The notes below the pieces were generated by a model. The model was not told the DNA's origin. It searched no databases and saw nothing but the letters and a program-made list of their open reading frames with translations. From contig CP007053.1 in NCBI GenBank assembly GCA_000242935.3, positions 4,883,001-4,947,000 on the forward strand: DNA of 64,000 nt, read 5' to 3'. This document shows positions 1 to 64,000 of this stretch, piece after piece; the stretch's first letter is position 1; each line of letters opens with the position of its first letter. A program made the translations under genes and the position numbers. The stretch is from Opitutaceae bacterium TAV5 (GTDB lineage: Bacteria > Verrucomicrobiota > Verrucomicrobiia > Opitutales > Opitutaceae).

Positions 1-2
1 TG

Positions 3-356
3 AGCGTGGCCGGCACGCTGACGTATGGCGGGGATCTGGACATCCTTTTCACGGATAGCATCGAGGCCGGCACTTACACGCTCTTCGAGACGATAGAGGC
101 GGCGGTGATTCTCGGTTCGTTCACCTCGGTTTCGCTTGGAGGCGAGTCGCTGACCACCGTGTTTCTCACGAGCGCAGGCAACGGTGTTTGGTCGGGTGTG
201 TTCCAGGGGCTGTCAGTGCTCCTTACCGAAAGCACGGGTGAATTGGTGGTCGGCGGCGCGGTCCCCGAACCCGCGACGGTGGCCGGGCTGATCGGGTGCG
301 CCGGCTTGCTCTGCGCCCTGCTGGCCAGGCGTCGCGTAGCGGGAGCCCGCGGCTGA
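3..356 (+). CDS. PEP-CTERM sorting domain protein, 5'-truncated by the window edge
   Basis: Only the last 117 residues are visible; the frame is open to the left edge, so the true start lies outside the window. The C-terminus shows the PEP-CTERM layout: a VPEPATVAGL motif, a hydrophobic stretch of about 15 residues, then a basic RRR tail. In this family the tail is processed by an exosortase (not encoded here) and the protein ends up at the outer surface or in extracellular matrix. The visible upstream part is Gly/Thr/Ser-rich, as expected for a secreted beta-structured protein. An H-X9-DG pseudopilin and two rhamnogalacturonan lyases follow on the same strand, so it probably belongs to that cassette. 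The specific substrate or partner is not known. Confidence 0.85.
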   Translation, partial: SVAGTLTYGGDLDILFTDSIEAGTYTLFETIEAAVILGSFTSVSLGGESLTTVFLTSAGNGVWSGVFQGLSVLLTESTGELVVGGAVPEPATVAGLIGCAGLLCALLARRRVAGARG

Positions 357-401
357 AACGGTTTTTTCGGAGTATAACAGAATTACAGGCAGAGAACATA
401 A

Positions 402-1106
402 ATGCGTAATATTATTTCAACTACATCCTCGCTGCATCGCTTTCGCCCGTCGCGGTTTCACGGCCCCCGGACGAAGGCTTTCACTCTCATCGAATTGCTG
501 ACGGTCGTGGCGATCATCGGCGTCCTCGCCGGGATTCTCATTCCGGTGGCGAGCAAGGTCAGGCAAACGGCGCGTGTCACGCAGTGCGCCTCGAACCTGC
601 GGCAATGGGCGCAGGCAATCACGCTTTTTGCAAACGATAACAAGGGGTATTATGTGACCAAATACAAAGGAGCGGATAAAACCGTGTCGTGGGATGCCGC
701 CAGCAACGAAATAGACAATCACCCCTACGTCCGCTACCTGTCAGGCACCCAGGTGCAGCAAAACTTTCGTACATGCCCGGCGGAGAAAAATGCCATCGAC
801 AAGCCTGTCTCCTATGCGCTGGCCCGGCCCCGGATCGGCTCGGGCAAGGCGAACGAGCAAGCGATCCCGTTCTACATGCATCCGGCGCCCTCGCAGTTCC
901 TGTTGATGCTCGACCGCGATTCTTCGGCGGGCACCAAAGTTTTCAGCTCCCTCGATGATCTTGCGGAAAATGTGAAGCCGCTTTTCTCCAGCCCGAAAGA
1001 TCGTCACGGCTCGGGGATCAACGCTGCGTTCGGCGATGGGCATGTCTCCCGGATCAAATGGGATGACATCGAGAAAAACGCTGACCGCTGGACCTCGCTG
1101 GATTGA
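402..1106 (+). CDS. Prepilin-like protein with H-X9-DG C-terminal motif
   Basis: A 234-residue protein. About 24 residues in, it has a type IV prepilin/pseudopilin signature, KAFTLIELLTVVAIIGVL, where prepilin peptidase would cut before the Phe and methylate it. This leads into a hydrophobic helix and an amphipathic alpha segment, then a variable domain. Near the C-terminus, residues around 205-218 contain RHGSGINAAFGDGHV, which fits the H-X9-DG motif of the prepilin-associated family expanded in Planctomycetes, Verrucomicrobia and Lentisphaerae. The gene lies 45 bp after a PEP-CTERM gene, and its stop is close to the start of a PL11 lyase. It may act as a pseudopilin in a type II secretion-like apparatus, but its partner is unknown. 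A paralogue with the same motif lies at 38969-39712, also in a CAZyme cassette. Confidence 0.9.
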   Translation: MRNIISTTSSLHRFRPSRFHGPRTKAFTLIELLTVVAIIGVLAGILIPVASKVRQTARVTQCASNLRQWAQAITLFANDNKGYYVTKYKGADKTVSWDAASNEIDNHPYVRYLSGTQVQQNFRTCPAEKNAIDKPVSYALARPRIGSGKANEQAIPFYMHPAPSQFLLMLDRDSSAGTKVFSSLDDLAENVKPLFSSPKDRHGSGINAAFGDGHVSRIKWDDIEKNADRWTSLD

Positions 1107-1177
1107 ATCCTCCCGATCATGATCAGATCCTCTGGCGCCGGGAACCGCAGACTGTTCCCGCGCCAGCTTTTTCCCCG

Positions 1178-3142
1178 ATGGATGTGATGTCTTTCTGGCG
1201 ACGTCTCCCGTCGCTTGCTGTCGGCCTCCTGCTGGCCACCGGCGAGGTTTCTCTCCTTGCCGCCGGTCCTGGCACCGGGGAAAACCTTGGTCGTGGCCTC
1301 GTGGCCGTCCGGACGGGAGACACGGAGGTTTACGTCGGCTGGCGGTTCCTCGACACCGACCCGGACGACGCCGGATTTAACCTATACCACTCTGTCAGTG
1401 GAGGGGCTCTCGTCAGGCTCAACGACACTCCGCTCGTCGCCACCACCGACTGGCACGGCACACTGCCGGAGAAGGCATTTTCGACAGGCATTTCCTGGTT
1501 CGTTCGCCCGGTGAGCGGCGGCGTCGAACAGCCCGCAAGCGCCCCCTTCGTCCTTCCCGCTCATGCGCCGGTGGAGCCTTTTCTCCGCATTCCGCTGGAG
1601 ATTCCTCCCGCGGGGAAAATTCCGGCGGGCGAGAGCTACACCTATGCGGCCAACGACGTCTCCATCGGCGACCTCGACGGCGATGGCAGCTACGAGTTCG
1701 TCGTCAAGTGGGACCCTTCCAATGCGAAGGACAATTCGCAGGCCGGCATCACCGGCAACGTGTACCTTGACGGCGTCACCCTTGCCGGCCGCCGTCTCTG
1801 GCGCATCGACCTCGGGCGCAATATCCGGGCGGGCGCGCATTACACGCAGTTCATCGTTTACGATTTCGACGGCGATGGCCGTGCCGAACTCGCCGTCAAG
1901 ACTGCTCCCGGCACTCTCGACGGCCGTGGCCGGCCGGTCCTGCTGCCCGGAGACCGCGCCGATGCCGATTATCGTAACGAGGCCGGCTATATCCTTTCCG
2001 GTCCGGAATACCTGACCGTTTTCGACGGCCTCACCGGCGGCGCGCTCGCCACCGTTCCGTGGGTGGTGCCGCGGCATCCGGCGACCCGCAATCCCTCGCC
2101 CGATCAGCTCAAGGCGGTGTGGGGCGACGGTTACGGCAATCGTGTGGATCGTTTCCTCGCCGGGCTCGCATGGCTCGACGGCGAGCGACCCTCGTTCATC
2201 ATGGCGCGTGGCTACTACACGCGCACCGCCGTGGCCGCGTGGGACTGGCGCGGCGGGCGCCTCTCCCGCCGCTGGCTTTTCGACACGCTCGGCCATCCCG
2301 AATTCTCCCGCTACGCCGGCCAAGGCAACCACCAGCTTTCCGTGGCCGATGTCGATAGCGACGGCCGTCAGGAAATCGTCTACGGGTCCATGGCGATCAA
2401 CGCCGACGGCACCGGACGCTACGCCACCGGCCTCGGTCATGGAGACGCTCTCCACGTCGGCAAGTTCGATCGAACCCGTCCCGGCCTCCAGGTTTACGCG
2501 GTCCACGAAAACATTGCCGGCAATGGCGGCACCGGCACCACCTTTCGAGACGCCGCCACGGGTGAGGTTCTCTGGTCCACTCCAGCCACCCGCGACGTCG
2601 GACGCGGCGTCATCATGGATATCGATCCCCGCCATCCCGGCGCCGAGGCGTGGGCGACCAACAACGGTAACATCTATTCGGCGGCCGGCGAGGTGATCGC
2701 TCAAAAACCGAAAAAAATGCCGGTCAACTTCGGCGTCTGGTGGGATGCCGACCCGCTGCGCGAACTCCTCGATGGCACGACAATCAGCAAATGGGATCCG
2801 GTCGCCTCGCGCCTTTCTGTCCTGCTCGACACCTCGGTTTGGGGCGCGGCGGCCAACAACGGCACCAAGGCCACGCCGGCCTTTGCCGGCGACATCCTCG
2901 GCGACTGGCGCGAGGAGGTCGTCTGGCGCAACACCGGCAGCACCGCGCTCCTGCTCTTCACGACGACCCTGCCCGCCGCCGGCCGCCTGCGCACGTTTCT
3001 CCAGGATCGCCAGTATCGGGCCGCGCTCGCCGGGCAGAATGTCGGCTACAACCAGCCGCCGCATCCTTCCTTCTTCGTCGGTCATGGCATGGAAAATCCG
3101 CAGGAGCCTTTCGTGGAAAATACACGGAAAAATGAAAAATAG
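1178..3142 (+). CDS. Rhamnogalacturonan lyase, polysaccharide lyase family 11
   Basis: The 654-residue secreted protein has a signal peptide followed by the PL11 beginning (ENLGRGLVAVR and VGWRFLDTDPDDAGFNLY). PL11 enzymes cleave the rhamnose-galacturonate backbone of rhamnogalacturonan I by beta-elimination within an eight-bladed beta-propeller. The expected calcium-binding D-x-D-x-D-G loops are visible (GDLDGDGSYE, YDFDGDGRAE, ADVDSDGRQE), as is the family segment GDWREEVVWR near the C-terminus. An in-frame extension to a TTG at 1103 would overlap the preceding gene, but the ATG at 1178 gives a proper signal peptide, so I chose it. The stop overlaps the next gene, a PL4 lyase, by 11 bp, which indicates one transcript for pectin-backbone degradation. 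Family assignment is firm; endo- versus exo-action cannot be decided here. Confidence 0.9.
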   Translation: MDVMSFWRRLPSLAVGLLLATGEVSLLAAGPGTGENLGRGLVAVRTGDTEVYVGWRFLDTDPDDAGFNLYHSVSGGALVRLNDTPLVATTDWHGTLPEKAFSTGISWFVRPVSGGVEQPASAPFVLPAHAPVEPFLRIPLEIPPAGKIPAGESYTYAANDVSIGDLDGDGSYEFVVKWDPSNAKDNSQAGITGNVYLDGVTLAGRRLWRIDLGRNIRAGAHYTQFIVYDFDGDGRAELAVKTAPGTLDGRGRPVLLPGDRADADYRNEAGYILSGPEYLTVFDGLTGGALATVPWVVPRHPATRNPSPDQLKAVWGDGYGNRVDRFLAGLAWLDGERPSFIMARGYYTRTAVAAWDWRGGRLSRRWLFDTLGHPEFSRYAGQGNHQLSVADVDSDGRQEIVYGSMAINADGTGRYATGLGHGDALHVGKFDRTRPGLQVYAVHENIAGNGGTGTTFRDAATGEVLWSTPATRDVGRGVIMDIDPRHPGAEAWATNNGNIYSAAGEVIAQKPKKMPVNFGVWWDADPLRELLDGTTISKWDPVASRLSVLLDTSVWGAAANNGTKATPAFAGDILGDWREEVVWRNTGSTALLLFTTTLPAAGRLRTFLQDRQYRAALAGQNVGYNQPPHPSFFVGHGMENPQEPFVENTRKNEK

Positions 3143-4994
3143 TATTCGTAATTTGGTTACATGGGCGATGGTATCTCTGCTCGTCCAGACGGCGGCGTGC
3201 GCGATGGCAGGCACCCCCGTTTCTGTTCCGGCTCCTGCTCCCGTCATACTTGACGAGCAGGCGGACCGGGTGGTGTTGGCCAACGGCATCATCTCGGCGA
3301 CCATCGCACGCCGCACAGGCGAATTGCTGGAGCTTCGATACCGGGGACAGTCCGTGCTGTCGCAGCCGGCGTATCTTGACTGGCACGACGGACAGAGTCG
3401 CCGCCTTTCCGATGTGAGGCTGGAGGTGCATGCCGATCCGCGCTCCGGCCGCGACGGCCGCGCCGAAATCGCGCTGGTCCAGCTTTGGAAATCCGGGCAA
3501 GGCGGGGGGCCGGCATTCGATGTGACGCTGCACTACGCATTGCTGCCGGGCGAACCGGCGCTGCGGATATTTGCCGTCTTTTCGCATCCGGCTGTGTATC
3601 CGGAGGCGGCGTTTGCGCAGTCTCGTTTTGTGATGCGGCTGCGCGACGATCTTTTTGATACGATTTCGGTAGACGAAGAGCGCACGCATACCCTGCCGCC
3701 TGCCGCCACGCCGGTCGAGGCGCTCGGACCGAAAGAATCGCTGCGGTTCACGGACGGCCCGTGGAAGGGCAGGGTGACGGACAAGTATCACTATTTCACC
3801 GACGCCGGTGAGCATTTTGTGCACGGCTGGGCCGGTTCCGGCACGAAGCTCGGCTGCTGGATTCTTTACGGCAGCACGGAGGACCAGAACGGCGGGCCGA
3901 CCAAACAGCACAACACCGCCCACTGGGAGCGCATTCTTCTGAAAATTCTCACCTGCGGGCACTACGGGGCGGCGGGCGTGAGCGTGCCGCAGGGCGAGGT
4001 GTGGGAAAAATTCTACGGTCCTTGGGCGATCTGGTTCAATGAAGGCGGCAATCCGCAAACGCTGCGGGCCGCCGCCGTGCGGCAGGCAGAGGCGGAGCGG
4101 GCGGCCTGGCCTCCGGCGTGGGTGGAGCACCCGGCGTTTCCGCCGGCCGCCGCGCGCGGCCGGGCTGAAGGCCGCCTCGTGGTGCGCGACTCGCAGGCGC
4201 CGGAGCAGACGGCTGCCGGCGCGTGGGTGGGCCTGGCCGCGCCGTCGCCGGACTGGCAGCAGCAGTCGACGGGTTACCAGTACTGGACGCGGGCCGACGC
4301 GGAGGGCCGGTTCGCGATCCCGGCGGTGCGCCCCGGGCGATATACGCTTTATGCATTCGTCGACGGTGTGCTCGGCGAATTCCGGCTCGATGGTGTGGAG
4401 GTGACCGCAGGTGCGACGGGCACAACCCGCCTGGGCGAACAGGTCTGGACGCCGGTGCGCTACGGGCGGCAGGCTTGGGAGATCGGCCGGCCGGACCGCA
4501 CGGCGCGCGAGTTTCGCCACGGCGACGACCACCGGCAGTGGGGTCTGTGGCTCGCTTACCCGAAGGACTTTCCGGACGATGTGACCTACACGATCGGCGA
4601 GAGCGATCCGCGGCGTGACTGGAATTTTGCGCAGGTCACCCGCCAGCGCCCGGACGGTGCGTGGGCGGGCACGACCTGGCGGGTGAACTTCGACCTCGAT
4701 TCGTCGCCGGCGAAAGGCGAAGCGGTGCTGCGGCTGGCTTTTGCCGGGGCGCACAACGCATCCTTGCGAGTGCGCGTCAATGGCAACGAGGTCGGCGAGA
4801 GCAACTGGTTTGGCAGAGACAACGCGGTGGCGCGGGCCGGGATTCACGGCCAGTATTCGGCACGGGATGTGAAGTTTGCGGCCACACGGCTGCACACCGG
4901 GCGCAATGTGCTGGAGCTCGAGCAGCAGGCGGGCGGCGCTCCGTTCCGGAATGTCATGTACGACTACCTGCGCCTGGAGCTTCCCGGAGAGTGA
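3132..4994 (+). CDS. Rhamnogalacturonan endolyase, polysaccharide lyase family 4
   Basis: The protein has 620 residues and starts with a signal peptide (MKNSIRNLVTWAMVSLLVQT...). Its layout matches PL4: an N-terminal catalytic beta-sandwich opening with VVLANGIISATIARRTGELL, a central fibronectin-III-like domain (about residues 340-430, ending GRYTLYAFVDGVLGEF), and a C-terminal carbohydrate-binding-like jelly roll with LRVRVNGNEVG and a final FRNVMYDYLRLEL strand. PL4 enzymes cut rhamnogalacturonan I by beta-elimination. The frame stays open far upstream, but that part is out of phase with PL11; the ATG at 3132 gives the signal peptide and overlaps the PL11 stop by 11 bp, suggesting coupled translation. 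Its pairing with PL11 implies two lyases of different fold attacking the same polymer. Confidence 0.88.
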   Translation: MKNSIRNLVTWAMVSLLVQTAACAMAGTPVSVPAPAPVILDEQADRVVLANGIISATIARRTGELLELRYRGQSVLSQPAYLDWHDGQSRRLSDVRLEVHADPRSGRDGRAEIALVQLWKSGQGGGPAFDVTLHYALLPGEPALRIFAVFSHPAVYPEAAFAQSRFVMRLRDDLFDTISVDEERTHTLPPAATPVEALGPKESLRFTDGPWKGRVTDKYHYFTDAGEHFVHGWAGSGTKLGCWILYGSTEDQNGGPTKQHNTAHWERILLKILTCGHYGAAGVSVPQGEVWEKFYGPWAIWFNEGGNPQTLRAAAVRQAEAERAAWPPAWVEHPAFPPAAARGRAEGRLVVRDSQAPEQTAAGAWVGLAAPSPDWQQQSTGYQYWTRADAEGRFAIPAVRPGRYTLYAFVDGVLGEFRLDGVEVTAGATGTTRLGEQVWTPVRYGRQAWEIGRPDRTAREFRHGDDHRQWGLWLAYPKDFPDDVTYTIGESDPRRDWNFAQVTRQRPDGAWAGTTWRVNFDLDSSPAKGEAVLRLAFAGAHNASLRVRVNGNEVGESNWFGRDNAVARAGIHGQYSARDVKFAATRLHTGRNVLELEQQAGGAPFRNVMYDYLRLELPGE

Positions 4995-5001
4995 AGGGTG
5001 T

Positions 5002-5050
5002 GGCGCGGGCGTCCTGCCCGCTCCGGACGGCCTGCCGGGAAGCCCGCGCC
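5002..5050. repeat. GC-rich fold-back between PL4 gene and next gene
   Basis: The 9-nt arm GGCGCGGGC (5002-5010) pairs perfectly with GCCCGCGCC (5042-5050). A competing inner hairpin GCGGGC-GTCCT-GCCCGC spans 5005-5021. There is no T-tract, so it is more like an intergenic palindromic repeat or mRNA-stabilising stem than an intrinsic terminator. Confidence 0.45.
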
Positions 5051-5165
5051 TCTTTCCGCCGCTGTCTCTCCGCCCTTGCAGAGGCGGTCGGGAGTGATAT
5101 GAATCTGCTTGTTGTGGCGATTGCCGCGGCGTTCGCGCCTTCCCGCAATCTCTCCCGCTCCTGCC

Positions 5166-6446
5166 ATGTCACCCTCACGCCTCGCCCTGTTCCTTTCCCT
5201 GTCACTCGCGGCCAATGCCGCTCTGGTCGGTTATGTGACGCTCCGTCCGGCAGCGCCTTACGGGGCGGCTTCACCCGGCGGTGTTTCCGCCCCGGTATCG
5301 TCCTCGTCGCCTCGCGCGAAGGCCCGCGCGCAGTTGCCGGCGGCGGATGCGCTCGCCGCCGCCGTCAGCGCCGATCTGCCGACTTACACGGAAAATCTCC
5401 GCAAGGCCGGCGTGCCCGACCGGTTCGTCCGCGCGATCATCAATGCCGAGATCAACGAGCGGTATCGCACGCGGGAAGAGGCGCTCAGGCCGAAGCGCGA
5501 GGAGCGGCAGTATTGGGAAAGTCGCGAAGATTATTATCGCGATGACGGGCTCACGCTCGAACAGCGCCTGGCCCGGCTTGACCTGCGTCGGGAGAAGGCG
5601 GCGCTGCGCAAGGAATTGCTCGGTGAAAACCCGTCCGCGAAGCCGGACGACAACCCGGTGCCGCCGGAGAAACGCGCTCTGGCGCGCGACATCAGCGAGG
5701 ACTACGGCGCGATGATCGAACAGATCCGCCGCGAGTCGCGCGGCTACACGCTGCCGGCCGACGAGGAGAAAATCCGGTATCTGGAAGCGGAGAAGCGTCG
5801 TGAACTGGCCGGGATCCTCACGCCGGCCGAATTGCGCGAGTATGACCTGCGCTCCTCGCAGACGGCGCAGCAGCTCAAGTGGAACCTCGCGGCCTTCTCT
5901 CCGGCCGAGGAGGAGTTCCGCGCATTGCACGAGTTGCAGAGCGCGTTCGACGAAAAGTATCCGGGCCGCAACAACGCCGACCAGGAATACTGGCGGGCGC
6001 GCAACGAGGCGCAAAAGGGGTTGCGCGAGCAGATCAAGGCCGTGCTGGGCGAAGAACGTTACAAGGACTACGAGCGCTCGCAGGATTGGGAGTATCGCAA
6101 TCTGCTCCGCCTGACGGAGAGGCTGGGCCTGGAGCCTGCCGCCGCCTCCCGGATCCATGACCTGCGCGATACGGTGGGACAGGAGGCAAAGAAGATCGTC
6201 GAGGACAAGTCGCTGTCCGCCGCCGTCAGGCGCGAAGCGGTCGTGCAACTGATCGAGGAGACGCGAGCGCAGATCATCAGCCAGCTGGGCGAAGAAGCCG
6301 GTCAGGCTTACCTGAAATCGCAATCGGAGTGGCTGGGCACCCGCAACGATTACATCCGCGTGAAGACAGGGGAGCATTCCTGGCAGCATCTGCCGATTCC
6401 GAAAGAGAACGAGGATGCGCCCCCGGCAGTCCGGGTGGTGCGGTGA
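5166..6446 (+). CDS. Hypothetical membrane-anchored, Glu/Arg-rich helical protein
   Basis: A 426-residue protein not assigned to a family. The ATG at 5166 is chosen because it immediately precedes a single hydrophobic segment (residues about 5-25, RLALFLSLSLAANAALVGYV) that would anchor it in the inner membrane; upstream in-frame codons give only charged, low-quality sequence. The remainder is strongly charged, rich in Glu, Arg, Lys, Ala and Leu, and predicted by eye to be mostly alpha-helical with coiled-coil stretches (for example EREEALRPKREERQYWE-like segments, and repeated RxxEE patterns). No catalytic motif is recognised. It lies 171 bp after the PL4 gene and converges on mpl, so it may be the last gene of the lyase transcript or an independent envelope protein. 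Confidence 0.7.
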   Translation: MSPSRLALFLSLSLAANAALVGYVTLRPAAPYGAASPGGVSAPVSSSSPRAKARAQLPAADALAAAVSADLPTYTENLRKAGVPDRFVRAIINAEINERYRTREEALRPKREERQYWESREDYYRDDGLTLEQRLARLDLRREKAALRKELLGENPSAKPDDNPVPPEKRALARDISEDYGAMIEQIRRESRGYTLPADEEKIRYLEAEKRRELAGILTPAELREYDLRSSQTAQQLKWNLAAFSPAEEEFRALHELQSAFDEKYPGRNNADQEYWRARNEAQKGLREQIKAVLGEERYKDYERSQDWEYRNLLRLTERLGLEPAAASRIHDLRDTVGQEAKKIVEDKSLSAAVRREAVVQLIEETRAQIISQLGEEAGQAYLKSQSEWLGTRNDYIRVKTGEHSWQHLPIPKENEDAPPAVRVVR

Positions 6447-6464
6447 GGCGAATGCAGGCTGGCC

Positions 6465-7964
6465 TTACTTGCGCGTGGCGGCGGCAGCGTAGCCGGCGAT
6501 GATGCCGTCGAAGCTGCCGTTGGAAAAAAAGACCACCACGCGCGGTTTGCCGGGCATGGGGGCGGCAGTCGCGGTCGCGCCGGCGGGCGAAGGCAGCGTG
6601 GCGGCGGCGAGCTTTTCGAGCAGGGCGGCGTTGGTCGGGGCGGTGGTGGCGGCGACGCCTTCCGCTGCGAGGTGGCGGATGACGGCGTCGGCATCGAAGC
6701 GGTCTTCGGGTTTCAGTTTGTCCGCGCGGTTGACGGCGCCGAGGTAGACTTCGTCGGCGAGCGCGAGGGCGCGCATGAAGTCGTCCTGGAGCGCGCGGGT
6801 GCGCGCGGTGTTGCTGCGCGGCTCGAACACGGCCGTGAGCGTGGCATCGGGGAAACGGTTGCGGAACGAGCGCAGCGTCTCGGCCAGCGCGGTCGGGTGG
6901 TGGCCGAAATCCTCGATCACCGTGAGCGCGGACGTGGCGACGAGGATTTCCTGGCGGCGCTTTACGCCGCGGAAGCGGGCGAGGGGAGCGGCGATGCGGA
7001 GCGTTGTCGGGTTTTCCGGATACAACGCGAGGGCGGCGGCGGTGGCGGCCATGGCGGCATTGCGGGCGTTGTAGAGGCCGGGGAGCGACCAGCGGATGGC
7101 CGGGGGAACATCGTCGACGGCGCCGTTTTCACAGGCGGCGGGCCACGGGCGGCCTCGCCAGGAAAGGCGGAAGCTGGCGCCGGCGGGCGTCTCGGCGAAA
7201 TCGAGGATGCGCACGTCGTTGTGCTCGCCGGCGCCGACGCGGACGACGCGCGTCCAGGGCAGCGGGCCGAGGGCGCGGAGGTTTTCGTCGTCGCCGTTCA
7301 TGACGATCCAGCCGTTGCGCGGCACGATGCGGGTGAAGTGCGAAAACGTGCGCTGGACGTCGGCGAGATCGCGAAAAATGTCGGCGTGATCGAACTCGAG
7401 GTTGTTGAGCACGGCGATGTGCGGCGCGTAGTGGATGAACTTGCTGCGTTTGTCGAAGAAAGCGCTGTCGTATTCGTCGCCCTCGATGACGAAGGGATCG
7501 GCGGGCGCGCCGGCGTGGTTGCCGACGGGCGGGTCGAGCGGCACGCCGCCGATGAGGAAGCCGGGATCGCGTCCGTTTTCGCGCAGCAGGAAGGCGGCGA
7601 GCGAGGTGGTGGTGGTTTTCCCGTGCGTGCCGGCGATGACGATGCTCTTGCGGCGGGCGAGCACGGTGTCGTGGAGCAGGGCGGGGAGCGACGTGAAGGG
7701 CAGGGCGCGTGTGTCGAGCAGCCACTCGACTTCGGGGTTGCCGCGACTCATGGCGTTGCCGATGACAACGAGATCGGGCGCGAGGCGGGCGAGGCGTTCG
7801 GGGTCGTAGCCTTCATGAACGGTCACGCCGGCGGCGGCGAGGACCGTGCTCATGGGGGGATAAACGCCGGTGTCGGCGCCGCAGACCTCGTGCCCGACGG
7901 CGCGCGCGAGGAGGGCGGCGTTGCCCATGGCTGTTCCGCAGATGCCCATGAAGTAGAGTTTCAT
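6465..7964 (-). CDS. mpl: UDP-N-acetylmuramate:L-alanyl-gamma-D-glutamyl-meso-diaminopimelate ligase
   Basis: At 499 residues the length is normal for Mpl. This cytoplasmic enzyme of peptidoglycan recycling reattaches the recovered tripeptide L-Ala-D-Glu-mDAP to UDP-MurNAc using ATP. The N-terminal MurC-type fold starts MKLYFMGICGTAMGNAALLA, and the ATP-binding loop GTHGKTTTT lies at residues 112-120. The Mur-ligase central segment follows (EGDEYDSAFFDKRSKF, NNLEFDHADIF, NGDDENL), as does a C-terminal domain with EDFGHHPTAL. The EGDEYD form of the central motif and the absence of a MurC-type C-terminus favour Mpl over MurC. The gene is alone on its strand, 18 bp from the convergent stop of the preceding gene. 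It implies a Gram-negative, mDAP-containing wall. Confidence 0.93.
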   Translation of the reverse strand: MKLYFMGICGTAMGNAALLARAVGHEVCGADTGVYPPMSTVLAAAGVTVHEGYDPERLARLAPDLVVIGNAMSRGNPEVEWLLDTRALPFTSLPALLHDTVLARRKSIVIAGTHGKTTTTSLAAFLLRENGRDPGFLIGGVPLDPPVGNHAGAPADPFVIEGDEYDSAFFDKRSKFIHYAPHIAVLNNLEFDHADIFRDLADVQRTFSHFTRIVPRNGWIVMNGDDENLRALGPLPWTRVVRVGAGEHNDVRILDFAETPAGASFRLSWRGRPWPAACENGAVDDVPPAIRWSLPGLYNARNAAMAATAAALALYPENPTTLRIAAPLARFRGVKRRQEILVATSALTVIEDFGHHPTALAETLRSFRNRFPDATLTAVFEPRSNTARTRALQDDFMRALALADEVYLGAVNRADKLKPEDRFDADAVIRHLAAEGVAATTAPTNAALLEKLAAATLPSPAGATATAAPMPGKPRVVVFFSNGSFDGIIAGYAAAATRK

Positions 7965-8081
7965 TTTCGGTTTCGGAATCTGGAGGGAAATGCCGGCAGG
8001 TGGAGCAAAAACGTGAAGGGCCGGCGTGCGGCCTGGAGAAACGGGCGGAGCGTGGCGACGCGGGCCTCGTAGCCGTTGGGC

Positions 8082-8151
8082 GTAGCTGCGAACGCAAGTT
8101 CGCAGGCAATCGCCCCTCCTCCGGAGCCTGCGAACTTGCGTTCGCAGCTAC
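8082..8151. repeat. REPIN-like perfect inverted repeat
   Basis: Two perfectly complementary 26-nt arms (8082-8107 and 8126-8151) are separated by 18 nt. Each arm is itself a small hairpin: TGCGAAC-GCAA-GTTCGCA in the left arm, where the loop has the GNRA form GCAA. Nested palindromes of this kind resemble REP/REPIN doublets spread by RAYT transposases; no RAYT gene is visible. It sits in the 287-bp gap between divergent mpl and a response regulator. Confidence 0.8.
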
Positions 8152-8251
8152 AGGGCCCGGGCTGGCCGGAGAGGAGTGTTTTTGTAAACCGGTGGCTTCA
8201 GTCGGGTTATTGTTGCATATAAATGGAATTGGTCGCTAGCACAGTCTGACT

Positions 8252-8887
8252 GTGAAACTCGTTATCGTCGAAGACCAGACCATGTTACGGGAACTTCTTG
8301 TGATGGCGTGTATCCGGGCCATCCCGACCGCAGACGTGTCGGCCGCAGCCAATGCGACCGACGGGCTCGCTCTTTGCCGGGAGCGGCAGCCGGCGGTGGT
8401 GCTGCTGGATGTGGTGCTGCCCGATGGCGACGGACTGCGGCTCGTGCCGGACGTCCGCGCGGCCGTCCCGCACGTCAGGGTCATCACGCTTTCGTCACAC
8501 ACCGATGAATACACGCTGTACCGCGCGCAGTCGGCGGGAGTGAACGGTTTTGTGGACAAGAACGGCCAGACGCTCGATATCCTTCAGGAGGCGATCACGG
8601 CCGTGATGGCGGGGCAGACCTACGCGTGTTCGGTGGTCAAGGAAGTGCGTGCCCGCGTGCGCGCGGATCCGATGGCGTTTTCAAAGGTTTTGTCCGACCG
8701 GGAAATGGAGCTGCTCGGCTTTTTCGGCCGCGGTTGGTCCAACGAGGAAGTGGCCGCCCGGGCCGGGCTGAGTCCGCGCACGGCCCGCAATCACCGGCAG
8801 AACATCATGACGAAGCTGGGTCTCGGCTCGACACCGCAGCTCATCCGCTACGCGCTCGAAAAGGGATTTACCCGCGTGGGTGAGTAG
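8252..8887 (+). CDS. NarL/FixJ-type response regulator (REC + LuxR HTH)
   Basis: The 211-residue protein combines an N-terminal receiver and a C-terminal GerE/LuxR helix-turn-helix. The receiver has acidic residues E7/D8, the phospho-acceptor D53 in VVLLDVVLPDGDG, and K103 in FVDKNG. The DNA-binding part (about residues 143-205) contains LSDREMELLGFFGRGWSNEE followed by VAARAGLSPRTARNHRQNIM, the usual four-helix pattern. It starts with GTG at 8252, giving an immediate MKLVIVED receiver beginning. No histidine kinase gene is adjacent; the convergent neighbour is a REC-Hpt protein, so the two may meet in a phosphorelay with a kinase encoded elsewhere. Target genes are unknown. Confidence 0.9.
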   Translation: MKLVIVEDQTMLRELLVMACIRAIPTADVSAAANATDGLALCRERQPAVVLLDVVLPDGDGLRLVPDVRAAVPHVRVITLSSHTDEYTLYRAQSAGVNGFVDKNGQTLDILQEAITAVMAGQTYACSVVKEVRARVRADPMAFSKVLSDREMELLGFFGRGWSNEEVAARAGLSPRTARNHRQNIMTKLGLGSTPQLIRYALEKGFTRVGE

Positions 8888-8940
8888 GGGGTGTGTGGCC
8901 TGCCCGGGAGGTGAGGGCTGGGGGGCGCCGTTTCCGCGGT

Positions 8941-9723
8941 TCAGGGCCGTCCGCCGGCGTCGTCGTTGTCTTCGAGTTCCGTCTGCACGTCATGGAGAGC
9001 GGTGACGAGCGCCGCGAGGGCGTCGGTGAGCGGCTGGCCGAAATCGGGTTCGACGCGAAGCACGCGTTCGCAGGCATGGGCGGTGTCGTGCACGCGCGTC
9101 GCTCCGACGATGCCCGCCAGCGAACCGAGGTTGTGGGCGGCCCGGATAGCGATGTCGCGCTGCCGGTCTCCGATCGCCGAGAGCAGGCGGCTCCATTCGG
9201 CGTCGAGCTGCTCACGACAGTGCCGAAGCGCCTCTGCGAGCCCTCCGGGGAACTGGCTGGCGTGAGTGGCGAGCACGGTGCGGATGCCGGCCGGCGGCGC
9301 GACCGGCGCAGGAGAAGCAGGAGGAGACGATTCACTGTGCCGGCGGCGGAGAGTGTTCAGCGTCGCGAGCATGGCGCGCACGCTGGCGAGATCGAAAGCC
9401 TTGCCGAGAAACCCGTCGGAACCGGCGGCCGCGCTGCGCGCGCGCATGGCATCGCTGGTGTCGGCGGTGATCGTGACGATCGGAAGATCGCCGCAGGTGG
9501 CCCGGATGTGGCGGGCCACGACGTCGCCCTTGATATCGGGCAGTTCCCAGTCGAGAAACACCACATCGAAGCGCTGTCGGTCCAGGCATGCGAACGCCTC
9601 CGGTGCGCTGGCGGCTTCGGCCACTGCATAGCCGAGCCGGGCAAGCGTGCTGCGCAGCATGGTGCGATTGAATTTGAGATCATCGATGATCAGCGCGGAG
9701 CGCTCCGGCAAAAGGGATGTCAT
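8941..9723 (-). CDS. Receiver-histidine phosphotransfer (REC-Hpt) protein
   Basis: Residues 8-125 of this 260-residue protein form a receiver domain, with D14/D15, phospho-acceptor D58 in FLDWELPD, and K108 in GFLGKAFD. A Pro/Ala/Ser linker (about 130-147) joins it to a C-terminal Hpt domain whose phospho-accepting histidine is probably H197 in IAIRAAHNLGSLAGIVGA. There is no kinase core and no DNA-binding domain, so it is a stand-alone relay module. The ATG at 9723 is preferred over a TTG two codons upstream. It converges on the NarL-type regulator. The combination suggests a multi-step phosphorelay, but the partner kinase cannot be identified from the window. Confidence 0.88.
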   Translation of the reverse strand: MTSLLPERSALIIDDLKFNRTMLRSTLARLGYAVAEAASAPEAFACLDRQRFDVVFLDWELPDIKGDVVARHIRATCGDLPIVTITADTSDAMRARSAAAGSDGFLGKAFDLASVRAMLATLNTLRRRHSESSPPASPAPVAPPAGIRTVLATHASQFPGGLAEALRHCREQLDAEWSRLLSAIGDRQRDIAIRAAHNLGSLAGIVGATRVHDTAHACERVLRVEPDFGQPLTDALAALVTALHDVQTELEDNDDAGGRP

Positions 9724-10068
9724 GGGCAAGATTCACTGACAGCCGGACCGCGGCCGGTGTCAGGACCATTCTCTGGGTAAAAACGCCCATATAAGGAGAG
9801 TCACTCAGGCTGGTGCCGAACGCTTCCGGCCTTCGCAGCGGCGCGGGAGAGCGCTCCGGAGCATGGGGAAATTTACCCAGTCGGCGCTCTGTTCGGAGGC
9901 GACAAAATGCCGCAGGTCTTTCTCCGGTGAATTGCATTTCACCCGCTGCCGTCGGCGGCGCTGCGCCTGATTTCGTTCCGGCCGTTGGCCACCGGGCGAC
10001 AACGGATTCCAGGCCGGCGCCGCCGGCTGCCCGGAAACCGCCACCACGTACCAGTCTGCCACACACAC
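9724..10068. other. Non-coding gap upstream of the DUF11 cluster
   Basis: This 345-bp stretch lies between the start of the REC-Hpt gene and the first DUF11 gene and should carry both divergent promoters. I see no convincing gene. An imperfect palindrome TGGGGAAATTTACCCA (about 9862-9877) could be an operator, but a promoter cannot be assigned confidently. Confidence 0.4.
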
Positions 10069-10590
10069 ATGAAGAAGACGCTCCTTGTCTTGTTGTTCCC
10101 GCTCGCCCCGATCCTCGCGGCGACCACCGGTCTTGCCCAGGGCCTTGCTGCCTCGCTCGAGGCGTTCAGGGTCACGCCCGCCACCGCCTCCGCGCCCGAA
10201 ACGTTTGTCGCCGCCGATGCGGCCTCACCCGGCGACGTGATCGAATACCGTGCGACCTACACCAACACCACGGACCGCGCGCTGAAATCCGTGGCCCCCG
10301 AAATCCCTGTCCCGGCCGGGCTCACCTGGCTCGCCGGTGACGATGCTGCGGGCTCTGCCCCTGCTGCCGCCGGCGCGGCCACGAAGCCGGCTCCGGTCGC
10401 CGCCAGCCTCGACGGGAAAACCTTCGCGCCGCTGCCGCTGCTCGACGACACCGGCCGGCCGGTCGACCCCGCCCGCATCCGCGCCCTGCGCTGGAGCATC
10501 CCCGAAATCGGCGCCGGGGAAACCGTCACCCTCGCCGTTCGCGCCATGGTCAACCGCCCTGCGGTTCTCACCGCGACCTCTGTCCGCTGA
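10069..10590 (+). CDS. Single-domain DUF11-like secreted protein
   Basis: A small 173-residue protein with a clear Sec signal peptide (MKKTLLVLLFPLAPILAATT, cleavage near AQG). The mature part resembles one DUF11 repeat: SPGDVIEYRATYTNTTDRAL, then VPAGLTWLAGD, and a closing IGAGETVTLAVRAMV strand. DUF11 domains are Ig-like beta-sandwiches found in bacterial surface and fimbria-like proteins. The ATG at 10069 gives the signal peptide; an upstream in-frame start would add Arg-rich sequence lacking signal features. It is the first gene of a same-strand run of DUF11 genes, 35 bp before the 871-residue protein, so it is probably a minor subunit or assembly factor of the same surface structure. Confidence 0.8.
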   Translation: MKKTLLVLLFPLAPILAATTGLAQGLAASLEAFRVTPATASAPETFVAADAASPGDVIEYRATYTNTTDRALKSVAPEIPVPAGLTWLAGDDAAGSAPAAAGAATKPAPVAASLDGKTFAPLPLLDDTGRPVDPARIRALRWSIPEIGAGETVTLAVRAMVNRPAVLTATSVR

Positions 10591-10625
10591 AATCTTTCCG
10601 TATCCGGAAATCCAGGAAATCAACA

Positions 10626-13241
10626 ATGAATATCACCACATCCAGCTCGCCCGTCACGGCCCGGCGCAGGAATTTCCTGCGAGGGGCTGTCGCCGGGCTC
10701 ACCCTCGCGGGCCTCGCGCTCCTCGCGCACGCGGCCGCGCCGCTCGTTGGCACCGCCATCGGCAACCAGGCCTCCGCCACCTACACCGACGATTCGGGCA
10801 CCGAACGCACCGTGTTGTCGAACACCGTCACCACGCTCGTCCAGCAGGTGTACGCGCTCGATCTCCGGCAGGACAACACCCGCACCGCCAATCCGGGCGG
10901 CCAGGTGTTTTTCCCGCACACCGTGACCAATCTCGGCAACGGCATCGACACGTTCGCCCTCGCCGCGATCAACGGCGGCGGCGCCACCACGCTCGGCAAC
11001 ATCGTCATCTACATCGACGCCGACGGTGACGGCAACCCGGACAACTTCACGCCGATCACCACGACCGGCCCGCTCGCGGCCGGCGCCTCCTTCCGCTTCA
11101 TCGTGGCCGCCACCGTGCCCCCCGGAGCCACGCTCGGCAACAACGGCCTCGTCACCGTCACCGCCACCTCGCCCAACGGAGGCGGCACGCCGATCGTCGA
11201 GACCAACACCGATACCGCCACGCTCACCAACGACGCCGTCATGCAGGTCACCAAGGCCGCCAGCCTCGGCTCCGGGCACCCTGGCACCGCCACCTTCACC
11301 TATACGATCACCTATCGCAATATCGGCAACACCCCCGCCTCGCAGTTCACGATCACCGACGCGATTCCGGCGGGCCTCGCGGTCGGCTCCGCCCGCTGGT
11401 CGGTCAGCGGCTCCACCGTGCTGGACAGCGCCACCTTGCCGTCCTCCGTCGCCGCCGGCTCCATCGCCTACAACGCCGCCGGCCAGAACGTCACCTTTGT
11501 CATCGGCGAAGTGGCGGCCGGCGTCAGCGGCTACGTCACGGTCGAGGTCTCCGTCAACGCCGGCGTGGCCCCTGGCATCCTCAACAACACCGCGTATTAT
11601 TCCTTCATTACGGGAACGGATCCGGACCCGTCCTCGCCGACCCCCACCAACACCGTGCCCTTCGAGGTCCTGCCTGACGTCAGCCTCACGTTCGAGGGTC
11701 CGCCCGACCCGCTGCCTCCCGTCGCCGCCGGCGGTTCGGTTTCGTTCAACAACGTCCTTACCAACACCGGCACCGGCACCGACACGTTCAATGTCGTCGT
11801 CAACGGCCCCGGCACCTTCCCGGGCGGCACCACCTTCCAGCTCTTCAAGAGCGACGGGGCCACTCCGCTGACCGATACCAACGGCGATGGCGTCCCCGAC
11901 ACCGGTCCGGTGGCGGCCGGCGCCACCTACACCGTCGTTCTCCGTGCGAACATCCCCGGGGACGCCGCGGCGACCGGGACCACCCTCGCCGTGACCAAGA
12001 CGGCCACCTCCACCGTGGACCCGACCAGATCCTCCACCGCCACCGACGAGATCGAGGGCATCACCGGCGCGGGCGTCGATCTCACTGGCGTCGCCGGCGG
12101 CAGCGGCCCCGGCACCGCCACGGTCATCGACACCGTGACCGGCAATCCCGGCTCGACCGTGATCTTCACGCTCAACGTGGAAAACACCGGGCCCAATCCC
12201 GACACCTTCAACCTCCTTGCGGACAAGGACGGCAGCTTCGGCACCGTCAACGATCTGCCCTCGGGCTGGACCGTGGTCTTCAAGGATGCCAACGGCGTCG
12301 TCGTCTCCAACACCGGCGTCATCGCCGCCGGCGGCACCCGGACCTACACCGCCGAAGTGACGATTCCCGCCGGCACCCCGCCGGGCGATGTTTCCGTCTG
12401 GTTCCAGTCGAAATCGCCAACGACCGGCGCGGCCGACTACCTGCACGATCAGGTCAGCGTGAACACCGTCCGCGGGATTACGCTCCAGACCAACAACGTG
12501 GGCCAGACCTTCCCCGGCGGCTCGGTCGTCTACGAGCATGTTCTCACCAACACCGGCAACATCACCGAAGGCGCGTCGGGTGACACCAACACCCTGGCGA
12601 TCGCCCTCGCCGACAGCCTCGCCGGCGCCGGCTTCACCTCGGTCGTCTATTACGATGCCAACAACAACGGCGTCATCGACGCGGGCGATCCGATTGTCGA
12701 CACCTCTGCGGCCGCGTATCTCTCCACCGTGAAAACCACCGGCCTGATCAAGGGCGGAAGCATCCGCTTCCTCGTCAAGGTGCAGGCTCCGATCGGCGCC
12801 AACGACGGCGCGATCAACGTCACCACGCTCACGATCACGCCTGCGAGCGAGACCATCGGAGGCACGGCCGCTCCCGCCGCCGTCTCCAATACCGACACGA
12901 CGAGCGTCATCCGCGGCAACCTCACCATCGTGAAGGAGCAGAGCATCGATAACGGCGCCACCTGGAGCCAGAACCAGCTCTCGGCCCTGCCCGGTGCGCA
13001 GATCCTCTACCGGATCACCGTGACCAACGTCGGTTCGGCCACCGCCGAGGACATCGTCGTCAACGACACGATCCCGGCCAACACGACGTATGATTCCGGA
13101 TACACGCCGACCGTCACCCTCGCGGGTGCCTCCACGCCGGGCGCATGGGCGCTCACCGGCACCAACATCGTCGTCACTGTGGGCAGCCTCACGCCCACGC
13201 AGACAGCCGTCGTCACCTTCGCGGTGAAGATCGACGAGTAA
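10626..13241 (+). CDS. DUF11-repeat surface protein with Tat-like signal
   Basis: The protein has 871 residues. The N-terminus reads ARRRNFLRGAVAGLTLAGLA, a twin-arginine (RRxFLR) signal followed by a weakly hydrophobic segment and an AHAAA cleavage region; Tat export is inferred from this. The rest is made of DUF11-type Ig-like modules, each with a PGxxVxFxxxVTNTG segment (for example PGGQVFFPHTVTNLGNG, about residue 90) and modules beginning with Lys such as VTKAASLGSGHPGT (about 207) and IVKEQSIDNGATW (about 768). It also has calcium-loop-like runs (YIDADGDGNPDN). It ends in a domain strand TAVVTFAVKIDE with no LPXTG, PEP-CTERM or T9SS tail. It probably forms an outer surface filament or coat with its neighbours, though its anchoring is not evident. 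Confidence 0.85.
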   Translation: MNITTSSSPVTARRRNFLRGAVAGLTLAGLALLAHAAAPLVGTAIGNQASATYTDDSGTERTVLSNTVTTLVQQVYALDLRQDNTRTANPGGQVFFPHTVTNLGNGIDTFALAAINGGGATTLGNIVIYIDADGDGNPDNFTPITTTGPLAAGASFRFIVAATVPPGATLGNNGLVTVTATSPNGGGTPIVETNTDTATLTNDAVMQVTKAASLGSGHPGTATFTYTITYRNIGNTPASQFTITDAIPAGLAVGSARWSVSGSTVLDSATLPSSVAAGSIAYNAAGQNVTFVIGEVAAGVSGYVTVEVSVNAGVAPGILNNTAYYSFITGTDPDPSSPTPTNTVPFEVLPDVSLTFEGPPDPLPPVAAGGSVSFNNVLTNTGTGTDTFNVVVNGPGTFPGGTTFQLFKSDGATPLTDTNGDGVPDTGPVAAGATYTVVLRANIPGDAAATGTTLAVTKTATSTVDPTRSSTATDEIEGITGAGVDLTGVAGGSGPGTATVIDTVTGNPGSTVIFTLNVENTGPNPDTFNLLADKDGSFGTVNDLPSGWTVVFKDANGVVVSNTGVIAAGGTRTYTAEVTIPAGTPPGDVSVWFQSKSPTTGAADYLHDQVSVNTVRGITLQTNNVGQTFPGGSVVYEHVLTNTGNITEGASGDTNTLAIALADSLAGAGFTSVVYYDANNNGVIDAGDPIVDTSAAAYLSTVKTTGLIKGGSIRFLVKVQAPIGANDGAINVTTLTITPASETIGGTAAPAAVSNTDTTSVIRGNLTIVKEQSIDNGATWSQNQLSALPGAQILYRITVTNVGSATAEDIVVNDTIPANTTYDSGYTPTVTLAGASTPGAWALTGTNIVVTVGSLTPTQTAVVTFAVKIDE

Positions 13242-13293
13242 CCATAACACGTCAGCGCTGGCGCCGCCTGTCGTTTTCAGGGACGGGCGGCGC

Positions 13294-13387
13294 CATTCGT
13301 GCCGCTGCCGACGAGGCGCGACGCGTCTCGCCCCGCCAGGCTTTCCCGCACCGGCGACGCTTCGCAGCGCCGGCAGCGGCACGAATG
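13294..13387. repeat. GC-rich palindromic repeat, family shared with 42.1 kb
   Basis: The 17-nt arms CATTCGTGCCGCTGCCG (13294-13310) and its exact complement (13371-13387) enclose two smaller stems. It fills most of the 184-bp gap between two DUF11 genes. The left half is clearly related to the reverse complement of the repeat near 42.1-42.24 kb (shared TGCCGCTGC and GACGAGGCGCG segments), so this is a dispersed REP-like family. Confidence 0.75.
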
Positions 13388-13425
13388 CCGCCGCTCCCGG
13401 CCAGCTTCCTCTACCACGCCTTTCA

Positions 13426-16400
13426 GTGACGACCCGCCTCGCACGGCTTCCCGCTCTTCCCGCCCGCCTCTTCGCGCCGCTCGCCTGCGCCTTCGCATGC
13501 CTTCTGGCCTGCGTGTGCGCCCTTGCGCCCGCCCGCGTCGACGCCGCGCCGCCCGCGCCCGGCACGCTCATCCGTGCGCAAGCGTACCTCAACTACATCG
13601 ATCCGGTCCTCTTCATCGGTCGCGAGACCCCGTCCAATATTGTCCGCGTCCTCGTCGGCGGCGCGCCCGGCCTCGATCTGCAACAGGACAACGCCGGCAC
13701 CTTTGCGCCCGGCACGTATTTCGCCTTCGTCCACACGCTGACCAACACCGGCAACACCGGCGGCGCGTACACGCTCACACCGGCCCTCGTCGCGGGCGGC
13801 GGCTTCACGCCGCAAAACCTCGCGCTCGTCATCGACGCCAACGCCAACTCCGTCGTCGACCCCGGCGAGACGTCGCTCCCCTTCGCCCCGCACGCCGTCA
13901 CGCTCGCGCCGGGCCAGACGCTGCAGTTCATCGTCACCGGCCTCGTGCCGCCTTCCGCCCCGGCGGCGGCGTCCCTCCAGCTTCGCATCGAGGCTTCCCT
14001 CGCCGAAACCGGCGCCACCGCCATCAATACCGACACCGTCGCCACCGGCGGCGGCGAACTCCAGTTCTTCAAGTCCGTCTCGCCCTCCACCGCCGCCTGC
14101 GGCGAGGAAATCACGTACACGCTTTCCGGCACCCACAACTTCCCCGCCGCCCTCGAACCGACGGTCATCGCCATCGACGGAGCCACGGTCTCCCGGGTCG
14201 TTGTCCGCGATCCGCTTCCCGGCAACATCGGGCTGGTCTCGATCCTCGCCGCCAACGGCGCCACGCCGCTCTACCACTTCGCCGGCACCGCCTTTCACGC
14301 CTACGTGACGACCGCGCCCGCCGATCTCTCCGGGGTCGACGCCGTGGCTTTCGCCTTCGACACCATCGCCCCCGGCGTTTCCTTCAGCGTTTCCTTCCGC
14401 GCCCGCATCGGCGGGCAGGCCACGGGCTCCATCGTCAATCTCGCGTCGGTTTATTCGACCAGACCCGGAGGCACCCCGCTCGTCACCGTCTCCAATCCCG
14501 CCACGGTTTCCGTTCCCTCCGTGGCGCCGACCATCCGGTATTACGATCCGCCCTTCGCGCGCACCGTGCCCGCCTCCCGCCTCGGCAATCCGCTCTACGT
14601 CCAGGTCGAGGCCGGAGCGTGTAACGAACGTTCGGATACGGTGGAAACCGTCACCGTCGTCATCACCTCCTCGCTGACCGGCGACCGCGAGACGTTCACC
14701 GCCACCGAGACCGGTCCGAATACGGGCATCTTCCGCATCCTTCCCTCCGTCCCCTCGCAGGATGCCGCCGCCAATCCTGTGGTAGCTGGCGACGGCATCC
14801 TGCAAACCCTTCAACGCGACGAGCTCACCGCCGAGCTCACCGACTGCGGCGGCGTCACCGTGCGCGCCACGATCCTCATCGATCCGACCGGCATCGTCTA
14901 CGACAGCCGCACCAACCGGCCCGTGGCCGGGGCCACCGTCACGCTGATCGACGTCACTGGCGCCGGGCTCGGATCCGGCGGTTCCGCCGGCGGCCTCGCC
15001 CGCGTGTACGACGAGGACGGCGTCACCTCCGTATCCGCCACCCAGGTCACCGGCGCCGACGGCCTCTTCCGTTATCCGATTGTCGCGGCCAGCACCTACC
15101 GCCTCGAAATCACGCCGCCGGAAAACTACAGTTTTCCGAGCGTCATCCCGCCCGGTTCGCAGCCCGCCGGCCGCCGCATCCACGCCTCCGGATCCTACGG
15201 CGGTTCGTTTCCCGTCGATCTCTCCACCGGCGCCGTGTTTCTCGACGTGCCGGTCGACACGACGGTGGCCGACGGTTTTGTCCTCGAAAAAACCGCCTCG
15301 CGCGACACCGCCAGCATCGGCGATTCCGTCATCTACACGCTGAAACTCTCCAACAGCTCCGGCGCCCCGTTCCGCGGCGCGTACATCGACGACCGCCTGC
15401 CCGCCGGTTTCCGCTACGAACGCGGCACCACCCGCCGCGACGGCGCGCCCGTTGCCGATCCCGAAGGCGGCGTCGGCCCGCAACTGCGCTTCCCGGTCGG
15501 CACGCTCGCCGACGGGGACAGCGCCACCTTCACCTACCGCGTGCGCCTCACGCCCGGCGCGGAAAAGGGCAACGGCATCAACATCGCGCAGGCCACCTCG
15601 CTCGGCCCGCCCGTGCTCGTTTCCAACCAGGCCCAGGCACGCGTCCGGCCCGAGGCCGGGATCTTCGATCCCTCGGCGGTCATCATCGGCACGGTCTTCG
15701 TCGACGCCAACGGCAACGACATCCAGGACCCCGGCGAACCCGGCGTGCCCGGCGTGCGCCTCATCCTCGAGGACGGCACCTACGCCATCACCGACGGCGA
15801 AGGCCAGTACAGCATCTACGGCCAGCGTCCCGTCGCCCATGTGCTCAAGCTCGATCCGCACACGCTCCCGCCCGGCGCGAAGCTCGGAGGAAAAAGTCCG
15901 CGCTTCGCCGGCGACCCCGGTTCACGTTTCGTGGACCTGAAAAATCACGAGCTTCACAAGGCCAATTTCATGCTGGTCGAGCCCACGGAGTCGCTCTACG
16001 CCGCCATCGAGGCCCGCCGCAAGCAGATCGATGCCTGGCAGCCCGAGATCGCCACCGCACTCGCCACCACGTTCAACGCCGACGGCACGCCCACGCTCGT
16101 CAGCGATCCGCAGGGACGCGAGGCCGCGGGCGTCATCGGCTCCGGCCGCGCGTTGCCCGGCCCGTTCGAAAACGTTCTCCCCGCCGGCACGCTCACGCCG
16201 GCCAATTCGTCGTTGCCGCCGTCGCCCGTCGCTGCCGTGCCGCTCGTCGATCTCGAAACCGTCGTCGCCGGACTGGCCGACGCCGGGCCCGGTTTTGTCG
16301 ACCTGCGTCACGGCGACACGCTTCCCTACGACCGCGTCACCCTCCGCGTGAAAGGCGCCACCGGGGCGAAGCTGGAACTGCTTCTCAACGGCGAGCCCGT

Positions 16401-19395
16401 CCCCGAATCCCGCATCGGCAAGATCGTCCACCGGCAGCAGCCCGCGCTCCAGGCCGTCGAATACGTCGCCGTGCAGATGAAACCCGGCCTCAATCACCTC
16501 GAACTCGTGCAGAGCGATCTCTTCGGCAACGTCCGCGGCCGCTCGCTCATCGACGTCACCGCGCCCGACCGCATGGCCCGGCTCGACGTGACGTTCTCCA
16601 CCCTCGAACCCGCCGCCGACGGACGCACGCCCGTCGAGGTGCGTGTCACCGCCGTCGACGCCGGCGGCATCCCGGTCACCGCCTCGCTCCCGCTCACGCT
16701 CGAAACCACGCTCGGCCGCTGGGAGGTGGAGGACGTCAACGCCCGCGAGCCCGGCACCCAGGTTTTCCTGAAAGACGGCGCCGCGACGTACCGGCTCATC
16801 CCGCCCGTCGAGCCCGGCGAGGCACGCATCGTCGTCTCCAGCGGTGCGATGAAGGCCGAGCGCCGCCTCGCCTTCCTGCCCGAGCTTCGCCCGATGATCG
16901 CCGCGGGCATCATCGAGGGCCGTTTTGCGTTCAACAAGCTGAGTTCCTCGAACATCCTGCCGCTCGATCCCGGCGACGCCTTCGAATCCGAGCTGCGCGA
17001 GTCCGCCGGCATCGGCAGCGACGGCACCGCTTCGGGTCGCGCCGCGTTTTACCTCAAGGGCAAGATCAGCGGCCAGACGCTGCTCACCGTCGCGTACGAT
17101 TCCGACAAGCGGAAGGACGACGTGCGCCTCTTCCGCGACATCGATCCCGACGCGTATTACCCCGTTTACGGCGACTCCTCGGTCAAGGGCTACGACGCGC
17201 AATCCACCGGAAAACTCTACGTGCGCATCGACCACAACCGCTCGTTCCTGCTTCTCGGCGATTTCAACACCCGCGCCGACAACGAGGTCCGCCAGCTCGG
17301 CGACTACAACCGCAGCTTCAACGGCGTGCGCGTGCAGCACGAGACGGCCCGCTTCAGGGGCGGCCTCTGGGCCAGCGACGACAGCACCGACCAGGTGATC
17401 CGCGAAATCCCCGCCAACGGCACCTCCGGTCCCTTCAACTTCTCCACCGGCGACGGCGTCCTCGGCAGCGAGACGGTCGAGATCCTCGTGCGCGACCGCA
17501 ACCAGCGCTCCGTCATCCTCAGGACGACCACGCTGGCGCGCAACGCGGACTACGATTTCGAGCCCTTCTCCGGCCGCCTCCTCCTGCGCCGCCCCGTGGC
17601 GTCCGTCGACGAAAATTTCAACCCGCAGTCGATCCGCATCAGCTACGAGGTCGACACCGGCGGCCCGAAGTTCTGGGTCTACGGCGGCGATGCGCAGGTG
17701 AAGCTCCACGAACGTTTCGAGGTCGGGGCGTCCTTCGCCCGCGACGAAAACCCCGTCGATCCCTACGACCTGCAAAGCGCCAACGCCACCTTCCGCATCG
17801 CGTCCGGCACGTACCTCATGGTCGAGGGCGCGCGCAGCGATTCGCTTCTCGATCCGGCCGACGCCTCCCGCTCCGTCGGCTACGCCGGCCGCATCGACCT
17901 GCGTCACCGGTCCGCGAATACCGAGGCCCGCGTGTATTTCGGCAAGACGGAGGAATCCTTCAACAACCCGGCCTCCACGCTCAATGCCGGCCGCGTCGAG
18001 GGCTCCGCCAAGGTCACGCACCAGCTCGCGCCCCGCACCCAGCTCATCGGCGAAGGCATCTACACCGAAGACATCGCCGGCTCCGGCAACCTCAAGGGTG
18101 TGCGCGCCGACGTGGCCTACACGTTCGAAAACCAGGTGCGCGTCGCCGTCGGCGGGCGTTACAGCGAGGAGACGCAGACGCCGGCCAACCCCGGCGCCGA
18201 CGCCGCCGACACGCCGCTCACGGTTCGCAGCGTGCGCGCCCGGGTGGATACGCCGGTGCCGCGCCTGCCGCAGGCCAACGTTTTTGCCGAGTACGAGCAG
18301 GACGTGGTCGAGAGCGAACAGCGCCTCGTCGCCGCCGGCGGCGCGTACCAGGTCAGCACGAAGACCCGCCTCTACGCGCGGCACGAATTCATCTCGTCGC
18401 TCGGCAGCGATTTCGAGCTCAACACCAGCCAGCAGAACAACCGCACGCTCGTCGGCCTCGAAACCGAGTACCTGCAGGATGCGTATTTTTACAACGAATA
18501 CCGCGTGCTGGATGCGATCGACGGCGGTCAGGCCGAGGCCTCCACCGGCCTGCGCAATCTCTGGAACGTGGCCGACGGACTCCGCCTCAACACCACCTTC
18601 GAGCGCGTCACCCCCTTCGACGGCGACGGCACCAACCGGTCCACCGCCGCCACCGCGGCCTTCGACTACACGCGCCCGGCGGACTGGAAAGCCACCGGCC
18701 GGCTCGAAGGACGCTGGGGCGACTCGTCCGACAACTACCTCAACACCTTCGGCTATGCCCGCAAGCTCGACGAGCAGTGGACGTTCCTCGGCCGCTCGAT
18801 TCTCAACACGCAACTCTACGACGACGCCGCCTCGTCCGATCTCTGGCAGGGGCGTCTCCTCGCTGGCCTCGCCTGGCGGCAGACGGAGAAGGACGAATGG
18901 AACGCGCTCTTCCGCTACGAATACAAATACGAGCGCGGCTCTTCCGCGCTCGGCGACGAGGCCATGCGCCGCCAGGTCCACACCCTCGCCACGAGCGTCA
19001 ATTACCAGCCCGACCGCCGCTGGATCTTTTCCGGCCACTACGCCGGCAAGTTTGTCATCGAGCGCGGCGGTTACGGCGGCTCCACCGATTACTTCGCGCA
19101 CCTCCTCGCCGGTCGCGCCATTTTTGAGATCACCGAAAAGTGGGACGCCGGCCTCAACCTCGCCGTGATGTTCTCGGACAGCTTCCGCAACGCGCAGTAC
19201 GCCGTCGGCCCCGAGATCGGCCGCGTGTTCACCAAAAACGTCCGCATCGGTCTCGGCTACAACCTCGTCGGCTTCACCGACCGGGATTTCGATACCGCCA
19301 GCACCGCGCAGGGCTTGTTCCTGAGCCTGCGCATCAAGTTCGACGAAAACCTCTTCAAATGGGCCAGCTTCAAGAAAACGGAGGACGCGCGATGA
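13426..19395 (+). CDS. DUF11/SdrD-type protein with C-terminal outer-membrane beta-barrel
   Basis: At 1989 residues this is a multidomain surface protein. It has a signal peptide (1-43, ending PARVDAA), then DUF11-like modules (about 60-480 and 618-740, e.g. VLEKTASRDTASIGDSVIYT). A carboxypeptidase-regulatory-like domain (about 488) and an SdrD_B-like domain (about 754, GTVFVDANGNDIQDPGEPG) are also present. An invasin-like Ig domain (about 1055) precedes a region from about 1205 to the end with alternating aromatic and polar strands typical of an outer-membrane barrel (YYPVYGDSSVKG, LYVRIDHNRSFLLLGDFNT, final GLFLSLRIKF). It therefore probably sits in the outer membrane with extracellular or periplasmic Ig modules. 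It starts with GTG at 13426, and its stop overlaps the next gene by 4 bp (ATGA). A role as anchor or translocator for the giant downstream protein is inference. Confidence 0.85.
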   Translation: MTTRLARLPALPARLFAPLACAFACLLACVCALAPARVDAAPPAPGTLIRAQAYLNYIDPVLFIGRETPSNIVRVLVGGAPGLDLQQDNAGTFAPGTYFAFVHTLTNTGNTGGAYTLTPALVAGGGFTPQNLALVIDANANSVVDPGETSLPFAPHAVTLAPGQTLQFIVTGLVPPSAPAAASLQLRIEASLAETGATAINTDTVATGGGELQFFKSVSPSTAACGEEITYTLSGTHNFPAALEPTVIAIDGATVSRVVVRDPLPGNIGLVSILAANGATPLYHFAGTAFHAYVTTAPADLSGVDAVAFAFDTIAPGVSFSVSFRARIGGQATGSIVNLASVYSTRPGGTPLVTVSNPATVSVPSVAPTIRYYDPPFARTVPASRLGNPLYVQVEAGACNERSDTVETVTVVITSSLTGDRETFTATETGPNTGIFRILPSVPSQDAAANPVVAGDGILQTLQRDELTAELTDCGGVTVRATILIDPTGIVYDSRTNRPVAGATVTLIDVTGAGLGSGGSAGGLARVYDEDGVTSVSATQVTGADGLFRYPIVAASTYRLEITPPENYSFPSVIPPGSQPAGRRIHASGSYGGSFPVDLSTGAVFLDVPVDTTVADGFVLEKTASRDTASIGDSVIYTLKLSNSSGAPFRGAYIDDRLPAGFRYERGTTRRDGAPVADPEGGVGPQLRFPVGTLADGDSATFTYRVRLTPGAEKGNGINIAQATSLGPPVLVSNQAQARVRPEAGIFDPSAVIIGTVFVDANGNDIQDPGEPGVPGVRLILEDGTYAITDGEGQYSIYGQRPVAHVLKLDPHTLPPGAKLGGKSPRFAGDPGSRFVDLKNHELHKANFMLVEPTESLYAAIEARRKQIDAWQPEIATALATTFNADGTPTLVSDPQGREAAGVIGSGRALPGPFENVLPAGTLTPANSSLPPSPVAAVPLVDLETVVAGLADAGPGFVDLRHGDTLPYDRVTLRVKGATGAKLELLLNGEPVPESRIGKIVHRQQPALQAVEYVAVQMKPGLNHLELVQSDLFGNVRGRSLIDVTAPDRMARLDVTFSTLEPAADGRTPVEVRVTAVDAGGIPVTASLPLTLETTLGRWEVEDVNAREPGTQVFLKDGAATYRLIPPVEPGEARIVVSSGAMKAERRLAFLPELRPMIAAGIIEGRFAFNKLSSSNILPLDPGDAFESELRESAGIGSDGTASGRAAFYLKGKISGQTLLTVAYDSDKRKDDVRLFRDIDPDAYYPVYGDSSVKGYDAQSTGKLYVRIDHNRSFLLLGDFNTRADNEVRQLGDYNRSFNGVRVQHETARFRGGLWASDDSTDQVIREIPANGTSGPFNFSTGDGVLGSETVEILVRDRNQRSVILRTTTLARNADYDFEPFSGRLLLRRPVASVDENFNPQSIRISYEVDTGGPKFWVYGGDAQVKLHERFEVGASFARDENPVDPYDLQSANATFRIASGTYLMVEGARSDSLLDPADASRSVGYAGRIDLRHRSANTEARVYFGKTEESFNNPASTLNAGRVEGSAKVTHQLAPRTQLIGEGIYTEDIAGSGNLKGVRADVAYTFENQVRVAVGGRYSEETQTPANPGADAADTPLTVRSVRARVDTPVPRLPQANVFAEYEQDVVESEQRLVAAGGAYQVSTKTRLYARHEFISSLGSDFELNTSQQNNRTLVGLETEYLQDAYFYNEYRVLDAIDGGQAEASTGLRNLWNVADGLRLNTTFERVTPFDGDGTNRSTAATAAFDYTRPADWKATGRLEGRWGDSSDNYLNTFGYARKLDEQWTFLGRSILNTQLYDDAASSDLWQGRLLAGLAWRQTEKDEWNALFRYEYKYERGSSALGDEAMRRQVHTLATSVNYQPDRRWIFSGHYAGKFVIERGGYGGSTDYFAHLLAGRAIFEITEKWDAGLNLAVMFSDSFRNAQYAVGPEIGRVFTKNVRIGLGYNLVGFTDRDFDTASTAQGLFLSLRIKFDENLFKWASFKKTEDAR

Positions 19396-22300
19396 ACGTT
19401 TCCTCCGGCAGTTTTTCCGCATCGCGTTTTCCCGGCGTTTCCGTTGTCGCCGCTCTTCTCGCGCTTTGGTTCCTCCCCGCCGCTCAGGCCGCGCCCGCGG
19501 TTTCCGCGACCAACGCCACCGGCTTCGAGGCCGCCGAGGCGGGCCGGTCCTTCATGACCATCGACGGCGTCTGGAACGGTTCGCAGGAGGTGACGGCGAC
19601 CACGGGCGACACCTTTGTCGTCACCTGGACCAACTCCGGCGACGCCACCGCGTTCGATTTCGCCCCGTCCGTGACGCTGCCCGACGGGTTTCACTACGTG
19701 GCCGGCACCGCCACGCTCAACGGCGCCGCCGTCACCGCGACGCAGACCGGCAGCACGCTCGTTTTCAACCTCGGCGGTTTCGACCTCGCCGCCGGCGCGT
19801 CGGCGATCATCCGTTACGGGGTTTATGCCGATGCCTCGGTGCCGGACGGCACGCGCCAGCTTGTCCACCGGCACACCTACGCCCTCACCGACGGCGGCGC
19901 GCTCCTCACGCCTGCGCCCGCCGCCGGCCCGCAGCAGAACATCGTCGTGCAGGCCGGCGCCAGCACGCTGAGCATCACGCCGAGCCAGCAGACCCGCGCC
20001 GTCGGGCAGACCGCGACCTTCACCGTCACGATCACCAACACCGGTCTCGGCGGCCTTTTCGACGTCGTCCTCGACCAGTCCGCCATCGCTCCCGCGAGCG
20101 ACACGCTGCGCCTTCTCACGATCGCGCAGACTTCCCCGGCGGGTCGCCCCGCCGCCGTCTCGGGGACGGGCGGCTCCATCCTCACGCTCGGCTACCTCGC
20201 GCCCGGCGAGTCGTTTTCCGCCACCGTCACCGCCGAGGTCCTGGCCTGCGGCGACATCGTCAACACCGCGGCCACCGACGACCGCGCGCACCGGACCGCC
20301 GCCAGCGGCAAGGCCTCCGTGCAGCTCGATCTTCGCCAGCCGCTCGTCGGCTACTCCGCGCCTTCCGTCACGCTCGATTACAACGTGCCGGTGACCGTGA
20401 CGATCCCGGTCGCCAACACCGGCCTGGGCGACGCCCGCAACTTCACGCTCCACACGACGCTGCCCGGTCTCGGCGTCACGGTTTCCAGCGTCGCCGCCGG
20501 CTGGACGTACAGCGCGACGACCGGCGTATTCACCCTCAATGACAACGGCGGCACCGTCGCCAACGGCGCCACCGCCACGCTGGCCTTCGACCTCGAGGCG
20601 ACCGACATCTGCAACGACTCCGGCGCCGGCTCCGTTTTTTACGAAGCGCGCTACACCAACGGCTGCGACGATCCCTACACCATCCCGCAAGCCATCGGCT
20701 CCATCGCGGCCGCCGCGGACGCGCCTTCGCTGACGTTGTCGAAAACCGTCAGCGCTTCCCGCATCGCCACCGGTGAACCGGGTTCGTGGACGCTGACGCT
20801 TTCCGCCACCCATTTCACCAATATCGCGACCGAATCCATCACGGTCACCGACACGGTTTCTCCGCTGGTCACGATCCTCAACCCCGGCTCGCTGCCCGCG
20901 GGCGTCACCTGGAACGGGACCACACGCACGCTCGCCTGGACGGTGGCCCGCAACACGCTTTCCGCCCCGCAGAGCGTGGAGATCGACTTCGCCGTCAGCG
21001 ACGACCCCTGCGACGCCGGCCAGATCGTCGGCAACACGGCCGGCGTCACGGCCGTGACCACACGGGGTTGCGCGCTCGCCGCCAGCGCCTCCGCCGGTTT
21101 CCTCATCACCAACAATCCCGGACGCTACGCCAACCAGTATTTCAACGTCACCGGAACGCCCGCCGGCGGCATTTACGAGACCGGCGCTCCGACCGCCGAC
21201 AGCACCCGCGACGCCGGTGAGGGCGAGTTCATCCCGTTCGAGGCCAATTACGAATTCGGCGCCGCCTATCCCGGCATCTGGACCGGCACCACCTACGAGG
21301 ACGGTTTCGGCGGCGTCGCCGGCATGACGCTCGTCCCCGGCTCGCTTACGATCCGGCGTGACGGCGGTGCGCCGGTCCCCGTCCCGGCCTCTGCGGTCAC
21401 CACGCTCTCGCCCGGCTTCCGCATAGATCTCGGTTTCCTCGCGCAGGCCGGCTGGTTCGGCTCCGATCCGGTGGCCGGGCACCGCATCACGCTCGATTAC
21501 CAGGTCACCGCGCCCGATGCCGCGCTCGCCGGCGCCGCCACGCGCGCCGTCACGCAACTCACCACGCTCGACCTCGAACTCGGCGACACCGGCACGCCCG
21601 ACGGCTGCGGCGTCACCACGCAGACGAAGTTTACGCAGGGCGCCTTTTATACGATCGGTCGCGCCGTCGCCGCCATCACGCTGTCGATGGCTCCGCAGAT
21701 CGACGTCTGCAAGGAAGAGGCGCTCACGATCACGCTGGACAACGTCGATGCCCACCAGACCGAAAACCTCCTCGTCACGCTCTTCACCGGAACGGCCTTC
21801 ACCTACGATCCGGCGCAGACTCCCGTTTACGGCGACGTCTTCGCCAGCGGCTACGCGATCGCACACAACGCCAACGGCGGCGTCGATCCGTCCTTCACGA
21901 TCACCCGCACTGGCCACGCCGGCGGCACCGGTCCGCTCACCGGCGCCGGCACGATCACGGTGCGCGTCGTCCGCAAGGTCACCGGCACCACGGCCACCAC
22001 CGGCCTCAACGCCGAAGTCCGTTACGACAGCTGGCAGACCGAAGCCGCCGCCGCCCGCGTTTACAGCACGGCGACGGCCTGGGCGCCCCAGCTCGTCCGC
22101 ACCGCCACGCTCGCCCTCACCAGCACGCCGGGCACGCTGCCCGTCACCGGCTCGACCGTAACGTTTGTCAACTACGTCACCAACACCAACGCCGGCACCG
22201 CCTGGGGAGCGAAGCTCGACATCGACCTGCCCGCCGGCCTCGAGATGGATGCCGCGGCCACGCTCGCGACCAACAACGCCAATGCCGGCTTCCCCGTCGC

Positions 22301-25300
22301 CGTCGGCGGACAGCAGCTCGCCTGGGCTCTCGGCGACATCCTGCCGGGCGAGACGCGCGTCATCACGGTCGTGGCCACCGTCGCCGCTACCGGACAATGC
22401 GAGATCGCGCCCAACCCCACCGGCATCCGGGCGAGCTGGGGCTGCGACGGCTCCGCTTTTACGGAGACCGCCCGCGCCCAGCCGGTTTTCGTTTTCCCGC
22501 GAGGCCAGATGCAGGTCGTGCACGACAGCTCCGGCTCGCTCGCGCGCCTCTGCGATCTCGGCGAGGTGATCATCATCGTCCGCAACACCGGAGCGACCGC
22601 CATCCGGGATGCGATCGTCCGGGAAATCCTCCCGTCCGCGCAGGGACTCTCGCTCGAACCCGGCTCCGTGCAGTACAGCGTCAACGGCGGCGGATGGACC
22701 TCCGCCGCCGACCCGTCCGTGAGCGGTGACACCCACACCTGGACGGCGGCGCAGATTCCCGCGCTGGCGAAACTCGTCCCCGTCGGGGCGGAGATCGATG
22801 GCGTCACGACCCACACGGTCCGCATCCGGTTCGCGCTCCGGGCCACCACCGCGCTGGCCGGCACCTCGCCCGTGCTCAACGCCTCGGCCACGGCCACCGT
22901 CGCCTGCGGCGATCTCGTCGATTCGCCCGCGCAGCCGTTTACCATCCCCGTCGACCAGCCCCGCATCGTCGTTGCCAAAACCGGCCGCAACGTCACCGCC
23001 GGGGAGACGGGCTTTGTCGAGACCGTTTACGGCGGCCAGGGTGACGAGATCGAGTGGCGTATCGAAATAAAAAACACAAACACCCGCGACGAGGCCGCGC
23101 ACTTCATCCGCCTTTCCGACGCGCTTTCCGGCAGCGGCGGCACGGCCCTGATCACCGGGCCGGGCCACACCGGCGGCACCGATCTCGCGCCCGGGCAGGT
23201 CATCGCGATCCCCGATCTCGCGCCCGGGGCGAGCGCGGAATACCTGATCACCGAAATCCTCGGCGCCAACTGCGTCACCGCCGATCCCGCGACGTCCGTC
23301 TCCTGGGGCTGCTCCGCCCCCGCCGCCGGCCAGCACAACGCCGTCACCGCGCCCGGCGCGCCGACCGACTCCGCGCGCATCGTCATGCAGCCGAGCATCG
23401 CCGGTGCCGCCGAAATCGCGCAGACCATCACGTATCTGCCCGGCGGCCGCGCCCGCATCGACGTGGAAATCCTCAACCGCGGCGGCAACGCCTTCGACCT
23501 CGTCGTCACCAATACGTTTCCCAACAGCCAGATGGTGCTCGACGAGACGGTCGCGCCGACGTTCGGCAACCACGTGACGACTTACTACCCGACCCGCGAT
23601 TCCGTCATCACCGGCGTCACGTACGACAGCACCACCGACACGGTCGCCCCGAAGTTCACTTTCCGGAACGGCGGCAGCGCCAAACCGATGCTCCGTTACG
23701 GCGACAAGGTCACGCTGACGTATTACGTGCGCTCCACCGTCTTCGACACGGATTTCGCCGACGCCTTCCCCGAACTGGCCACCGAGGACACGCCCAACGG
23801 CCGTGATCCCGCGCCGCCCGCCCCGGGCACCAACACCGTGCGCGTCGATTACCGGAACAGTTGCGCCGGATCCGGTTTTTCTTCCGTCGGCGCCACCATC
23901 GACCTGCGTTCGCCCAACCTCAGTGTGACCGGCGTCGGCCCGAATGGCGGCAACACCGTCATCACCGGCACCGACCCGCAGACTTACACGTTCACGATCA
24001 CCAACGTCGGCGATGCCGACTCGGTGGCCGATTTCATCACCATCGACTTCCCGGTTCTCGGCTCCGGCTGGACGGTGCAGTCGATCACCTTTTCGACGAC
24101 CGGCACCGCCGGCTCCGGCGGCAACAGCGCGAGTCAGGCCGGCGGCGTATGGACACTGACACCCGGACAACTCGGCACCCTGGCGGCGGGGCAGAGCATC
24201 ACCGTCAGCGCCACGCTCGCCTACAGCGGCACGCCCGGTCCGCTCTCGCTCGTCCTGCGCGTGCGCGGCGAGGCGCGCGGGCAGGACCCCGGCGTGTCCG
24301 CCCCGGGCAACTATTCGTACGACCAGCGCGGCCAGCGCATCGTCGGCGTCGAGCTCGCCAAAACGCTCCTCGACTCCACGACCGAGCCCGATTCCGCCGG
24401 CGCCACGGTGTTCGTCGGCGAGGAGGCGACCTTCCGCCTGCGCGCCCGCTTTTTCGGCGCCGAGGCCGACATCACCGGTGTGACGCTCCGCGACACGCCC
24501 GCCGACAGTTCGGGTGGCGGTCTCGCGCATACCGGGCTCGCCTTCGTTCGCAGCGCGGCGACAACGGACAACAAGGTCGCGACCACCCTCGCGGCTCCGG
24601 TGCCGGTGGCCGCTCCGGCCAGCGTCGCGGCCAGCCGCGTCAACCATACCGCCGCCAGCATCAGCCAGGCCGACGTCCTCGCCGGCGATGCCGTCATCGA
24701 GAACGACCTCACCGTCCGCGTCCTCAACCTTGCGGCCAACACCGACGGCAAGACCCTGCGCAACAACCTCGGCCTGGAGTTCACCTATCTCGGCCAGCGT
24801 TTCCGCAGCAACGACAGCGACGACGGTTTCAGCGCCAGCGGTTCGCCGGCCTCGTCGGCCAACCTTCACCGGCAATCCGACCTGACCGTCCGCCGCCCGC
24901 AGCTCGCCGTCGAAAAAACGGTTCGCAACGTCACGCTCTCCGGCGCGTTCGCGGCCACGGCCGGCGGCCAGGCCGGCGACGTGATCGAGTACCGGCTCGT
25001 CGTCACCAATCCCGCCGCTGCCGGCGCTCCGCTCTACAACCTCGTCGTCACCGACACCGTGCCCGCGCCGTTCAGTCTCGATGCCGGCACGGTCGGGGCC
25101 GACACCACCGGCGGCGGCACGGTCGACGTCGCCAGCACCGGCGGAGTGACCGGCGGCCCCGGCGGGACGCTCGCGCTCGACGAGACCAACACGCCGGTCC
25201 CCGACGCCGGCCGCAACCTCGCCCGCCTCGACCCCGGCCGGAGTGTGACGATCCTCTACCGCGGCACGCTCGAAGCGACCGTCAACCCCAGCCAGACGCT

Positions 25301-27776
25301 GACCAACAACGCCTCCGTCACCGGTTATTCCGTGCCCGTCGATGCGGGCACGCTCGCCGCCCTGCACCAGACTGCGCCGGCCGGCGTCGCCGACACCGCG
25401 ACCGGCGCCCTCAGGCTCGCCGCCGACGGCGTCGCCGACATCCGGATACACGCCATCGACCAGCAGAAGCAGATCACCGCCGCCACGTATCACACCGCGC
25501 CCTTCGACCCGGTCTTCATCGGCGAACGGATTACTTACCAGGTCAGCCTCACACTGCCGCTCGGCACCGTGCCCGATCTCACCGTGGTCGACACGCTGCC
25601 CGCCGGTTTCGCGCTGGCTCCGGGCAGCCCGCCGGTCGTTGCCATCGGAGGCGACATTTCCGACGCCGGGAACATCCCGGCCGTCTCCATCGCAGGCACG
25701 GGCGATCCGTCGCCGCAGACGCTCACCTGGTCCTTCGGCCAGCGCGTCGCCGGCGGCGCGGATCGCACCATCACCATCGACTACACGGTCGATGTGCTCG
25801 ACGTGCCGGCCAACACCGCCGCCGCCAGCCCCGCGCGCATCAACAATGCCACCTACAATTTCACCGGCCTGCCCGGCGACGTCACCAACTTCAACAAGGT
25901 CGGCGTCACCCTCGCCGAGCCCGTGCTCGCGCTGGCCAAGACCCGGCTGCTCCCGGCGGGCGAAAACCTCGTCCGCCCCGGCGACACCGTAAAATTCCGG
26001 CTGACCGTCGCCAACACCGGCAACGCTCCCGCCTGGAATATCGCCCTGCGCGATGTGATCCCGGCCGGCATGCGCGCCGCCGCTCCCGTCCTCGACGCGG
26101 CGACGATCGACGGCGTCGCGCTCGCCCCGCCCAATCCCGCTCTCGCCTGGGATGCGGGGTCCGGCGACTGGACCCTCGCGCTCGACGACACCGCGCCGCT
26201 CCCCGCCGGCAAGGCGCTCGTCGTCGAGTACACCGTCACCGTCGACACCGACAACACGCTCAAGGGCAAGACGCTGACCAACTCCGCCACGGTCGGGGCG
26301 TTTTATTCGAAACCGTCCGCCGACACCCACGCCCGCCGCATCTATCCGGCTGTCGGCCCCTCCACGCAGGATGTCGTCGTCGGCCTCGAAATCCGCGGCT
26401 CCGTCTACAACGACACCGAACCCAACGGCCACAAGGACGCGCAGGAAGACTGGACCGGCGGCCCGACCGTCTGCGTCAATCTCGTCCCCCTTTCCGGCCC
26501 CGCTCCCGCCGGCGCGGTTTACCGCACGGCGACGGTCAACTCCGGGAACGGCGAGTACCTGCTCCCGCTCGTCCCGCCCGGCACATACCGTATCGTTCTG
26601 ACCACTACGGCTGCCGCCACAGGCGCGCAGGCGCCCGCCGCCTGGATGTTCCGCACGCCGCCCGACGGCGTCCGGCCCGTCGCGGTGACGGCCGCCGATC
26701 TCCTTGGCGAGGATTTCGGGCTCTACCAGGGCCGCGCGGTCAGCGGCATCGTTTTCCGCGACACCGGCGACGGTGCCGGCATCGCCAACAACGGCCGCCG
26801 CGACGGCGCCGAATCCGGCCTCGGCGGCGTGACGGTTCGCCTCCTCGACGCCGGCGGCGCCGAACTCGGCAGCACCGCGACCGACGGCTCCGGCGCGTTT
26901 TCCCTCTACATCCCCGACCACGTCGCCACCGGCGCCACGCTCCGCGTCGTGCAGTCCGCCGTCTCCGCGCACATCGCCACCGGCGGGCATCCCTCCGCCG
27001 CTTACGACCGCGCCGACCGCACGATCACCGTCACCACGAACGGCGCGGCCATCGGCGGGCTGGAATTCGGCAACGTCCCGGAGAACGTGCTCCTCACCGA
27101 TGGCGCGCAGACGATCCTGCCCGGCGGCACGGCGTTTTACCGGCACACCTTCATCGCCGGCACGGGGGGCACGGTGACGTTCACGCTCTCCTCCGCCGCC
27201 TCGCCCGCGATTCCGTGGACCCAGGTGGTCCTCGCCGATCCCTCCGGCAACGGCACACCCGGCGCCGTCATCGAGGGTGCGGCCATCCCCGTGACGGCGG
27301 GCCAGGAATATCATCTCGTCGTGCGGCACAATGCTCCCGACGGCGCGCCCTGGGGCGCGGTCAACCCGGTCACGCTCACCGCGACCTTCGCCTTTGCCGG
27401 TTCCTCCGGTCTCCCCGACGCGGCCCTCACCCGGCAGGATGTCACCACTGTCGGGGCCACTGCCAGCGCCGGCCTGCAACTCGTCAAGACCGTGGACCGG
27501 AGCACCGCGCTGCCCGGCCAGGAACTCGTCTACACGATCGCCTGGACCAACACCGGCGCGGGTCCGCTGACAGATCTCTTCATCGCCGACTCCACGCCGG
27601 CTTACACGGTTTTCGTGAGCGCGGCGGCCATCACCCCGCTGCCGGCCGGCCTCACGCTCGACCGCATCGACGCCCCGGCCGCCGACGCCACCGGAGCCAT
27701 TCGCTGGGTCTTCACCGGCTCGCTCGCTCCCGGTGCCGAGGGCGCGGTCACTTTCAAAGTCAGGGTCGAGGATTAA
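19392..27776 (+). CDS. Giant DUF11-repeat (fimbria/adhesin-like) surface protein
   Basis: The 2794-residue protein begins with a signal peptide (VVAALLALWFLPAAQAAPA). It is built almost entirely of DUF11/isopeptide-type Ig modules, whose starts are marked by a conserved Lys-Thr: LSKTVSASRI (about 449), VAKTGRNVTAGETG (1194), LAKTLLDSTTEP (1655), VEKTVRNVTLSG (1839), LAKTRLLPAGENL (2180), LVKTVDRSTALPG (2696). Two SdrD_B-like modules lie near 2331 (EIRGSVYNDTEPNGHKD) and 2449 (SGIVFRDTGDGAG). In related fimbrial proteins such lysines form intramolecular isopeptide bonds; that is inferred here. It ends in a module strand (EGAVTFKVRVED) without a known cell-wall or PEP-CTERM signal. The ATG at 19392 overlaps the barrel gene's stop, so the two are probably made together. 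Likely a long adhesin or surface fibre. Confidence 0.87.
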   Translation: MNVSSGSFSASRFPGVSVVAALLALWFLPAAQAAPAVSATNATGFEAAEAGRSFMTIDGVWNGSQEVTATTGDTFVVTWTNSGDATAFDFAPSVTLPDGFHYVAGTATLNGAAVTATQTGSTLVFNLGGFDLAAGASAIIRYGVYADASVPDGTRQLVHRHTYALTDGGALLTPAPAAGPQQNIVVQAGASTLSITPSQQTRAVGQTATFTVTITNTGLGGLFDVVLDQSAIAPASDTLRLLTIAQTSPAGRPAAVSGTGGSILTLGYLAPGESFSATVTAEVLACGDIVNTAATDDRAHRTAASGKASVQLDLRQPLVGYSAPSVTLDYNVPVTVTIPVANTGLGDARNFTLHTTLPGLGVTVSSVAAGWTYSATTGVFTLNDNGGTVANGATATLAFDLEATDICNDSGAGSVFYEARYTNGCDDPYTIPQAIGSIAAAADAPSLTLSKTVSASRIATGEPGSWTLTLSATHFTNIATESITVTDTVSPLVTILNPGSLPAGVTWNGTTRTLAWTVARNTLSAPQSVEIDFAVSDDPCDAGQIVGNTAGVTAVTTRGCALAASASAGFLITNNPGRYANQYFNVTGTPAGGIYETGAPTADSTRDAGEGEFIPFEANYEFGAAYPGIWTGTTYEDGFGGVAGMTLVPGSLTIRRDGGAPVPVPASAVTTLSPGFRIDLGFLAQAGWFGSDPVAGHRITLDYQVTAPDAALAGAATRAVTQLTTLDLELGDTGTPDGCGVTTQTKFTQGAFYTIGRAVAAITLSMAPQIDVCKEEALTITLDNVDAHQTENLLVTLFTGTAFTYDPAQTPVYGDVFASGYAIAHNANGGVDPSFTITRTGHAGGTGPLTGAGTITVRVVRKVTGTTATTGLNAEVRYDSWQTEAAAARVYSTATAWAPQLVRTATLALTSTPGTLPVTGSTVTFVNYVTNTNAGTAWGAKLDIDLPAGLEMDAAATLATNNANAGFPVAVGGQQLAWALGDILPGETRVITVVATVAATGQCEIAPNPTGIRASWGCDGSAFTETARAQPVFVFPRGQMQVVHDSSGSLARLCDLGEVIIIVRNTGATAIRDAIVREILPSAQGLSLEPGSVQYSVNGGGWTSAADPSVSGDTHTWTAAQIPALAKLVPVGAEIDGVTTHTVRIRFALRATTALAGTSPVLNASATATVACGDLVDSPAQPFTIPVDQPRIVVAKTGRNVTAGETGFVETVYGGQGDEIEWRIEIKNTNTRDEAAHFIRLSDALSGSGGTALITGPGHTGGTDLAPGQVIAIPDLAPGASAEYLITEILGANCVTADPATSVSWGCSAPAAGQHNAVTAPGAPTDSARIVMQPSIAGAAEIAQTITYLPGGRARIDVEILNRGGNAFDLVVTNTFPNSQMVLDETVAPTFGNHVTTYYPTRDSVITGVTYDSTTDTVAPKFTFRNGGSAKPMLRYGDKVTLTYYVRSTVFDTDFADAFPELATEDTPNGRDPAPPAPGTNTVRVDYRNSCAGSGFSSVGATIDLRSPNLSVTGVGPNGGNTVITGTDPQTYTFTITNVGDADSVADFITIDFPVLGSGWTVQSITFSTTGTAGSGGNSASQAGGVWTLTPGQLGTLAAGQSITVSATLAYSGTPGPLSLVLRVRGEARGQDPGVSAPGNYSYDQRGQRIVGVELAKTLLDSTTEPDSAGATVFVGEEATFRLRARFFGAEADITGVTLRDTPADSSGGGLAHTGLAFVRSAATTDNKVATTLAAPVPVAAPASVAASRVNHTAASISQADVLAGDAVIENDLTVRVLNLAANTDGKTLRNNLGLEFTYLGQRFRSNDSDDGFSASGSPASSANLHRQSDLTVRRPQLAVEKTVRNVTLSGAFAATAGGQAGDVIEYRLVVTNPAAAGAPLYNLVVTDTVPAPFSLDAGTVGADTTGGGTVDVASTGGVTGGPGGTLALDETNTPVPDAGRNLARLDPGRSVTILYRGTLEATVNPSQTLTNNASVTGYSVPVDAGTLAALHQTAPAGVADTATGALRLAADGVADIRIHAIDQQKQITAATYHTAPFDPVFIGERITYQVSLTLPLGTVPDLTVVDTLPAGFALAPGSPPVVAIGGDISDAGNIPAVSIAGTGDPSPQTLTWSFGQRVAGGADRTITIDYTVDVLDVPANTAAASPARINNATYNFTGLPGDVTNFNKVGVTLAEPVLALAKTRLLPAGENLVRPGDTVKFRLTVANTGNAPAWNIALRDVIPAGMRAAAPVLDAATIDGVALAPPNPALAWDAGSGDWTLALDDTAPLPAGKALVVEYTVTVDTDNTLKGKTLTNSATVGAFYSKPSADTHARRIYPAVGPSTQDVVVGLEIRGSVYNDTEPNGHKDAQEDWTGGPTVCVNLVPLSGPAPAGAVYRTATVNSGNGEYLLPLVPPGTYRIVLTTTAAATGAQAPAAWMFRTPPDGVRPVAVTAADLLGEDFGLYQGRAVSGIVFRDTGDGAGIANNGRRDGAESGLGGVTVRLLDAGGAELGSTATDGSGAFSLYIPDHVATGATLRVVQSAVSAHIATGGHPSAAYDRADRTITVTTNGAAIGGLEFGNVPENVLLTDGAQTILPGGTAFYRHTFIAGTGGTVTFTLSSAASPAIPWTQVVLADPSGNGTPGAVIEGAAIPVTAGQEYHLVVRHNAPDGAPWGAVNPVTLTATFAFAGSSGLPDAALTRQDVTTVGATASAGLQLVKTVDRSTALPGQELVYTIAWTNTGAGPLTDLFIADSTPAYTVFVSAAAITPLPAGLTLDRIDAPAADATGAIRWVFTGSLAPGAEGAVTFKVRVED

Positions 27777-27879
27777 CCCTGGGGCTAAATATTGCTAACG
27801 TAATGCAAGTCTTTAAAGTAATTTCGGAATACAGAACCAGCGAAAAGTGGCCGATCAAGGGAACAAGGAACCAGCAGAT

Positions 27880-28752
27880 ATGAAAGCACCGACAGAACCG
27901 GCCTGTGGCCGCAAAGACTCCCGCGCGCGATATCCTGCTTTCATTTTAACCACGGATTGCACGGATTTTTGCAGATTACACGGATGGAAAGTTACTTCCT
28001 GGAATGAAATCCCTGCCTTTATCCGGTTTTTCATCCGTGTAATCCGTGGTAAAAAAATCCACGGACGGCGGCCCGGCAGCGCTGCTGGCCGTTTCCGGTG
28101 TTTTTTGCGGGGGCCGGCCCTTGCCGTCTGGCTGCTGCTGATTCCCGGCCTGCCCCTGCGGGCGCAGCTCACCTGGACCTCCACCCGCGTCGAACTCACG
28201 CCCGCGTCCGGCGACACCGTGCTCACCGCGGCGTATCCTTTCGAAAACAAGTCGGAAAAGACCGTCCGCATCCTCGATATCCATTCCTCCTGCGGCTGCA
28301 CCGTCCCGGAACTCGAACGGAAAAGCTACGCCCCGGGCGAGAAGGGGGAACTGAAAGCCACGTTTACCATCGGCTCCCGCCAGGGCCTGCAAACCAAACT
28401 GATCACCGTCCGTACCGATGCCGGCGATACCGTGTTGCAGTTTGTTGCAAATCTCTATCAGCGACTGGAAATCACTCCGCGACTCGTTATCATCAGAGGT
28501 CCGGACAACACGCCCCGCCCCGTAAAACTCGCTTTCCGTGCCGACGGTCCCGTCACGCATGTCACCCTTTCCGAACCCGGCCCCGCCTTCCGCCTCAAGC
28601 TCACCGAGGACAAACCCGGTTCCGACTACACCCTCGTCGTCACGCCGGCCGAGGGCGCTGTCTCCGAAAGCCGCGCCACCGTCATCGTCCACAGCAAGGG
28701 TGCATCGGGCATCGATTACACGGACAGCCTCTTTCTGCGCCGCACGCCCTGA
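27880..28752 (+). CDS. DUF1573 secreted protein with repeat-derived N-terminus
   Basis: A 290-residue protein. The C-terminal two thirds are a typical DUF1573 Ig-like domain with the hallmark HSSCGCTVPELE (about residues 135-146), PGEKGELKATFT and a second domain. An apparent signal helix (ALAVWLLLIPGLPLRAQ, about residues 75-91) precedes it. The start ATG at 27880 has an AAGGA-like ribosome-binding site about 10 bases upstream. Between this start and the signal helix, residues about 22-59 (ILTTDCTDFCRLHGW... IRVIRGKKI) are encoded by a fold-back repeat (27944-28057), so either the repeat inserted in frame and lengthened the leader, or translation really starts downstream, for instance at a TTG just before the helix. 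Function is unknown; it follows the giant DUF11 gene by about 100 bp. Confidence 0.75.
   Translation: MKAPTEPACGRKDSRARYPAFILTTDCTDFCRLHGWKVTSWNEIPAFIRFFIRVIRGKKIHGRRPGSAAGRFRCFLRGPALAVWLLLIPGLPLRAQLTWTSTRVELTPASGDTVLTAAYPFENKSEKTVRILDIHSSCGCTVPELERKSYAPGEKGELKATFTIGSRQGLQTKLITVRTDAGDTVLQFVANLYQRLEITPRLVIIRGPDNTPRPVKLAFRADGPVTHVTLSEPGPAFRLKLTEDKPGSDYTLVVTPAEGAVSESRATVIVHSKGASGIDYTDSLFLRRTP
27944..28057. repeat. Fold-back element, ACCACGGATT family, within a coding sequence
   Basis: The left arm TTTTAACCACGGATTGCACG (27944-27963, continuing to 27966) pairs with the right arm (28033-28057, ATCCGTGTAATCCGTGGT plus an A-run). The roughly 65-nt middle also pairs partly. A+T-rich arms in a GC-rich genome mark it as a distinct element. 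It lies inside the 5' part of the DUF1573 reading frame and keeps the frame open. Confidence 0.85.
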
Positions 28753-28788
28753 ACCGCCCCGTCTTCCCGCCGCCTTTCCGCTCAAACC

Positions 28789-28914
28789 ATGAACAGATTG
28801 ACAAAAATCCAGGCCATGTATTCCGACGAAAATGGAAATCCTCCCTCCTCCCTCGCTATCGCCATTGCCGTGCTCCTGCTCGCGATCTGCGTGATCCTTG
28901 TCCTTACCAGCTGA
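28789..28914 (+). CDS. Tiny single-pass membrane protein (41 aa), candidate
   Basis: A 41-codon ORF starting MNRLTKIQAMYSDENGNPPS, followed by one hydrophobic helix (SLAIAIAVLLLAICVILVLTS) to the stop. An internal ATG at 28816 would give a 32-residue version. The ribosome-binding site is weak. It lies 36 bp after the DUF1573 gene, on the same strand as the DUF11 cluster. A second tiny membrane ORF follows at 28963. The clean polar head plus helix layout is the main reason to think it is real; no family is recognised. Confidence 0.45.
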   Translation: MNRLTKIQAMYSDENGNPPSSLAIAIAVLLLAICVILVLTS

Positions 28915-28962
28915 TGTGCTCCGCCTGTCTTTTCCGGCTGCATCTTTTTGACGTCCTGTACC

Positions 28963-29067
28963 ATGTCTTTTGATCCGGACGTGAAGGCCACCGCGTTGCC
29001 GACCGTTGCGCCCGTCATCCCGGTGGCCTCTTTTATCTTTGTGCCGGTTGTATTTCTCGTGAGCTGA
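28963..29067 (+). CDS. Tiny single-pass membrane protein (34 aa), candidate
   Basis: A 34-codon ORF, beginning MSFDPDVKATALPTVAPVIP and ending in a hydrophobic segment VASFIFVPVVFLVS. Its layout (short acidic head, C-terminal helix ending near V/T-S) parallels the neighbouring 41-residue ORF, though sequence similarity is slight. It sits 36 bp before the TTG start chosen for the histidine kinase. It could be an accessory membrane peptide of that kinase or a chance ORF. Confidence 0.35.
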   Translation: MSFDPDVKATALPTVAPVIPVASFIFVPVVFLVS

Positions 29068-29103
29068 GCCGCAATCCCGGCGGCCCCTCGACCTCCCGAC
29101 CTG

Positions 29104-31197
29104 TTGTTCCTGCCCGTCCCGCATCCTCCCGCGTCTTTCCGGTCGCCCGGGTATCCCTCGCCGGCGTGGTGGCTTGTTGTCCTTGCCGTCGCCGCAATCC
29201 TCGGAGGATCGGCTGCATTTTACCGGGGCACGCACGGACTGGTCCCGGAAAAGAAGGCGCTGCTTGTCCCCGGTGCGCCCGGCATCGAAGCGTTCTGGCT
29301 GCCGGAAAACGCGGCACCGGAAGGGTACCCGGCGCTGACCATCGGCCGGGTCGCGGAGCTGGACCGGCTCGGCGCCTTTGTGCCTCTGGGAGGCCCCGGG
29401 TCACCGCGGGAGCAGAACCGCCGGATCAACGAGGAACGCTGGTACCGGATCACCATCGACAATCGCGCGGGTGCGCGCAGCGACGGGGTGTTGGATCTCA
29501 TCTTGCGAAGCTACGACCGGTCCGTGTTCTACACACCGGCCCCGGACGGCGGCTGGCAGGAACGCATCTGTGGTGCCTCCACCTCGCCGCGCGATCCCCG
29601 GCAGACCGAACGCTGGATGGCCTTCGATGTGGAGCTGCCTGCCGGCCAGTCGCTGACGGCTTATCTGCATGTGAGGGATTACAACCGGTTGCCCTCGCGG
29701 TTTCTCTACTGGCCGAACCGGGAAGATTTCATCGACCGGGAGCTGCTCACTTATGGCCAGTATATCGCCTGGTTCTCGCTCTGGGGCGGGATGCTGGCCG
29801 TGGCGGTTTTTTTCTACGCCATGCTGCGCCAGGACAACCAGTTTCATTATGCGATCTTTGTCGGGTTGACCGGTCTGCTGACGTGGTTGAGCAGCACGCT
29901 CGGATCATTGCTTTACGAGTGGCCGGTGCCGTCGGTGCCTCCCGAGACGGTGATGTCGATCATGGGCTGCCTGATCATGCACCGCCTGTGTCTCTTCGCC
30001 CGCTATTTTCTGGAGACGCCGGGAAAAGATCGCCGGCTCGATCGCCGGCTCCGGCGTTTGCAGGCGGTGGCCTTGTGGTGGCTGCTCACGGTCGTAGCCA
30101 GTTTCTGGCCGTCGGTCTCACTGGCCTACCTGCAGGTATATACGGTGCTGGTCGTGTTTTTCCTCGGCACGGTTTTGTGGACGGGCGTGCTTCGCTGGCG
30201 GGCAGGCTGTCTGCAGGCCCGGTATCTTCTGCTGGCGTTCGCCCCTTACGGAATGGTGTCGGTGGTCTGGATGTTTCTGGCCACCGGCGACGCCACCGGA
30301 TACGACGAGACCCGGATGCTCCTGCTGCTGGGCACCGCGCTCCACCTGGTGCTGCTTACGCTGGCGACGGCTTTCCGGCAGCGGGCTCTGCTCGACGAGA
30401 ATCTGCGGATGCAATCCAGCTACACGGCGAGCCTGGAAAAGGAGGTCGAGGAGCGCACGCGCGAGTTGCAGCAACTGAGCGGAAACCTCGCGAACATGGT
30501 GGGCGAACGCAACCGGATCCTGGCGGTGATCGGCCACGATCTGCGCGGGCCGGCCAGTTCGCTGCAATCGCTCACGCGCATCCTTGCCGACAATGCGGAG
30601 AGTTTCTCACGCGAGGAACTCGCGGGCATGGCCAACGAGATCGCGCGCGCCTGCCTGTTGCAGACCGAGCTGCTCAACAACCTGCTCCTCTGGAGCACCT
30701 CGCGCATGGAGGGCGACGCCGCGGGCGGGCAGCGCGTCGATGTGCGCGAGGCGATGGCGGACGTGTCGCGGCTGCTCGAATGGGCGGGCGGGGCGAAGGG
30801 GCTGTCGATCGTCAACGGCGTGCCCGCCGGGCTCGTCGTGCAGGCGCATCCGCAGCATCTGCAGGCCATCCTCCGCAACCTGCTGGTCAACGCGATCAAG
30901 TTCACGCCGCCGGGCGGCACGGTCATCGTGACCGCCGGCCACAGCCTGCGCGGAGACGGGATGATCGAGATCCGCGTGCGCGACACCGGCGTGGGCATCG
31001 CGCCGGAGCGCCTCGCGCTGCTGCTCAAGGCGGCGGTCAAGAGCATGCCCGGCACGAACGCGGAACGGGGCGCGGGCATCGGGCTCACGCTTTGCAGCGA
31101 CCTGGCCCGCGTCGCCGGCGGAGACATCCGCATCGAGAGCACGCCGGGCGTCGGCACCACCGTTGCCGTCCGCCTGCCATCCGTAACTGAAAAATGA
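29104..31197 (+). CDS. 7TM-DISM sensor histidine kinase
   Basis: The 697-residue kinase has an N-terminal membrane segment (WWLVVLAVAAILGGSAAFY), then an extracytoplasmic beta-sandwich of the 7TMR-DISM extracellular type (about 40-205, e.g. RWYRITIDNRAG). Seven hydrophobic helices follow (about 215-420), then a coiled-coil SYTASLEKEVEERTRELQQL. The HisKA domain contains the phospho-acceptor in AVIGHDLRGPASSLQSL (H about 478). The ATPase domain has the N-box ILRNLLVNAIKFTPPGG, RDTGVGIAPE and GAGIGLTLC. The first codon is a TTG at 29104; the exact start is uncertain. The stop overlaps the next gene by 4 bp. DISM sensors are thought to bind carbohydrates or similar ligands; its position after the DUF11 cluster suggests control of, or by, that surface structure, but no response regulator adjoins it. 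Confidence 0.88.
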   Translation: MFLPVPHPPASFRSPGYPSPAWWLVVLAVAAILGGSAAFYRGTHGLVPEKKALLVPGAPGIEAFWLPENAAPEGYPALTIGRVAELDRLGAFVPLGGPGSPREQNRRINEERWYRITIDNRAGARSDGVLDLILRSYDRSVFYTPAPDGGWQERICGASTSPRDPRQTERWMAFDVELPAGQSLTAYLHVRDYNRLPSRFLYWPNREDFIDRELLTYGQYIAWFSLWGGMLAVAVFFYAMLRQDNQFHYAIFVGLTGLLTWLSSTLGSLLYEWPVPSVPPETVMSIMGCLIMHRLCLFARYFLETPGKDRRLDRRLRRLQAVALWWLLTVVASFWPSVSLAYLQVYTVLVVFFLGTVLWTGVLRWRAGCLQARYLLLAFAPYGMVSVVWMFLATGDATGYDETRMLLLLGTALHLVLLTLATAFRQRALLDENLRMQSSYTASLEKEVEERTRELQQLSGNLANMVGERNRILAVIGHDLRGPASSLQSLTRILADNAESFSREELAGMANEIARACLLQTELLNNLLLWSTSRMEGDAAGGQRVDVREAMADVSRLLEWAGGAKGLSIVNGVPAGLVVQAHPQHLQAILRNLLVNAIKFTPPGGTVIVTAGHSLRGDGMIEIRVRDTGVGIAPERLALLLKAAVKSMPGTNAERGAGIGLTLCSDLARVAGGDIRIESTPGVGTTVAVRLPSVTEK

Positions 31198-31670
31198 ATA
31201 CGAACGGGAAAAAATTGCGGAGGCTCGCCGGACCGGGACCGGTTTTCTGCCTGCGCCTTTTCCTGACACTGCTGCTGGCCGCGGCGGGCGTGCTCAAGCT
31301 GGCGGACGTCGGTGCGTTTGCCGCCGACATCGAGAACTACCGCCTGCTGCCGGCGGGCGCCCCGCTCGCGCTGGCCGCCCTGCTGCCGTGGCTGGAGGTC
31401 ACGCTGGCGATCGCCTGGTGGGTGCCGCGGCTGCGGCTGCCGGCGGGCGTGGTCGCCCTGGCGATGCTGGAGGTGTTCACGGCGGTCGTCGCCTCGGCGT
31501 GGTGGCAGGGGCTCGCTATCCCCGCCGGTTGCTTCGGCCGGGTTTTCCCGTTGTCGTTGCAGGATGTGGTGTTTCGCAACTTTGTGGTGATTCTGGCCGC
31601 CGGCGCGCTGCTGCTCGCGGATATCCGGGAGGCGCACAGAACACGGCCGGGGAGGCAGGACCGCTCCTGA
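31194..31670 (+). CDS. MauE/DoxX-like small membrane protein
   Basis: A 158-residue protein with about four hydrophobic helices (CLRLFLTLLLAAAGVLKLAD, LALAALLPWLEVTLAIAWWV, VVALAMLEVFTAVVASAWWQ, NFVVILAAGALLLADI). The conserved KLADVGAFAADIENYRLLP segment is typical of the MauE/DoxX-like superfamily (compare K-x-x-x-F...I-x-x-Y-x-L-L-P). Members support electron transfer or disulfide/cofactor maturation at the membrane, sometimes next to DUF1573-type proteins. The ATG overlaps the histidine-kinase stop (ATGA), so the two are probably co-translated. A Cys in IPAGCFGRV could be redox-relevant, but no definite function is evident. Confidence 0.75.
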   Translation: MNTNGKKLRRLAGPGPVFCLRLFLTLLLAAAGVLKLADVGAFAADIENYRLLPAGAPLALAALLPWLEVTLAIAWWVPRLRLPAGVVALAMLEVFTAVVASAWWQGLAIPAGCFGRVFPLSLQDVVFRNFVVILAAGALLLADIREAHRTRPGRQDRS

Positions 31671-31678
31671 TCCGGGGA

Positions 31679-31795
31679 GAATGGCCACAAAAAACACGAA
31701 AAATCATTCTGTCCGGCGAGAGTCTCCCGCGCGCTTATAAGCGCGCGGGAGGATTTCGTCCGCGGTGTGTTTTTTCGTGTTTTTTGTGGCCATTC
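31679..31795. repeat. Fold-back element, GGCCACAAAAAACACG family, copy 1
   Basis: Complementary arms of about 25 nt (31679-31703, and 31770-31795) begin GAATGGCCACAAAAAACACG and end in the reverse complement. In the centre is a perfect 28-bp palindrome at 31724-31751 (CTCCCGCGCGCTTA and its complement). A homologous copy in the opposite orientation lies at 61225-61340. The element lies just after the MauE-like gene. Confidence 0.88.
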
Positions 31796-31915
31796 TGCCA
31801 GTCTGCCGGCTTTCCCTTTTCGCGTACCCCTCTCCCGGGTTTTTCTGCAAGCCGGATGCACCTTGTACAGGTCGACTTGCATTCTCCTTAACAAGACCTT
31901 CACATTGCCGGCTTC

Positions 31916-34288
31916 ATGACACCTACCACACCTCTTGTCGGTCTCGGTCTGGTGCTCGCCCTTGCGCCCTTGCCGGCCAGAGGAGACGACACCGAGGCCC
32001 TGACATTGCCCCCGCTCGAGATCGCGGCGACGCATGCGGGCGAAAATGCGCCGGTGGCGGTCACGGCGTGGTCGGGTTCCTTTCTCGAAGACCAGGGCAT
32101 CGACGACGTCGCCGGACTGGCCCCGTACATGCCGGGGCTGTTCACGGCGCAAAAATCGCCGTCCAACACCGTGATCAACATCCGCGGCATCACGAGCGAC
32201 AGCGGCGACGGTCGCGGCGACAGCCGCGTGGGCGTTTTCCAGGACGGCGTCTACATCGGCCGCCAGCGCACCAGCAACATCGCCCTCTTCGACATGGAGA
32301 GCGTGGAACTGCTGCCCGGTCCGCAACCCACCCTGTTTGCCCGCGGCGCCGAGGCGGGCGTGCTTTCCTATACGCAGAACAAGCCCGTCGACGCCACCGA
32401 AGGCAGCCTCACCGCCGGCTTCGGCAATTACAACGCGCTGACCACGCGCGGCGTCTTCAACACGCCTCTGGTGCCCGGCGAGCTCTTTGCCCGCTTCGCT
32501 TTCAGCTACACGGAGCGCGACGGCTACACCGACAACGTGGCCGACGGCTCCGATCTCAACGGGCAACAGACGCTCGCCCTGCGCGGCTCGCTCCGCTGGC
32601 AGCCCGGCGGCGCGGACGGGCGCACCACTATCGACCTGATCGGCAACTGGCAGCACGACACCCCGTCGGCCACCGGCTTCAAGAGCAACCTCATCCCGCC
32701 GACCGGCGGCGACACCAGCCCGTTCACCTTTGCCGAGCTCAATCGCGGGCGCGACCTCACCGTGGACCGCACCGTGCAGGGCGTCACCGGCATCGTGACG
32801 CACCGGATCAACCCCGACTGGACGCTCACCTCCACGACCGGCTGGCGCGAGTACGATTCCAGGGATGACTACGACGCCGACGGTTCGCGGATCAACCTCA
32901 TCGAACTGACCGATCGCGCCGACGGGCGCCAGTTCAGCCAGGAATTCCGTGTCAACTACGACGCGGGCGGCAAGTTCGCCGGCTTTGCCGGCGTCGGTTA
33001 TTTTTACGAAAACAACAAGCAGCGCATGACGCTCCACACCGACGAGCGCGCCGCCTGGCCGTTCCTCTCGGGCCGGTTCCGGGATACGCTCGTCGCCGCG
33101 GGCGTGCCCGCCGCGCTGGTCAACGCCGCCATCCCGACGATGGACCCGACCGTGCCCGTGGACCGGCTGCCGGCCTCGCTGGCGCTTTTCAACAACCCCG
33201 CGCTGCCGCCCTCGTTGCAGGCGCTCGCGCTGCTCGCCAACGCGCCGCTCAACCCGGACAACCCCGAATCGTACATTGTCACCGGCCGCACCCACGCGCT
33301 CGATCTCGTGCTCGACGGCACGTGGCGCGCCACGGATCGCCTCTCGTTCACCGCCGGCGTGCGCGGCACATGGGAGGACATCGCTTCCGGTTACGAGGTC
33401 GTCGACGCGCCGGCGCCGTCCCTGATCGGCATCCCGCTCGGCACGTCGCCCAACACGATCTTCGCGCCGACCGACGGACGGATCGAGGCGGGCGACCGTG
33501 TCTGGTCGTGGGCGGGCCGCGTGGCGGTCGACTACGAGATCGCCCGGCCGGTGCACACGTGGGCGAGCGTCTCCCGCGGCCGCCGTCCGCCGGGTTTCAT
33601 GATCGATGCCGACGCGACCACGCCGTTTGCCGAGGAAGAGGTGTGGAGCTACGAAATCGGCCTGCGCGGCAGCCTGTGGCGCGAGCGCGTACAGTGGAGC
33701 GCCTCGGTCTTTTATTACAACTACAGCCATTTCCAGAGCGTGGCGATCGACAGCGCGAGCGGCTTGCGCCTGACGGTGCAGGATGCGGGCAGCGCCACCG
33801 GGAAGGGAGCCGAATTTTCGGTGCAAGGCTCGCTCACCGACCGGATCAGCCTGTTTGCCGTGGCCAGCTTCAACGACACGACCTTCGACAAGACCGGCGA
33901 AGGCGGCGAGCCGCAGGCGTATGCCGGCTTCTCGACCCGGCTCACGCCGAAGTACGCCTTTTCCCTCGGTGCGACCGGCGTGCTGCCGGTCGATGGTTAC
34001 GGCCTGTTTTTTGTGTCGCCGGTCTGGCAGTATCGGGCAGGGTACTACTTCAACGACGACAACTCGCTTTTCGACTACAGCCTGCACCAGGGAGGCTTTG
34101 GCCTGGTGAACGTGCGCGCCGGCTGGCGTTCGCCGCAGCGGCGCTGGGAGGTGTTGCTCTACGTGGACAATCTGTTCGACAAAAACTACCTCGTGGACGC
34201 GGGCAACCTCGGCGCCATCTACGGCCTCCCGACCTTCGTCGCCGCTCCTCCCCGGATGTACGGCATGCAGGTGACGCTGCGGTTCTGA
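31916..34288 (+). CDS. TonB-dependent outer-membrane receptor
   Basis: The protein has 790 residues, with a signal peptide (LVGLGLVLALAPLPARGDD). Its plug domain carries the characteristic NTVINIRGITSD, GVFQDGVYIGRQRTSN and SVELLPGPQPTLFARGA segments, and the C-terminal 22-strand-type barrel finishes with PPRMYGMQVTLRF, a classical barrel-end aromatic. TonB receptors import siderophores, cobalamin or oligosaccharides through the outer membrane, powered by TonB-ExbBD (not in this window). There is no SusD-like partner beside it. The flanking genes are a membrane protein and a convergent GH26, so a carbohydrate substrate is possible, but iron complexes are equally likely; the ligand cannot be read from sequence. 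It starts at ATG 31916 after a 120-bp gap that follows a repeat. Confidence 0.92.
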   Translation: MTPTTPLVGLGLVLALAPLPARGDDTEALTLPPLEIAATHAGENAPVAVTAWSGSFLEDQGIDDVAGLAPYMPGLFTAQKSPSNTVINIRGITSDSGDGRGDSRVGVFQDGVYIGRQRTSNIALFDMESVELLPGPQPTLFARGAEAGVLSYTQNKPVDATEGSLTAGFGNYNALTTRGVFNTPLVPGELFARFAFSYTERDGYTDNVADGSDLNGQQTLALRGSLRWQPGGADGRTTIDLIGNWQHDTPSATGFKSNLIPPTGGDTSPFTFAELNRGRDLTVDRTVQGVTGIVTHRINPDWTLTSTTGWREYDSRDDYDADGSRINLIELTDRADGRQFSQEFRVNYDAGGKFAGFAGVGYFYENNKQRMTLHTDERAAWPFLSGRFRDTLVAAGVPAALVNAAIPTMDPTVPVDRLPASLALFNNPALPPSLQALALLANAPLNPDNPESYIVTGRTHALDLVLDGTWRATDRLSFTAGVRGTWEDIASGYEVVDAPAPSLIGIPLGTSPNTIFAPTDGRIEAGDRVWSWAGRVAVDYEIARPVHTWASVSRGRRPPGFMIDADATTPFAEEEVWSYEIGLRGSLWRERVQWSASVFYYNYSHFQSVAIDSASGLRLTVQDAGSATGKGAEFSVQGSLTDRISLFAVASFNDTTFDKTGEGGEPQAYAGFSTRLTPKYAFSLGATGVLPVDGYGLFFVSPVWQYRAGYYFNDDNSLFDYSLHQGGFGLVNVRAGWRSPQRRWEVLLYVDNLFDKNYLVDAGNLGAIYGLPTFVAAPPRMYGMQVTLRF

Positions 34289-34321
34289 AAGGAAAGCCGG
34301 CAACCACCTGTCTGGCCCGGT

Positions 34322-35776
34322 TCAGTGTTTTTCACCGGCGATTGACGGGCGATCGGGCAACGCCCCGAGGCGTTCGAGGGTGATGACCCGGGGCAGCGCC
34401 CAGGTCCGGGCGACGGTGGCGGCGGGGTTGGCATCGGTGCGGGTGATGTAGTCGTCCCAGACGAGAAACCACAGCCACGGGGCCTGCGTGCCGACGATCG
34501 GCAGCGGGCCGCATTCTCCGAGGGCGAGAGGCTTGCGGCCTCCATAAAGTTCCCGGAGCCGGTCGAACACCGTGAAAAAATCTCCCCGTGTGCCGGCCGG
34601 CGCATAAAGATCGGTGGCGATGATATCGACGACATCGTCTCCCGGATACCAGTCGGGGGCGCCGGGATCGTCCGTCGAGGTCCAGACCCAGAGCAGGTTG
34701 TCGAGGTCGTGCAGCCGGGTGAAGCGGTCATACATGAGGCGGTAGAGCCGTTTCGCCGCTTCGGGGCCGCGGGCTCCCCACCAGAACCAGCCGCCCTCGG
34801 CTTCGTGGAGGGGACGCCAGAGGACGGGCACGCGGGCGTCGCGCAGGACCTTGAGCTTTTCCGCGATCCGGTCGATATCCCGGATCGCGGCGAAATACTC
34901 GGCGGATGTTTCGTCGGCCAGGCGGCCGACATCGAAGGTGGTCTTGCCGGTGGAGAAACTGCTCCATACCGGTTCGGCGGCGCCGAACGGGGAAAGCCAG
35001 TGCCAGGAAAGGGTGACGATGCCTCCCCGGTCCCGGCTCCACTGGAGGGCTTTTTCAACGGCGCCGTCTCCTTCCGGGTGGTTCCATGCGCCGGAGTAGT
35101 AGAGCAGGTCGAGGCCGAGAATCGCCGGCGCGGCGTTTCGGGTGAGGCGGGCGATGTGTCCGATCCGGGCCATGTCTTGCGGGCCGGAATCATGCTGGCC
35201 GGCAAAGGTGCGCCGGCCGAATTCCCGGACGAGCAGTGCGTGGAGCGCGCGGGCCTCGGGCGAGGCGCGCGGGTTGACTGGCATGCCGGCGAGTTGAAAC
35301 GCAGCGGGAGGTGTGGCGGGAGAGAGCCGGATGGAGGCGATGTCGGCATACCCCCAGTCGGTCCCGATGCGGAGTGTGCTGGCGCCGGCCGGAAGGATCA
35401 CGCGGCCGAAGGGATGCGTCCCGAAGCCGTCGGTCTGCGGGAAGAGGCGGCTGCCTTGCAGGTTGCCGTCGACGAAAACGGGGATGCGCTTGTCGGCATC
35501 GCAGGCATACGTGAGTTCGAGCAGGTAATGGCCGGCGGCGGGGACGCGCACGGAGAAGTCGAGCGCGTCTCCCGGCTGTACGAAGCCGGTCACTACGCTG
35601 CGCCCGGTGCCATCGGGGAATTCGCGGGCGAGGCGCGTCTGGCCGATGAGGCTGGCTTCTTCGGCCGTCCAGGTCCATGCGACCGGCGTGCAGATGCCGG
35701 GCGACGCAGCGAGCAGCCCGATGGCGAGCAGTAACAGCAGCAGGCCTGGCGGGGAAGGCGATGCGGCAGTTCTCAC
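34322..35776 (-). CDS. Glycoside hydrolase family 26 (mannanase-like) with CBM
   Basis: A 484-residue secreted enzyme. After a signal peptide (LLLLLLAIGLLAASPGICTP) comes a CBM35-like module (about 32-155, with GHYLLELTYACDADKRIPVF and GTDWGYADIASIRL). The GH26 barrel covers about 165-484: AGQHDSGPQDMARIG, SWHWLSPFG, and the catalytic acid/base E325 in RPLHEAEGGWFWWG, with the nucleophile probably E421 in LALGECGPL. GH26 enzymes are retaining; most cut beta-mannan, some beta-1,3-xylan or mixed glucan. The GTG at 35776 was chosen because it precedes the signal peptide; the frame continues upstream into a fold-back repeat that is unlikely to be coding. It lies downstream of the GH5 gene on the same strand, though separated by repeats. 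Confidence 0.86.
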   Translation of the reverse strand: MRTAASPSPPGLLLLLLAIGLLAASPGICTPVAWTWTAEEASLIGQTRLAREFPDGTGRSVVTGFVQPGDALDFSVRVPAAGHYLLELTYACDADKRIPVFVDGNLQGSRLFPQTDGFGTHPFGRVILPAGASTLRIGTDWGYADIASIRLSPATPPAAFQLAGMPVNPRASPEARALHALLVREFGRRTFAGQHDSGPQDMARIGHIARLTRNAAPAILGLDLLYYSGAWNHPEGDGAVEKALQWSRDRGGIVTLSWHWLSPFGAAEPVWSSFSTGKTTFDVGRLADETSAEYFAAIRDIDRIAEKLKVLRDARVPVLWRPLHEAEGGWFWWGARGPEAAKRLYRLMYDRFTRLHDLDNLLWVWTSTDDPGAPDWYPGDDVVDIIATDLYAPAGTRGDFFTVFDRLRELYGGRKPLALGECGPLPIVGTQAPWLWFLVWDDYITRTDANPAATVARTWALPRVITLERLGALPDRPSIAGEKH

Positions 35777-35799
35777 ACCGGTGCCCTGGATGTTCCGGA

Positions 35800-36127
35800 T
35801 TTTACACAAAGATCGCGAAGGGCGCGAAAAAATTAACAGACAATTCATTGTGAACTTTGCACTGCGATCCCGGGGATTCGTTGCAGTGGGCGAGGATTCT
35901 GAATCCGGGAGAAGTTGAGCATTCCGGGGACGCTGGCTTGCCCTCTGCGCCCACTCCCAATCTCTGTGGTGCAAATTTTTACACCGCAGAGATTGGGAGT
36001 GGGCGCAGAGAGAAAGAGAGAGAGGTTACGCCCTCCCCGTACCTTGTTTCCTTGCCCGCAGTTCCCTCCCCCCCCTCGCCCGCCTTCGGTTGCGGCTGCG
36101 CCGCTCTGTGACCTTTGTGTAAAAATC
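35800..36127. repeat. Fold-back element, TTTTACACAAAG family, with another palindrome inside
   Basis: The outer arms are TTTTACACAAAGATCGCGAA (35800-35819, continuing to 35826) and GTGACCTTTGTGTAAAAAT (36109-36127). Most of the 456-bp space between the GH26 start and the GH5 stop is this element; the rest shows no gene. A related element with better-kept arms lies at 63611-63703. Confidence 0.7.
35943..36010. repeat. Near-perfect 29-bp inverted repeat
   Basis: The left arm 35943-35971 begins CTCTGCGCCCACTCCCAATC, and the right arm 35982-36010 is its complement in 28 of 29 positions, with a 10-nt loop CAAATTTTTA. It is nested inside the larger TTTTACACAAAG element. The loop ends in a T-run, so it might terminate transcripts from the GH5 side, but the nested placement looks like a later insertion. 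Confidence 0.85.
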
Positions 36128-36232
36128 GGAAAGTCTTGAGGAACGGGTATCACGTATTCGTAAAACGGAAACAGGAACCATCAGGGAGTGGCCGCAATGC
36201 TGGCGCCCGGACCGGGCCCGGGCGCAATCAGG

Positions 36233-37921
<1,689 letters not shown>

Positions 37922-37989
37922 TGGAAAATATTACGTGCGGAAAAGGGGCGAGCCCGGGAAGGGCGGAAGGCGGAGCCGCGGGACACTGC

Positions 37990-38010
37990 GCCACGGGAGA
38001 GTCCCGTGGC
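37990..38010 (-). terminator. Possible stem-loop terminator after the PEP-CTERM gene
   Basis: A perfect 9-bp stem (GCCACGGGA/TCCCGTGGC) with a 3-nt loop lies about 57 bp past the PEP-CTERM stop on the minus strand and upstream of GH5. There is no clear T-tract, so it may attenuate transcription, stabilise RNA, or be a small repeat rather than a full terminator. Confidence 0.4.
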
Positions 38011-38066
38011 GGGAACGAGGAAGATCGGAAGCAAGGCGACCGAAATGCGGTTGCCCGCGCGGTGCG

Positions 38067-38912
38067 TCAGGAGCGGCGGCGGAAGACGATGACCGTGGTC
38101 AGGACGCCGAGACCGGCGAGGAGGGCGACGGTCGCGGGTTCGGGGACGGCGACGATCTGCACGGAGTTGAGGAAGCCGCGGACGGAAGATTGGCTGGCGA
38201 TGTTGAGGATGTCACCGGAAGAAAGGGTGACAGTGAATTTGACGTAGTTTGCTGCTTCGCCCTTTCCTGCCTCGACCCAGGCGGTAGTGGAAACGGTGTT
38301 ACTGGAGAAAGTCAGGGATTCGGTCGCGTAGTTGGTGAAATTGAAATTATCGGAGGCGACGGAGGAGGTGCCCACGTAAAGGTTCTGCGTCTGCGAGCCG
38401 CTCAGGTTGGTATTGCGGGCTGTGATGTAGATGTCGTAGGTGCCGGCGGCGAGGCCGGCCAGTTGGAAACCCACGGACCTCGTGCCGGAACTTGAGCCAA
38501 CGTAAATGCCGTCGGTGGCGACGGAGGTTCCGCTATAGACTCCAGAGGCGGTTGCGGTTCCGAGTGCGCCGCTCAAGCGTGAAGCCTCGCCCGGGTAGTT
38601 GCTGTTCCCCGACAGATAGATATTTTTCGTACTGGCGGTATTCCCTCCCAAGGAGAGGGAGATGCGGGCGGCGGTTGTTCCATCGGACCACTTGAGGCCG
38701 CCCGCCGCGATGTCGGTCCATCCGACCGTATTCCAGGTCTTGTCGGACGTTGAATTGCTGACCGTGTGCCAAGGGCTGTTGGTCAGGGCGGCGTCGCCGG
38801 TGGCCACGGTCGGGCCGAAATCGAGCTGCAGGACGGCCTGAGCGCTGGCAATAGCGGGCGTCAGAACAAGGAGAACGGAGACGCAGGCGGGGAGGAGGAT
38901 TTTACGTTTCAT
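38067..38912 (-). CDS. PEP-CTERM sorting domain protein
   Basis: A 281-residue secreted protein with a signal peptide (MKRKILLPACVSVLLVLTPAIASAQ). The body is Ser/Thr/Gly-rich and beta-rich (for example ISLSLGGNTASTKNIYLSG, GLAAGTYDIYITARN), resembling a carbohydrate-binding or lectin-like jelly roll. The C-terminus, residues 256-281, is VPEPATVALLAGLGVLTTVI followed by VFRRRS, the tripartite PEP-CTERM signal recognised by an exosortase. It lies between an H-X9-DG pseudopilin and GH5 on the same strand, repeating the gene content at the left edge of the window. A role in displaying or binding polysaccharide at the cell surface is an inference. Confidence 0.9.
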   Translation of the reverse strand: MKRKILLPACVSVLLVLTPAIASAQAVLQLDFGPTVATGDAALTNSPWHTVSNSTSDKTWNTVGWTDIAAGGLKWSDGTTAARISLSLGGNTASTKNIYLSGNSNYPGEASRLSGALGTATASGVYSGTSVATDGIYVGSSSGTRSVGFQLAGLAAGTYDIYITARNTNLSGSQTQNLYVGTSSVASDNFNFTNYATESLTFSSNTVSTTAWVEAGKGEAANYVKFTVTLSSGDILNIASQSSVRGFLNSVQIVAVPEPATVALLAGLGVLTTVIVFRRRS

Positions 38913-38968
38913 AAATATGACAGGAGTATCGGGTGGCGGTGGATGCGGTTACGGGAGGACGGGACGGG

Positions 38969-39712
38969 CTATAGTTTTTTATTCAGGTTATCGAGTTGGG
39001 TGCGGGTGTATTTGGTGCTGATTTTGCCGACGTGACCGTCGAAATAGAGGACGTTGCGATTGTTGCCGTGAACGGGGCTGCGGGGGACATCATTGCCGCT
39101 GCCAAACGTGACCGCGTCCGCGTCGATGAAAAACCACGTTTGCGCGGGCTGGAGAATGTCCGAAAATTTGACACCGTACTTATACAAACCGCCTTCCGTC
39201 ACGGATTCGCCTGATGTGAGGGTAGCCCTCTTGGTGAGACTCACGCTGGGGATAACCGCAGTCGTGGATGGGTTGCGGGCGGTCATCCAGGCGGGGCAGG
39301 CGAACAGGGGCGACCAGTGCATCTTGGTCGCGTCGCTGTCCGAATTCCGGGTAGCGGTCGGCGTGTTCAGGTAGGGGGCGAGCAGCAGGGGGAGCCGCTT
39401 TTTGCTGTTACCTTCCGTGCCATAGGAGGGGCTTTGTCCGATGGTGAGCGTGCCGGCATCGCTGTGCACGGGCAGGTTGTCCTTGTTGTCCTGTGCGTAG
39501 AGCACCATGCCGATGCCGATTTGCCGGAAGTTGGAGGCGCAAACCGCAGCCTGCGCCGTTTGCCGCACTTTCCCGACAACCGGTATGATGATCGCCGCGA
39601 GGATGCCGATGATGGCAATGACGGTCAGCAACTCGACCAGGGTAAAGGCGCGCGAGCGGCCCGATGCGCCGGAAAGGGTGAACGAAGAACGGGATAGGAG
39701 CGTGGCGAACAT
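38969..39712 (-). CDS. Prepilin-like protein with H-X9-DG motif
   Basis: This 247-residue protein begins with a short leader, then RAFTLVELLTVIAIIGILAA, the prepilin peptidase site with the conserved Glu five residues into the hydrophobic helix (FTLVE), followed by KVRQTAQAAVCASNFRQIGI. Near the C-terminus, VHGNNRNVLYFDGHVGKI gives H-X9-DG, exactly as in the paralogue at 402-1106. The protein is the first gene of the minus-strand cassette (pseudopilin, PEP-CTERM, GH5). It starts at the ATG 39712, facing the divergent regulator across an AT-rich gap. It probably inserts in the inner membrane as a pseudopilin; a cargo-specific role in CAZyme secretion is hypothetical. Confidence 0.92.
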   Translation of the reverse strand: MFATLLSRSSFTLSGASGRSRAFTLVELLTVIAIIGILAAIIIPVVGKVRQTAQAAVCASNFRQIGIGMVLYAQDNKDNLPVHSDAGTLTIGQSPSYGTEGNSKKRLPLLLAPYLNTPTATRNSDSDATKMHWSPLFACPAWMTARNPSTTAVIPSVSLTKRATLTSGESVTEGGLYKYGVKFSDILQPAQTWFFIDADAVTFGSGNDVPRSPVHGNNRNVLYFDGHVGKISTKYTRTQLDNLNKKL

Positions 39713-40051
39713 GGAGAAGCGATGGGTTTACGAATAGCCTGAGAGTGGGTCTAGTAATAGTCAAGCGCTTTGTCTGGGGGCTGAAGCAGTCCGATATTGT
39801 TTTTTACGGGAAAAATTAAATCAATATGTTATCATAAATATAGTTAAGGAATTTTCAATAATCCGCTGATTTTGGTATCGCGAAATTATTGCTGTTATGG
39901 GTGTCGAAAAACATTTTATATTATAAGCTATTGATTTAAAATTTATTAAAATAAAATCGATGCGATTTGCATAAAAAAGGTTCGATTTTTACGACGGAAT
40001 TGCTATGCATTGCTATACGAATTGACGAAATCCCTCGAAAACCCTGTCTCC
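39713..40051. promoter_or_regulatory. AT-rich divergent promoter region with operator candidates
   Basis: This 339-bp stretch between the divergent pseudopilin and regulator genes is visibly A/T-dominated, unlike the rest of the window. It contains AAATCG-ATG-CGATTT (39954-39968) with another CGATTT at 39983-39988, and a tandem 10-mer ATTGCTATGC/ATTGCTATAC at 39999-40018, about 33 bp before the regulator's ATG. These are candidate operators for the GntR/LacI protein and its divergent cassette. No gene is seen within it. Confidence 0.6.
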
Positions 40052-41386
40052 ATGTCTGTCTCACCCAATGCTCCTGCCCACATTCCCGAGCCTTCCGATC
40101 TGGTGGTCGCTCCGCTGAAGTACCGGCAGGTGGAGCGTGAAATCCGGCAGTTGGCCAAAACCCTGCCTGTCGGAGCCCGGCTCCCGTCGGAACGCAGCAT
40201 GGCCAAGCTCTACGACTGCAATTTTCTGACGGTCCGCAAGGCCCTCAAGCAACTGGTGGAGGAAGGCCGCATCGTTCGCCGCGTAGGCAGCGGAACGTTT
40301 GTCGGGGATCCGTCCACACCGGAACCCGCAGACCATCGTGGCAATCGCAACGTCGGCGGCGCCAACGGCACGCCGGCCGGCGGCGTCACCACGGCGGCAG
40401 GGCACACCGCTCCGGCGACGCCACCGGCCCGCCGTGTGGGGCTTCTGGTCGTGCCTTCGGGCAATACGTATGCCAGCAGGCTGTTGCAGGAAATCGCCCA
40501 CGCCGGCCTGGAAGAAGGCATCGAGATCTCCTCGCGCTGGGTGCGGGATTTTTCCGACGACGCGCTCGGCCAGGCCGAACAGCTCCGCCAGGAAGGCTGC
40601 GCGGCGCTCGCCCTGCCCTGGTTTCCCTTCGAGAAGGTGGACGAGGTGCGGGACTTTGTTTCCCGCAGTCCGCTGCAGGTGAGCCTGCCGATGGTCATTC
40701 CCGGCCTGGAGCGCAACAGCTTCGTCAACCCGCTGCGCTTTGGCGGCGGTTCGCAACGCGCCGTCGAGGCGCTTTCTTCCTATTTTCTGGAACTCGGCGC
40801 CCGGCACATCGCCTTTCTCGGTCCCGATGCGCCCGCGGACGTGATCCTGCAAAAATCGCTCACGGCCTACGCCTGCCGCGCCTCGCGTGAAGGTCTTCCC
40901 GGGCTCTGCGGACTTGTGCAACCCGGCACGCGCCCGATGGACCAGATCGCCGCCAGATGGCGGGAGCATTGCCGCGACGGCAACCTCGCCATCATCAGCT
41001 ATGACGACGAGCACGCCCTGCGCTTCATGACGGCGATGCACAAGCTCGGCCTGGGCGCCCCGCGCGACTATCGCATCATCGGCTTCAACGACACCGAAGC
41101 CAGCGTGTTCAGCGACCCGCCGCTGAGCACGATTCCGCAGAATTTTGACGACATCAGCACCTGGCTGCTGCGCAACGCCCTGGCGCTCGCCCGGGGAGAG
41201 GTGGCGCAGTCGCCCGGTGGCCAGATCCCGCGCCTGATCGTCCGGAGCACGTGCGGCGGCCGCGGAAAGATCGACGACGATTTCCGCAGCCGGCTCCCGA
41301 TGCTGAATATCATCATGCCGGCTACCGCCGCCGAGGCCCCGGCGCTCCCTTCGGGAATCGTTCCGCCCTCTTCCCCGACGGCCTGA
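40052..41386 (+). CDS. GntR/LacI hybrid transcriptional regulator
   Basis: The 444-residue regulator has an N-terminal GntR winged helix (about 22-92: KYRQVEREIRQLAKTLPVGA followed by RLPSERSMAKLYDCNFLTVR, and GRIVRRVGSGTFVG). A Gly/Ala/Thr-rich linker joins it to a LacI-like periplasmic-binding-protein domain (about 128-415: RRVGLLVVPSGNTYASRLLQ, GARHIAFLGPD, AIISYDDEHALRF, IGFNDTEASVFSDPPLSTIP). Such hybrids, common in Verrucomicrobia and Planctomycetes, bind a sugar and release operators of carbohydrate genes. The ATG at 40052 is preferred; a TTG at 40010 would place the start inside a tandem 10-mer repeat. It lies divergent from the pseudopilin/PEP-CTERM/GH5 genes and upstream of a free accessory domain, so it probably regulates both arms. 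Confidence 0.9.
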   Translation: MSVSPNAPAHIPEPSDLVVAPLKYRQVEREIRQLAKTLPVGARLPSERSMAKLYDCNFLTVRKALKQLVEEGRIVRRVGSGTFVGDPSTPEPADHRGNRNVGGANGTPAGGVTTAAGHTAPATPPARRVGLLVVPSGNTYASRLLQEIAHAGLEEGIEISSRWVRDFSDDALGQAEQLRQEGCAALALPWFPFEKVDEVRDFVSRSPLQVSLPMVIPGLERNSFVNPLRFGGGSQRAVEALSSYFLELGARHIAFLGPDAPADVILQKSLTAYACRASREGLPGLCGLVQPGTRPMDQIAARWREHCRDGNLAIISYDDEHALRFMTAMHKLGLGAPRDYRIIGFNDTEASVFSDPPLSTIPQNFDDISTWLLRNALALARGEVAQSPGGQIPRLIVRSTCGGRGKIDDDFRSRLPMLNIIMPATAAEAPALPSGIVPPSSPTA

Positions 41387-41472
41387 CCTGCCTTGCAGGA
41401 TCGCCGGTCCTTCTTCCGGACGGGTTTTACCGTTCCGCTGCGACAGCACCCACCACCCGACATCAAAACCTC

Positions 41473-42075
41473 ATGAAAAAAACATCCGCAACCGCATCGC
41501 TCTTCGTCCTCATCGCGAGCCTGTTCATCGCCGGAGGCACCGCCCTGCAGGCGCAATCCGCCGTCGGCACGAACCTGATCGTCAACGGCGATTTCTCGAC
41601 TGACAGCAAGGACGCGGGCTGGCCCGACAAATGGGGCAAACCCAAGGCCGGCGCCTCGTCGTGGGAAACGTCCGAGGACGGCAAACGTTTCGTGCGCCTC
41701 GAAGCCACGGAGCCCGACAAGATGATCCTCATCTACCACCTCGCGTTCCTGAAGCCCGACGTAAAGGCCGTCGAACTGAGTTGCCGCGTCCGGGCGACCG
41801 GCCTGGTGAAGGGCACGAAATCGTGGTTCGACGCCCGCATCATGTGCGATTTTCTGACCGGTCCCGGCGGCTCGAAAATCAAGGGGGCGAAACCCCTCGT
41901 TCTCGCCAGCAAGGACACGGACGGCTGGGCCGAGCGCAAGGTCCGGTTCAATGTTCCCGAGGGCGCAAAGGCGATCCAGATCATGCCTGCGCTGTTCAGC
42001 GTGACGTCCGGCCGGCTCGATATCGCCGAGGTCGCGCTCCGCGTCGTCGAGCCTGCCGAGCCCGCGGCGCCCTGA
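41473..42075 (+). CDS. Secreted stand-alone accessory (CBM-like) domain protein
   Basis: A 200-residue protein with a signal peptide (SLFVLIASLFIAGGTALQAQ). Its whole mature part resembles the N-terminal domain of the GH5 enzyme at 36233-37921: both show NGDFS..DAGWPDKWGKPKAGASSWET-like text, KRFVR, a WFDAR segment, a DGWxER/T edge strand and IMPALFxVxSGxxDI. It has no catalytic domain. The start ATG at 41473 follows directly after the regulator gene (86-bp gap). It probably binds polysaccharide or is displayed on the surface, and seems to be a duplicated module of the GH5. Identity as a specific CBM family is not settled. Confidence 0.8.
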   Translation: MKKTSATASLFVLIASLFIAGGTALQAQSAVGTNLIVNGDFSTDSKDAGWPDKWGKPKAGASSWETSEDGKRFVRLEATEPDKMILIYHLAFLKPDVKAVELSCRVRATGLVKGTKSWFDARIMCDFLTGPGGSKIKGAKPLVLASKDTDGWAERKVRFNVPEGAKAIQIMPALFSVTSGRLDIAEVALRVVEPAEPAAP

Positions 42076-42099
42076 TGTAGCACGCGTAACTGTTTTGGC

Positions 42100-42241
42100 G
42101 GAGCGGCGGCATGGCAAGCTGTCGGCCTTCGGCCTCGGTACGTGCCGCTGCTGACGACGCAACGCGTCGTCGATTCGGACGGTGAGGCACGGGGCGAGGC
42201 GCTGACGCGCCTCGTCGCAGCGGCAGGAATGCCGCCGCTCC
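42100..42241. repeat. GC-rich palindromic repeat cluster
   Basis: The outer arms are GGAGCGGCGGCAT (42100-42112) and its complement (42229-42241). Inside are GACGACGC-AAC-GCGTCGTC (42153-42171) and a CGAGGCGC-TGAC-GCGCCTCG stem (about 42195-42214). The right half is homologous to the 13.3-kb repeat. It fills the gap between the accessory-domain gene and the convergent membrane gene. Confidence 0.75.
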
Positions 42242-42262
42242 GTCACCACCGGTCGACCGGTT

Positions 42263-42886
42263 TCAGCCGTGGCGGAAGGGCACGTCGCGCATGTGCGACG
42301 TGACCCGGGCATGCGGCATCGGCCGAACCACGACCCGCAGGCCGAGCGTCCGCTGGCGTAGTGCCGAGAGCAGGACAGGAGCCACAAACACGATCGTCGC
42401 CAGGCACACGGGCCGGAGCGGCGCATTCATCAAGAGCCCTCCGGCGAGGAGGCAGATGCCGCCGGCGATGTGGAAGACGGCGATGCTGCGGAAGGCGATC
42501 GCCGCCGCGAAGCCGATGACAAGCGCACCGGCCGCACTGCACAGCGGCAGGATCCCCAGCGCGACTCCCGCCACCCAGGCCACCGGCGCGGGAAGAGCGA
42601 TCCCGGCGTCCCGGTAAAAACACTGCTGGAGGACGAGACCCAGGCCGAGGACGAGCGCCGGAATCGCAAACGGCAGCCGGATCATGTCCCATGACATGCC
42701 GAGCAGTTCCGTGCCCAGCCAGCTTCTGGCCAGATTGAGCGCGAGGACCGGATCGCAGGCTCGCGCGCGCAACGAGGGACGCTCGATCACACGGCGGAAC
42801 GGCACCACCTTGTAGTGGCCGCGCAGCAGAAACGAAGTGGGTGTGACCAGCAGCAGTACACCGGTGAGGTAGGTGAGGATTTCCAT
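42263..42886 (-). CDS. Hypothetical integral membrane protein
   Basis: A 207-residue protein with five or so hydrophobic segments: ILTYLTGVLLLVTPTSFLL, RLPFAIPALVLGLGLVL, APVAWVAGVALGILPLC, AAGALVIGFAAAIAFRSIAV, and CLATIVFVAPVLLSAL. The conserved-looking cytoplasmic loop RGHYKVVPFRRVIERPSLRA has basic residues. No family was recognised. The ATG at 42886 is used; upstream in-frame residues look like non-membrane, Arg-rich filler. It sits 483 bp past the end of the cellulose operon on the same strand, with structured repeats between, so it is probably transcribed separately. Confidence 0.65.
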   Translation of the reverse strand: MEILTYLTGVLLLVTPTSFLLRGHYKVVPFRRVIERPSLRARACDPVLALNLARSWLGTELLGMSWDMIRLPFAIPALVLGLGLVLQQCFYRDAGIALPAPVAWVAGVALGILPLCSAAGALVIGFAAAIAFRSIAVFHIAGGICLLAGGLLMNAPLRPVCLATIVFVAPVLLSALRQRTLGLRVVVRPMPHARVTSHMRDVPFRHG

Positions 42887-43158
42887 GGGAGGGTTTCCAG
42901 GGTCGTTGAGTTGAAGAGGCGCCTCCGGCAGGAGCGTGCGTGTTGTCCGGATACGTCCGGCCCGGTGAAGGGACGAGGTGTGGCAGAGGGCAACCCGGCA
43001 GGCCGGAGAAGGACGGCAGAGCAGCACCGCGCGGGAACGACGTCAACCGGCGGCTGCGTCGATGTCGTTAGTCTGCAGCATGATTGATGGAGGGAATTAG
43101 CCGGCGTGAAAACTGTGAATCGGATGAAAATGCCGGATGGTGGCGATAGCCTCGCCAG

Positions 43159-43242
43159 ATGGATCCCGGTCACCTGACGCCGTCCCGGGTCAGCTATGAA
43201 ACCCGCGGACGGTCTACCACGTGTCAGGCGACCGGGAAAGGA
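43159..43242. repeat. Structured tandem unit, copy 1
   Basis: A 14-nt stem (CCCGGTCACCTGAC at 43165-43178 with GTCAGGCGACCGGG at 43223-43236; one A-C mismatch) encloses an inner hairpin built on CCGTCC/GGACGG and GGGT/ACCC. A conserved single-stranded TCTACCACGT segment precedes the right arm. It may be an RNA or a DNA fold-back element. Confidence 0.75.
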
Positions 43243-43272
43243 TCGGGAAAATGAACAACAGGTTTTCGGAAA

Positions 43273-43361
43273 ATGGATCCCGGCCGTCTGACACCGGCTC
43301 GGGCCAGAGACCCGCAGTTACGGTTTTGTTCTACCATTTGATCAGACGACCGGGAAAGGGA
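43273..43361. repeat. Structured tandem unit, copy 2
   Basis: Homologous to copy 1 at a spacing of 114 bp. The arms are CCCGGCCGTCTGAC (43279-43292) and ATCAGACGACCGGG (43341-43354), again with an inner GGG/CCC hairpin and a TTCTACCATTTG segment. At several positions both partners of a pair have changed. The unit lies 8 bp past the stop of the GGDEF-EAL gene, so it is the first structure a minus-strand transcript of the cellulose operon would meet. Confidence 0.75.
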
Positions 43362-43369
43362 GAGAGGGA

Positions 43370-44818
43370 TCACCAACGTTGCCAATCGATGCCGGAGGCG
43401 AGTCGGGACGTTTTCCGGGGCCGTGCCGCCGGCGAGGGCGGAGGCCGGCTCCGGAGGAGCGAGGGGATTGCGGTGTCGTTGACCGGCGGGCTGTAAAGAA
43501 ATCCCTGACAGAGGGTGACGTCAAGATCGCGGACGGCCTGGGCGGTTATTTCCGTCTCGATGCCTTCGGCCACGGCTTCCATGCCGAGGCCGTGGCAGAG
43601 TTGCACGATGGCTTTCATGACGCGGTTGCCTTTCGGGACGTGCGCGTTCTGGACGATGGCCTTGTCGATCTTGATGGACTGGAAGGGGAGCTTGTAGAGC
43701 GACTCGAAGTTGGACCAGCCGACGCCGAAGTCGTCGAGCGCGAGGTGAAAGTTGCGACGCCGGAGAAATTTCAGTTTCTCCTGGCAGACGGGGCGTTCGA
43801 GGAAGGACTGGCGTTCGGTGATCTCGAAGATGATGTCGTCGTGCGCGATGCCGTGGGCGGCGCACAGGCGGGAGAGCGTCGGGTAGAGCTGGTGATCGAG
43901 GAGCTGGGGGAGCGAGAGGTTGATGGAGAGGCGGAGGTCGGGCTGGTGGCGTTTCCATTCGCGCAGCCGGGCGATCGCCTGTTCCATGAGCGTGTAGCCG
44001 ATGGGAATGATGAGCCCGTTGCGTTCGGCATAGGGGATGAATTCCGAGGGGAGGACTTCGCCGAGCTTTTCGTCGTGCCAGCGCAGGAGGCATTCGAGCG
44101 AGTGGACGGAGCCGGCCACCATGTCACGGACGGGTTGATACACGATCGTGATGTTCTCGGTCTTGAGCGAGGCGTTGAGGCGGTTGAAGAGGACGGAGGG
44201 GATGGCGCGGTTTTGCAGGATGCGCCGTGTGCCGGCGGGCGAGGCGCCGGGGGCATGGTGCGGCCCGGTGAAGTAGTTGTTTTTTCCGGAATTCTTCACC
44301 TGGTACATCGCGTAGTCGGCGAGCTGCAGCAGGCGGTCGAGCGAGCGGCTGTGATCCGGATAGATGGCGTGGCCGATGCTCGCGGTGAGCTCCATGGCCC
44401 GCGGATTTTCCCGGCCGACGGCATGGACGGCTTGCAGGATGTCGGCGAACCGGGCGACGAGTGCCTTTTCGGATTTCAGGCCGGGAATGACCCAGAGGAA
44501 TTCGTCGCCTCCCCAGCGGACGAGGTACTCGGGCGCGGGGATGAGGGGGCGCAGCCGGTCGACAAGCTGGCGAAGCAGGAGGTCGCCGGTCTTGTGGCCG
44601 TAGGCGTCGTTGAGTTCCTTGAAGTTGTCGAGATCGATCAGGACGATGGCGATCCGGGTGCCGGCCTTGCGGGCGTCCTTGAGGTTCTGGCTGATTTCCT
44701 GGTCGAAGAAAAACCGGTTGGGCAGATCGGTGAGCCGGTCATGCAGGGCCTTGCGCACCATGCCGGCGAGCAGGGTGAGGAGCGGAGTGTCCTCTTCTTT
44801 TTTGCGGGAGGTTTTCAC
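43370..44818 (-). CDS. GGDEF-EAL protein of the cellulose operon
   Basis: The 482-residue cytoplasmic protein has no sensory domain. A short charged N-terminus leads to a GGDEF domain (about 20-180) with intact GGDEF at 103-107; the upstream inhibitory RxxD site is not conserved (PAPE instead). An EAL domain (about 205-440) keeps the catalytic set: E242 (ECLLRW), N300, E332 (FEITE), D362/D363 (DDFGVG), K383, E418 (AEGIE), Q438. Both cyclase and phosphodiesterase activity are therefore possible. The GTG at 44818 overlaps the BcsC stop by 4 bp, so it is probably translated with the cellulose machinery and would tune c-di-GMP locally for BcsA. An internal ATG 19 codons later is an alternative start. 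Confidence 0.88.
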   Translation of the reverse strand: MKTSRKKEEDTPLLTLLAGMVRKALHDRLTDLPNRFFFDQEISQNLKDARKAGTRIAIVLIDLDNFKELNDAYGHKTGDLLLRQLVDRLRPLIPAPEYLVRWGGDEFLWVIPGLKSEKALVARFADILQAVHAVGRENPRAMELTASIGHAIYPDHSRSLDRLLQLADYAMYQVKNSGKNNYFTGPHHAPGASPAGTRRILQNRAIPSVLFNRLNASLKTENITIVYQPVRDMVAGSVHSLECLLRWHDEKLGEVLPSEFIPYAERNGLIIPIGYTLMEQAIARLREWKRHQPDLRLSINLSLPQLLDHQLYPTLSRLCAAHGIAHDDIIFEITERQSFLERPVCQEKLKFLRRRNFHLALDDFGVGWSNFESLYKLPFQSIKIDKAIVQNAHVPKGNRVMKAIVQLCHGLGMEAVAEGIETEITAQAVRDLDVTLCQGFLYSPPVNDTAIPSLLRSRPPPSPAARPRKTSRLASGIDWQRW

Positions 44819-47085
44819 CAGGCGGGGAACTGAAGGTCTTCCCGGTAGAGACCGAGGCGGTTGGCGAAGAAATACGTGAGCTGCATGCCGATGCCGTAGG
44901 CATTGTAGTCGGCCGTCTTGTTGGCGTCGATGAAGCCGCCGATCGTCCAGCGCGGCGAGAGCAGGAGGGCGGCCTGGGCGCGGAAGGAAAAGACGAGGCC
45001 GGAGGTGCTGGTGCCCGGATAGCGCGGGTTTCCGGAGCCGGAGGAGCCGAGCGGATAGTACGGGGCATCGGCCTGCTCGTTGGTCTGGTAGCCGAGGACG
45101 GCGTCGAGCTTGGCCAGCCAGGAGCCGCCTTCCCTGGTGAGGAGATTGGCGCCGATGTCGGCCTGGAGGAGGTATTCGGGGCTGAAGTAGCCGCCGTGGC
45201 CCCAGGTGAACTTGCTGAGGTTTTTCTCGTAGTGGAGAAAACTGACATCCGGACCGATGGCGAGATAAGCGAGATCGCCAAAGGGCAGCAGGCCGGAGGG
45301 GATGTCCTTGCGCAGGCCGAGGTTGAGGCCGAGGCCGTAGTTGGTCTGCACGTGGTCGCCGGTGAGGCGGGAGGCCTGGCCTTCGGCGCGCAGGGACCAG
45401 TCGTTTTCGAGCGGACGGGCGGCGAGGAGGCGGACGCCGGTGTTCATGACCTGGCCCCACGAGGCGCCCGTCCAGGGGTCGCGGATGCCGGTGTACGAGA
45501 GGAGGGATTCCCGGACGGGGAGGTAAAAACCGGCGGCTTCGAGCGTGGTACCTTCGTCCGTGACACGGGTGAGGCCGGCCTGCCCGTTGAAGTTGCGGTT
45601 GCGGATGCCTTCGGGGGCGGCGCCGGCGGCGATCCACGGGGAGTACTCGTCACCGTGGTAGCGCCAGGAGACGGTGACGTCGGAGTCGTAGACGTGGGTG
45701 GTCGGGGAATGGTTGAAATCCGGATACTCGGGGATGACCGGGTCGGAGTAGTCGCGCGGAGGGATGACGGGCGGGGTGCCGACGGGGTCGTATTCGCTGC
45801 CGACGGGCGTGCCGGACTTGAGCCGGACGAGGCTGGCCTGAAGCGCGACTTCGTGGCGGCCGCCGATGACGGCGCGGGCGTTGACGACGGGAAAGGTGCT
45901 GGTGTTGAGCTGGCCGAGGCCTTCGGTGCCGGATTTGGTGGTGTAGGAGCCGGCGAGGGTGACGGCGGGGGCGGCGAGCCCGGTGAGCTGGCTGGCGAGT
46001 GTGGCGGTTTGCGGGGCGACGGGATCGCCGGCCTCTCTGGCTTCGGCGACAGCGGCGAGTGCGGTGACGTGCCGGCCCTGCCAGGCGGCGCGGGTGGCGG
46101 CGGCGAGTCCTCCCGAAGCCACGGGCGCGGCGGCGGCTACGGCGGGGTTGTCGTTGAGCGGACCGCCGACGGCGGCGCCAAGGCGGTGGAGGCGGGCGAG
46201 AGGAGGCTCGGCGCCGGGCGCGGCGGGAAGGGCGAGCGTGGCGGTGACGAGACCGTCGGCGCTGGCTTCGTCCTTGTAGGCGCGATAGAGGCCCTCGAAA
46301 ATGGAGGAGCTTTTCGTGGCGTCGCCGGTGCGCAGGTGCGACCAGGCGAGCAGGAGTTGTTCGCGGCGGTTGAGGTAGCGCTGCCGGTAAACCTGGTTGA
46401 GGAGCGCGATGGTGTCGGGGTAGCGGCCGGCTTCGTAAGCCTCGGAGGCGAGGCGGGCGTTGAGGTCGGCGTTGAGGACGAGGGCCTTTTCGAGGCCGCG
46501 GCGCACGAGCGGGGCGAGGTGCTGGCGGGCGAGATCGGGCCGGTCTTCACTGAGGGCGGTGATGGCGCGGCCGTACGGGATATCGTCACCGCCGGCGCCC
46601 CAGGCGGCGGCCTGCGAGAACCAGAGGCCCGCCGGGGCGTAGTCGGCGCGTCGATACCAGGCCCAGGCGAGCGCCTCGGCGAGGGCGGCGTCGCGGCGGG
46701 CGTGGGCTTCGTTGCCGAGCGCGGCAAGGTCGGCGTTCGTGCCGTTGTCGAGAATTTCGGCGACGGAGGGTTGCGGAGAAGCGGCGGCATCGGAGGGGAC
46801 GGCAGGCGCGGAAGAGGGAGGGACAGCGGGGGCGGGAGACGGTGGCGCGGGTGGCGGCTCGGGGTCGTCGAAGACGGCGACCGCCTGGCGGGCGGCCGGG
46901 CGTGCCTGCCGGACGGCGGCGAGGACGGTCGCTCCCTGGCGGACGTCGCCGGTGAAGACTGCGGCGGAGTCGTCGAAGGCGGCGGTGTGGGCAACCGGTG
47001 CGGGAGCGGCGGCCGGCAGCATGGCGGGAAGCGCCGCGCCGGTGAGAAGAAGGAGGCCGGAGAGTGTGGGCCGGGTGCTGCTCAT
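44815..47085 (-). CDS. bcsC: Cellulose export outer-membrane protein BcsC-like
   Basis: Its 756 residues are short for BcsC (usually about 1100-1300), suggesting a reduced TPR scaffold. After a signal peptide and a Pro/Ala-rich stretch (about 75-100), helical TPR-like repeats occupy about 105-300 (ARRDAALAEALAWAWYRRAD, YPDTIALLNQVYRQRYLNRR). The C-terminal half (about 385-756) is a beta-barrel with many aromatic strands, ending DYNAYGIGMQLTYFF... like BcsC. It would carry the cellulose chain across the periplasm and outer membrane. The ATG overlaps the BcsZ stop by 4 bp. Assignment depends on position between bcsZ and the GGDEF-EAL gene as well as the barrel. Confidence 0.85.
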   Translation of the reverse strand: MSSTRPTLSGLLLLTGAALPAMLPAAAPAPVAHTAAFDDSAAVFTGDVRQGATVLAAVRQARPAARQAVAVFDDPEPPPAPPSPAPAVPPSSAPAVPSDAAASPQPSVAEILDNGTNADLAALGNEAHARRDAALAEALAWAWYRRADYAPAGLWFSQAAAWGAGGDDIPYGRAITALSEDRPDLARQHLAPLVRRGLEKALVLNADLNARLASEAYEAGRYPDTIALLNQVYRQRYLNRREQLLLAWSHLRTGDATKSSSIFEGLYRAYKDEASADGLVTATLALPAAPGAEPPLARLHRLGAAVGGPLNDNPAVAAAAPVASGGLAAATRAAWQGRHVTALAAVAEAREAGDPVAPQTATLASQLTGLAAPAVTLAGSYTTKSGTEGLGQLNTSTFPVVNARAVIGGRHEVALQASLVRLKSGTPVGSEYDPVGTPPVIPPRDYSDPVIPEYPDFNHSPTTHVYDSDVTVSWRYHGDEYSPWIAAGAAPEGIRNRNFNGQAGLTRVTDEGTTLEAAGFYLPVRESLLSYTGIRDPWTGASWGQVMNTGVRLLAARPLENDWSLRAEGQASRLTGDHVQTNYGLGLNLGLRKDIPSGLLPFGDLAYLAIGPDVSFLHYEKNLSKFTWGHGGYFSPEYLLQADIGANLLTREGGSWLAKLDAVLGYQTNEQADAPYYPLGSSGSGNPRYPGTSTSGLVFSFRAQAALLLSPRWTIGGFIDANKTADYNAYGIGMQLTYFFANRLGLYREDLQFPAW

Positions 47086-48266
47086 GGCGTGTCGTAAAGC
47101 TCGGCGGGGGTGAGCCGGCGGGCGGTGTTGGCGGCGAGGGCGAGCCGGGAGAGGAGATCGAGGCAGGCGGAGTAATAATCGTCTTCCACTGCCGTTGCCG
47201 GCAGGGTCACGGGGTCCCAGGTGCGGCCGAGGCGCAGGCGGCCGGTGGCGTTGACGAGGGCGATCAGCCCGGGGCTGGCCGGGTGGGCGTCGGGTGCGGA
47301 GGGCGCCGCGCCGGTCGTGGCGCCAGGCGGGGGAGAGGCGTGGTCGAGGGCGATTTCGTTGACGGGATGGCGGCGCCAGTCGGGCGTGGACCAGTAGCCG
47401 ACAACCGGAGCGAGCGCGGGATGGCGGGGCTGATACCAGGCGAGGTAGAGCGGGATGCGGACGGCGTCGTAGCCGAAGGCAGCCGGGTGGCCGGGGGCGG
47501 GCCGCGGCGCGGGGCCGGTGTCGAGGAGTATCCAGTTGGCGGGAAGGGAGCGGGGCCCGAAGCGGCTGAGCGAGAGGAGCGTGAGGCCATCCTCGATCAG
47601 TTGCCGCCAGGGGCTCTGGCCGGCGGGGCGGGTGTCGGCGGCGGCGAAGTCGGCCAGCGCGGGCCAGACGTAATAGGAGAGGTTGAGGGTGATGCCTTCG
47701 GCGGACACGAAACCGGCGCGGCCGGGCAGGAGGGCGAGGCGCGAGGAGCGGGCCGGCAGCGGGAGCGGTTGCGAGGCGACGAGGTAGCGTTCCATGTCGT
47801 CGAGGAGGGCGCGCGAGGCGGCCCGAAAGGCGGGCACCTGCCAGCGACGGTCGGCGCAGTGGAGCGCCCAGGCGACGAGCAGGTCGCCGTCGGTGGCGTT
47901 GTTCTTGTCGTCGACGAAACCGCCGTACGGCGTGGGCACCCAGCGCCAGGCGAGGAGTTTGTCGGTGTCGCGGATCTGGAGTTGTTCACGCGTCCACTTC
48001 CAGAGCAGCTCGAAGGTGGCGCGGTCGTTGAAGGCGGTGGCGAAGAGCATGCCGTAGCCCTGGCCCTCGGAGTGGCTGATGTAATCGTTGCCGGTATCGA
48101 CGACACGGCCGCGGGGGGTGATGAAGCGCGCCTTGAAATCCTCGTAGCGGGCGGCGGTGGAAAGGCTGGCGGGCGGCAACGGCGTCGTCGTGGCGGAGCG
48201 GAGGGGGAAGGGCGCGGCGGCGAGGACGATGACCAGAAGGAGGGAACGCAGGCCGGAGGGTGTCAT
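47082..48266 (-). CDS. bcsZ: Endo-beta-1,4-glucanase of cellulose operon, GH8 (BcsZ)
   Basis: A 394-residue periplasmic enzyme with a signal peptide (SLLLVIVLAAAPFPLRSA). The GH8 barrel has the general acid E67 in DYISHSEGQGYGM and the downstream NNATDGDLLVAWAL motif (about 122-134), with FGYDAVRIPLYLAWY and a late ALVNATGRL segment. In cellulose-secreting bacteria BcsZ trims the nascent chain and is needed for proper secretion. It sits between bcsB and bcsC, as in classical operons, with 4-bp ATGA overlaps on both sides. Confident assignment. Confidence 0.93.
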   Translation of the reverse strand: MTPSGLRSLLLVIVLAAAPFPLRSATTTPLPPASLSTAARYEDFKARFITPRGRVVDTGNDYISHSEGQGYGMLFATAFNDRATFELLWKWTREQLQIRDTDKLLAWRWVPTPYGGFVDDKNNATDGDLLVAWALHCADRRWQVPAFRAASRALLDDMERYLVASQPLPLPARSSRLALLPGRAGFVSAEGITLNLSYYVWPALADFAAADTRPAGQSPWRQLIEDGLTLLSLSRFGPRSLPANWILLDTGPAPRPAPGHPAAFGYDAVRIPLYLAWYQPRHPALAPVVGYWSTPDWRRHPVNEIALDHASPPPGATTGAAPSAPDAHPASPGLIALVNATGRLRLGRTWDPVTLPATAVEDDYYSACLDLLSRLALAANTARRLTPAELYDTP

Positions 48267-50437
48267 GTGGCGAGGGTGCGGACGCGGGTCTTCTTCTGGG
48301 CGCGGCGAAGAACGCGGTTGGTGATCAGGGCGAGGGCGCCGATAAAAACGAGCACGGCGAGGGCGATGACGACGGTGGGGCGGATCGGGCTGGCGGCAGC
48401 GTCGGTGGCCGGTCCGCGAGGAGAGGAAGCGGCCGGCGCGACAGCGGCATCGGTCGCGGATTCGTCCGGCGAGGCGGAGGCGAGGCAGGGCAGGGGAGTG
48501 GCGGGCGACCAGACGAGCAGGCGGCGCGCGGGCGAGTCGAACCAGTCGAGAGGAGCGGTCTGGAGGTGCTCGACAGCGATCTGGAGGCGGCCGGGATCGA
48601 TGGCGGCGAGGATGATCGCGGGCGGCAGGGACGGATCCGGATCCGCGAGCATGAGGGCGGCGTCGGTGAAATCGACGGCCGGCACGCGCCAGGTGAGGGT
48701 GGGGCGGGCGCGCGGGGCTTCAGGCTGGCGCTTGATGAGCCAGGAGAGGAGGGGAGGCTTGCGTCCGGGCGCGGTGGTGGCGGCGGCAGGGAGGCGGTCG
48801 GTGTATTCGACGGCGCCATCGGCGGCGAGGCGCAGCGGATGGCGTTCGCGCTGCGCGGGTGTCCATTGCGAGAGGAGCCCGACCTCGATATGGAGAACGG
48901 AACCGGCGATATCGGCCGGGGGCGGATTGAAGGAGGCCTGGAGGTGGATGAGCGCGTGGTGCTCGCGTCGGGCGGCCTGGCTGATGATGTCCCACATCGA
49001 GACGACGGTGCGCGGATCGCCGTCGAGCAAACGGACAAAAACCGGGGGCATGACGACCGGGCCGGCCGGAGGTGAATCGACGTCACGGAAAAAACGCAGG
49101 AAACGGCTGCCCCGCCCGCCGCCGGTGTCGGCGGGCGCGGTGGTGGCGGTCAGGTCGGGAATCGGCGCGGCGGCGGGGCGAGAACGGTCCGGATAGTTTT
49201 CGGGCAGCGTGGCGAGCGTGGCCGGCGCGGAGGGAAGCGGAAAACCGGCGGCGGCAAAGGCGGCGGCGGCGGTAATGACATCCTGCTCCGAGGGGCCGGT
49301 GATGACGACGAGCGCGGCCGAGGGATCACCCGGCAGGTGGTGGAGCGCGATCACGGGGCCCTGGTACGGGAGGGGCGCGGCATCTTCAGGAAGAAACGGC
49401 AGGATCTGGGCGAAGGTGCCGATGAGGAGGTTGTCCTGGGCGCGGCGGAGGCGGGGGCTGAAGGTGAGGTGGTAGCGGGCGTTTCCCGGCAGGCGCAGGA
49501 CAACGCCCTGGGTGGCGATGGCGCCGGCGGTGAGGAGCGCGTCGTCGAGCGGCGACGACTGCGGGATGGCGATGTGGAGCGGGAAGGGCTCGCCCGGACG
49601 CGGCGCAAGCCAGGCGGACAACTCGTCGAGCATCCGGGGCGCCTCGGGAGCGGCGGCGGTGACGGCGAGAATGGAACGGCCGGCCTCGATCTGTATTCCG
49701 GGAGCGGATACTTGGGCGGAGGACGTCGCCGGCAGTTTGGCCGGAAGGCCGGCAAAGGTGAACAACAGGGTGTTGGCGCCGGGGCGGAACAGCCGTCCGG
49801 GCAGCGTCAGGCGGGACGTGATTGCCGCGGGCGCGTCTTCCCCGGCGGCGGCGAAGGCAGGCTGGCCGACGAGGATGCCGTTGAGGCGGATTTCCAGGCG
49901 CGCGCCGGACTGCTGGAGGAGGCGGGAGTGGTTCCAGGCGAGCGTCAGCGTGGCGGTCTGCGGGAGGTCGCGCGGGGAAAGCTGGAACGTGAGTTTCCTG
50001 ACCGGCTTGAGCGGAGTGAGATCGATGCGGACGAGGTCGGCAGGGGAGGAGGCGGCAGAGGGAAGGAGATCGGAGAGGGCGACCTGCCAGGTGTTCAGGG
50101 TCCGGGGTCTGGAGTCGGCCGCGGTGGCGGGTGGCGTGACGGGAGCAGGCGCCGCGGGCCGGAGCCCGGTGATGACGGGCGCGTCCGCAACGGGAACAGC
50201 CGGAGCGGGCGCCACCGGAGCGGGCGCGGCAACGGGTTGCCAGGGCTGCCAGCCGGAGGCGGGGACTTCGTCGAGCGTGCGAGCGGGAACCGGTGCATTT
50301 GCGGCGGCAGCGTCCACGGGCAGGGGGGTGGCGGCGGAGCGAGCCGGGACGTCCTCGAGCAGGGGCAGGAGGATTTCTGCCGGAGCCGCGAGCGGGAACG
50401 CAGCAAGAAGGACAAAGGCGTGGGCGGCGATTTTCAT
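48263..50437 (-). CDS. bcsB: Cellulose synthase regulatory subunit BcsB
   Basis: This 724-residue protein is predicted to be periplasmic with one C-terminal membrane helix (TVVIALAVLVFIGALALITN) and a signal peptide (AHAFVLLAAFPLAAPAE). Carbohydrate-binding and flavodoxin-like BcsB modules are visible: VRIDLTPLKPVRKLTFQLSP, SRLTLPGRLFRPGANTLLFT, HHLPGDPSAALVVITGPSEQ. The first roughly 110 residues are unusually rich in Pro and Ala. BcsB clamps the emerging glucan and activates BcsA. The start overlaps the BcsA stop by 4 bp, and its stop overlaps bcsZ likewise. No bcsD, E, F, G or Q genes are present here. Confidence 0.92.
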   Translation of the reverse strand: MKIAAHAFVLLAAFPLAAPAEILLPLLEDVPARSAATPLPVDAAAANAPVPARTLDEVPASGWQPWQPVAAPAPVAPAPAVPVADAPVITGLRPAAPAPVTPPATAADSRPRTLNTWQVALSDLLPSAASSPADLVRIDLTPLKPVRKLTFQLSPRDLPQTATLTLAWNHSRLLQQSGARLEIRLNGILVGQPAFAAAGEDAPAAITSRLTLPGRLFRPGANTLLFTFAGLPAKLPATSSAQVSAPGIQIEAGRSILAVTAAAPEAPRMLDELSAWLAPRPGEPFPLHIAIPQSSPLDDALLTAGAIATQGVVLRLPGNARYHLTFSPRLRRAQDNLLIGTFAQILPFLPEDAAPLPYQGPVIALHHLPGDPSAALVVITGPSEQDVITAAAAFAAAGFPLPSAPATLATLPENYPDRSRPAAAPIPDLTATTAPADTGGGRGSRFLRFFRDVDSPPAGPVVMPPVFVRLLDGDPRTVVSMWDIISQAARREHHALIHLQASFNPPPADIAGSVLHIEVGLLSQWTPAQRERHPLRLAADGAVEYTDRLPAAATTAPGRKPPLLSWLIKRQPEAPRARPTLTWRVPAVDFTDAALMLADPDPSLPPAIILAAIDPGRLQIAVEHLQTAPLDWFDSPARRLLVWSPATPLPCLASASPDESATDAAVAPAASSPRGPATDAAASPIRPTVVIALAVLVFIGALALITNRVLRRAQKKTRVRTLAT

Positions 50438-52752
50438 GAGTCAGGGTGCGTGGCGGGATCGACGCGGTAGACGCGCTGGGCGGCCTGGAGAATGCCGGCG
50501 CCTCCCTGCGGGGACGGCAGGGGCGGGGTGGTGCCGGGCGTGGCGGAGCGGATGTCGAGCACGGGCGGGCGGCCGGGGCGGGAGCCGCCGAGCAGGCGGA
50601 GGATCCAGTGCCCGAAGTACTCGAGCGCGGAAAGGCTGCCGACGCGCAGCACGAAGAAGAGCGCGGCGAGGATGCCCTTGTCGCGATGGCGGGAATGCTG
50701 GAAGGACGTCCAGCGCTCGCTGTCGCCATAGACCAGGCGGATGCGGGCGAGTTTTTCGGCGTCGTTGTGCGGTTCGAAATGGAAGCCGATCTCGAAACCG
50801 TCGCGGGTGGGGCGCCCGTTGCGGACGCGTCCGTGCAGGTGGAGAAGCTGGCCGGAGCGGTCGCGGACGGAGAGGATGCTCTCGCCATCGAAGTGCGGGA
50901 GACCGCGCGGGGAGTCAGCCTGGATGCGGAAGCCGGCGCCGGTGTTGGAGAGATTGAAGAGCCGGCCGCTCCAGGTGATGCCGCCGTGCGTGAAGGTGAC
51001 GGGGTCGAACGCCGGCAGGCGCGGGAAGGCGCGGAGCTGGCGGCGTTCGAGCATCACGCCGACGCAGGCGAGAAGGAACAGGCTGTTGAGCCCGGCCCAG
51101 CCCATCGTGATCGCGGCCGAGGCGAAGGCGCCGGACGCCGACGCGCGGAACCAGCCGGCGACGAGGGCGGAGAGATTGACGAGAAGGAGGAATACGTAGG
51201 GGCGTGCGAAGGGCGAGAGGCGGTCGGCCTCGAGGCGTTCGCCCTTGCGGGTGACCTTGAAGATCGGCGCGCGCGGCCGGAGCACGGTGCCGAGGAGCGC
51301 GGGCAGCAGCGGGATCGACTGGATGATCTCGTAAACATCGCCGATGAAACTCCACCGCAGACGCCCGAACAGGTAGCTGTGGAGCAACTGCACGCCGATC
51401 AGGTGCGGCAGCGCGAAGATAAAAAACTGCGTGGCGGTGGTATCGTAAATCTTGAGACCGAAAAGGAGGAACAGCAGCGGCGAGAGCAGGAAAAACACGC
51501 GGCTGAAGGGGAACAGCCAGTAAAAACAGCTGCTCAGGTAGCACATGCGCTGCGGGAACGTGAGCCCGCGCTGGATGAGCGGATTCTTGAGCAGGAAAAT
51601 CTGGACCATGCCCATGCCCCAGCGGCAGCGCTGCTGGAGAAAGGCGGGGATGGATTCGCAGGCGAGCCCGCAGACCATGGGCCGGTCGATGTAGGCGGAG
51701 TGGTAGCCGGCGGCGTGCAGGGTGAGCGCGGTCTCGGCGTCCTCGGTGATGGACTGGCCGGAGAAGCCGCCGCATTCCTCGAGCGCGCGGCGGCGGAGGA
51801 CGGCGGCGGAGCCGCAGAAAAAGGCGGCGTTCCAGTTGTCGAGGCCGGGCTGCACGCCGTGGTAGAACATCTCGTTTTCGCCGGGCATGACGGAAAACGT
51901 CCGCAGGTTTTTCTCGACGGGATCGGGATTGCCGAAGAAGTGCGGCGTCTGGACGAGAAAGAGGCGGTGATCCGTGAGGAAGGCGCCCACGGTGCGTTTG
52001 AGGATGTCGCTCGCGGGGACGTGGTCGGCGTCGAGGATGAGGACGAGCGCGCCGGAGCTGCACTGGAGGCCGGCGTTGAGATTGCCCGCCTTGGCATGGA
52101 CGTTTTTCTCGCGGGCGAGGTAGGTGATGCCGTGGTGACGGCAGAGCGCGCCGAGCGTCTCGCGGCGTTGCCGGGCGACGGCGGCGATTTCCGGATCGGC
52201 GTGGTGGAGGCGGGCCTCCGTGCCGCCGTCGTCGAGCACGTAGATGCGCAGCCGGTCCTTCGGCCAGTCGATCTGGAGCGCGGCCAGCGCGGTGGTCTCG
52301 ACGATGGCGATGTCCTCGTTGTAAGTGGGGATGAATACATCCACGGTCGGCCACGCGGCTTCGTCGGCGGGCAGCGGGGCGCTCTTGCGGAAAAGGGGCT
52401 TGATGTTGGTGAAATTGGAGAGCCCGAGGAGCACGAAGCCATGCAGCTCGGCGACGAAGAGCAGGAGAGCGAAAACGAAGCTGACCGGATCGTGGTAATT
52501 GAGCGTCTGGGTGCAGCGCCACACGAAGTAGGAAAACGACAGGTAGGTGACGAGAAAGATGAACAGCACCCGGCACCGCTGCATCCGCAGGGTGCGCAGG
52601 AGCAGCAGGAGCACGAGGATGCCGGCCGCGAGCATCATCTGCAGCTGCTCGTCGTCGATCAGCAGCCAGGAGAGGAAAAAGAGCAGGCCGACGGACAGGA
52701 CAAGGACGAACGGGGCAAGCAGGGCGCTGTCGCGGAAACGCTGGCTGTTCAT
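50434..52752 (-). CDS. bcsA: Cellulose synthase catalytic subunit BcsA with PilZ domain
   Basis: The 772-residue inner-membrane GT2 synthase polymerises UDP-glucose into beta-1,4-glucan. It shows the DDG motif (174-176), DAD (241-243), TED (336-338) and QQRCRW (373-378), together with flanking membrane helices at both ends. The C-terminal PilZ domain carries the c-di-GMP signature: RRQLR (570-574) followed by FNLSNTGAGF (599-608, the D/NxSxxG motif). Binding there would release the gating loop. The ATG at 52752 is chosen; the frame runs 30 codons further upstream but as Arg/His-rich sequence. It opens the operon; the other four genes follow with 4-bp overlaps. Confidence 0.96.
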   Translation of the reverse strand: MNSQRFRDSALLAPFVLVLSVGLLFFLSWLLIDDEQLQMMLAAGILVLLLLLRTLRMQRCRVLFIFLVTYLSFSYFVWRCTQTLNYHDPVSFVFALLLFVAELHGFVLLGLSNFTNIKPLFRKSAPLPADEAAWPTVDVFIPTYNEDIAIVETTALAALQIDWPKDRLRIYVLDDGGTEARLHHADPEIAAVARQRRETLGALCRHHGITYLAREKNVHAKAGNLNAGLQCSSGALVLILDADHVPASDILKRTVGAFLTDHRLFLVQTPHFFGNPDPVEKNLRTFSVMPGENEMFYHGVQPGLDNWNAAFFCGSAAVLRRRALEECGGFSGQSITEDAETALTLHAAGYHSAYIDRPMVCGLACESIPAFLQQRCRWGMGMVQIFLLKNPLIQRGLTFPQRMCYLSSCFYWLFPFSRVFFLLSPLLFLLFGLKIYDTTATQFFIFALPHLIGVQLLHSYLFGRLRWSFIGDVYEIIQSIPLLPALLGTVLRPRAPIFKVTRKGERLEADRLSPFARPYVFLLLVNLSALVAGWFRASASGAFASAAITMGWAGLNSLFLLACVGVMLERRQLRAFPRLPAFDPVTFTHGGITWSGRLFNLSNTGAGFRIQADSPRGLPHFDGESILSVRDRSGQLLHLHGRVRNGRPTRDGFEIGFHFEPHNDAEKLARIRLVYGDSERWTSFQHSRHRDKGILAALFFVLRVGSLSALEYFGHWILRLLGGSRPGRPPVLDIRSATPGTTPPLPSPQGGAGILQAAQRVYRVDPATHPDS

Positions 52753-53292
52753 GGAACGGTGTCGTTGGTGAGCACGGGATTTTCGTCGTGGCGGGCCATG
52801 CACCGGCGCGAAGCGCGCGGCCTGGTGCCCGGTTATCCGCATGCCATCAGGATTGCCGGCCGCCTGTTGGACCCGATTTCAGGATACGTATCCGGCCGGC
52901 TTCACCCTTGTCTATGCCGGGGACGGCGCGGGAAATCTCTGGAGAGACTGTTCCTGACGGAATCGGCGGGCGGCGCCGGAGGGAAGGCCGCGCCCTGACA
53001 TCGAACGGTGGAGGGAAGACTGTGACATGATGTGGTAGTGGTGGTCGGCATGAAAGGGAGGGAGCGCAGTGTCGACCGGCATTCTGCCAAAGGCGGAATT
53101 TTTTCTGCGAACGGCCCGAATCGGTCTGCGAAAGGGACGGGATGCGAGGGAAAAAACGGAGGGAACACGGCCCGGGAGGGGGGGCGGCCCCATGGGGCGG
53201 GCGGCATGACTGCCTGGTGTCTCTGCAATTACACAATAACTGATCGGCGTGGTAGGACATCTTCTGGTTTCCTGAGGGACGATTGCACGGGG
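52753..53292. other. Gap of 540 bp upstream of bcsA
   Basis: I see no supported gene here. It should hold the bcsA promoter. I checked for a c-di-GMP (GEMM-type) riboswitch core on the bcsA strand and did not find one. A short AT-rich stretch (TTACACAATAACTGATCGG, about 53230-53248) lies too far from bcsA to assign to it. Confidence 0.4.
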
Positions 53293-53529
53293 CTAGCGGG
53301 GCGGCGAGAGGGAGGAGGCGGCGCGCAAGGAGCGGGGGGACGGGCGACGGAGCGATTTTCGCGGCGGAGGTTTTCCCGATGGCAGGAAAATGCCGCCGTT
53401 CCTGGCATCCGCAAAAGCGGCGACGAGGATTTCGCTGGCCAGCTCCTCCGGAGTGCATCCCCGCTTCCGGGCAGCCTTGGTGAGGGCACGGATGACCTTG
53501 CGAGAGGTTTCTGCGGTCAGGTGATGCAT
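53293..53529 (-). CDS. Small basic protein, possible ribbon-helix-helix regulator
   Basis: A 78-residue protein beginning MHHLTAETSRKVIRALTKAA, continuing RKRGCTPEELASEILVAAFA and ending in a basic Pro/Ser/Arg tail. The short strand then two helices would suit a ribbon-helix-helix fold, but no family was identified. The ATG at 53529 has an AAAGAG-type ribosome-binding site 6 nt upstream. An in-frame ATG at 53589 would add 20 residues; that version would leave only 22 bp to the opposite start, with codon use less GC-biased than the rest. It is divergent to another small gene with similar features. Confidence 0.5.
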   Translation of the reverse strand: MHHLTAETSRKVIRALTKAARKRGCTPEELASEILVAAFADARNGGIFLPSGKPPPRKSLRRPSPRSLRAASSLSPPR

Positions 53530-53611
53530 TTTACACTCTTTAAAGACTTGGTTCAGGATCGCAACCTTTAGTGACTTGTCGTCAATCATTTTCTGTTTCT
53601 ATTGAGGCAAA

Positions 53612-53848
53612 ATGGCGACTCACTCCATCGGGTCAGGCAAGGCGTTGCTCGGAACCACCGTTCCCGAGCCGGTCGCCCGCGCAATCATCACGCGGGCCGG
53701 CGCGCTGGGCTGGACCAAGTCGCGGTATGCCGGGGCGGTATTGCAGGCGTGGTACGATGCCGGGTGTCCGCCGGTGGGAAAGGCGGACGAGGCGGTCAAC
53801 GGGTACGGCCCGGGGACGCCGGAGGAAGGCGACGGGCAGGGCGGCTAG
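53612..53848 (+). CDS. Small hypothetical protein, possible ribbon-helix-helix
   Basis: A 78-residue ORF with a good ribosome-binding site (GAGG 5 nt before the ATG at 53612). The core LLGTTVPEPVARAIITRAGA and LGWTKSRYAGAVLQAWYDAG reads like the strand-helix-helix of ribbon-helix-helix DNA-binding proteins; the last 25 residues are Gly/Asp/Glu-rich. It is divergent to the preceding small gene. It might be an antitoxin or local regulator, but no toxin gene is evident next to it, so function is unknown. Confidence 0.6.
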   Translation: MATHSIGSGKALLGTTVPEPVARAIITRAGALGWTKSRYAGAVLQAWYDAGCPPVGKADEAVNGYGPGTPEEGDGQGG

Positions 53849-53866
53849 GCCGCTCCCGTAACCTCC

Positions 53867-54601
53867 TCAACGCGATCCGAGAAATTCCTCGAGGCGGCGC
53901 AACGCGGCGTGGCCGATGGGGAAGGGGCGGCGGGCATTGCGCAGGGTGAGTTCCCCGCCTTCGTCCGTCTCCCGCCAGGAAACGACCTCGGCCAGATTGA
54001 TGATCGTGGAGCGGTCCAGCATCTGGAAACGCTTGGGCGGCAGCAGTCGCTGCCAGTCGCGGAGGCGGCGGTTGTCGAGGTACTCGCGTCCGTCGGAGGT
54101 GACGACCTTCGAATAATCGCGGTCGCCGGAGATCGTGGCGATGCGGCTTACTTCCATGATGCGCCGCTCGTCGCCGTAGCGGAAGGCGAGCAGGTCGTCG
54201 AGATCGAGCGGGGACGGGGCGGCACCGGCCTGGCCGGCTCCTGCCGGGCTCGCGGCATCGAGGCGCTGGAGCGCGCGGGCGAGGCGTTCGGGCATGATGG
54301 GCTTGAGCAGGTAATCGACCGCGTCCGCGTCGAAGGCGTCCGCCGCATAGTGTTTGTGCAGCGTGCAGAAGACGACGAGCGGCGGTTTTTCGGGATTGTC
54401 GGGCTCCAGGAGGCTGAAACCGTTTTCCCGGCCCAGCTGGACATCGAGAAAAATCGCGTCCGGCCGGTGTTGGCGGATCAGCAGGCGGGCCGAGGCGAGA
54501 TCAGCCGCCTCGCCCACGATTTCTGCTGTCGGGTGGGCGAGGAGAAGGGTGCGCAGATTCATCCGGTCAATCGGATTGTCATCAATAATGGCGAGGCGCA
54601 T
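53867..54601 (-). CDS. LytTR-family response regulator
   Basis: A 244-residue regulator with an N-terminal receiver (MRLAIIDDNPIDRMNLRTLL; D7/D8, phospho-acceptor D53 in AIFLDVQLGRENG, late KP in YLLKPIMPERL) and a C-terminal LytTR DNA-binding domain (about 150-244: RIATISGDRDYSKVVTSDGR, EYLDNRRLRDWQRLLPPKRF, MLDRSTIINLAEVVSWRETD). LytTR proteins bind DNA through beta-strands. The ATG at 54601 restores the normal receiver start. It lies 67 bp after the kinase at 54669-56897, presumably its partner, although LytTR proteins more often pair with LytS-type kinases. Confidence 0.92.
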   Translation of the reverse strand: MRLAIIDDNPIDRMNLRTLLLAHPTAEIVGEAADLASARLLIRQHRPDAIFLDVQLGRENGFSLLEPDNPEKPPLVVFCTLHKHYAADAFDADAVDYLLKPIMPERLARALQRLDAASPAGAGQAGAAPSPLDLDDLLAFRYGDERRIMEVSRIATISGDRDYSKVVTSDGREYLDNRRLRDWQRLLPPKRFQMLDRSTIINLAEVVSWRETDEGGELTLRNARRPFPIGHAALRRLEEFLGSR

Positions 54602-54668
54602 GGGGGCTAAACTGATTGCAGTGGAGTCGGTACGCCAGTCTGCTCCCGCCGGCGCGGATGGCAACCCC

Positions 54669-56897
54669 TCATCCTGCCGGCGCGGGCAGGTCGACGGTGA
54701 AGGCGGTGCCGCACGGGGAGAGTCCGCGGATCTCGACGGAACCGCCGAGAAGATCGACGTTGGTCTTCACGACATACAGGCCGAGTCCCACGCCGCCGTC
54801 GCTGACGATGGCGCGGATGTCGGTCTGCCGGAACGCGATGAAAACAGACTCGCGTTCCCCGGGCGGGATGCCGGGCCCCTCGTCGCAAACGGTGAGCCGG
54901 AGCAGGCCGGCGGTCCGCTCCAGACCGATCGTCACCTTGCCGCCGGGGGGCGTGAACTTGATGGCATTATGCGCGATGTTGAGCAGGATTTGCGTAAGAC
55001 GGAGCGGATCGGTTTCGATCGTTCGCGAGGCCGGCGGGGAACCGGCGCCGCCGGCTCCGGGGTCGCCTTCGGACAGCCAGACGAGCCGGACGTTGTGGTT
55101 GGTGGCGAGCGGTTCCAGCAGGTTGCGGACGGACGATGTCCATGCGTCCAGATCCAGCGACTGGAGGTGCAGCGGGATGCGGCCTTCCTCGGAGGCGGAG
55201 ATGTCGAGCAGGTTGGTCAGCATCAGGTTCAGGTACTGGCCGCCGGTGCGGATCTGGTTGAGAAAGCGGGCGAAATCCTCCGGCAGCCGGTAACGCTCGC
55301 TCTGCATCCACATCGCCTGGGAGAGCCCGACCAGCGTGCTCAGCGGGGCGCGGATCTCGTGGCTGATGTTGGCGAGGAACAGCGTCTTGAAGCGGCTGGC
55401 TTCCTCCGCCTTTTCCTTGGCCTTGCGCAGGTCCGCCGTGCGGTCGCGCACTTCCTGCTCCAGCCGGCGGGTCATCTCCTCGTGCGCCTCGCGTTCACGT
55501 TGCGCGGCCAGTGCGCTTTCATGCCGGATTTCCCGGATGCGATCGGCCATGGCTCCGAGAAAAAAGATGCAGGCCAGCGCGGTCGATATCTGCATCACCT
55601 GCTCGCTCGACATATGCATGGGGACGAAGTCGAGAAATTCGAGAAAGAGGAGCGGATTCCAGACGCACAGCCCCAGGCACCCCGCGAAAATCCAGCGTGC
55701 CGATTTCACGCCGTCCCGCATGCGGAGGCCCGCAACGACAAGGGTGATGAGGCAACTGATCGCCTCGACGCCCTGGATCGCGATGATCTGCGCCCGGTAC
55801 GGGCCGAACGGCATCACCGGCAACCACGCCGCGATCACGATCATCAGCACGCGGGCGCAGCGGTCCAGCCGCGGCGACGACCGGGACAGCTCGAAAATCT
55901 GCCGCAGAAACATCAAAAATCCGAGAATCGTCAGCCCGTGCCAGAGGAGCACGCCATGCCGCACCCAGAACGACGCCCCCGGCCAGCCGAGCCAGGAGTA
56001 GTAGCCGCCGACGCAAAAGAGCAATCCGCCCGCACACGCGAGCACGAGTGCGTAGCAGAGCAGGAAACCCCGGTTGCGCGTGAGGCTGGCCAGAATGAAA
56101 CCGAGGACCGCCATGGCGACGATGTACCCGAAAAACAGGCCGCCGCGCCACGCCTGGCGTTCGACGGCCTGCACCCAGGCATCGTAAGGCAACAGGGTCA
56201 GCGGCACGAACGCGGAACCTTCGGTGTGCAGCCGCAGGTAAACGTCCACGCTCCGCTCCGGCGTCAGGTCGAGCGGGATCGCCGGGTAGCGGGGATTTCC
56301 CGCGCCCGGGATGTTGCCGGAAGGCGGGCGGAGATTGCCTCCCGCCGCCGTGAAGACGAGGCGGCCGTTTTCGACGACAAACCAGTCGATCATGTCGAAC
56401 CGGGTGCTGGCCAGTTCGAGCATCCAGCGCCGCGAGGCGGCGGACGGCGGAGAGGACGGGAGAGAGGCGGGGGCAGACGATGCCCGGTCCGCAGAGGGCG
56501 GAGCGGAAATGCGCGCGCGCAACCACAGCACATCGTCCGTGTAGCCGAAGCCGGGAATCCGGCCCGCCGCCGGCACCGCCTGCCAGCCGGCGGCGCGGGA
56601 GACGTCACTGACGGAGGCAAACGTCTCCTTCCCTCCCGGATCGCGCAGGACGGACAAAAACGGCGTGAGGCTGGTCTCTCCGGTGGCAGTCGGGACCACT
56701 GCCCGGTCAACGGCGCCCGCGTCGGCGTGCGCGGGTTGTGATCCCGTCGCCCGGCCGGTGCCGGCGAGGGCCAGAGCCAGGACACCTGCCGACAGCATGA
56801 AACGGCGGCGGCAGGATTGCCGGATGAGACGGGACGCGGGTGACGATGGTGGTAGCGGCATCGGGGAGGCTGAAAAAGAAGAACCGTGACAGTTCAT
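54669..56897 (-). CDS. 7TM-DISM sensor histidine kinase
   Basis: The 742-residue kinase has an N-terminal basic region and hydrophobic signal-like helix (FMLSAGVLALALAGTGRA). An extracytoplasmic DISM beta-domain follows (VLWLRARIS, RWMLELASTRFDMIDWFVVE, SVDVYLRLHTEGSAF). After seven hydrophobic helices comes a coiled coil (AHEEMTRRLEQEVRDRTADL). The HisKA domain holds the phosphoacceptor in FLANISHEIRAPLSTLVGLS (H about 512) and the ATPase domain shows ILLNIAHNAIKFTPPGG, CDEGPGIPPGE and GVGLGLYVV. It begins at ATG 56897 or the ATG 12 codons later at 56861; neither has a clear ribosome-binding site. It precedes the LytTR regulator. The same sensor architecture occurs in the kinase at 29104-31197. 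Confidence 0.9.
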   Translation of the reverse strand: MNCHGSSFSASPMPLPPSSPASRLIRQSCRRRFMLSAGVLALALAGTGRATGSQPAHADAGAVDRAVVPTATGETSLTPFLSVLRDPGGKETFASVSDVSRAAGWQAVPAAGRIPGFGYTDDVLWLRARISAPPSADRASSAPASLPSSPPSAASRRWMLELASTRFDMIDWFVVENGRLVFTAAGGNLRPPSGNIPGAGNPRYPAIPLDLTPERSVDVYLRLHTEGSAFVPLTLLPYDAWVQAVERQAWRGGLFFGYIVAMAVLGFILASLTRNRGFLLCYALVLACAGGLLFCVGGYYSWLGWPGASFWVRHGVLLWHGLTILGFLMFLRQIFELSRSSPRLDRCARVLMIVIAAWLPVMPFGPYRAQIIAIQGVEAISCLITLVVAGLRMRDGVKSARWIFAGCLGLCVWNPLLFLEFLDFVPMHMSSEQVMQISTALACIFFLGAMADRIREIRHESALAAQREREAHEEMTRRLEQEVRDRTADLRKAKEKAEEASRFKTLFLANISHEIRAPLSTLVGLSQAMWMQSERYRLPEDFARFLNQIRTGGQYLNLMLTNLLDISASEEGRIPLHLQSLDLDAWTSSVRNLLEPLATNHNVRLVWLSEGDPGAGGAGSPPASRTIETDPLRLTQILLNIAHNAIKFTPPGGKVTIGLERTAGLLRLTVCDEGPGIPPGERESVFIAFRQTDIRAIVSDGGVGLGLYVVKTNVDLLGGSVEIRGLSPCGTAFTVDLPAPAG

Positions 56898-57048
56898 CGG
56901 GCTGGCTGCAATGCGGCGGAGCAGGGCCGCGAATGCCGCCATTCCTTTGATTTTTTCCGAAATCCGGAGAAACTCTCTGACACATAAGAACGTCCCCCCT
57001 GTCGCAGCTCTTTTCGCAGGACAGACCCGACCACTTTTGCCATTTGTC

Positions 57049-58569
57049 ATGACGCCTTTGCTCTCCCCTGACCAGGCCTGGTTGCCATTGCCGGACGATC
57101 AATGGACGCCGCAACACGCCCGTCACCTCCTCCGCCGGGCAGGCTGGACGGCTATTCCTGCGGACGTGGACCGGGCGATGAAAGACGGCCTGCAGGCCAC
57201 ACTGGCGCGGATTTTCCCCGCTTCGCCGCCCGCATTCACGCCGCCCCCGCTCATGGCCGACGGCATCCGGCGCGCCCAGGAGCTTCGCCAGCGTGCCCGC
57301 GAGACCGTCGAGGTGGACCGCAAGCGGATGCTCGAGCGCGATGCCCGCGAACTGCACCGGCAGTACATGGACGAGCTCGCCATCCGCTGGCTCCAGCAGG
57401 CTGCCAAACCCGCCGCCTCGGCCTTCGAGAAGTGGCTGCTGTTCCTCTCCAACGTGTACGTCACGGCCTCGGACAAGGTGAGCAACCCCGATTTCATCTA
57501 CCGCCACTGGGAGATCCTCCGCAACGGCGCCGCCGGCTCTGCGCCCGCCCTGAGCAAGGCCGTTTCCCGTTCGCCCGCGATGATCGTCTACCTCGATCTC
57601 CAGGGCAGTCACCTGAAAGCGCCCAACGAAAACTTCGCACGCGAGCTGATGGAGCTCTTCACCCTCGGCGAGGGCAACTACACCGAGGACGACATCAAGG
57701 AAGCCGCCCGCGCCTTCACCGGCTACCGGCACCGCGAAGGCGAGTTCCGCTTTGCGAAACGCCAGCACGACGCCACCCCGAAAACCCTCTTCGGCCAGAC
57801 CGGCAACTACGATGGCGACGACGTCATCGACCTCATTTACAAAAAACCCGCCGCCGCCACCTTCCTGCCGCGCGAGATGGCGAAATTTTACCTTGCCGGT
57901 GACCCTCCCGATGCAGAGTGGTTTGCCCCGCTCGGCGCCTGGTGGCGGGGAAAAAACTACAACCTGCGCCAGCTCTGCTTCCGCTTCTTCGGCTCGCGGG
58001 CGTTTTACCACGAATCGTTTCAGGCCAACTACATCAAGAGTCCCGTCCAGTATTACGTCGGCCTGCTCCAGGATTTGCAGCTCGATGTCGTGCCCTTCGT
58101 GCGGACCACGCTGGTGCCGCTGCGGCAGATGGGGCAGACCGTGTTTCGTCCGCCCAACGTCCGCGGCTGGGTCGGCGGACGCGTCTGGATCAACGCCTCC
58201 ACGCTGGCCGCGCGCCGCCAGCTCGTGGCGACACTCTTCACGCCCTTTCGCGAGGAAAGGCTCAATGCCGACGACCAGCGCGCCCTCGCGGTGGCGCGCA
58301 GCGACGGCGCGAAAAAATTCGCGGTCGATAACGACCGCCTGCGCGAATTTTCACAACTCGGCTCCGAAAAAATCACCTCCCGTTTTGTGGATTATTTCCT
58401 GCCCGTGCCGGTCAACACCGACTTCCGCGCCACCCTTCGCGACTTCCTCGCCACTGCCGCGGACGACCGGAAAAACCGCAAGGAAACCGGCGGCGGAAAT
58501 CCGGATGTCGGCCGCGTCCGCGAAGCCGCCATCGTCGTCCTGCAAACGCCCGAATACCAGCTCTGCTGA
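57049..58569 (+). CDS. DUF1800 family protein
   Basis: The 506-residue protein shows the family pattern: an N-terminal TPQHARHLLRRAGWTAIPAD (about 24-43), then a helical region ending LLFLSNVYVTASDKV, and the highly conserved YLDLQGSHLKAPNENFAREL followed by MELFTLGEGNYTEDDIKEAA (about residues 180-220). A late RPPNVRGWVGGRVWIN and FVDYFLPVPV follow. DUF1800 proteins are widespread in Planctomycetes/Verrucomicrobia, are usually encoded before a DUF1501 protein, and have no settled function. The ATG at 57049 was chosen; upstream codons are poor. A DUF1501 gene follows after a fold-back element. Confidence 0.92.
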   Translation: MTPLLSPDQAWLPLPDDQWTPQHARHLLRRAGWTAIPADVDRAMKDGLQATLARIFPASPPAFTPPPLMADGIRRAQELRQRARETVEVDRKRMLERDARELHRQYMDELAIRWLQQAAKPAASAFEKWLLFLSNVYVTASDKVSNPDFIYRHWEILRNGAAGSAPALSKAVSRSPAMIVYLDLQGSHLKAPNENFARELMELFTLGEGNYTEDDIKEAARAFTGYRHREGEFRFAKRQHDATPKTLFGQTGNYDGDDVIDLIYKKPAAATFLPREMAKFYLAGDPPDAEWFAPLGAWWRGKNYNLRQLCFRFFGSRAFYHESFQANYIKSPVQYYVGLLQDLQLDVVPFVRTTLVPLRQMGQTVFRPPNVRGWVGGRVWINASTLAARRQLVATLFTPFREERLNADDQRALAVARSDGAKKFAVDNDRLREFSQLGSEKITSRFVDYFLPVPVNTDFRATLRDFLATAADDRKNRKETGGGNPDVGRVREAAIVVLQTPEYQLC

Positions 58570-58575
58570 AATGCG

Positions 58576-58726
58576 TTTTCAACCACTGATGGACACTGAT
58601 GCACACTGATAAAGAATATGTAACTGATAATCTGTTACAGACCGGCATCTGCCATGTATCCACCTGCGAGCATCGACCCGGTCTGCCTTGCTCAGTGTCC
58701 ATCAGTGATCATCAGTGGTTAAAAAA
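58576..58726. repeat. Fold-back element, ACCACTGATGG family
   Basis: The left arm (58576-58610, starting TTTTCAACCACTGATGGACA) and right arm (58691-58726, ending ATCAGTGGTTAAAAAA) are largely complementary. It fills the space between the DUF1800 and DUF1501 genes and might act on transcription between them. Confidence 0.85.
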
Positions 58727-58741
58727 TCAGCACTCTGCCTT

Positions 58742-60046
58742 ATGAAGAATCCGCACCATTTTCTCCCCACCACCCGCCGCGAATTTTTACGCTACAGTGC
58801 GCAGGGCATCGGCCTGCTGGCCTTTGCGCGGTTTGCGCCGTCGTTTCTCGTGCAGTCCACGCTCGCCTCGACGCCCGCGCCGGAAAAAGACCGCACCATC
58901 CTCGTGCTCGTCCAGCTCGCCGGCGGCAACGACGGGCTCAACACGGTGGCTCCGTACCAGAACGACAACTACTACAAGCTCCGTCCCACGCTCGGCCTGA
59001 AGAAGGAGGAGGTGCTCGACCTCGACGGCCGGGTCGGTCTGCACCCTTCCTGCACGGCGATGCACGAGCTGTTCAAGGACGGCAAACTCGGCGTCGTGCA
59101 AAACGTCGGTTACCCGAATCCCAACCGCAGCCATTTCCGTTCGATGGAAATCTGGGAGACGGCGTCCGGCAGCGACGACGTGCTCGCCACCGGCTGGATC
59201 GGGCGCTTCCTCGACAACGCCTGCGCGGGGATGCCGACCGACGTCGCCGCGGCGAACGCCGCCGTCGCTGCCGGCGCCGGCGCGCGCAACGATCCCGAAG
59301 CGGTGCACATCAGCGCCGAAGTGCCGCAGTCGTTTGGCGCGGAGCAGGCGCATTCGACCTTCGGCCTTACGCTCGGCGCCCGCGGCGGCAAGCGCGACAA
59401 GGACGCCGTGCAGTTGCTCGAAAAACTCATCACCTGCGGCGGCCATGGCGACGGCGACCACGACCACTCCAACGGTTCGTTCCTCCAATCCACGATGATG
59501 GATGCGCTCGTGACGGAGAAGAAGGTGCAGAAGGTGCTCGGCGCCTACCAGCCGGGGGCGAGTTATCCCGGCAACGGTTTTGCCGGTTCGCTGCGCAACG
59601 TGGCGGCGCTGATCGCGGCGGGCCTTTCGACGCGGGTTTATTTCGTGTCGCTGGGCGGGTTCGACACGCACAACAACCAGGCGCCGCAGCATGCCAACCT
59701 CCTGCGCAATCTCTCGGAAGGCCTCGCGGCCTTCCAGAAAGACCTCGAATCGAAAGGCCTGGCCGACCAGGTGCTGACGATGACCTTTTCGGAGTTCGGG
59801 CGGCGTCCGGCGGAGAACGAGGGGCGCGGCACGGACCACGGCACGGCGGCGCCGCTGTTCGTGATGGGGTCGAAGCTGAAAGGCACGATGCACGGCACCG
59901 AGGCGTCGCTCGATATCGACAAGCGCGACGACCTGACGTTCACCACCGATTTCCGGCAGGTGTACACGACGGTGCTCGACCGCTGGCTTGGCTGCCCGGC
60001 CAAGGACATCCTCGGCGGCGACTACAAACCGCTGGAGTTTGTGTGA
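58742..60046 (+). CDS. DUF1501 family protein with Tat signal
   Basis: A 434-residue protein that starts with a twin-arginine signal: [20 protein letters not shown]. The mature part has the DUF1501 (alkaline-phosphatase/sulfatase-like fold) motifs: [55 protein letters not shown], and [20 protein letters not shown] followed by [10 protein letters not shown]. His/Asp residues in these would bind metal. Its cell location is probably periplasmic or the outer surface. The partner DUF1800 gene precedes it. Reaction and substrate are unknown for this pair. Confidence 0.92.
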
Positions 60047-60381
60047 GGTCGCGACGCGGCCCACCTCGCGCCTGCCTGACTCGCGCTCAGGGCATGCGGA
60101 GCGCGGCGCGGGACCATCCGGATGTCTGTCCGGGTGTAACCCAAAAGGCGGTTCTGAAAATACGTTTTTTGAACAGGAGGAAACGAAGAGAACAAAGACG
60201 AAACAAAGAAGGTTTTGAATTAGAATTTATTTTTTATAAGCACCTTGTGCAGGAAAGAATGATAAATGCTCTTGGTTTTTCTTCGTTCTCTTTGTTGCCT
60301 TCTGTTCAATTTTTAGAGGTTCCCCAACGTGAAATCGCACGGATCTTTCGACATCCCGGCCCGAACGGTTATCACGGGCGC
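60047..60381. other. Gap of 335 bp with a fold-back element
   Basis: No gene is supported here between DUF1501 and gpmA. A fold-back element occupies about 60169-60309 (listed separately). The remaining bases before gpmA should contain its promoter, which I could not place. Confidence 0.45.
60169..60309. repeat. Fold-back element, GAACAGGAGGAAACGAAGAG family
   Basis: The left arm TTGAACAGGAGGAAACGAAG (60169-60188, on to 60197) pairs imperfectly with the right arm (60281-60309, ending TTGCCTTCTGTTCAA). The middle is A+T-rich and contains GCACCTTGTGCAGG, nearly the same as GCACCTTGTACAGG near 31858. This is a different family from the other fold-backs. Confidence 0.75.
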
Positions 60382-61149
60382 ATGATGAAACCGGATACCC
60401 ATACGCTGGTCCTGCTGCGTCACGGCGAGAGCACATGGAATCGTGAAAACCGTTTCACCGGCTGGACCGATGTCGATCTGACGGACAAGGGCCGGGAAGA
60501 GGCGCGCCAGGCCGGACGGCTGATGAAGGAGGCGGGACTGGTGTTCGACGCGGCGTATGTTTCCCTCCTGCGGCGTGCGCTCTGGACGATGTGGCTCGCT
60601 CTCGACGAAATGGACCAGCTCTGGATTCCGTTCTCGAAAAGCTGGCGTCTGAACGAGCGGCACTACGGCGCGCTGCAGGGCCTCAACAAGGCCGGGACTG
60701 CGCAAAAATTCGGCAACGATCAGGTCAAGGTGTGGCGTCGGAGTTACGACGTGCCGCCGCCGGTCCTGGAAAAATCCGATCCCCGCTTTCCCGGACACGA
60801 TCCCCGCTACGCCGGCATTGATGCGGCGGAGCTTCCCCTCACCGAGTGTCTCAAGGATACGGTGGCGCGTTTCCTTCCGCTCTGGCACGGCGAGATCGCG
60901 CCGGAAATCCGGGCCGGGAAACGCCTCCTCATTTCCGCGCACGGCAACAGCCTGCGCGCACTCGTCCAGTACCTCGACCACGTGAGCGAGGAGGATATCG
61001 TCGAACTCAACATCCCGACCGGCGTGCCGCTGGTTTACACACTGGATGCCGACCTGAAACCCGTCGGCCACCACTACCTCGGCGATCCTGCGGAGATCGC
61101 CGCCAAAGCCGCCGCAGTCGCCGCCCAGGGCCAGACGAAACCGGCCTGA
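60382..61149 (+). CDS. gpmA: 2,3-bisphosphoglycerate-dependent phosphoglycerate mutase
   Basis: At 255 residues it fits dPGM. It interconverts 3- and 2-phosphoglycerate in glycolysis and gluconeogenesis through a phosphohistidine. The active-site loop is [10 protein letters not shown] (H14), followed by [16 protein letters not shown], the mobile [12 protein letters not shown] segment, the [11 protein letters not shown] region, and the second histidine in [13 protein letters not shown]. It starts [10 protein letters not shown] at ATG 60382; a longer frame upstream lies in the repeat-rich gap and is ignored. It seems an isolated housekeeping gene. Confidence 0.95.
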
Positions 61150-61537
61150 GGCCACGGTCCTGAAATCTCCGGATTTTTACAAAAAGAGCCTGGGGCAGTT
61201 GTGCCGCAACCGAAGGGACAGAAAGAATGGCCACGAAAAACACGAAAAGACACACCGCGGATGGAATCCTCCATCGCGCTTATAAGCGCGCGGGAGACTC
61301 CCGTCGGGCAGACAGGAATTTTGTGTTTTTTGTGGCCATCCCGGTTTGAATCCGGAACGCATCCGCACCGAGGGCAATCATGCGCTTTTGTGCACGATTT
61401 CTCGGGGTTGCTTTGCAAAGGACGCGAAGGAGGTAACTGGTAATCTTTTGTGATCTTTGCAGCCTTTGTGTAAAAATTTGCAGGCTTTGGTATAACGTAA
61501 AAATATCAGGGACACCGGTTCTCCTGCCTCCGGATAT
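61150..61537. other. Gap of 388 bp with repeats
   Basis: No gene is supported here. It holds the inverted second copy of the GGCCACAAAAAACACG element and, at about 61405-61560, degraded pieces of the TTTACACAAAG-type element (CTTTGTGTAAAAAT, then ATTTACACAAAAAA). These lie between the convergent gpmA and GHL6-like genes. Confidence 0.5.
61225..61340. repeat. Fold-back element, GGCCACAAAAAACACG family, copy 2 (inverted)
   Basis: The arms are at 61225-61250 and 61319-61340. The central CGCGCTTATAAGCGCG (61275-61290) is a perfect palindrome. Read on the minus strand, the element aligns with the copy at 31679-31795 along nearly its whole length, including the shared CCGCGGTGTG segment and the CTTATAAG centre. 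It is therefore a mobile or recombined repeat. Confidence 0.88.
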
Positions 61538-63565
61538 TTACACAAAAAACCCCGGAATTTTCAGCAGCAACCGGCCCTTGCGGGTCGGAAGGGCAAAGCT
61601 GCCGTCGGCGTTGCGCGGCAGTTCCGAACCGGACTCGAAATCGAGCACCCGCGTCACCGGTGAACCCGGCGGGAACCGGAGATATTCTCCTGCAAACGTT
61701 TCCCGTTCCTCGATCATGTCTACGGTGAGCGCCTTGCGCGTGGGGATGTAGTGGAGAAGCGTGAGGAGGAGATCGTCACCGCGGCGGCGGGGAATCACCT
61801 GGATCGTCGTGGGGAGGCCTTCGCCGAAAGGAGCGGGGCCGACGAGGCGCCGCATCGCGAGTCGCCAGCCGTCGCGGACGGCGATGTTTCCCGAATGGCG
61901 GTACTCGCGGAAAATCGGGTCGGCGAAATACACGTAATGGTCGCCCGCGAGGACGGCGGCGTGCCGGTCGGCGACGGCTTGCGGCGGGGTCTGGAAGTGG
62001 GATGAAAAAGTGAGGTCCGTGCGGCGGAAATAGGGAAGAATGCGGTCCACAAGCGTGAGGGTGTTGTGACCGGCCTCGACGTTGACACCGGGCTCATAAA
62101 CGACGCGGTCGCTGCGCGAGAGGCTGGCGGAGAATTCGCGCCGGGCGCGCCAGTAGGAGGGATAGTTCGTAACGTCACCGGCGAGCGTGAGGTTCACGCC
62201 GGGGAGGAGCGAAGGGGCGCCGGGTGCGCCAAAACCGCTGCGGTGCGAGACGATGAGTTTGCCGCCGGCGCGGACATAAGCAGCGAGATTTTTCTGTAGT
62301 TTTCCGGTTACGACAACACTGTCCGGAAGAATGACGAGGGAGAGGGCGGCCGGATCAACAGGGGAGGCATCATCGAGTATGACGGTGTCGTAGTGTGATT
62401 CGTCGCACATCTGGATGGCGCCTTCAAGCGACAGGTCGGTGCAGGCGGAGTCGAGCGTCGGATCGCCGGGAGCAACGATCCCGATTTGCGGGAGGGGCGC
62501 GCTGCCGGCGTAGAACGGCTCGGCGGCGGCGCATTGGGCAAAAACGGCGCCGATGAGATCGTATGCCCCGGCATCAGGCCGGCCGCGCGGAGGGAGCTGG
62601 TCGCCGACGGAATTGGCTCCGCCGAGGGCCTGCGTGCGGAAACATTCGTATTCGAGGGCGGGTTGGGGTTTGATCCCCCCGAAATCCCCCCACATGCGCT
62701 GGAAGCGGCCGGTCATGCCGAGCCAGGGTTTGCCCCAGTGGCCGAAGGCGCGGGCGAGGCGGGGGAAATGGTGATAACCCCAGAAGCCGGAAGGGAGGGA
62801 TTCGAGTTCCCAGTGAGTTTGCAGGTCGTGCCGCGCGCGCACGCCGCAGCGGGAGTCGGCGTTGAGAACGTTGGTGGAATTGTAAAAAACGGTGGCGGCG
62901 GGCAGACGGTTTTTGATGAGCGGCGTGAAGCGGCGGGCGAAGGCGACTTGCGCGGCGGTGTCGAAGCGGACGTGGGTGGCGGCGTCGCGGTCGAGCAGGT
63001 GGTGTTTTTCGCGGAAGCGGAGAGAGGCATCGCTCCAGCAGGCCCGGGGAGCCATGACGACGATGTCGAAAAAGAGGCCGTCGATGGCGTCGCCGTAGCG
63101 CTCGAAGAGTTCGCGGAGATGGGCTTCGATGTAATCCTGGTAATCGGGATGGAGAAAATTGTTGTACCACCAGCCGCCGGGCTGGGGCGGGAGCGAGGGA
63201 TCGGCATTGGCGACGCGGGCGAAGGTGCCGTCGTCGCGGAGCTGGAGCCATTCGGGATGCTTGCGGGCGACATCTTCCTCCCAGCCGACGGGCGTGTAGA
63301 CCGGGGCGCGGATGCCTTCGCGATGGAGGGCCTCGATCTGTTCGCCGAGGAGGTCGCGTCCGTCGAGCGCGGGGTGCTGCACGCCGGTTTTTGTCGGATA
63401 GTAGCACATGCCGTGGTGGCACTTGGCGAAGAGGGTCACACTGTTGACATGCGCGTCGCGAAAAGTGCGGGCGAAGGCGGCGGGATCGAATTCGGAAGCG
63501 ACGTCGGGAATGTACGGCGAGGTGTGAAAATCGAGGTGAACCTGACGTTGATGTGAATGAAACAT
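61538..63565 (-). CDS. GHL6-type glycoside-hydrolase-like protein
   Basis: A 675-residue protein without an obvious signal peptide. The N-terminal TIM-barrel-like region (about 8-330) matches the hypothetical glycosyl hydrolase 6 type: NSVTLFAKCHHGMCYYPTKT, APVYTPVGWEEDVARKHPEW, a substrate-like GLFFDIVVMAPRACWS segment, and WELESLPSGFWGYHHFP. The region about 340-540 resembles a beta-galactosidase trimerisation/glutamine-amidotransferase-like domain (LSLVILPDSVVVTGKLQKNL and AAYVRAGGKLIVSHRSG). Catalytic residues were not pinned down, though D and E in FFDIVV and WELESLP are candidates. The ATG at 63565 is chosen. It is probably an intracellular glycosidase acting on oligosaccharides; the specificity is unknown. 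Confidence 0.78.
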   Translation of the reverse strand: MFHSHQRQVHLDFHTSPYIPDVASEFDPAAFARTFRDAHVNSVTLFAKCHHGMCYYPTKTGVQHPALDGRDLLGEQIEALHREGIRAPVYTPVGWEEDVARKHPEWLQLRDDGTFARVANADPSLPPQPGGWWYNNFLHPDYQDYIEAHLRELFERYGDAIDGLFFDIVVMAPRACWSDASLRFREKHHLLDRDAATHVRFDTAAQVAFARRFTPLIKNRLPAATVFYNSTNVLNADSRCGVRARHDLQTHWELESLPSGFWGYHHFPRLARAFGHWGKPWLGMTGRFQRMWGDFGGIKPQPALEYECFRTQALGGANSVGDQLPPRGRPDAGAYDLIGAVFAQCAAAEPFYAGSAPLPQIGIVAPGDPTLDSACTDLSLEGAIQMCDESHYDTVILDDASPVDPAALSLVILPDSVVVTGKLQKNLAAYVRAGGKLIVSHRSGFGAPGAPSLLPGVNLTLAGDVTNYPSYWRARREFSASLSRSDRVVYEPGVNVEAGHNTLTLVDRILPYFRRTDLTFSSHFQTPPQAVADRHAAVLAGDHYVYFADPIFREYRHSGNIAVRDGWRLAMRRLVGPAPFGEGLPTTIQVIPRRRGDDLLLTLLHYIPTRKALTVDMIEERETFAGEYLRFPPGSPVTRVLDFESGSELPRNADGSFALPTRKGRLLLKIPGFFV

Positions 63566-63610
63566 TGTTACAAAAATCCGGATGGGAGGGGATCCGGGAA
63601 ACACTGATTT

Positions 63611-63703
63611 TTTACACAAAGATCGCGAAGAACGCGAAGGTTTCGACGGTGTGGCGTTTCCGGTCAGGTCCGGACTTTGCGCACTTTGCGTTCTTTGTGT
63701 AAA
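63611..63703. repeat. Fold-back element, TTTACACAAAGATCGCG family
   Basis: The left arm TTTACACAAAGATCGCGAAG (63611-63630, on to 63640) and right arm (63682-63703, ending CTTTGTGTAAA) are complementary with mismatches. It is the best-kept copy of the family found at 35800-36127. It separates the GHL6-like gene from the CBM9-like gene on the same strand. Confidence 0.85.
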
Positions 63704-63722
63704 CGTCCCGTGGATTTTTCCC

Positions 63723-64000
63723 TCATCTTAACCAGACCGGCCCGTATTTCTCCGGGTCCTTGCCTTCGTTGATGCCGCCAAAGAGCTGGAGTGCGCGACG
63801 GCCTTTCTTGCCTGAATCGGCATCCATGACCGAAAGGGCGATGCCGATGGGCGTTCCCGCCTCGGGTGCCTTGTCCAGCCCCAGGGTTTCCCAGGGGAAA
63901 CGGATCTCATAAGTCGTCACGTCACCGCTGCGCGTGATTGACTGGCTGATACGGTCATCCGAGGTGCCAACGGGCAATTCCGGCACATAGGAAATCCACC
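63723..64000 (-). CDS. CBM9-like domain protein, truncated by the window edge
   Basis: Only the last 92 residues are visible; the frame stays open at the right edge, so the start is outside. The visible part YEIRFPWETLGLDKAPEAGT, PIGIALSVMDADSGKKGRRA and the final FGGINEGKDPEKYGPVWLR strand resemble the C-terminal half of a CBM9/DOMON-like carbohydrate-binding sandwich found at the ends of large secreted glycosidases. Its upstream part could be a catalytic module. It is on the same strand as the GHL6-like gene, separated by a fold-back element. Confidence 0.7.
   Translation of the reverse strand, partial: WISYVPELPVGTSDDRISQSITRSGDVTTYEIRFPWETLGLDKAPEAGTPIGIALSVMDADSGKKGRRALQLFGGINEGKDPEKYGPVWLR

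Follow-up and report, generated by a model that had tools for sequence, protein, structure and literature searches.

We propose that four adjacent genes in the genome of Opitutaceae bacterium TAV5 probably encode an outer-membrane-anchored, multi-subunit fibre whose subunits are joined head-to-tail by completion of DUF11 (CLIPPER) domains. The genes lie in the window, a stretch of 64,000 nucleotides of a 7.4 Mb genome, and what is new is a sequence-level reason for their proteins belonging together: truncated tails on some of them match orphan heads on others. The unclosed C-terminal DUF11 domain of one subunit would take the two-strand N-terminal piece of the next, and strand complementation of this kind would build a fibre of the form g3-(g2)n-g4.

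The sequence-only reading of this DNA described four adjacent DUF11 genes of 173, 871, 1989 and 2794 residues on one strand, and the ORF coordinates confirm them as g1 (10069..10590), g2 (10626..13241), g3 (13426..19395, GTG start) and g4 (19392..27776), all on the + strand, the ATG of g4 overlapping the stop of g3. Long overlapping ORFs on the opposite strand were judged spurious, and conservation across phyla marks the + strand as the coding one. All four proteins begin with a signal-peptide-like N-terminus, as read by eye. Their DUF11 content also holds: g2, g3 and g4 score above the Pfam cut-off, and g1, which matches DUF11 models only (Pfam, NCBIfam), is borderline at 22.3 vs 24.6 bits. 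The same scans place an SdrD_B domain in g3 as well, and DUF11, DUF7927, DUF7507 and SdrD_B domains in g4. The first gene is predicted to encode a small secreted protein with one DUF11-type domain. The second, our proposed fibre subunit, combines an orphan closing piece (the head) with an unclosed DUF11 domain (the tail). In g3 a signal is followed by a DUF11/SdrD_B head, an Ig-like domain and a C-terminal barrel-like region, and g4 is a giant with an unclosed tail and, by profile scans, no head piece, which we propose forms the distal part.

The evidence for incomplete tails comes from a 150-position profile built from 29 segments of complete internal DUF11 domains, in which Lys occupies position 11, Asp position 45 and Asn position 122, searched against 61 proteins of this and related loci. 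It matches the C-terminus of 35 of the 43 g1, g2 and g4 proteins (g1 12/16, g2 14/16, g4 9/11). Every one of these matches stops at model positions 111-119, 29 of them at 111-113, and in each case the protein ends no more than 15 residues further on. Because the matches stop before column 122, the Asn strand and the last strand are missing from the tails. The other eight proteins have no automatic C-terminal match; their ends look alike, apart from one g1 whose tail is longer. Alignments that end early are not rare as such, since among internal matches that start by position 25 (training segments included) 64/90 reach at least position 122 and 26/90 end by 119; the argument is that the protein stops there.

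A complementary piece is found at the N-termini. A regular expression for the closing strands proved too loose, and profiles were used instead. With a closing-strand profile trained on internal domains only, and a threshold above 99% of shuffles within the N-terminal 170 residues, scores were obtained for 12/16 g2, 7/18 g3, 0/16 g1 and 1/11 g4 proteins, the sole g4 score coming from an internal fragment of a cut ORF. The g2 head of the window comprises residues 42-74 (10749..10847, + strand), with closing strands that include Asn47, and begins ~6 residues past the likely signal cleavage site, as judged by eye. Its residues I45, N47, Q48, A49, A51, Y53, S65 and N66 are invariant in 11 aligned g2 sequences. 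Since the first folded domain of g2 has a weak match to closing strands within itself (residues 147-200), the head piece appears to be an orphan. The corresponding piece of g3 (residues 45-75; 13558..13650, + strand) carries Ala in place of Asn and falls below the closing-strand threshold by itself in this genome; at the G095 locus the motif was not found in the g3 head. Taken together, the profiles show a DUF11 domain that is, by its sequence pattern, split between proteins, with the tails of g1, g2 and g4 lacking the Asn strand and the heads of g2 and g3 carrying it.

The residues retained on either side of the split suggest what joining could entail. CLIPPER (DUF11, PF01345) domains are described in the main text of Costa et al. 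2025 (PMC12617251; 9IFR) as isopeptide domains of fibrillar adhesins. In the solved domain, 9IFR, a Lys715-Asn806 bond lies beside Asp748, presumed catalytic, and one more strand follows the bonding Asn (PMC12617251). Our internal-domain profile matches the 9IFR chain (E 9e-8), and the Lys and Asp of the two coincide in the alignment. Within the loci, the Lys-Asp-Asn triad is complete in 40 of 42 internal complete domains, and Lys, Asp and Asn are the sole fully invariant columns across 27 internal domains. The g2 and g4 tails have no Asn partner, but Asp is kept in all 23 that could be mapped, and Lys is invariant in 15 aligned tails and was read in the first tail strand in 16/16 g2 and 11/11 g4 proteins; profile mapping places this Lys in just 9/23 because of an insertion. 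In the window, the g2 tail is a two-domain module (12507..13238, + strand) common to g4, without a closing strand, whose Lys770 and Asp814 are invariant in the 11 aligned g2 sequences, and g4 ends in the same module (27042..27773, + strand), its unclosed DUF11 domain bearing Lys and Asp by profile and residue reading.

The missing Asn was read in all 16 g2 heads. Among 18 g3 heads, also by reading, 11 have Asn, six have Ala, Ser or Gly (this genome, its close relatives and Roseitalea) and one has no motif. The g1 tails differ: Ile, Leu or Gly stands at the Asp column in 12/12, and Lys was read in the matching strand in ~6/16. Profile and residue mapping of the window's own g1 (10069..10590, + strand) likewise find neither closing strands nor the isopeptide Asp. 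With Lys and Asp on the tail and Asn on the head, an intermolecular isopeptide would be expected, as inside a complete CLIPPER domain. The residue pattern thus predicts that g2 heads are welded, that g3 and g2 join non-covalently in this genome and that g1 binds reversibly; from the residues, covalent welding appears possible at every g2 head read and at the 11/18 g3 heads with Asn, which do not include that of this genome.

The C-terminus of g3 looks like a large outer-membrane β-barrel. The pre-barrel segment and barrel-like region span 16870..19392 (+ strand), and the model and fold matches point to ~29 strands in series from ~17764. Averaged over 26 aligned sequences, the last ~520 residues show a strand alternation of 0.44 vs 0.256 ± 0.020 in 500 shuffles, an excess of ~9 SD; the soluble Ig-like part preceding the barrel is likewise above its shuffles (0.386 vs 0.242 ± 0.039), which means that a high value does not by itself identify a barrel. 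Cysteine is absent from these ~520 residues in the window's g3. An AlphaFold model built with seven sequences is moderate (mean pLDDT 60, pTM 0.40), with ~29 strands in series starting at residue 299, blocks past residue 300 mostly at pLDDT 60-85 and low confidence earlier; a previous five-sequence model was poor (pLDDT 44). The 50 Foldseek matches listed are nearly all membrane β-barrels, at TM-scores of just ~0.1-0.4, and include LptD, TonB receptors, SlpA, SprA and a type 1 pilus platform chain. SprA itself (8gl8, 8gl6, 6h3j, 6h3i) matches weakly, at TM 0.07-0.17, and Pfam gives no SprA-type match for the barrel region. The barrel-like end that the sequence-only reading had assigned to this protein is thus backed by agreement among alternation, strand series and fold matches, although the model is only moderate and the support is short of proof.

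The barrel resists assignment to a known family. Pfam and NCBIfam scans of the region in 26 sequences (the window and 25 relatives) found no specific family, some of them giving weak general matches such as Porin_4, BBP2, OMP_b-brl, Invasin_D3 and Big_1. Pfam scans of g3 and of these 26 sequences found no usher family and no autotransporter, two-partner secretion, T11SS barrel or POTRA family. In the text of a T11SS paper (PMC12282271), matches to 'DUF11', as far as they go, are mostly to DUF1194. A PDB sequence search with the whole of g3 gave 0 matches at E 0.1, and one with the barrel profile gave two (E 0.027 and 0.65), nothing informative. No second barrel copy was detected elsewhere in this genome (E 0.01). 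Barrel relatives of 27-31% identity occur on two IMG/VR contigs labelled viral (L101, L102), and further scans of viral contigs yielded no additional usable sequence.

The g2 and g4 tails share a C-terminal module. Their last 245 residues align at 99.9% probability (E 6e-32); among comparison slices, internal g2 vs internal g4 gives 0.5%, g2 tail vs internal g4 14%, and internal g2 vs g4 tail 73% (E 3e-5). In ten locus-bearing genomes the module has 20 matches above 100 bits, all in g2 or g4 proteins (one, G005:C197, is assumed to be the end of the giant on a second contig), and no further proteins elsewhere in these genomes exceed 100 bits. One alternative reading is that the module is a sorting signal recognised by the g3 barrel, in the manner of T9SS substrates, with the heads having no joining role. 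Such a signal is an unlikely explanation of the locus, but the one that fares best among the alternatives: of the g2 and g4 slices compared the module aligns best, it forms the extreme C-terminal end of both, its strong matches in the ten genomes are confined to these proteins, the barrel is large, and the T9SS translocon SprA is among its weak structural matches. A sorting signal would leave unexplained, however, why the strands missing from the tails stand at the beginning of g2 and g3 and why Lys and Asp are retained in a domain without its Asn partner, and NCBIfam gives no match to a T9SS C-terminal domain (E 0.1).

DUF11 proteins from outside the locus end differently. In five locus-bearing genomes, all eight single-gene DUF11 proteins of ~550 residues that were read outside the locus continue past the closing strands, by inspection. 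Three such proteins are encoded in this genome (L134, L135 and L136, on C1 near 953, 1199 and 3567 kb); they end in ESTFVY or ESTHVY and have relatives in G005, G046, G079 and G156. From genomes of the phylum that lack the locus, 20 DUF11 regions were taken, of which 16 closed ORFs were counted, three open ones set aside and one left without a qualifying match. All 16 end outside a DUF11 domain, with at least 57 residues of other sequence after the last DUF11 match in each, controls that show only that ends like those of g1, g2 and g4 are unusual.

A search for co-occurrence of the genes supports a co-inherited unit by genome sets, gene order and trees. The closest named relatives of the barrel are from Geminisphaera colitermitum (87%), an Ereboglobus MAG (78%) and an Opitutaceae MAG (69%); Geminisphaera belongs to the Opitutaceae (Verrucomicrobiota), and its genome, G005, lies in the window's genus. 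A draw of 120 genomes of the family gave barrel matches in seven, six of them over nearly the full query, and nearly full-length g2 in exactly those six, plus a weak match in G004. Among 387 Verrucomicrobiota genomes, 14 have a barrel match, which covers most or the whole of the query in 12 and parts of it in two (G077 and G195). Strong g2 matches (at least 139 bits, in an ORF separate from g3) occur in the same 12 genomes, several of them covering only half the g2 profile, and short weak ones in five others (G004, G183, G290, G341 and G470). A draw from the class of the Roseitalea genome (Alphaproteobacteria) gave a barrel match in 11/385 genomes. In four of them (G471, G640, G528 and G715) the match extends into the pre-barrel part; all four also have a g2 match, weak in G528, and G693 has a weak g2 match besides its barrel. 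No g2 match was obtained in the remaining six, and the barrel family therefore extends beyond the four-gene unit. In these large draws two candidates were scored per genome, and the counts are uncorrected for shared ancestry.

Gene order is conserved as well. Among 24 loci with a g2 relative plus g3, from Verrucomicrobiota, Alphaproteobacteria, an Acinetobacter plasmid and Thermus, 18 have g1-g2-g3 in this order on one strand; the 24 include G095, whose g2 is on another contig, and leave out the distant barrel-only loci L047, L049, L052, L101 and L102 and the surroundings of G361, G442 and G447. The exceptions are Roseitalea, with a g1-like piece past the giant, and both G715 loci, with a g2-like ORF ahead of g1; g1 was not found at the G095, Deinococcus aquaticus and Sinorhizobium meliloti Ak57 loci. 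On plasmid p4 of Acinetobacter haemolyticus, g2 runs across three ORFs and an OmpA-family gene stands between the barrel and the last DUF11 gene. Two adjacent genes take the place of g3 in Thermus thermophilus HB8 (pTT27) and D. aquaticus, one for the head and one for the Ig-like domain with the barrel match (E 1e-10 over the first 40% of the barrel profile in Thermus, E 4e-23 in Deinococcus). A covalent link between head and barrel is therefore dispensable, and the fact that one lineage fuses them while another keeps them apart suggests that they work jointly. In the pTT27 version (L056 14418-28774) the barrel gene is TTH_RS10920 and g2 is TTH_RS10910; the products are annotated as hypothetical or DUF11 proteins, and this megaplasmid also bears reverse gyrase.

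Trees of g2 and the barrel across 14 loci agree, with a distance correlation of 0.91 that was reached in 0/5000 permutations. In the barrel tree G640, from the Roseitalea class draw, branches next to the window's order, a placement consistent with movement of the unit between lineages as a whole, and several copies are plasmid-borne. At its edges the unit does come apart. The fourth gene varies in length and number among loci: proteins of ~950-1040 residues stand in place of the giant in two Opitutaceae, and no g4 relative was found alongside the Pacificitalea cluster. In G004 (L142 694-1789) a g1 copy and an ORF like the g4 tail are all that is present, with no barrel or strong g2, which may be either a decayed locus or a minimal pair. 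Together with the distant barrels that lack g2, these cases partly bear out the objection, foreseen in the sequence-only reading, that the genes might be found apart.

A second alternative is that joined DUF11 proteins form a scaffold in the periplasm or envelope, under the outer membrane, as a spacer or coat anchored by the barrel. Carboxypeptidase-regulatory-like domains often lie on the periplasmic side of TonB receptors, and g3 has a weak match to one, under the Pfam cut-off. The OmpA-family gene within the Acinetobacter locus and the presence of the unit in Thermus, which has an S-layer-type envelope, would also suit a scaffold. We nevertheless consider this location improbable: an extended chain of 2794 residues would far exceed the width of the periplasm, the unit is patchy and often plasmid-borne, unlike a structural layer, and DUF11/CLIPPER domains are described in the main text of PMC12617251 as stalks of surface adhesins. 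It is more improbable still, to the point that we give it very little credence, that each protein is its own surface adhesin, grouped only by regulation or by common DUF11 repeat ancestry. In its favour, DUF11 proteins are common adhesin stalks (PMC12617251, main text), g4 is variable in length and number and one locus has no g4; against it, the order is the same across phyla, the genome sets are near-identical, the trees match, and heads and tails look incomplete alone.

The surroundings of the locus are conserved over a shorter range. Upstream lie a NarL/LuxR-type response regulator (8252..8884, + strand) and a receiver-Hpt phosphorelay protein (8941..9729, - strand) that is beside the locus in Geminisphaera and G046 too. 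Downstream are a DUF1573 protein (27847..28752, + strand), whose relatives adjoin the barrel gene in G196, G351 and G292 and follow the giant in G046, and a 7TMR-DISM histidine kinase (29104..31197, + strand), found downstream of the G046 locus as well. A phosphorelay of response regulator, receiver-Hpt protein and kinase thus flanks the locus both here and in G046. The response regulator has a 72% relative beside the G046 locus and an 83% relative on another contig in Geminisphaera. A regulator shared across loci was considered and rejected, a genome-wide search placing the nearest relative in G063, G095 and G156 elsewhere in the genome; the association holds only for close relatives. Beyond the kinase and a MauE-like gene, a TonB-dependent receptor with a plug domain is encoded at 31916-34288.

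The gap between g2 and g3 (13242..13425, + strand) contains strong GC-rich hairpins, with a 19-base inverted repeat bearing one mismatch (z -5.0). These are possibly an RNA brake that leaves g2 more abundant than g3 and g4, and a hairpin here could fix subunit ratios; against this, the g2-g3 gap of G046 folds no better than shuffles (z -0.87).

Assembly of the fibre by head-to-tail completion could then proceed as follows. Signal peptides would export the subunits to the periplasm, where g1, which has no head and whose tail lacks the catalytic Asp and in most cases Lys, may hold head pieces without welding, as a reversible cap or chaperone. The barrel would insert in the membrane and may pass folded Ig-like domains, as ushers with 24 strands do. 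With its barrel and a head piece only, g3 would be the base; g2, with head and tail, the repeatable middle; and g4, with a tail only, the distal giant. From the complementary pieces, the g3 head would go into a g2 tail and the g2 head into the tail of a g4 or g2, with a Lys-Asn weld at g2 heads suggested by the conserved residues. We infer from this arrangement that the proteins physically assemble, that the fibre lies outside the cell and that the barrel serves as both exit and anchor. The earlier proposal of a dedicated secretion and assembly unit on a barrel platform is partly supported, by the co-inheritance of the genes and by a g3 in which a head is fused to a barrel-like region; in Thermus and Deinococcus, head and barrel genes are split, so covalent carriage is not required. 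By analogy, the function is most likely attachment or aggregation under force, as the main text of PMC12617251 proposes for other DUF11 stalks; no phenotype evidence for the locus was found in the literature searched.

Parts of this scheme have precedents. The CLIPPER adhesins of PMC12617251, which include an Acinetobacter adhesin with an OmpA-like anchor, share the domain family, the Lys-Asp-Asn triad and a role as surface stalks of Gram-negative bacteria, but there the bond, as the paper presents it, lies within one chain, whereas here the Asn strand is carried by other proteins; 'split' and 'donor strand' are absent from its main text. An incomplete C-terminal Ig domain with an N-terminal donor, a pattern seen here at the sequence level only, is familiar from pili. 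Chaperone-usher pili have a large outer-membrane barrel and a tip subunit with a groove and no donor. In type 1 and P pili, as summarised in PMC9715654, C-terminally incomplete Ig-like subunits are completed by the next N-terminus. Our locus differs in that no usher or chaperone family was matched and g1 has no PapD-type match, and in its multi-domain giant subunits, a barrel with its own head and a possible covalent lock. The archaeal threads of Saci_0406 (PMC9715654) combine a head-to-tail donor-strand fibre with an apparent intermolecular isopeptide. Those threads, in the paper's account, consist of one archaeal subunit with no outer membrane, their bond joins an N-terminal Asp to an Asn two subunits along, and 'DUF11' is absent from the text of PMC9715654. 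The best PDB match of our internal-domain profile is 9FLP (E 2.6e-14), the grappling-hook protein GhpA of Aureispira, also a giant with DUF11-like stretches. We take GhpA to be a Bacteroidota predation hook. SpyTag/SpyCatcher is an engineered split isopeptide domain. In the pair derived from RrgA, as PMC5333627 outlines it, an isopeptide domain is likewise split and the two chains weld. Both are engineered, whereas here the split would be natural.

A more tentative proposal, to which we give somewhat less than an even chance, is that the locus represents a class of self-welding surface fibres in several diderm phyla, with a DUF11 domain naturally split into a tail with Lys and Asp and a next head with the Asn strand, not described in the literature searched; the open literature (titles and abstract beginnings, outside subscription journals and bioRxiv) yielded no description of the locus or of a split DUF11 domain. 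In such a class, export, order and covalent locking would all reside in one mobile four-gene unit, with no sortase, usher or T9SS; the catalytically dead g1 tail would stop premature welding of heads, and the barrel-fused head would set the base. If self-welding proves true, these fibres would be a natural diderm counterpart of engineered tag/catcher welding, and giant covalent fibres could be built without sortase. The unit may also provide new protein-joining pairs, some thermophilic in origin. It would further supply a concrete, quickly testable assembly rule for uncharacterised DUF11 genes in several phyla, including those of the tractable Thermus thermophilus HB8.
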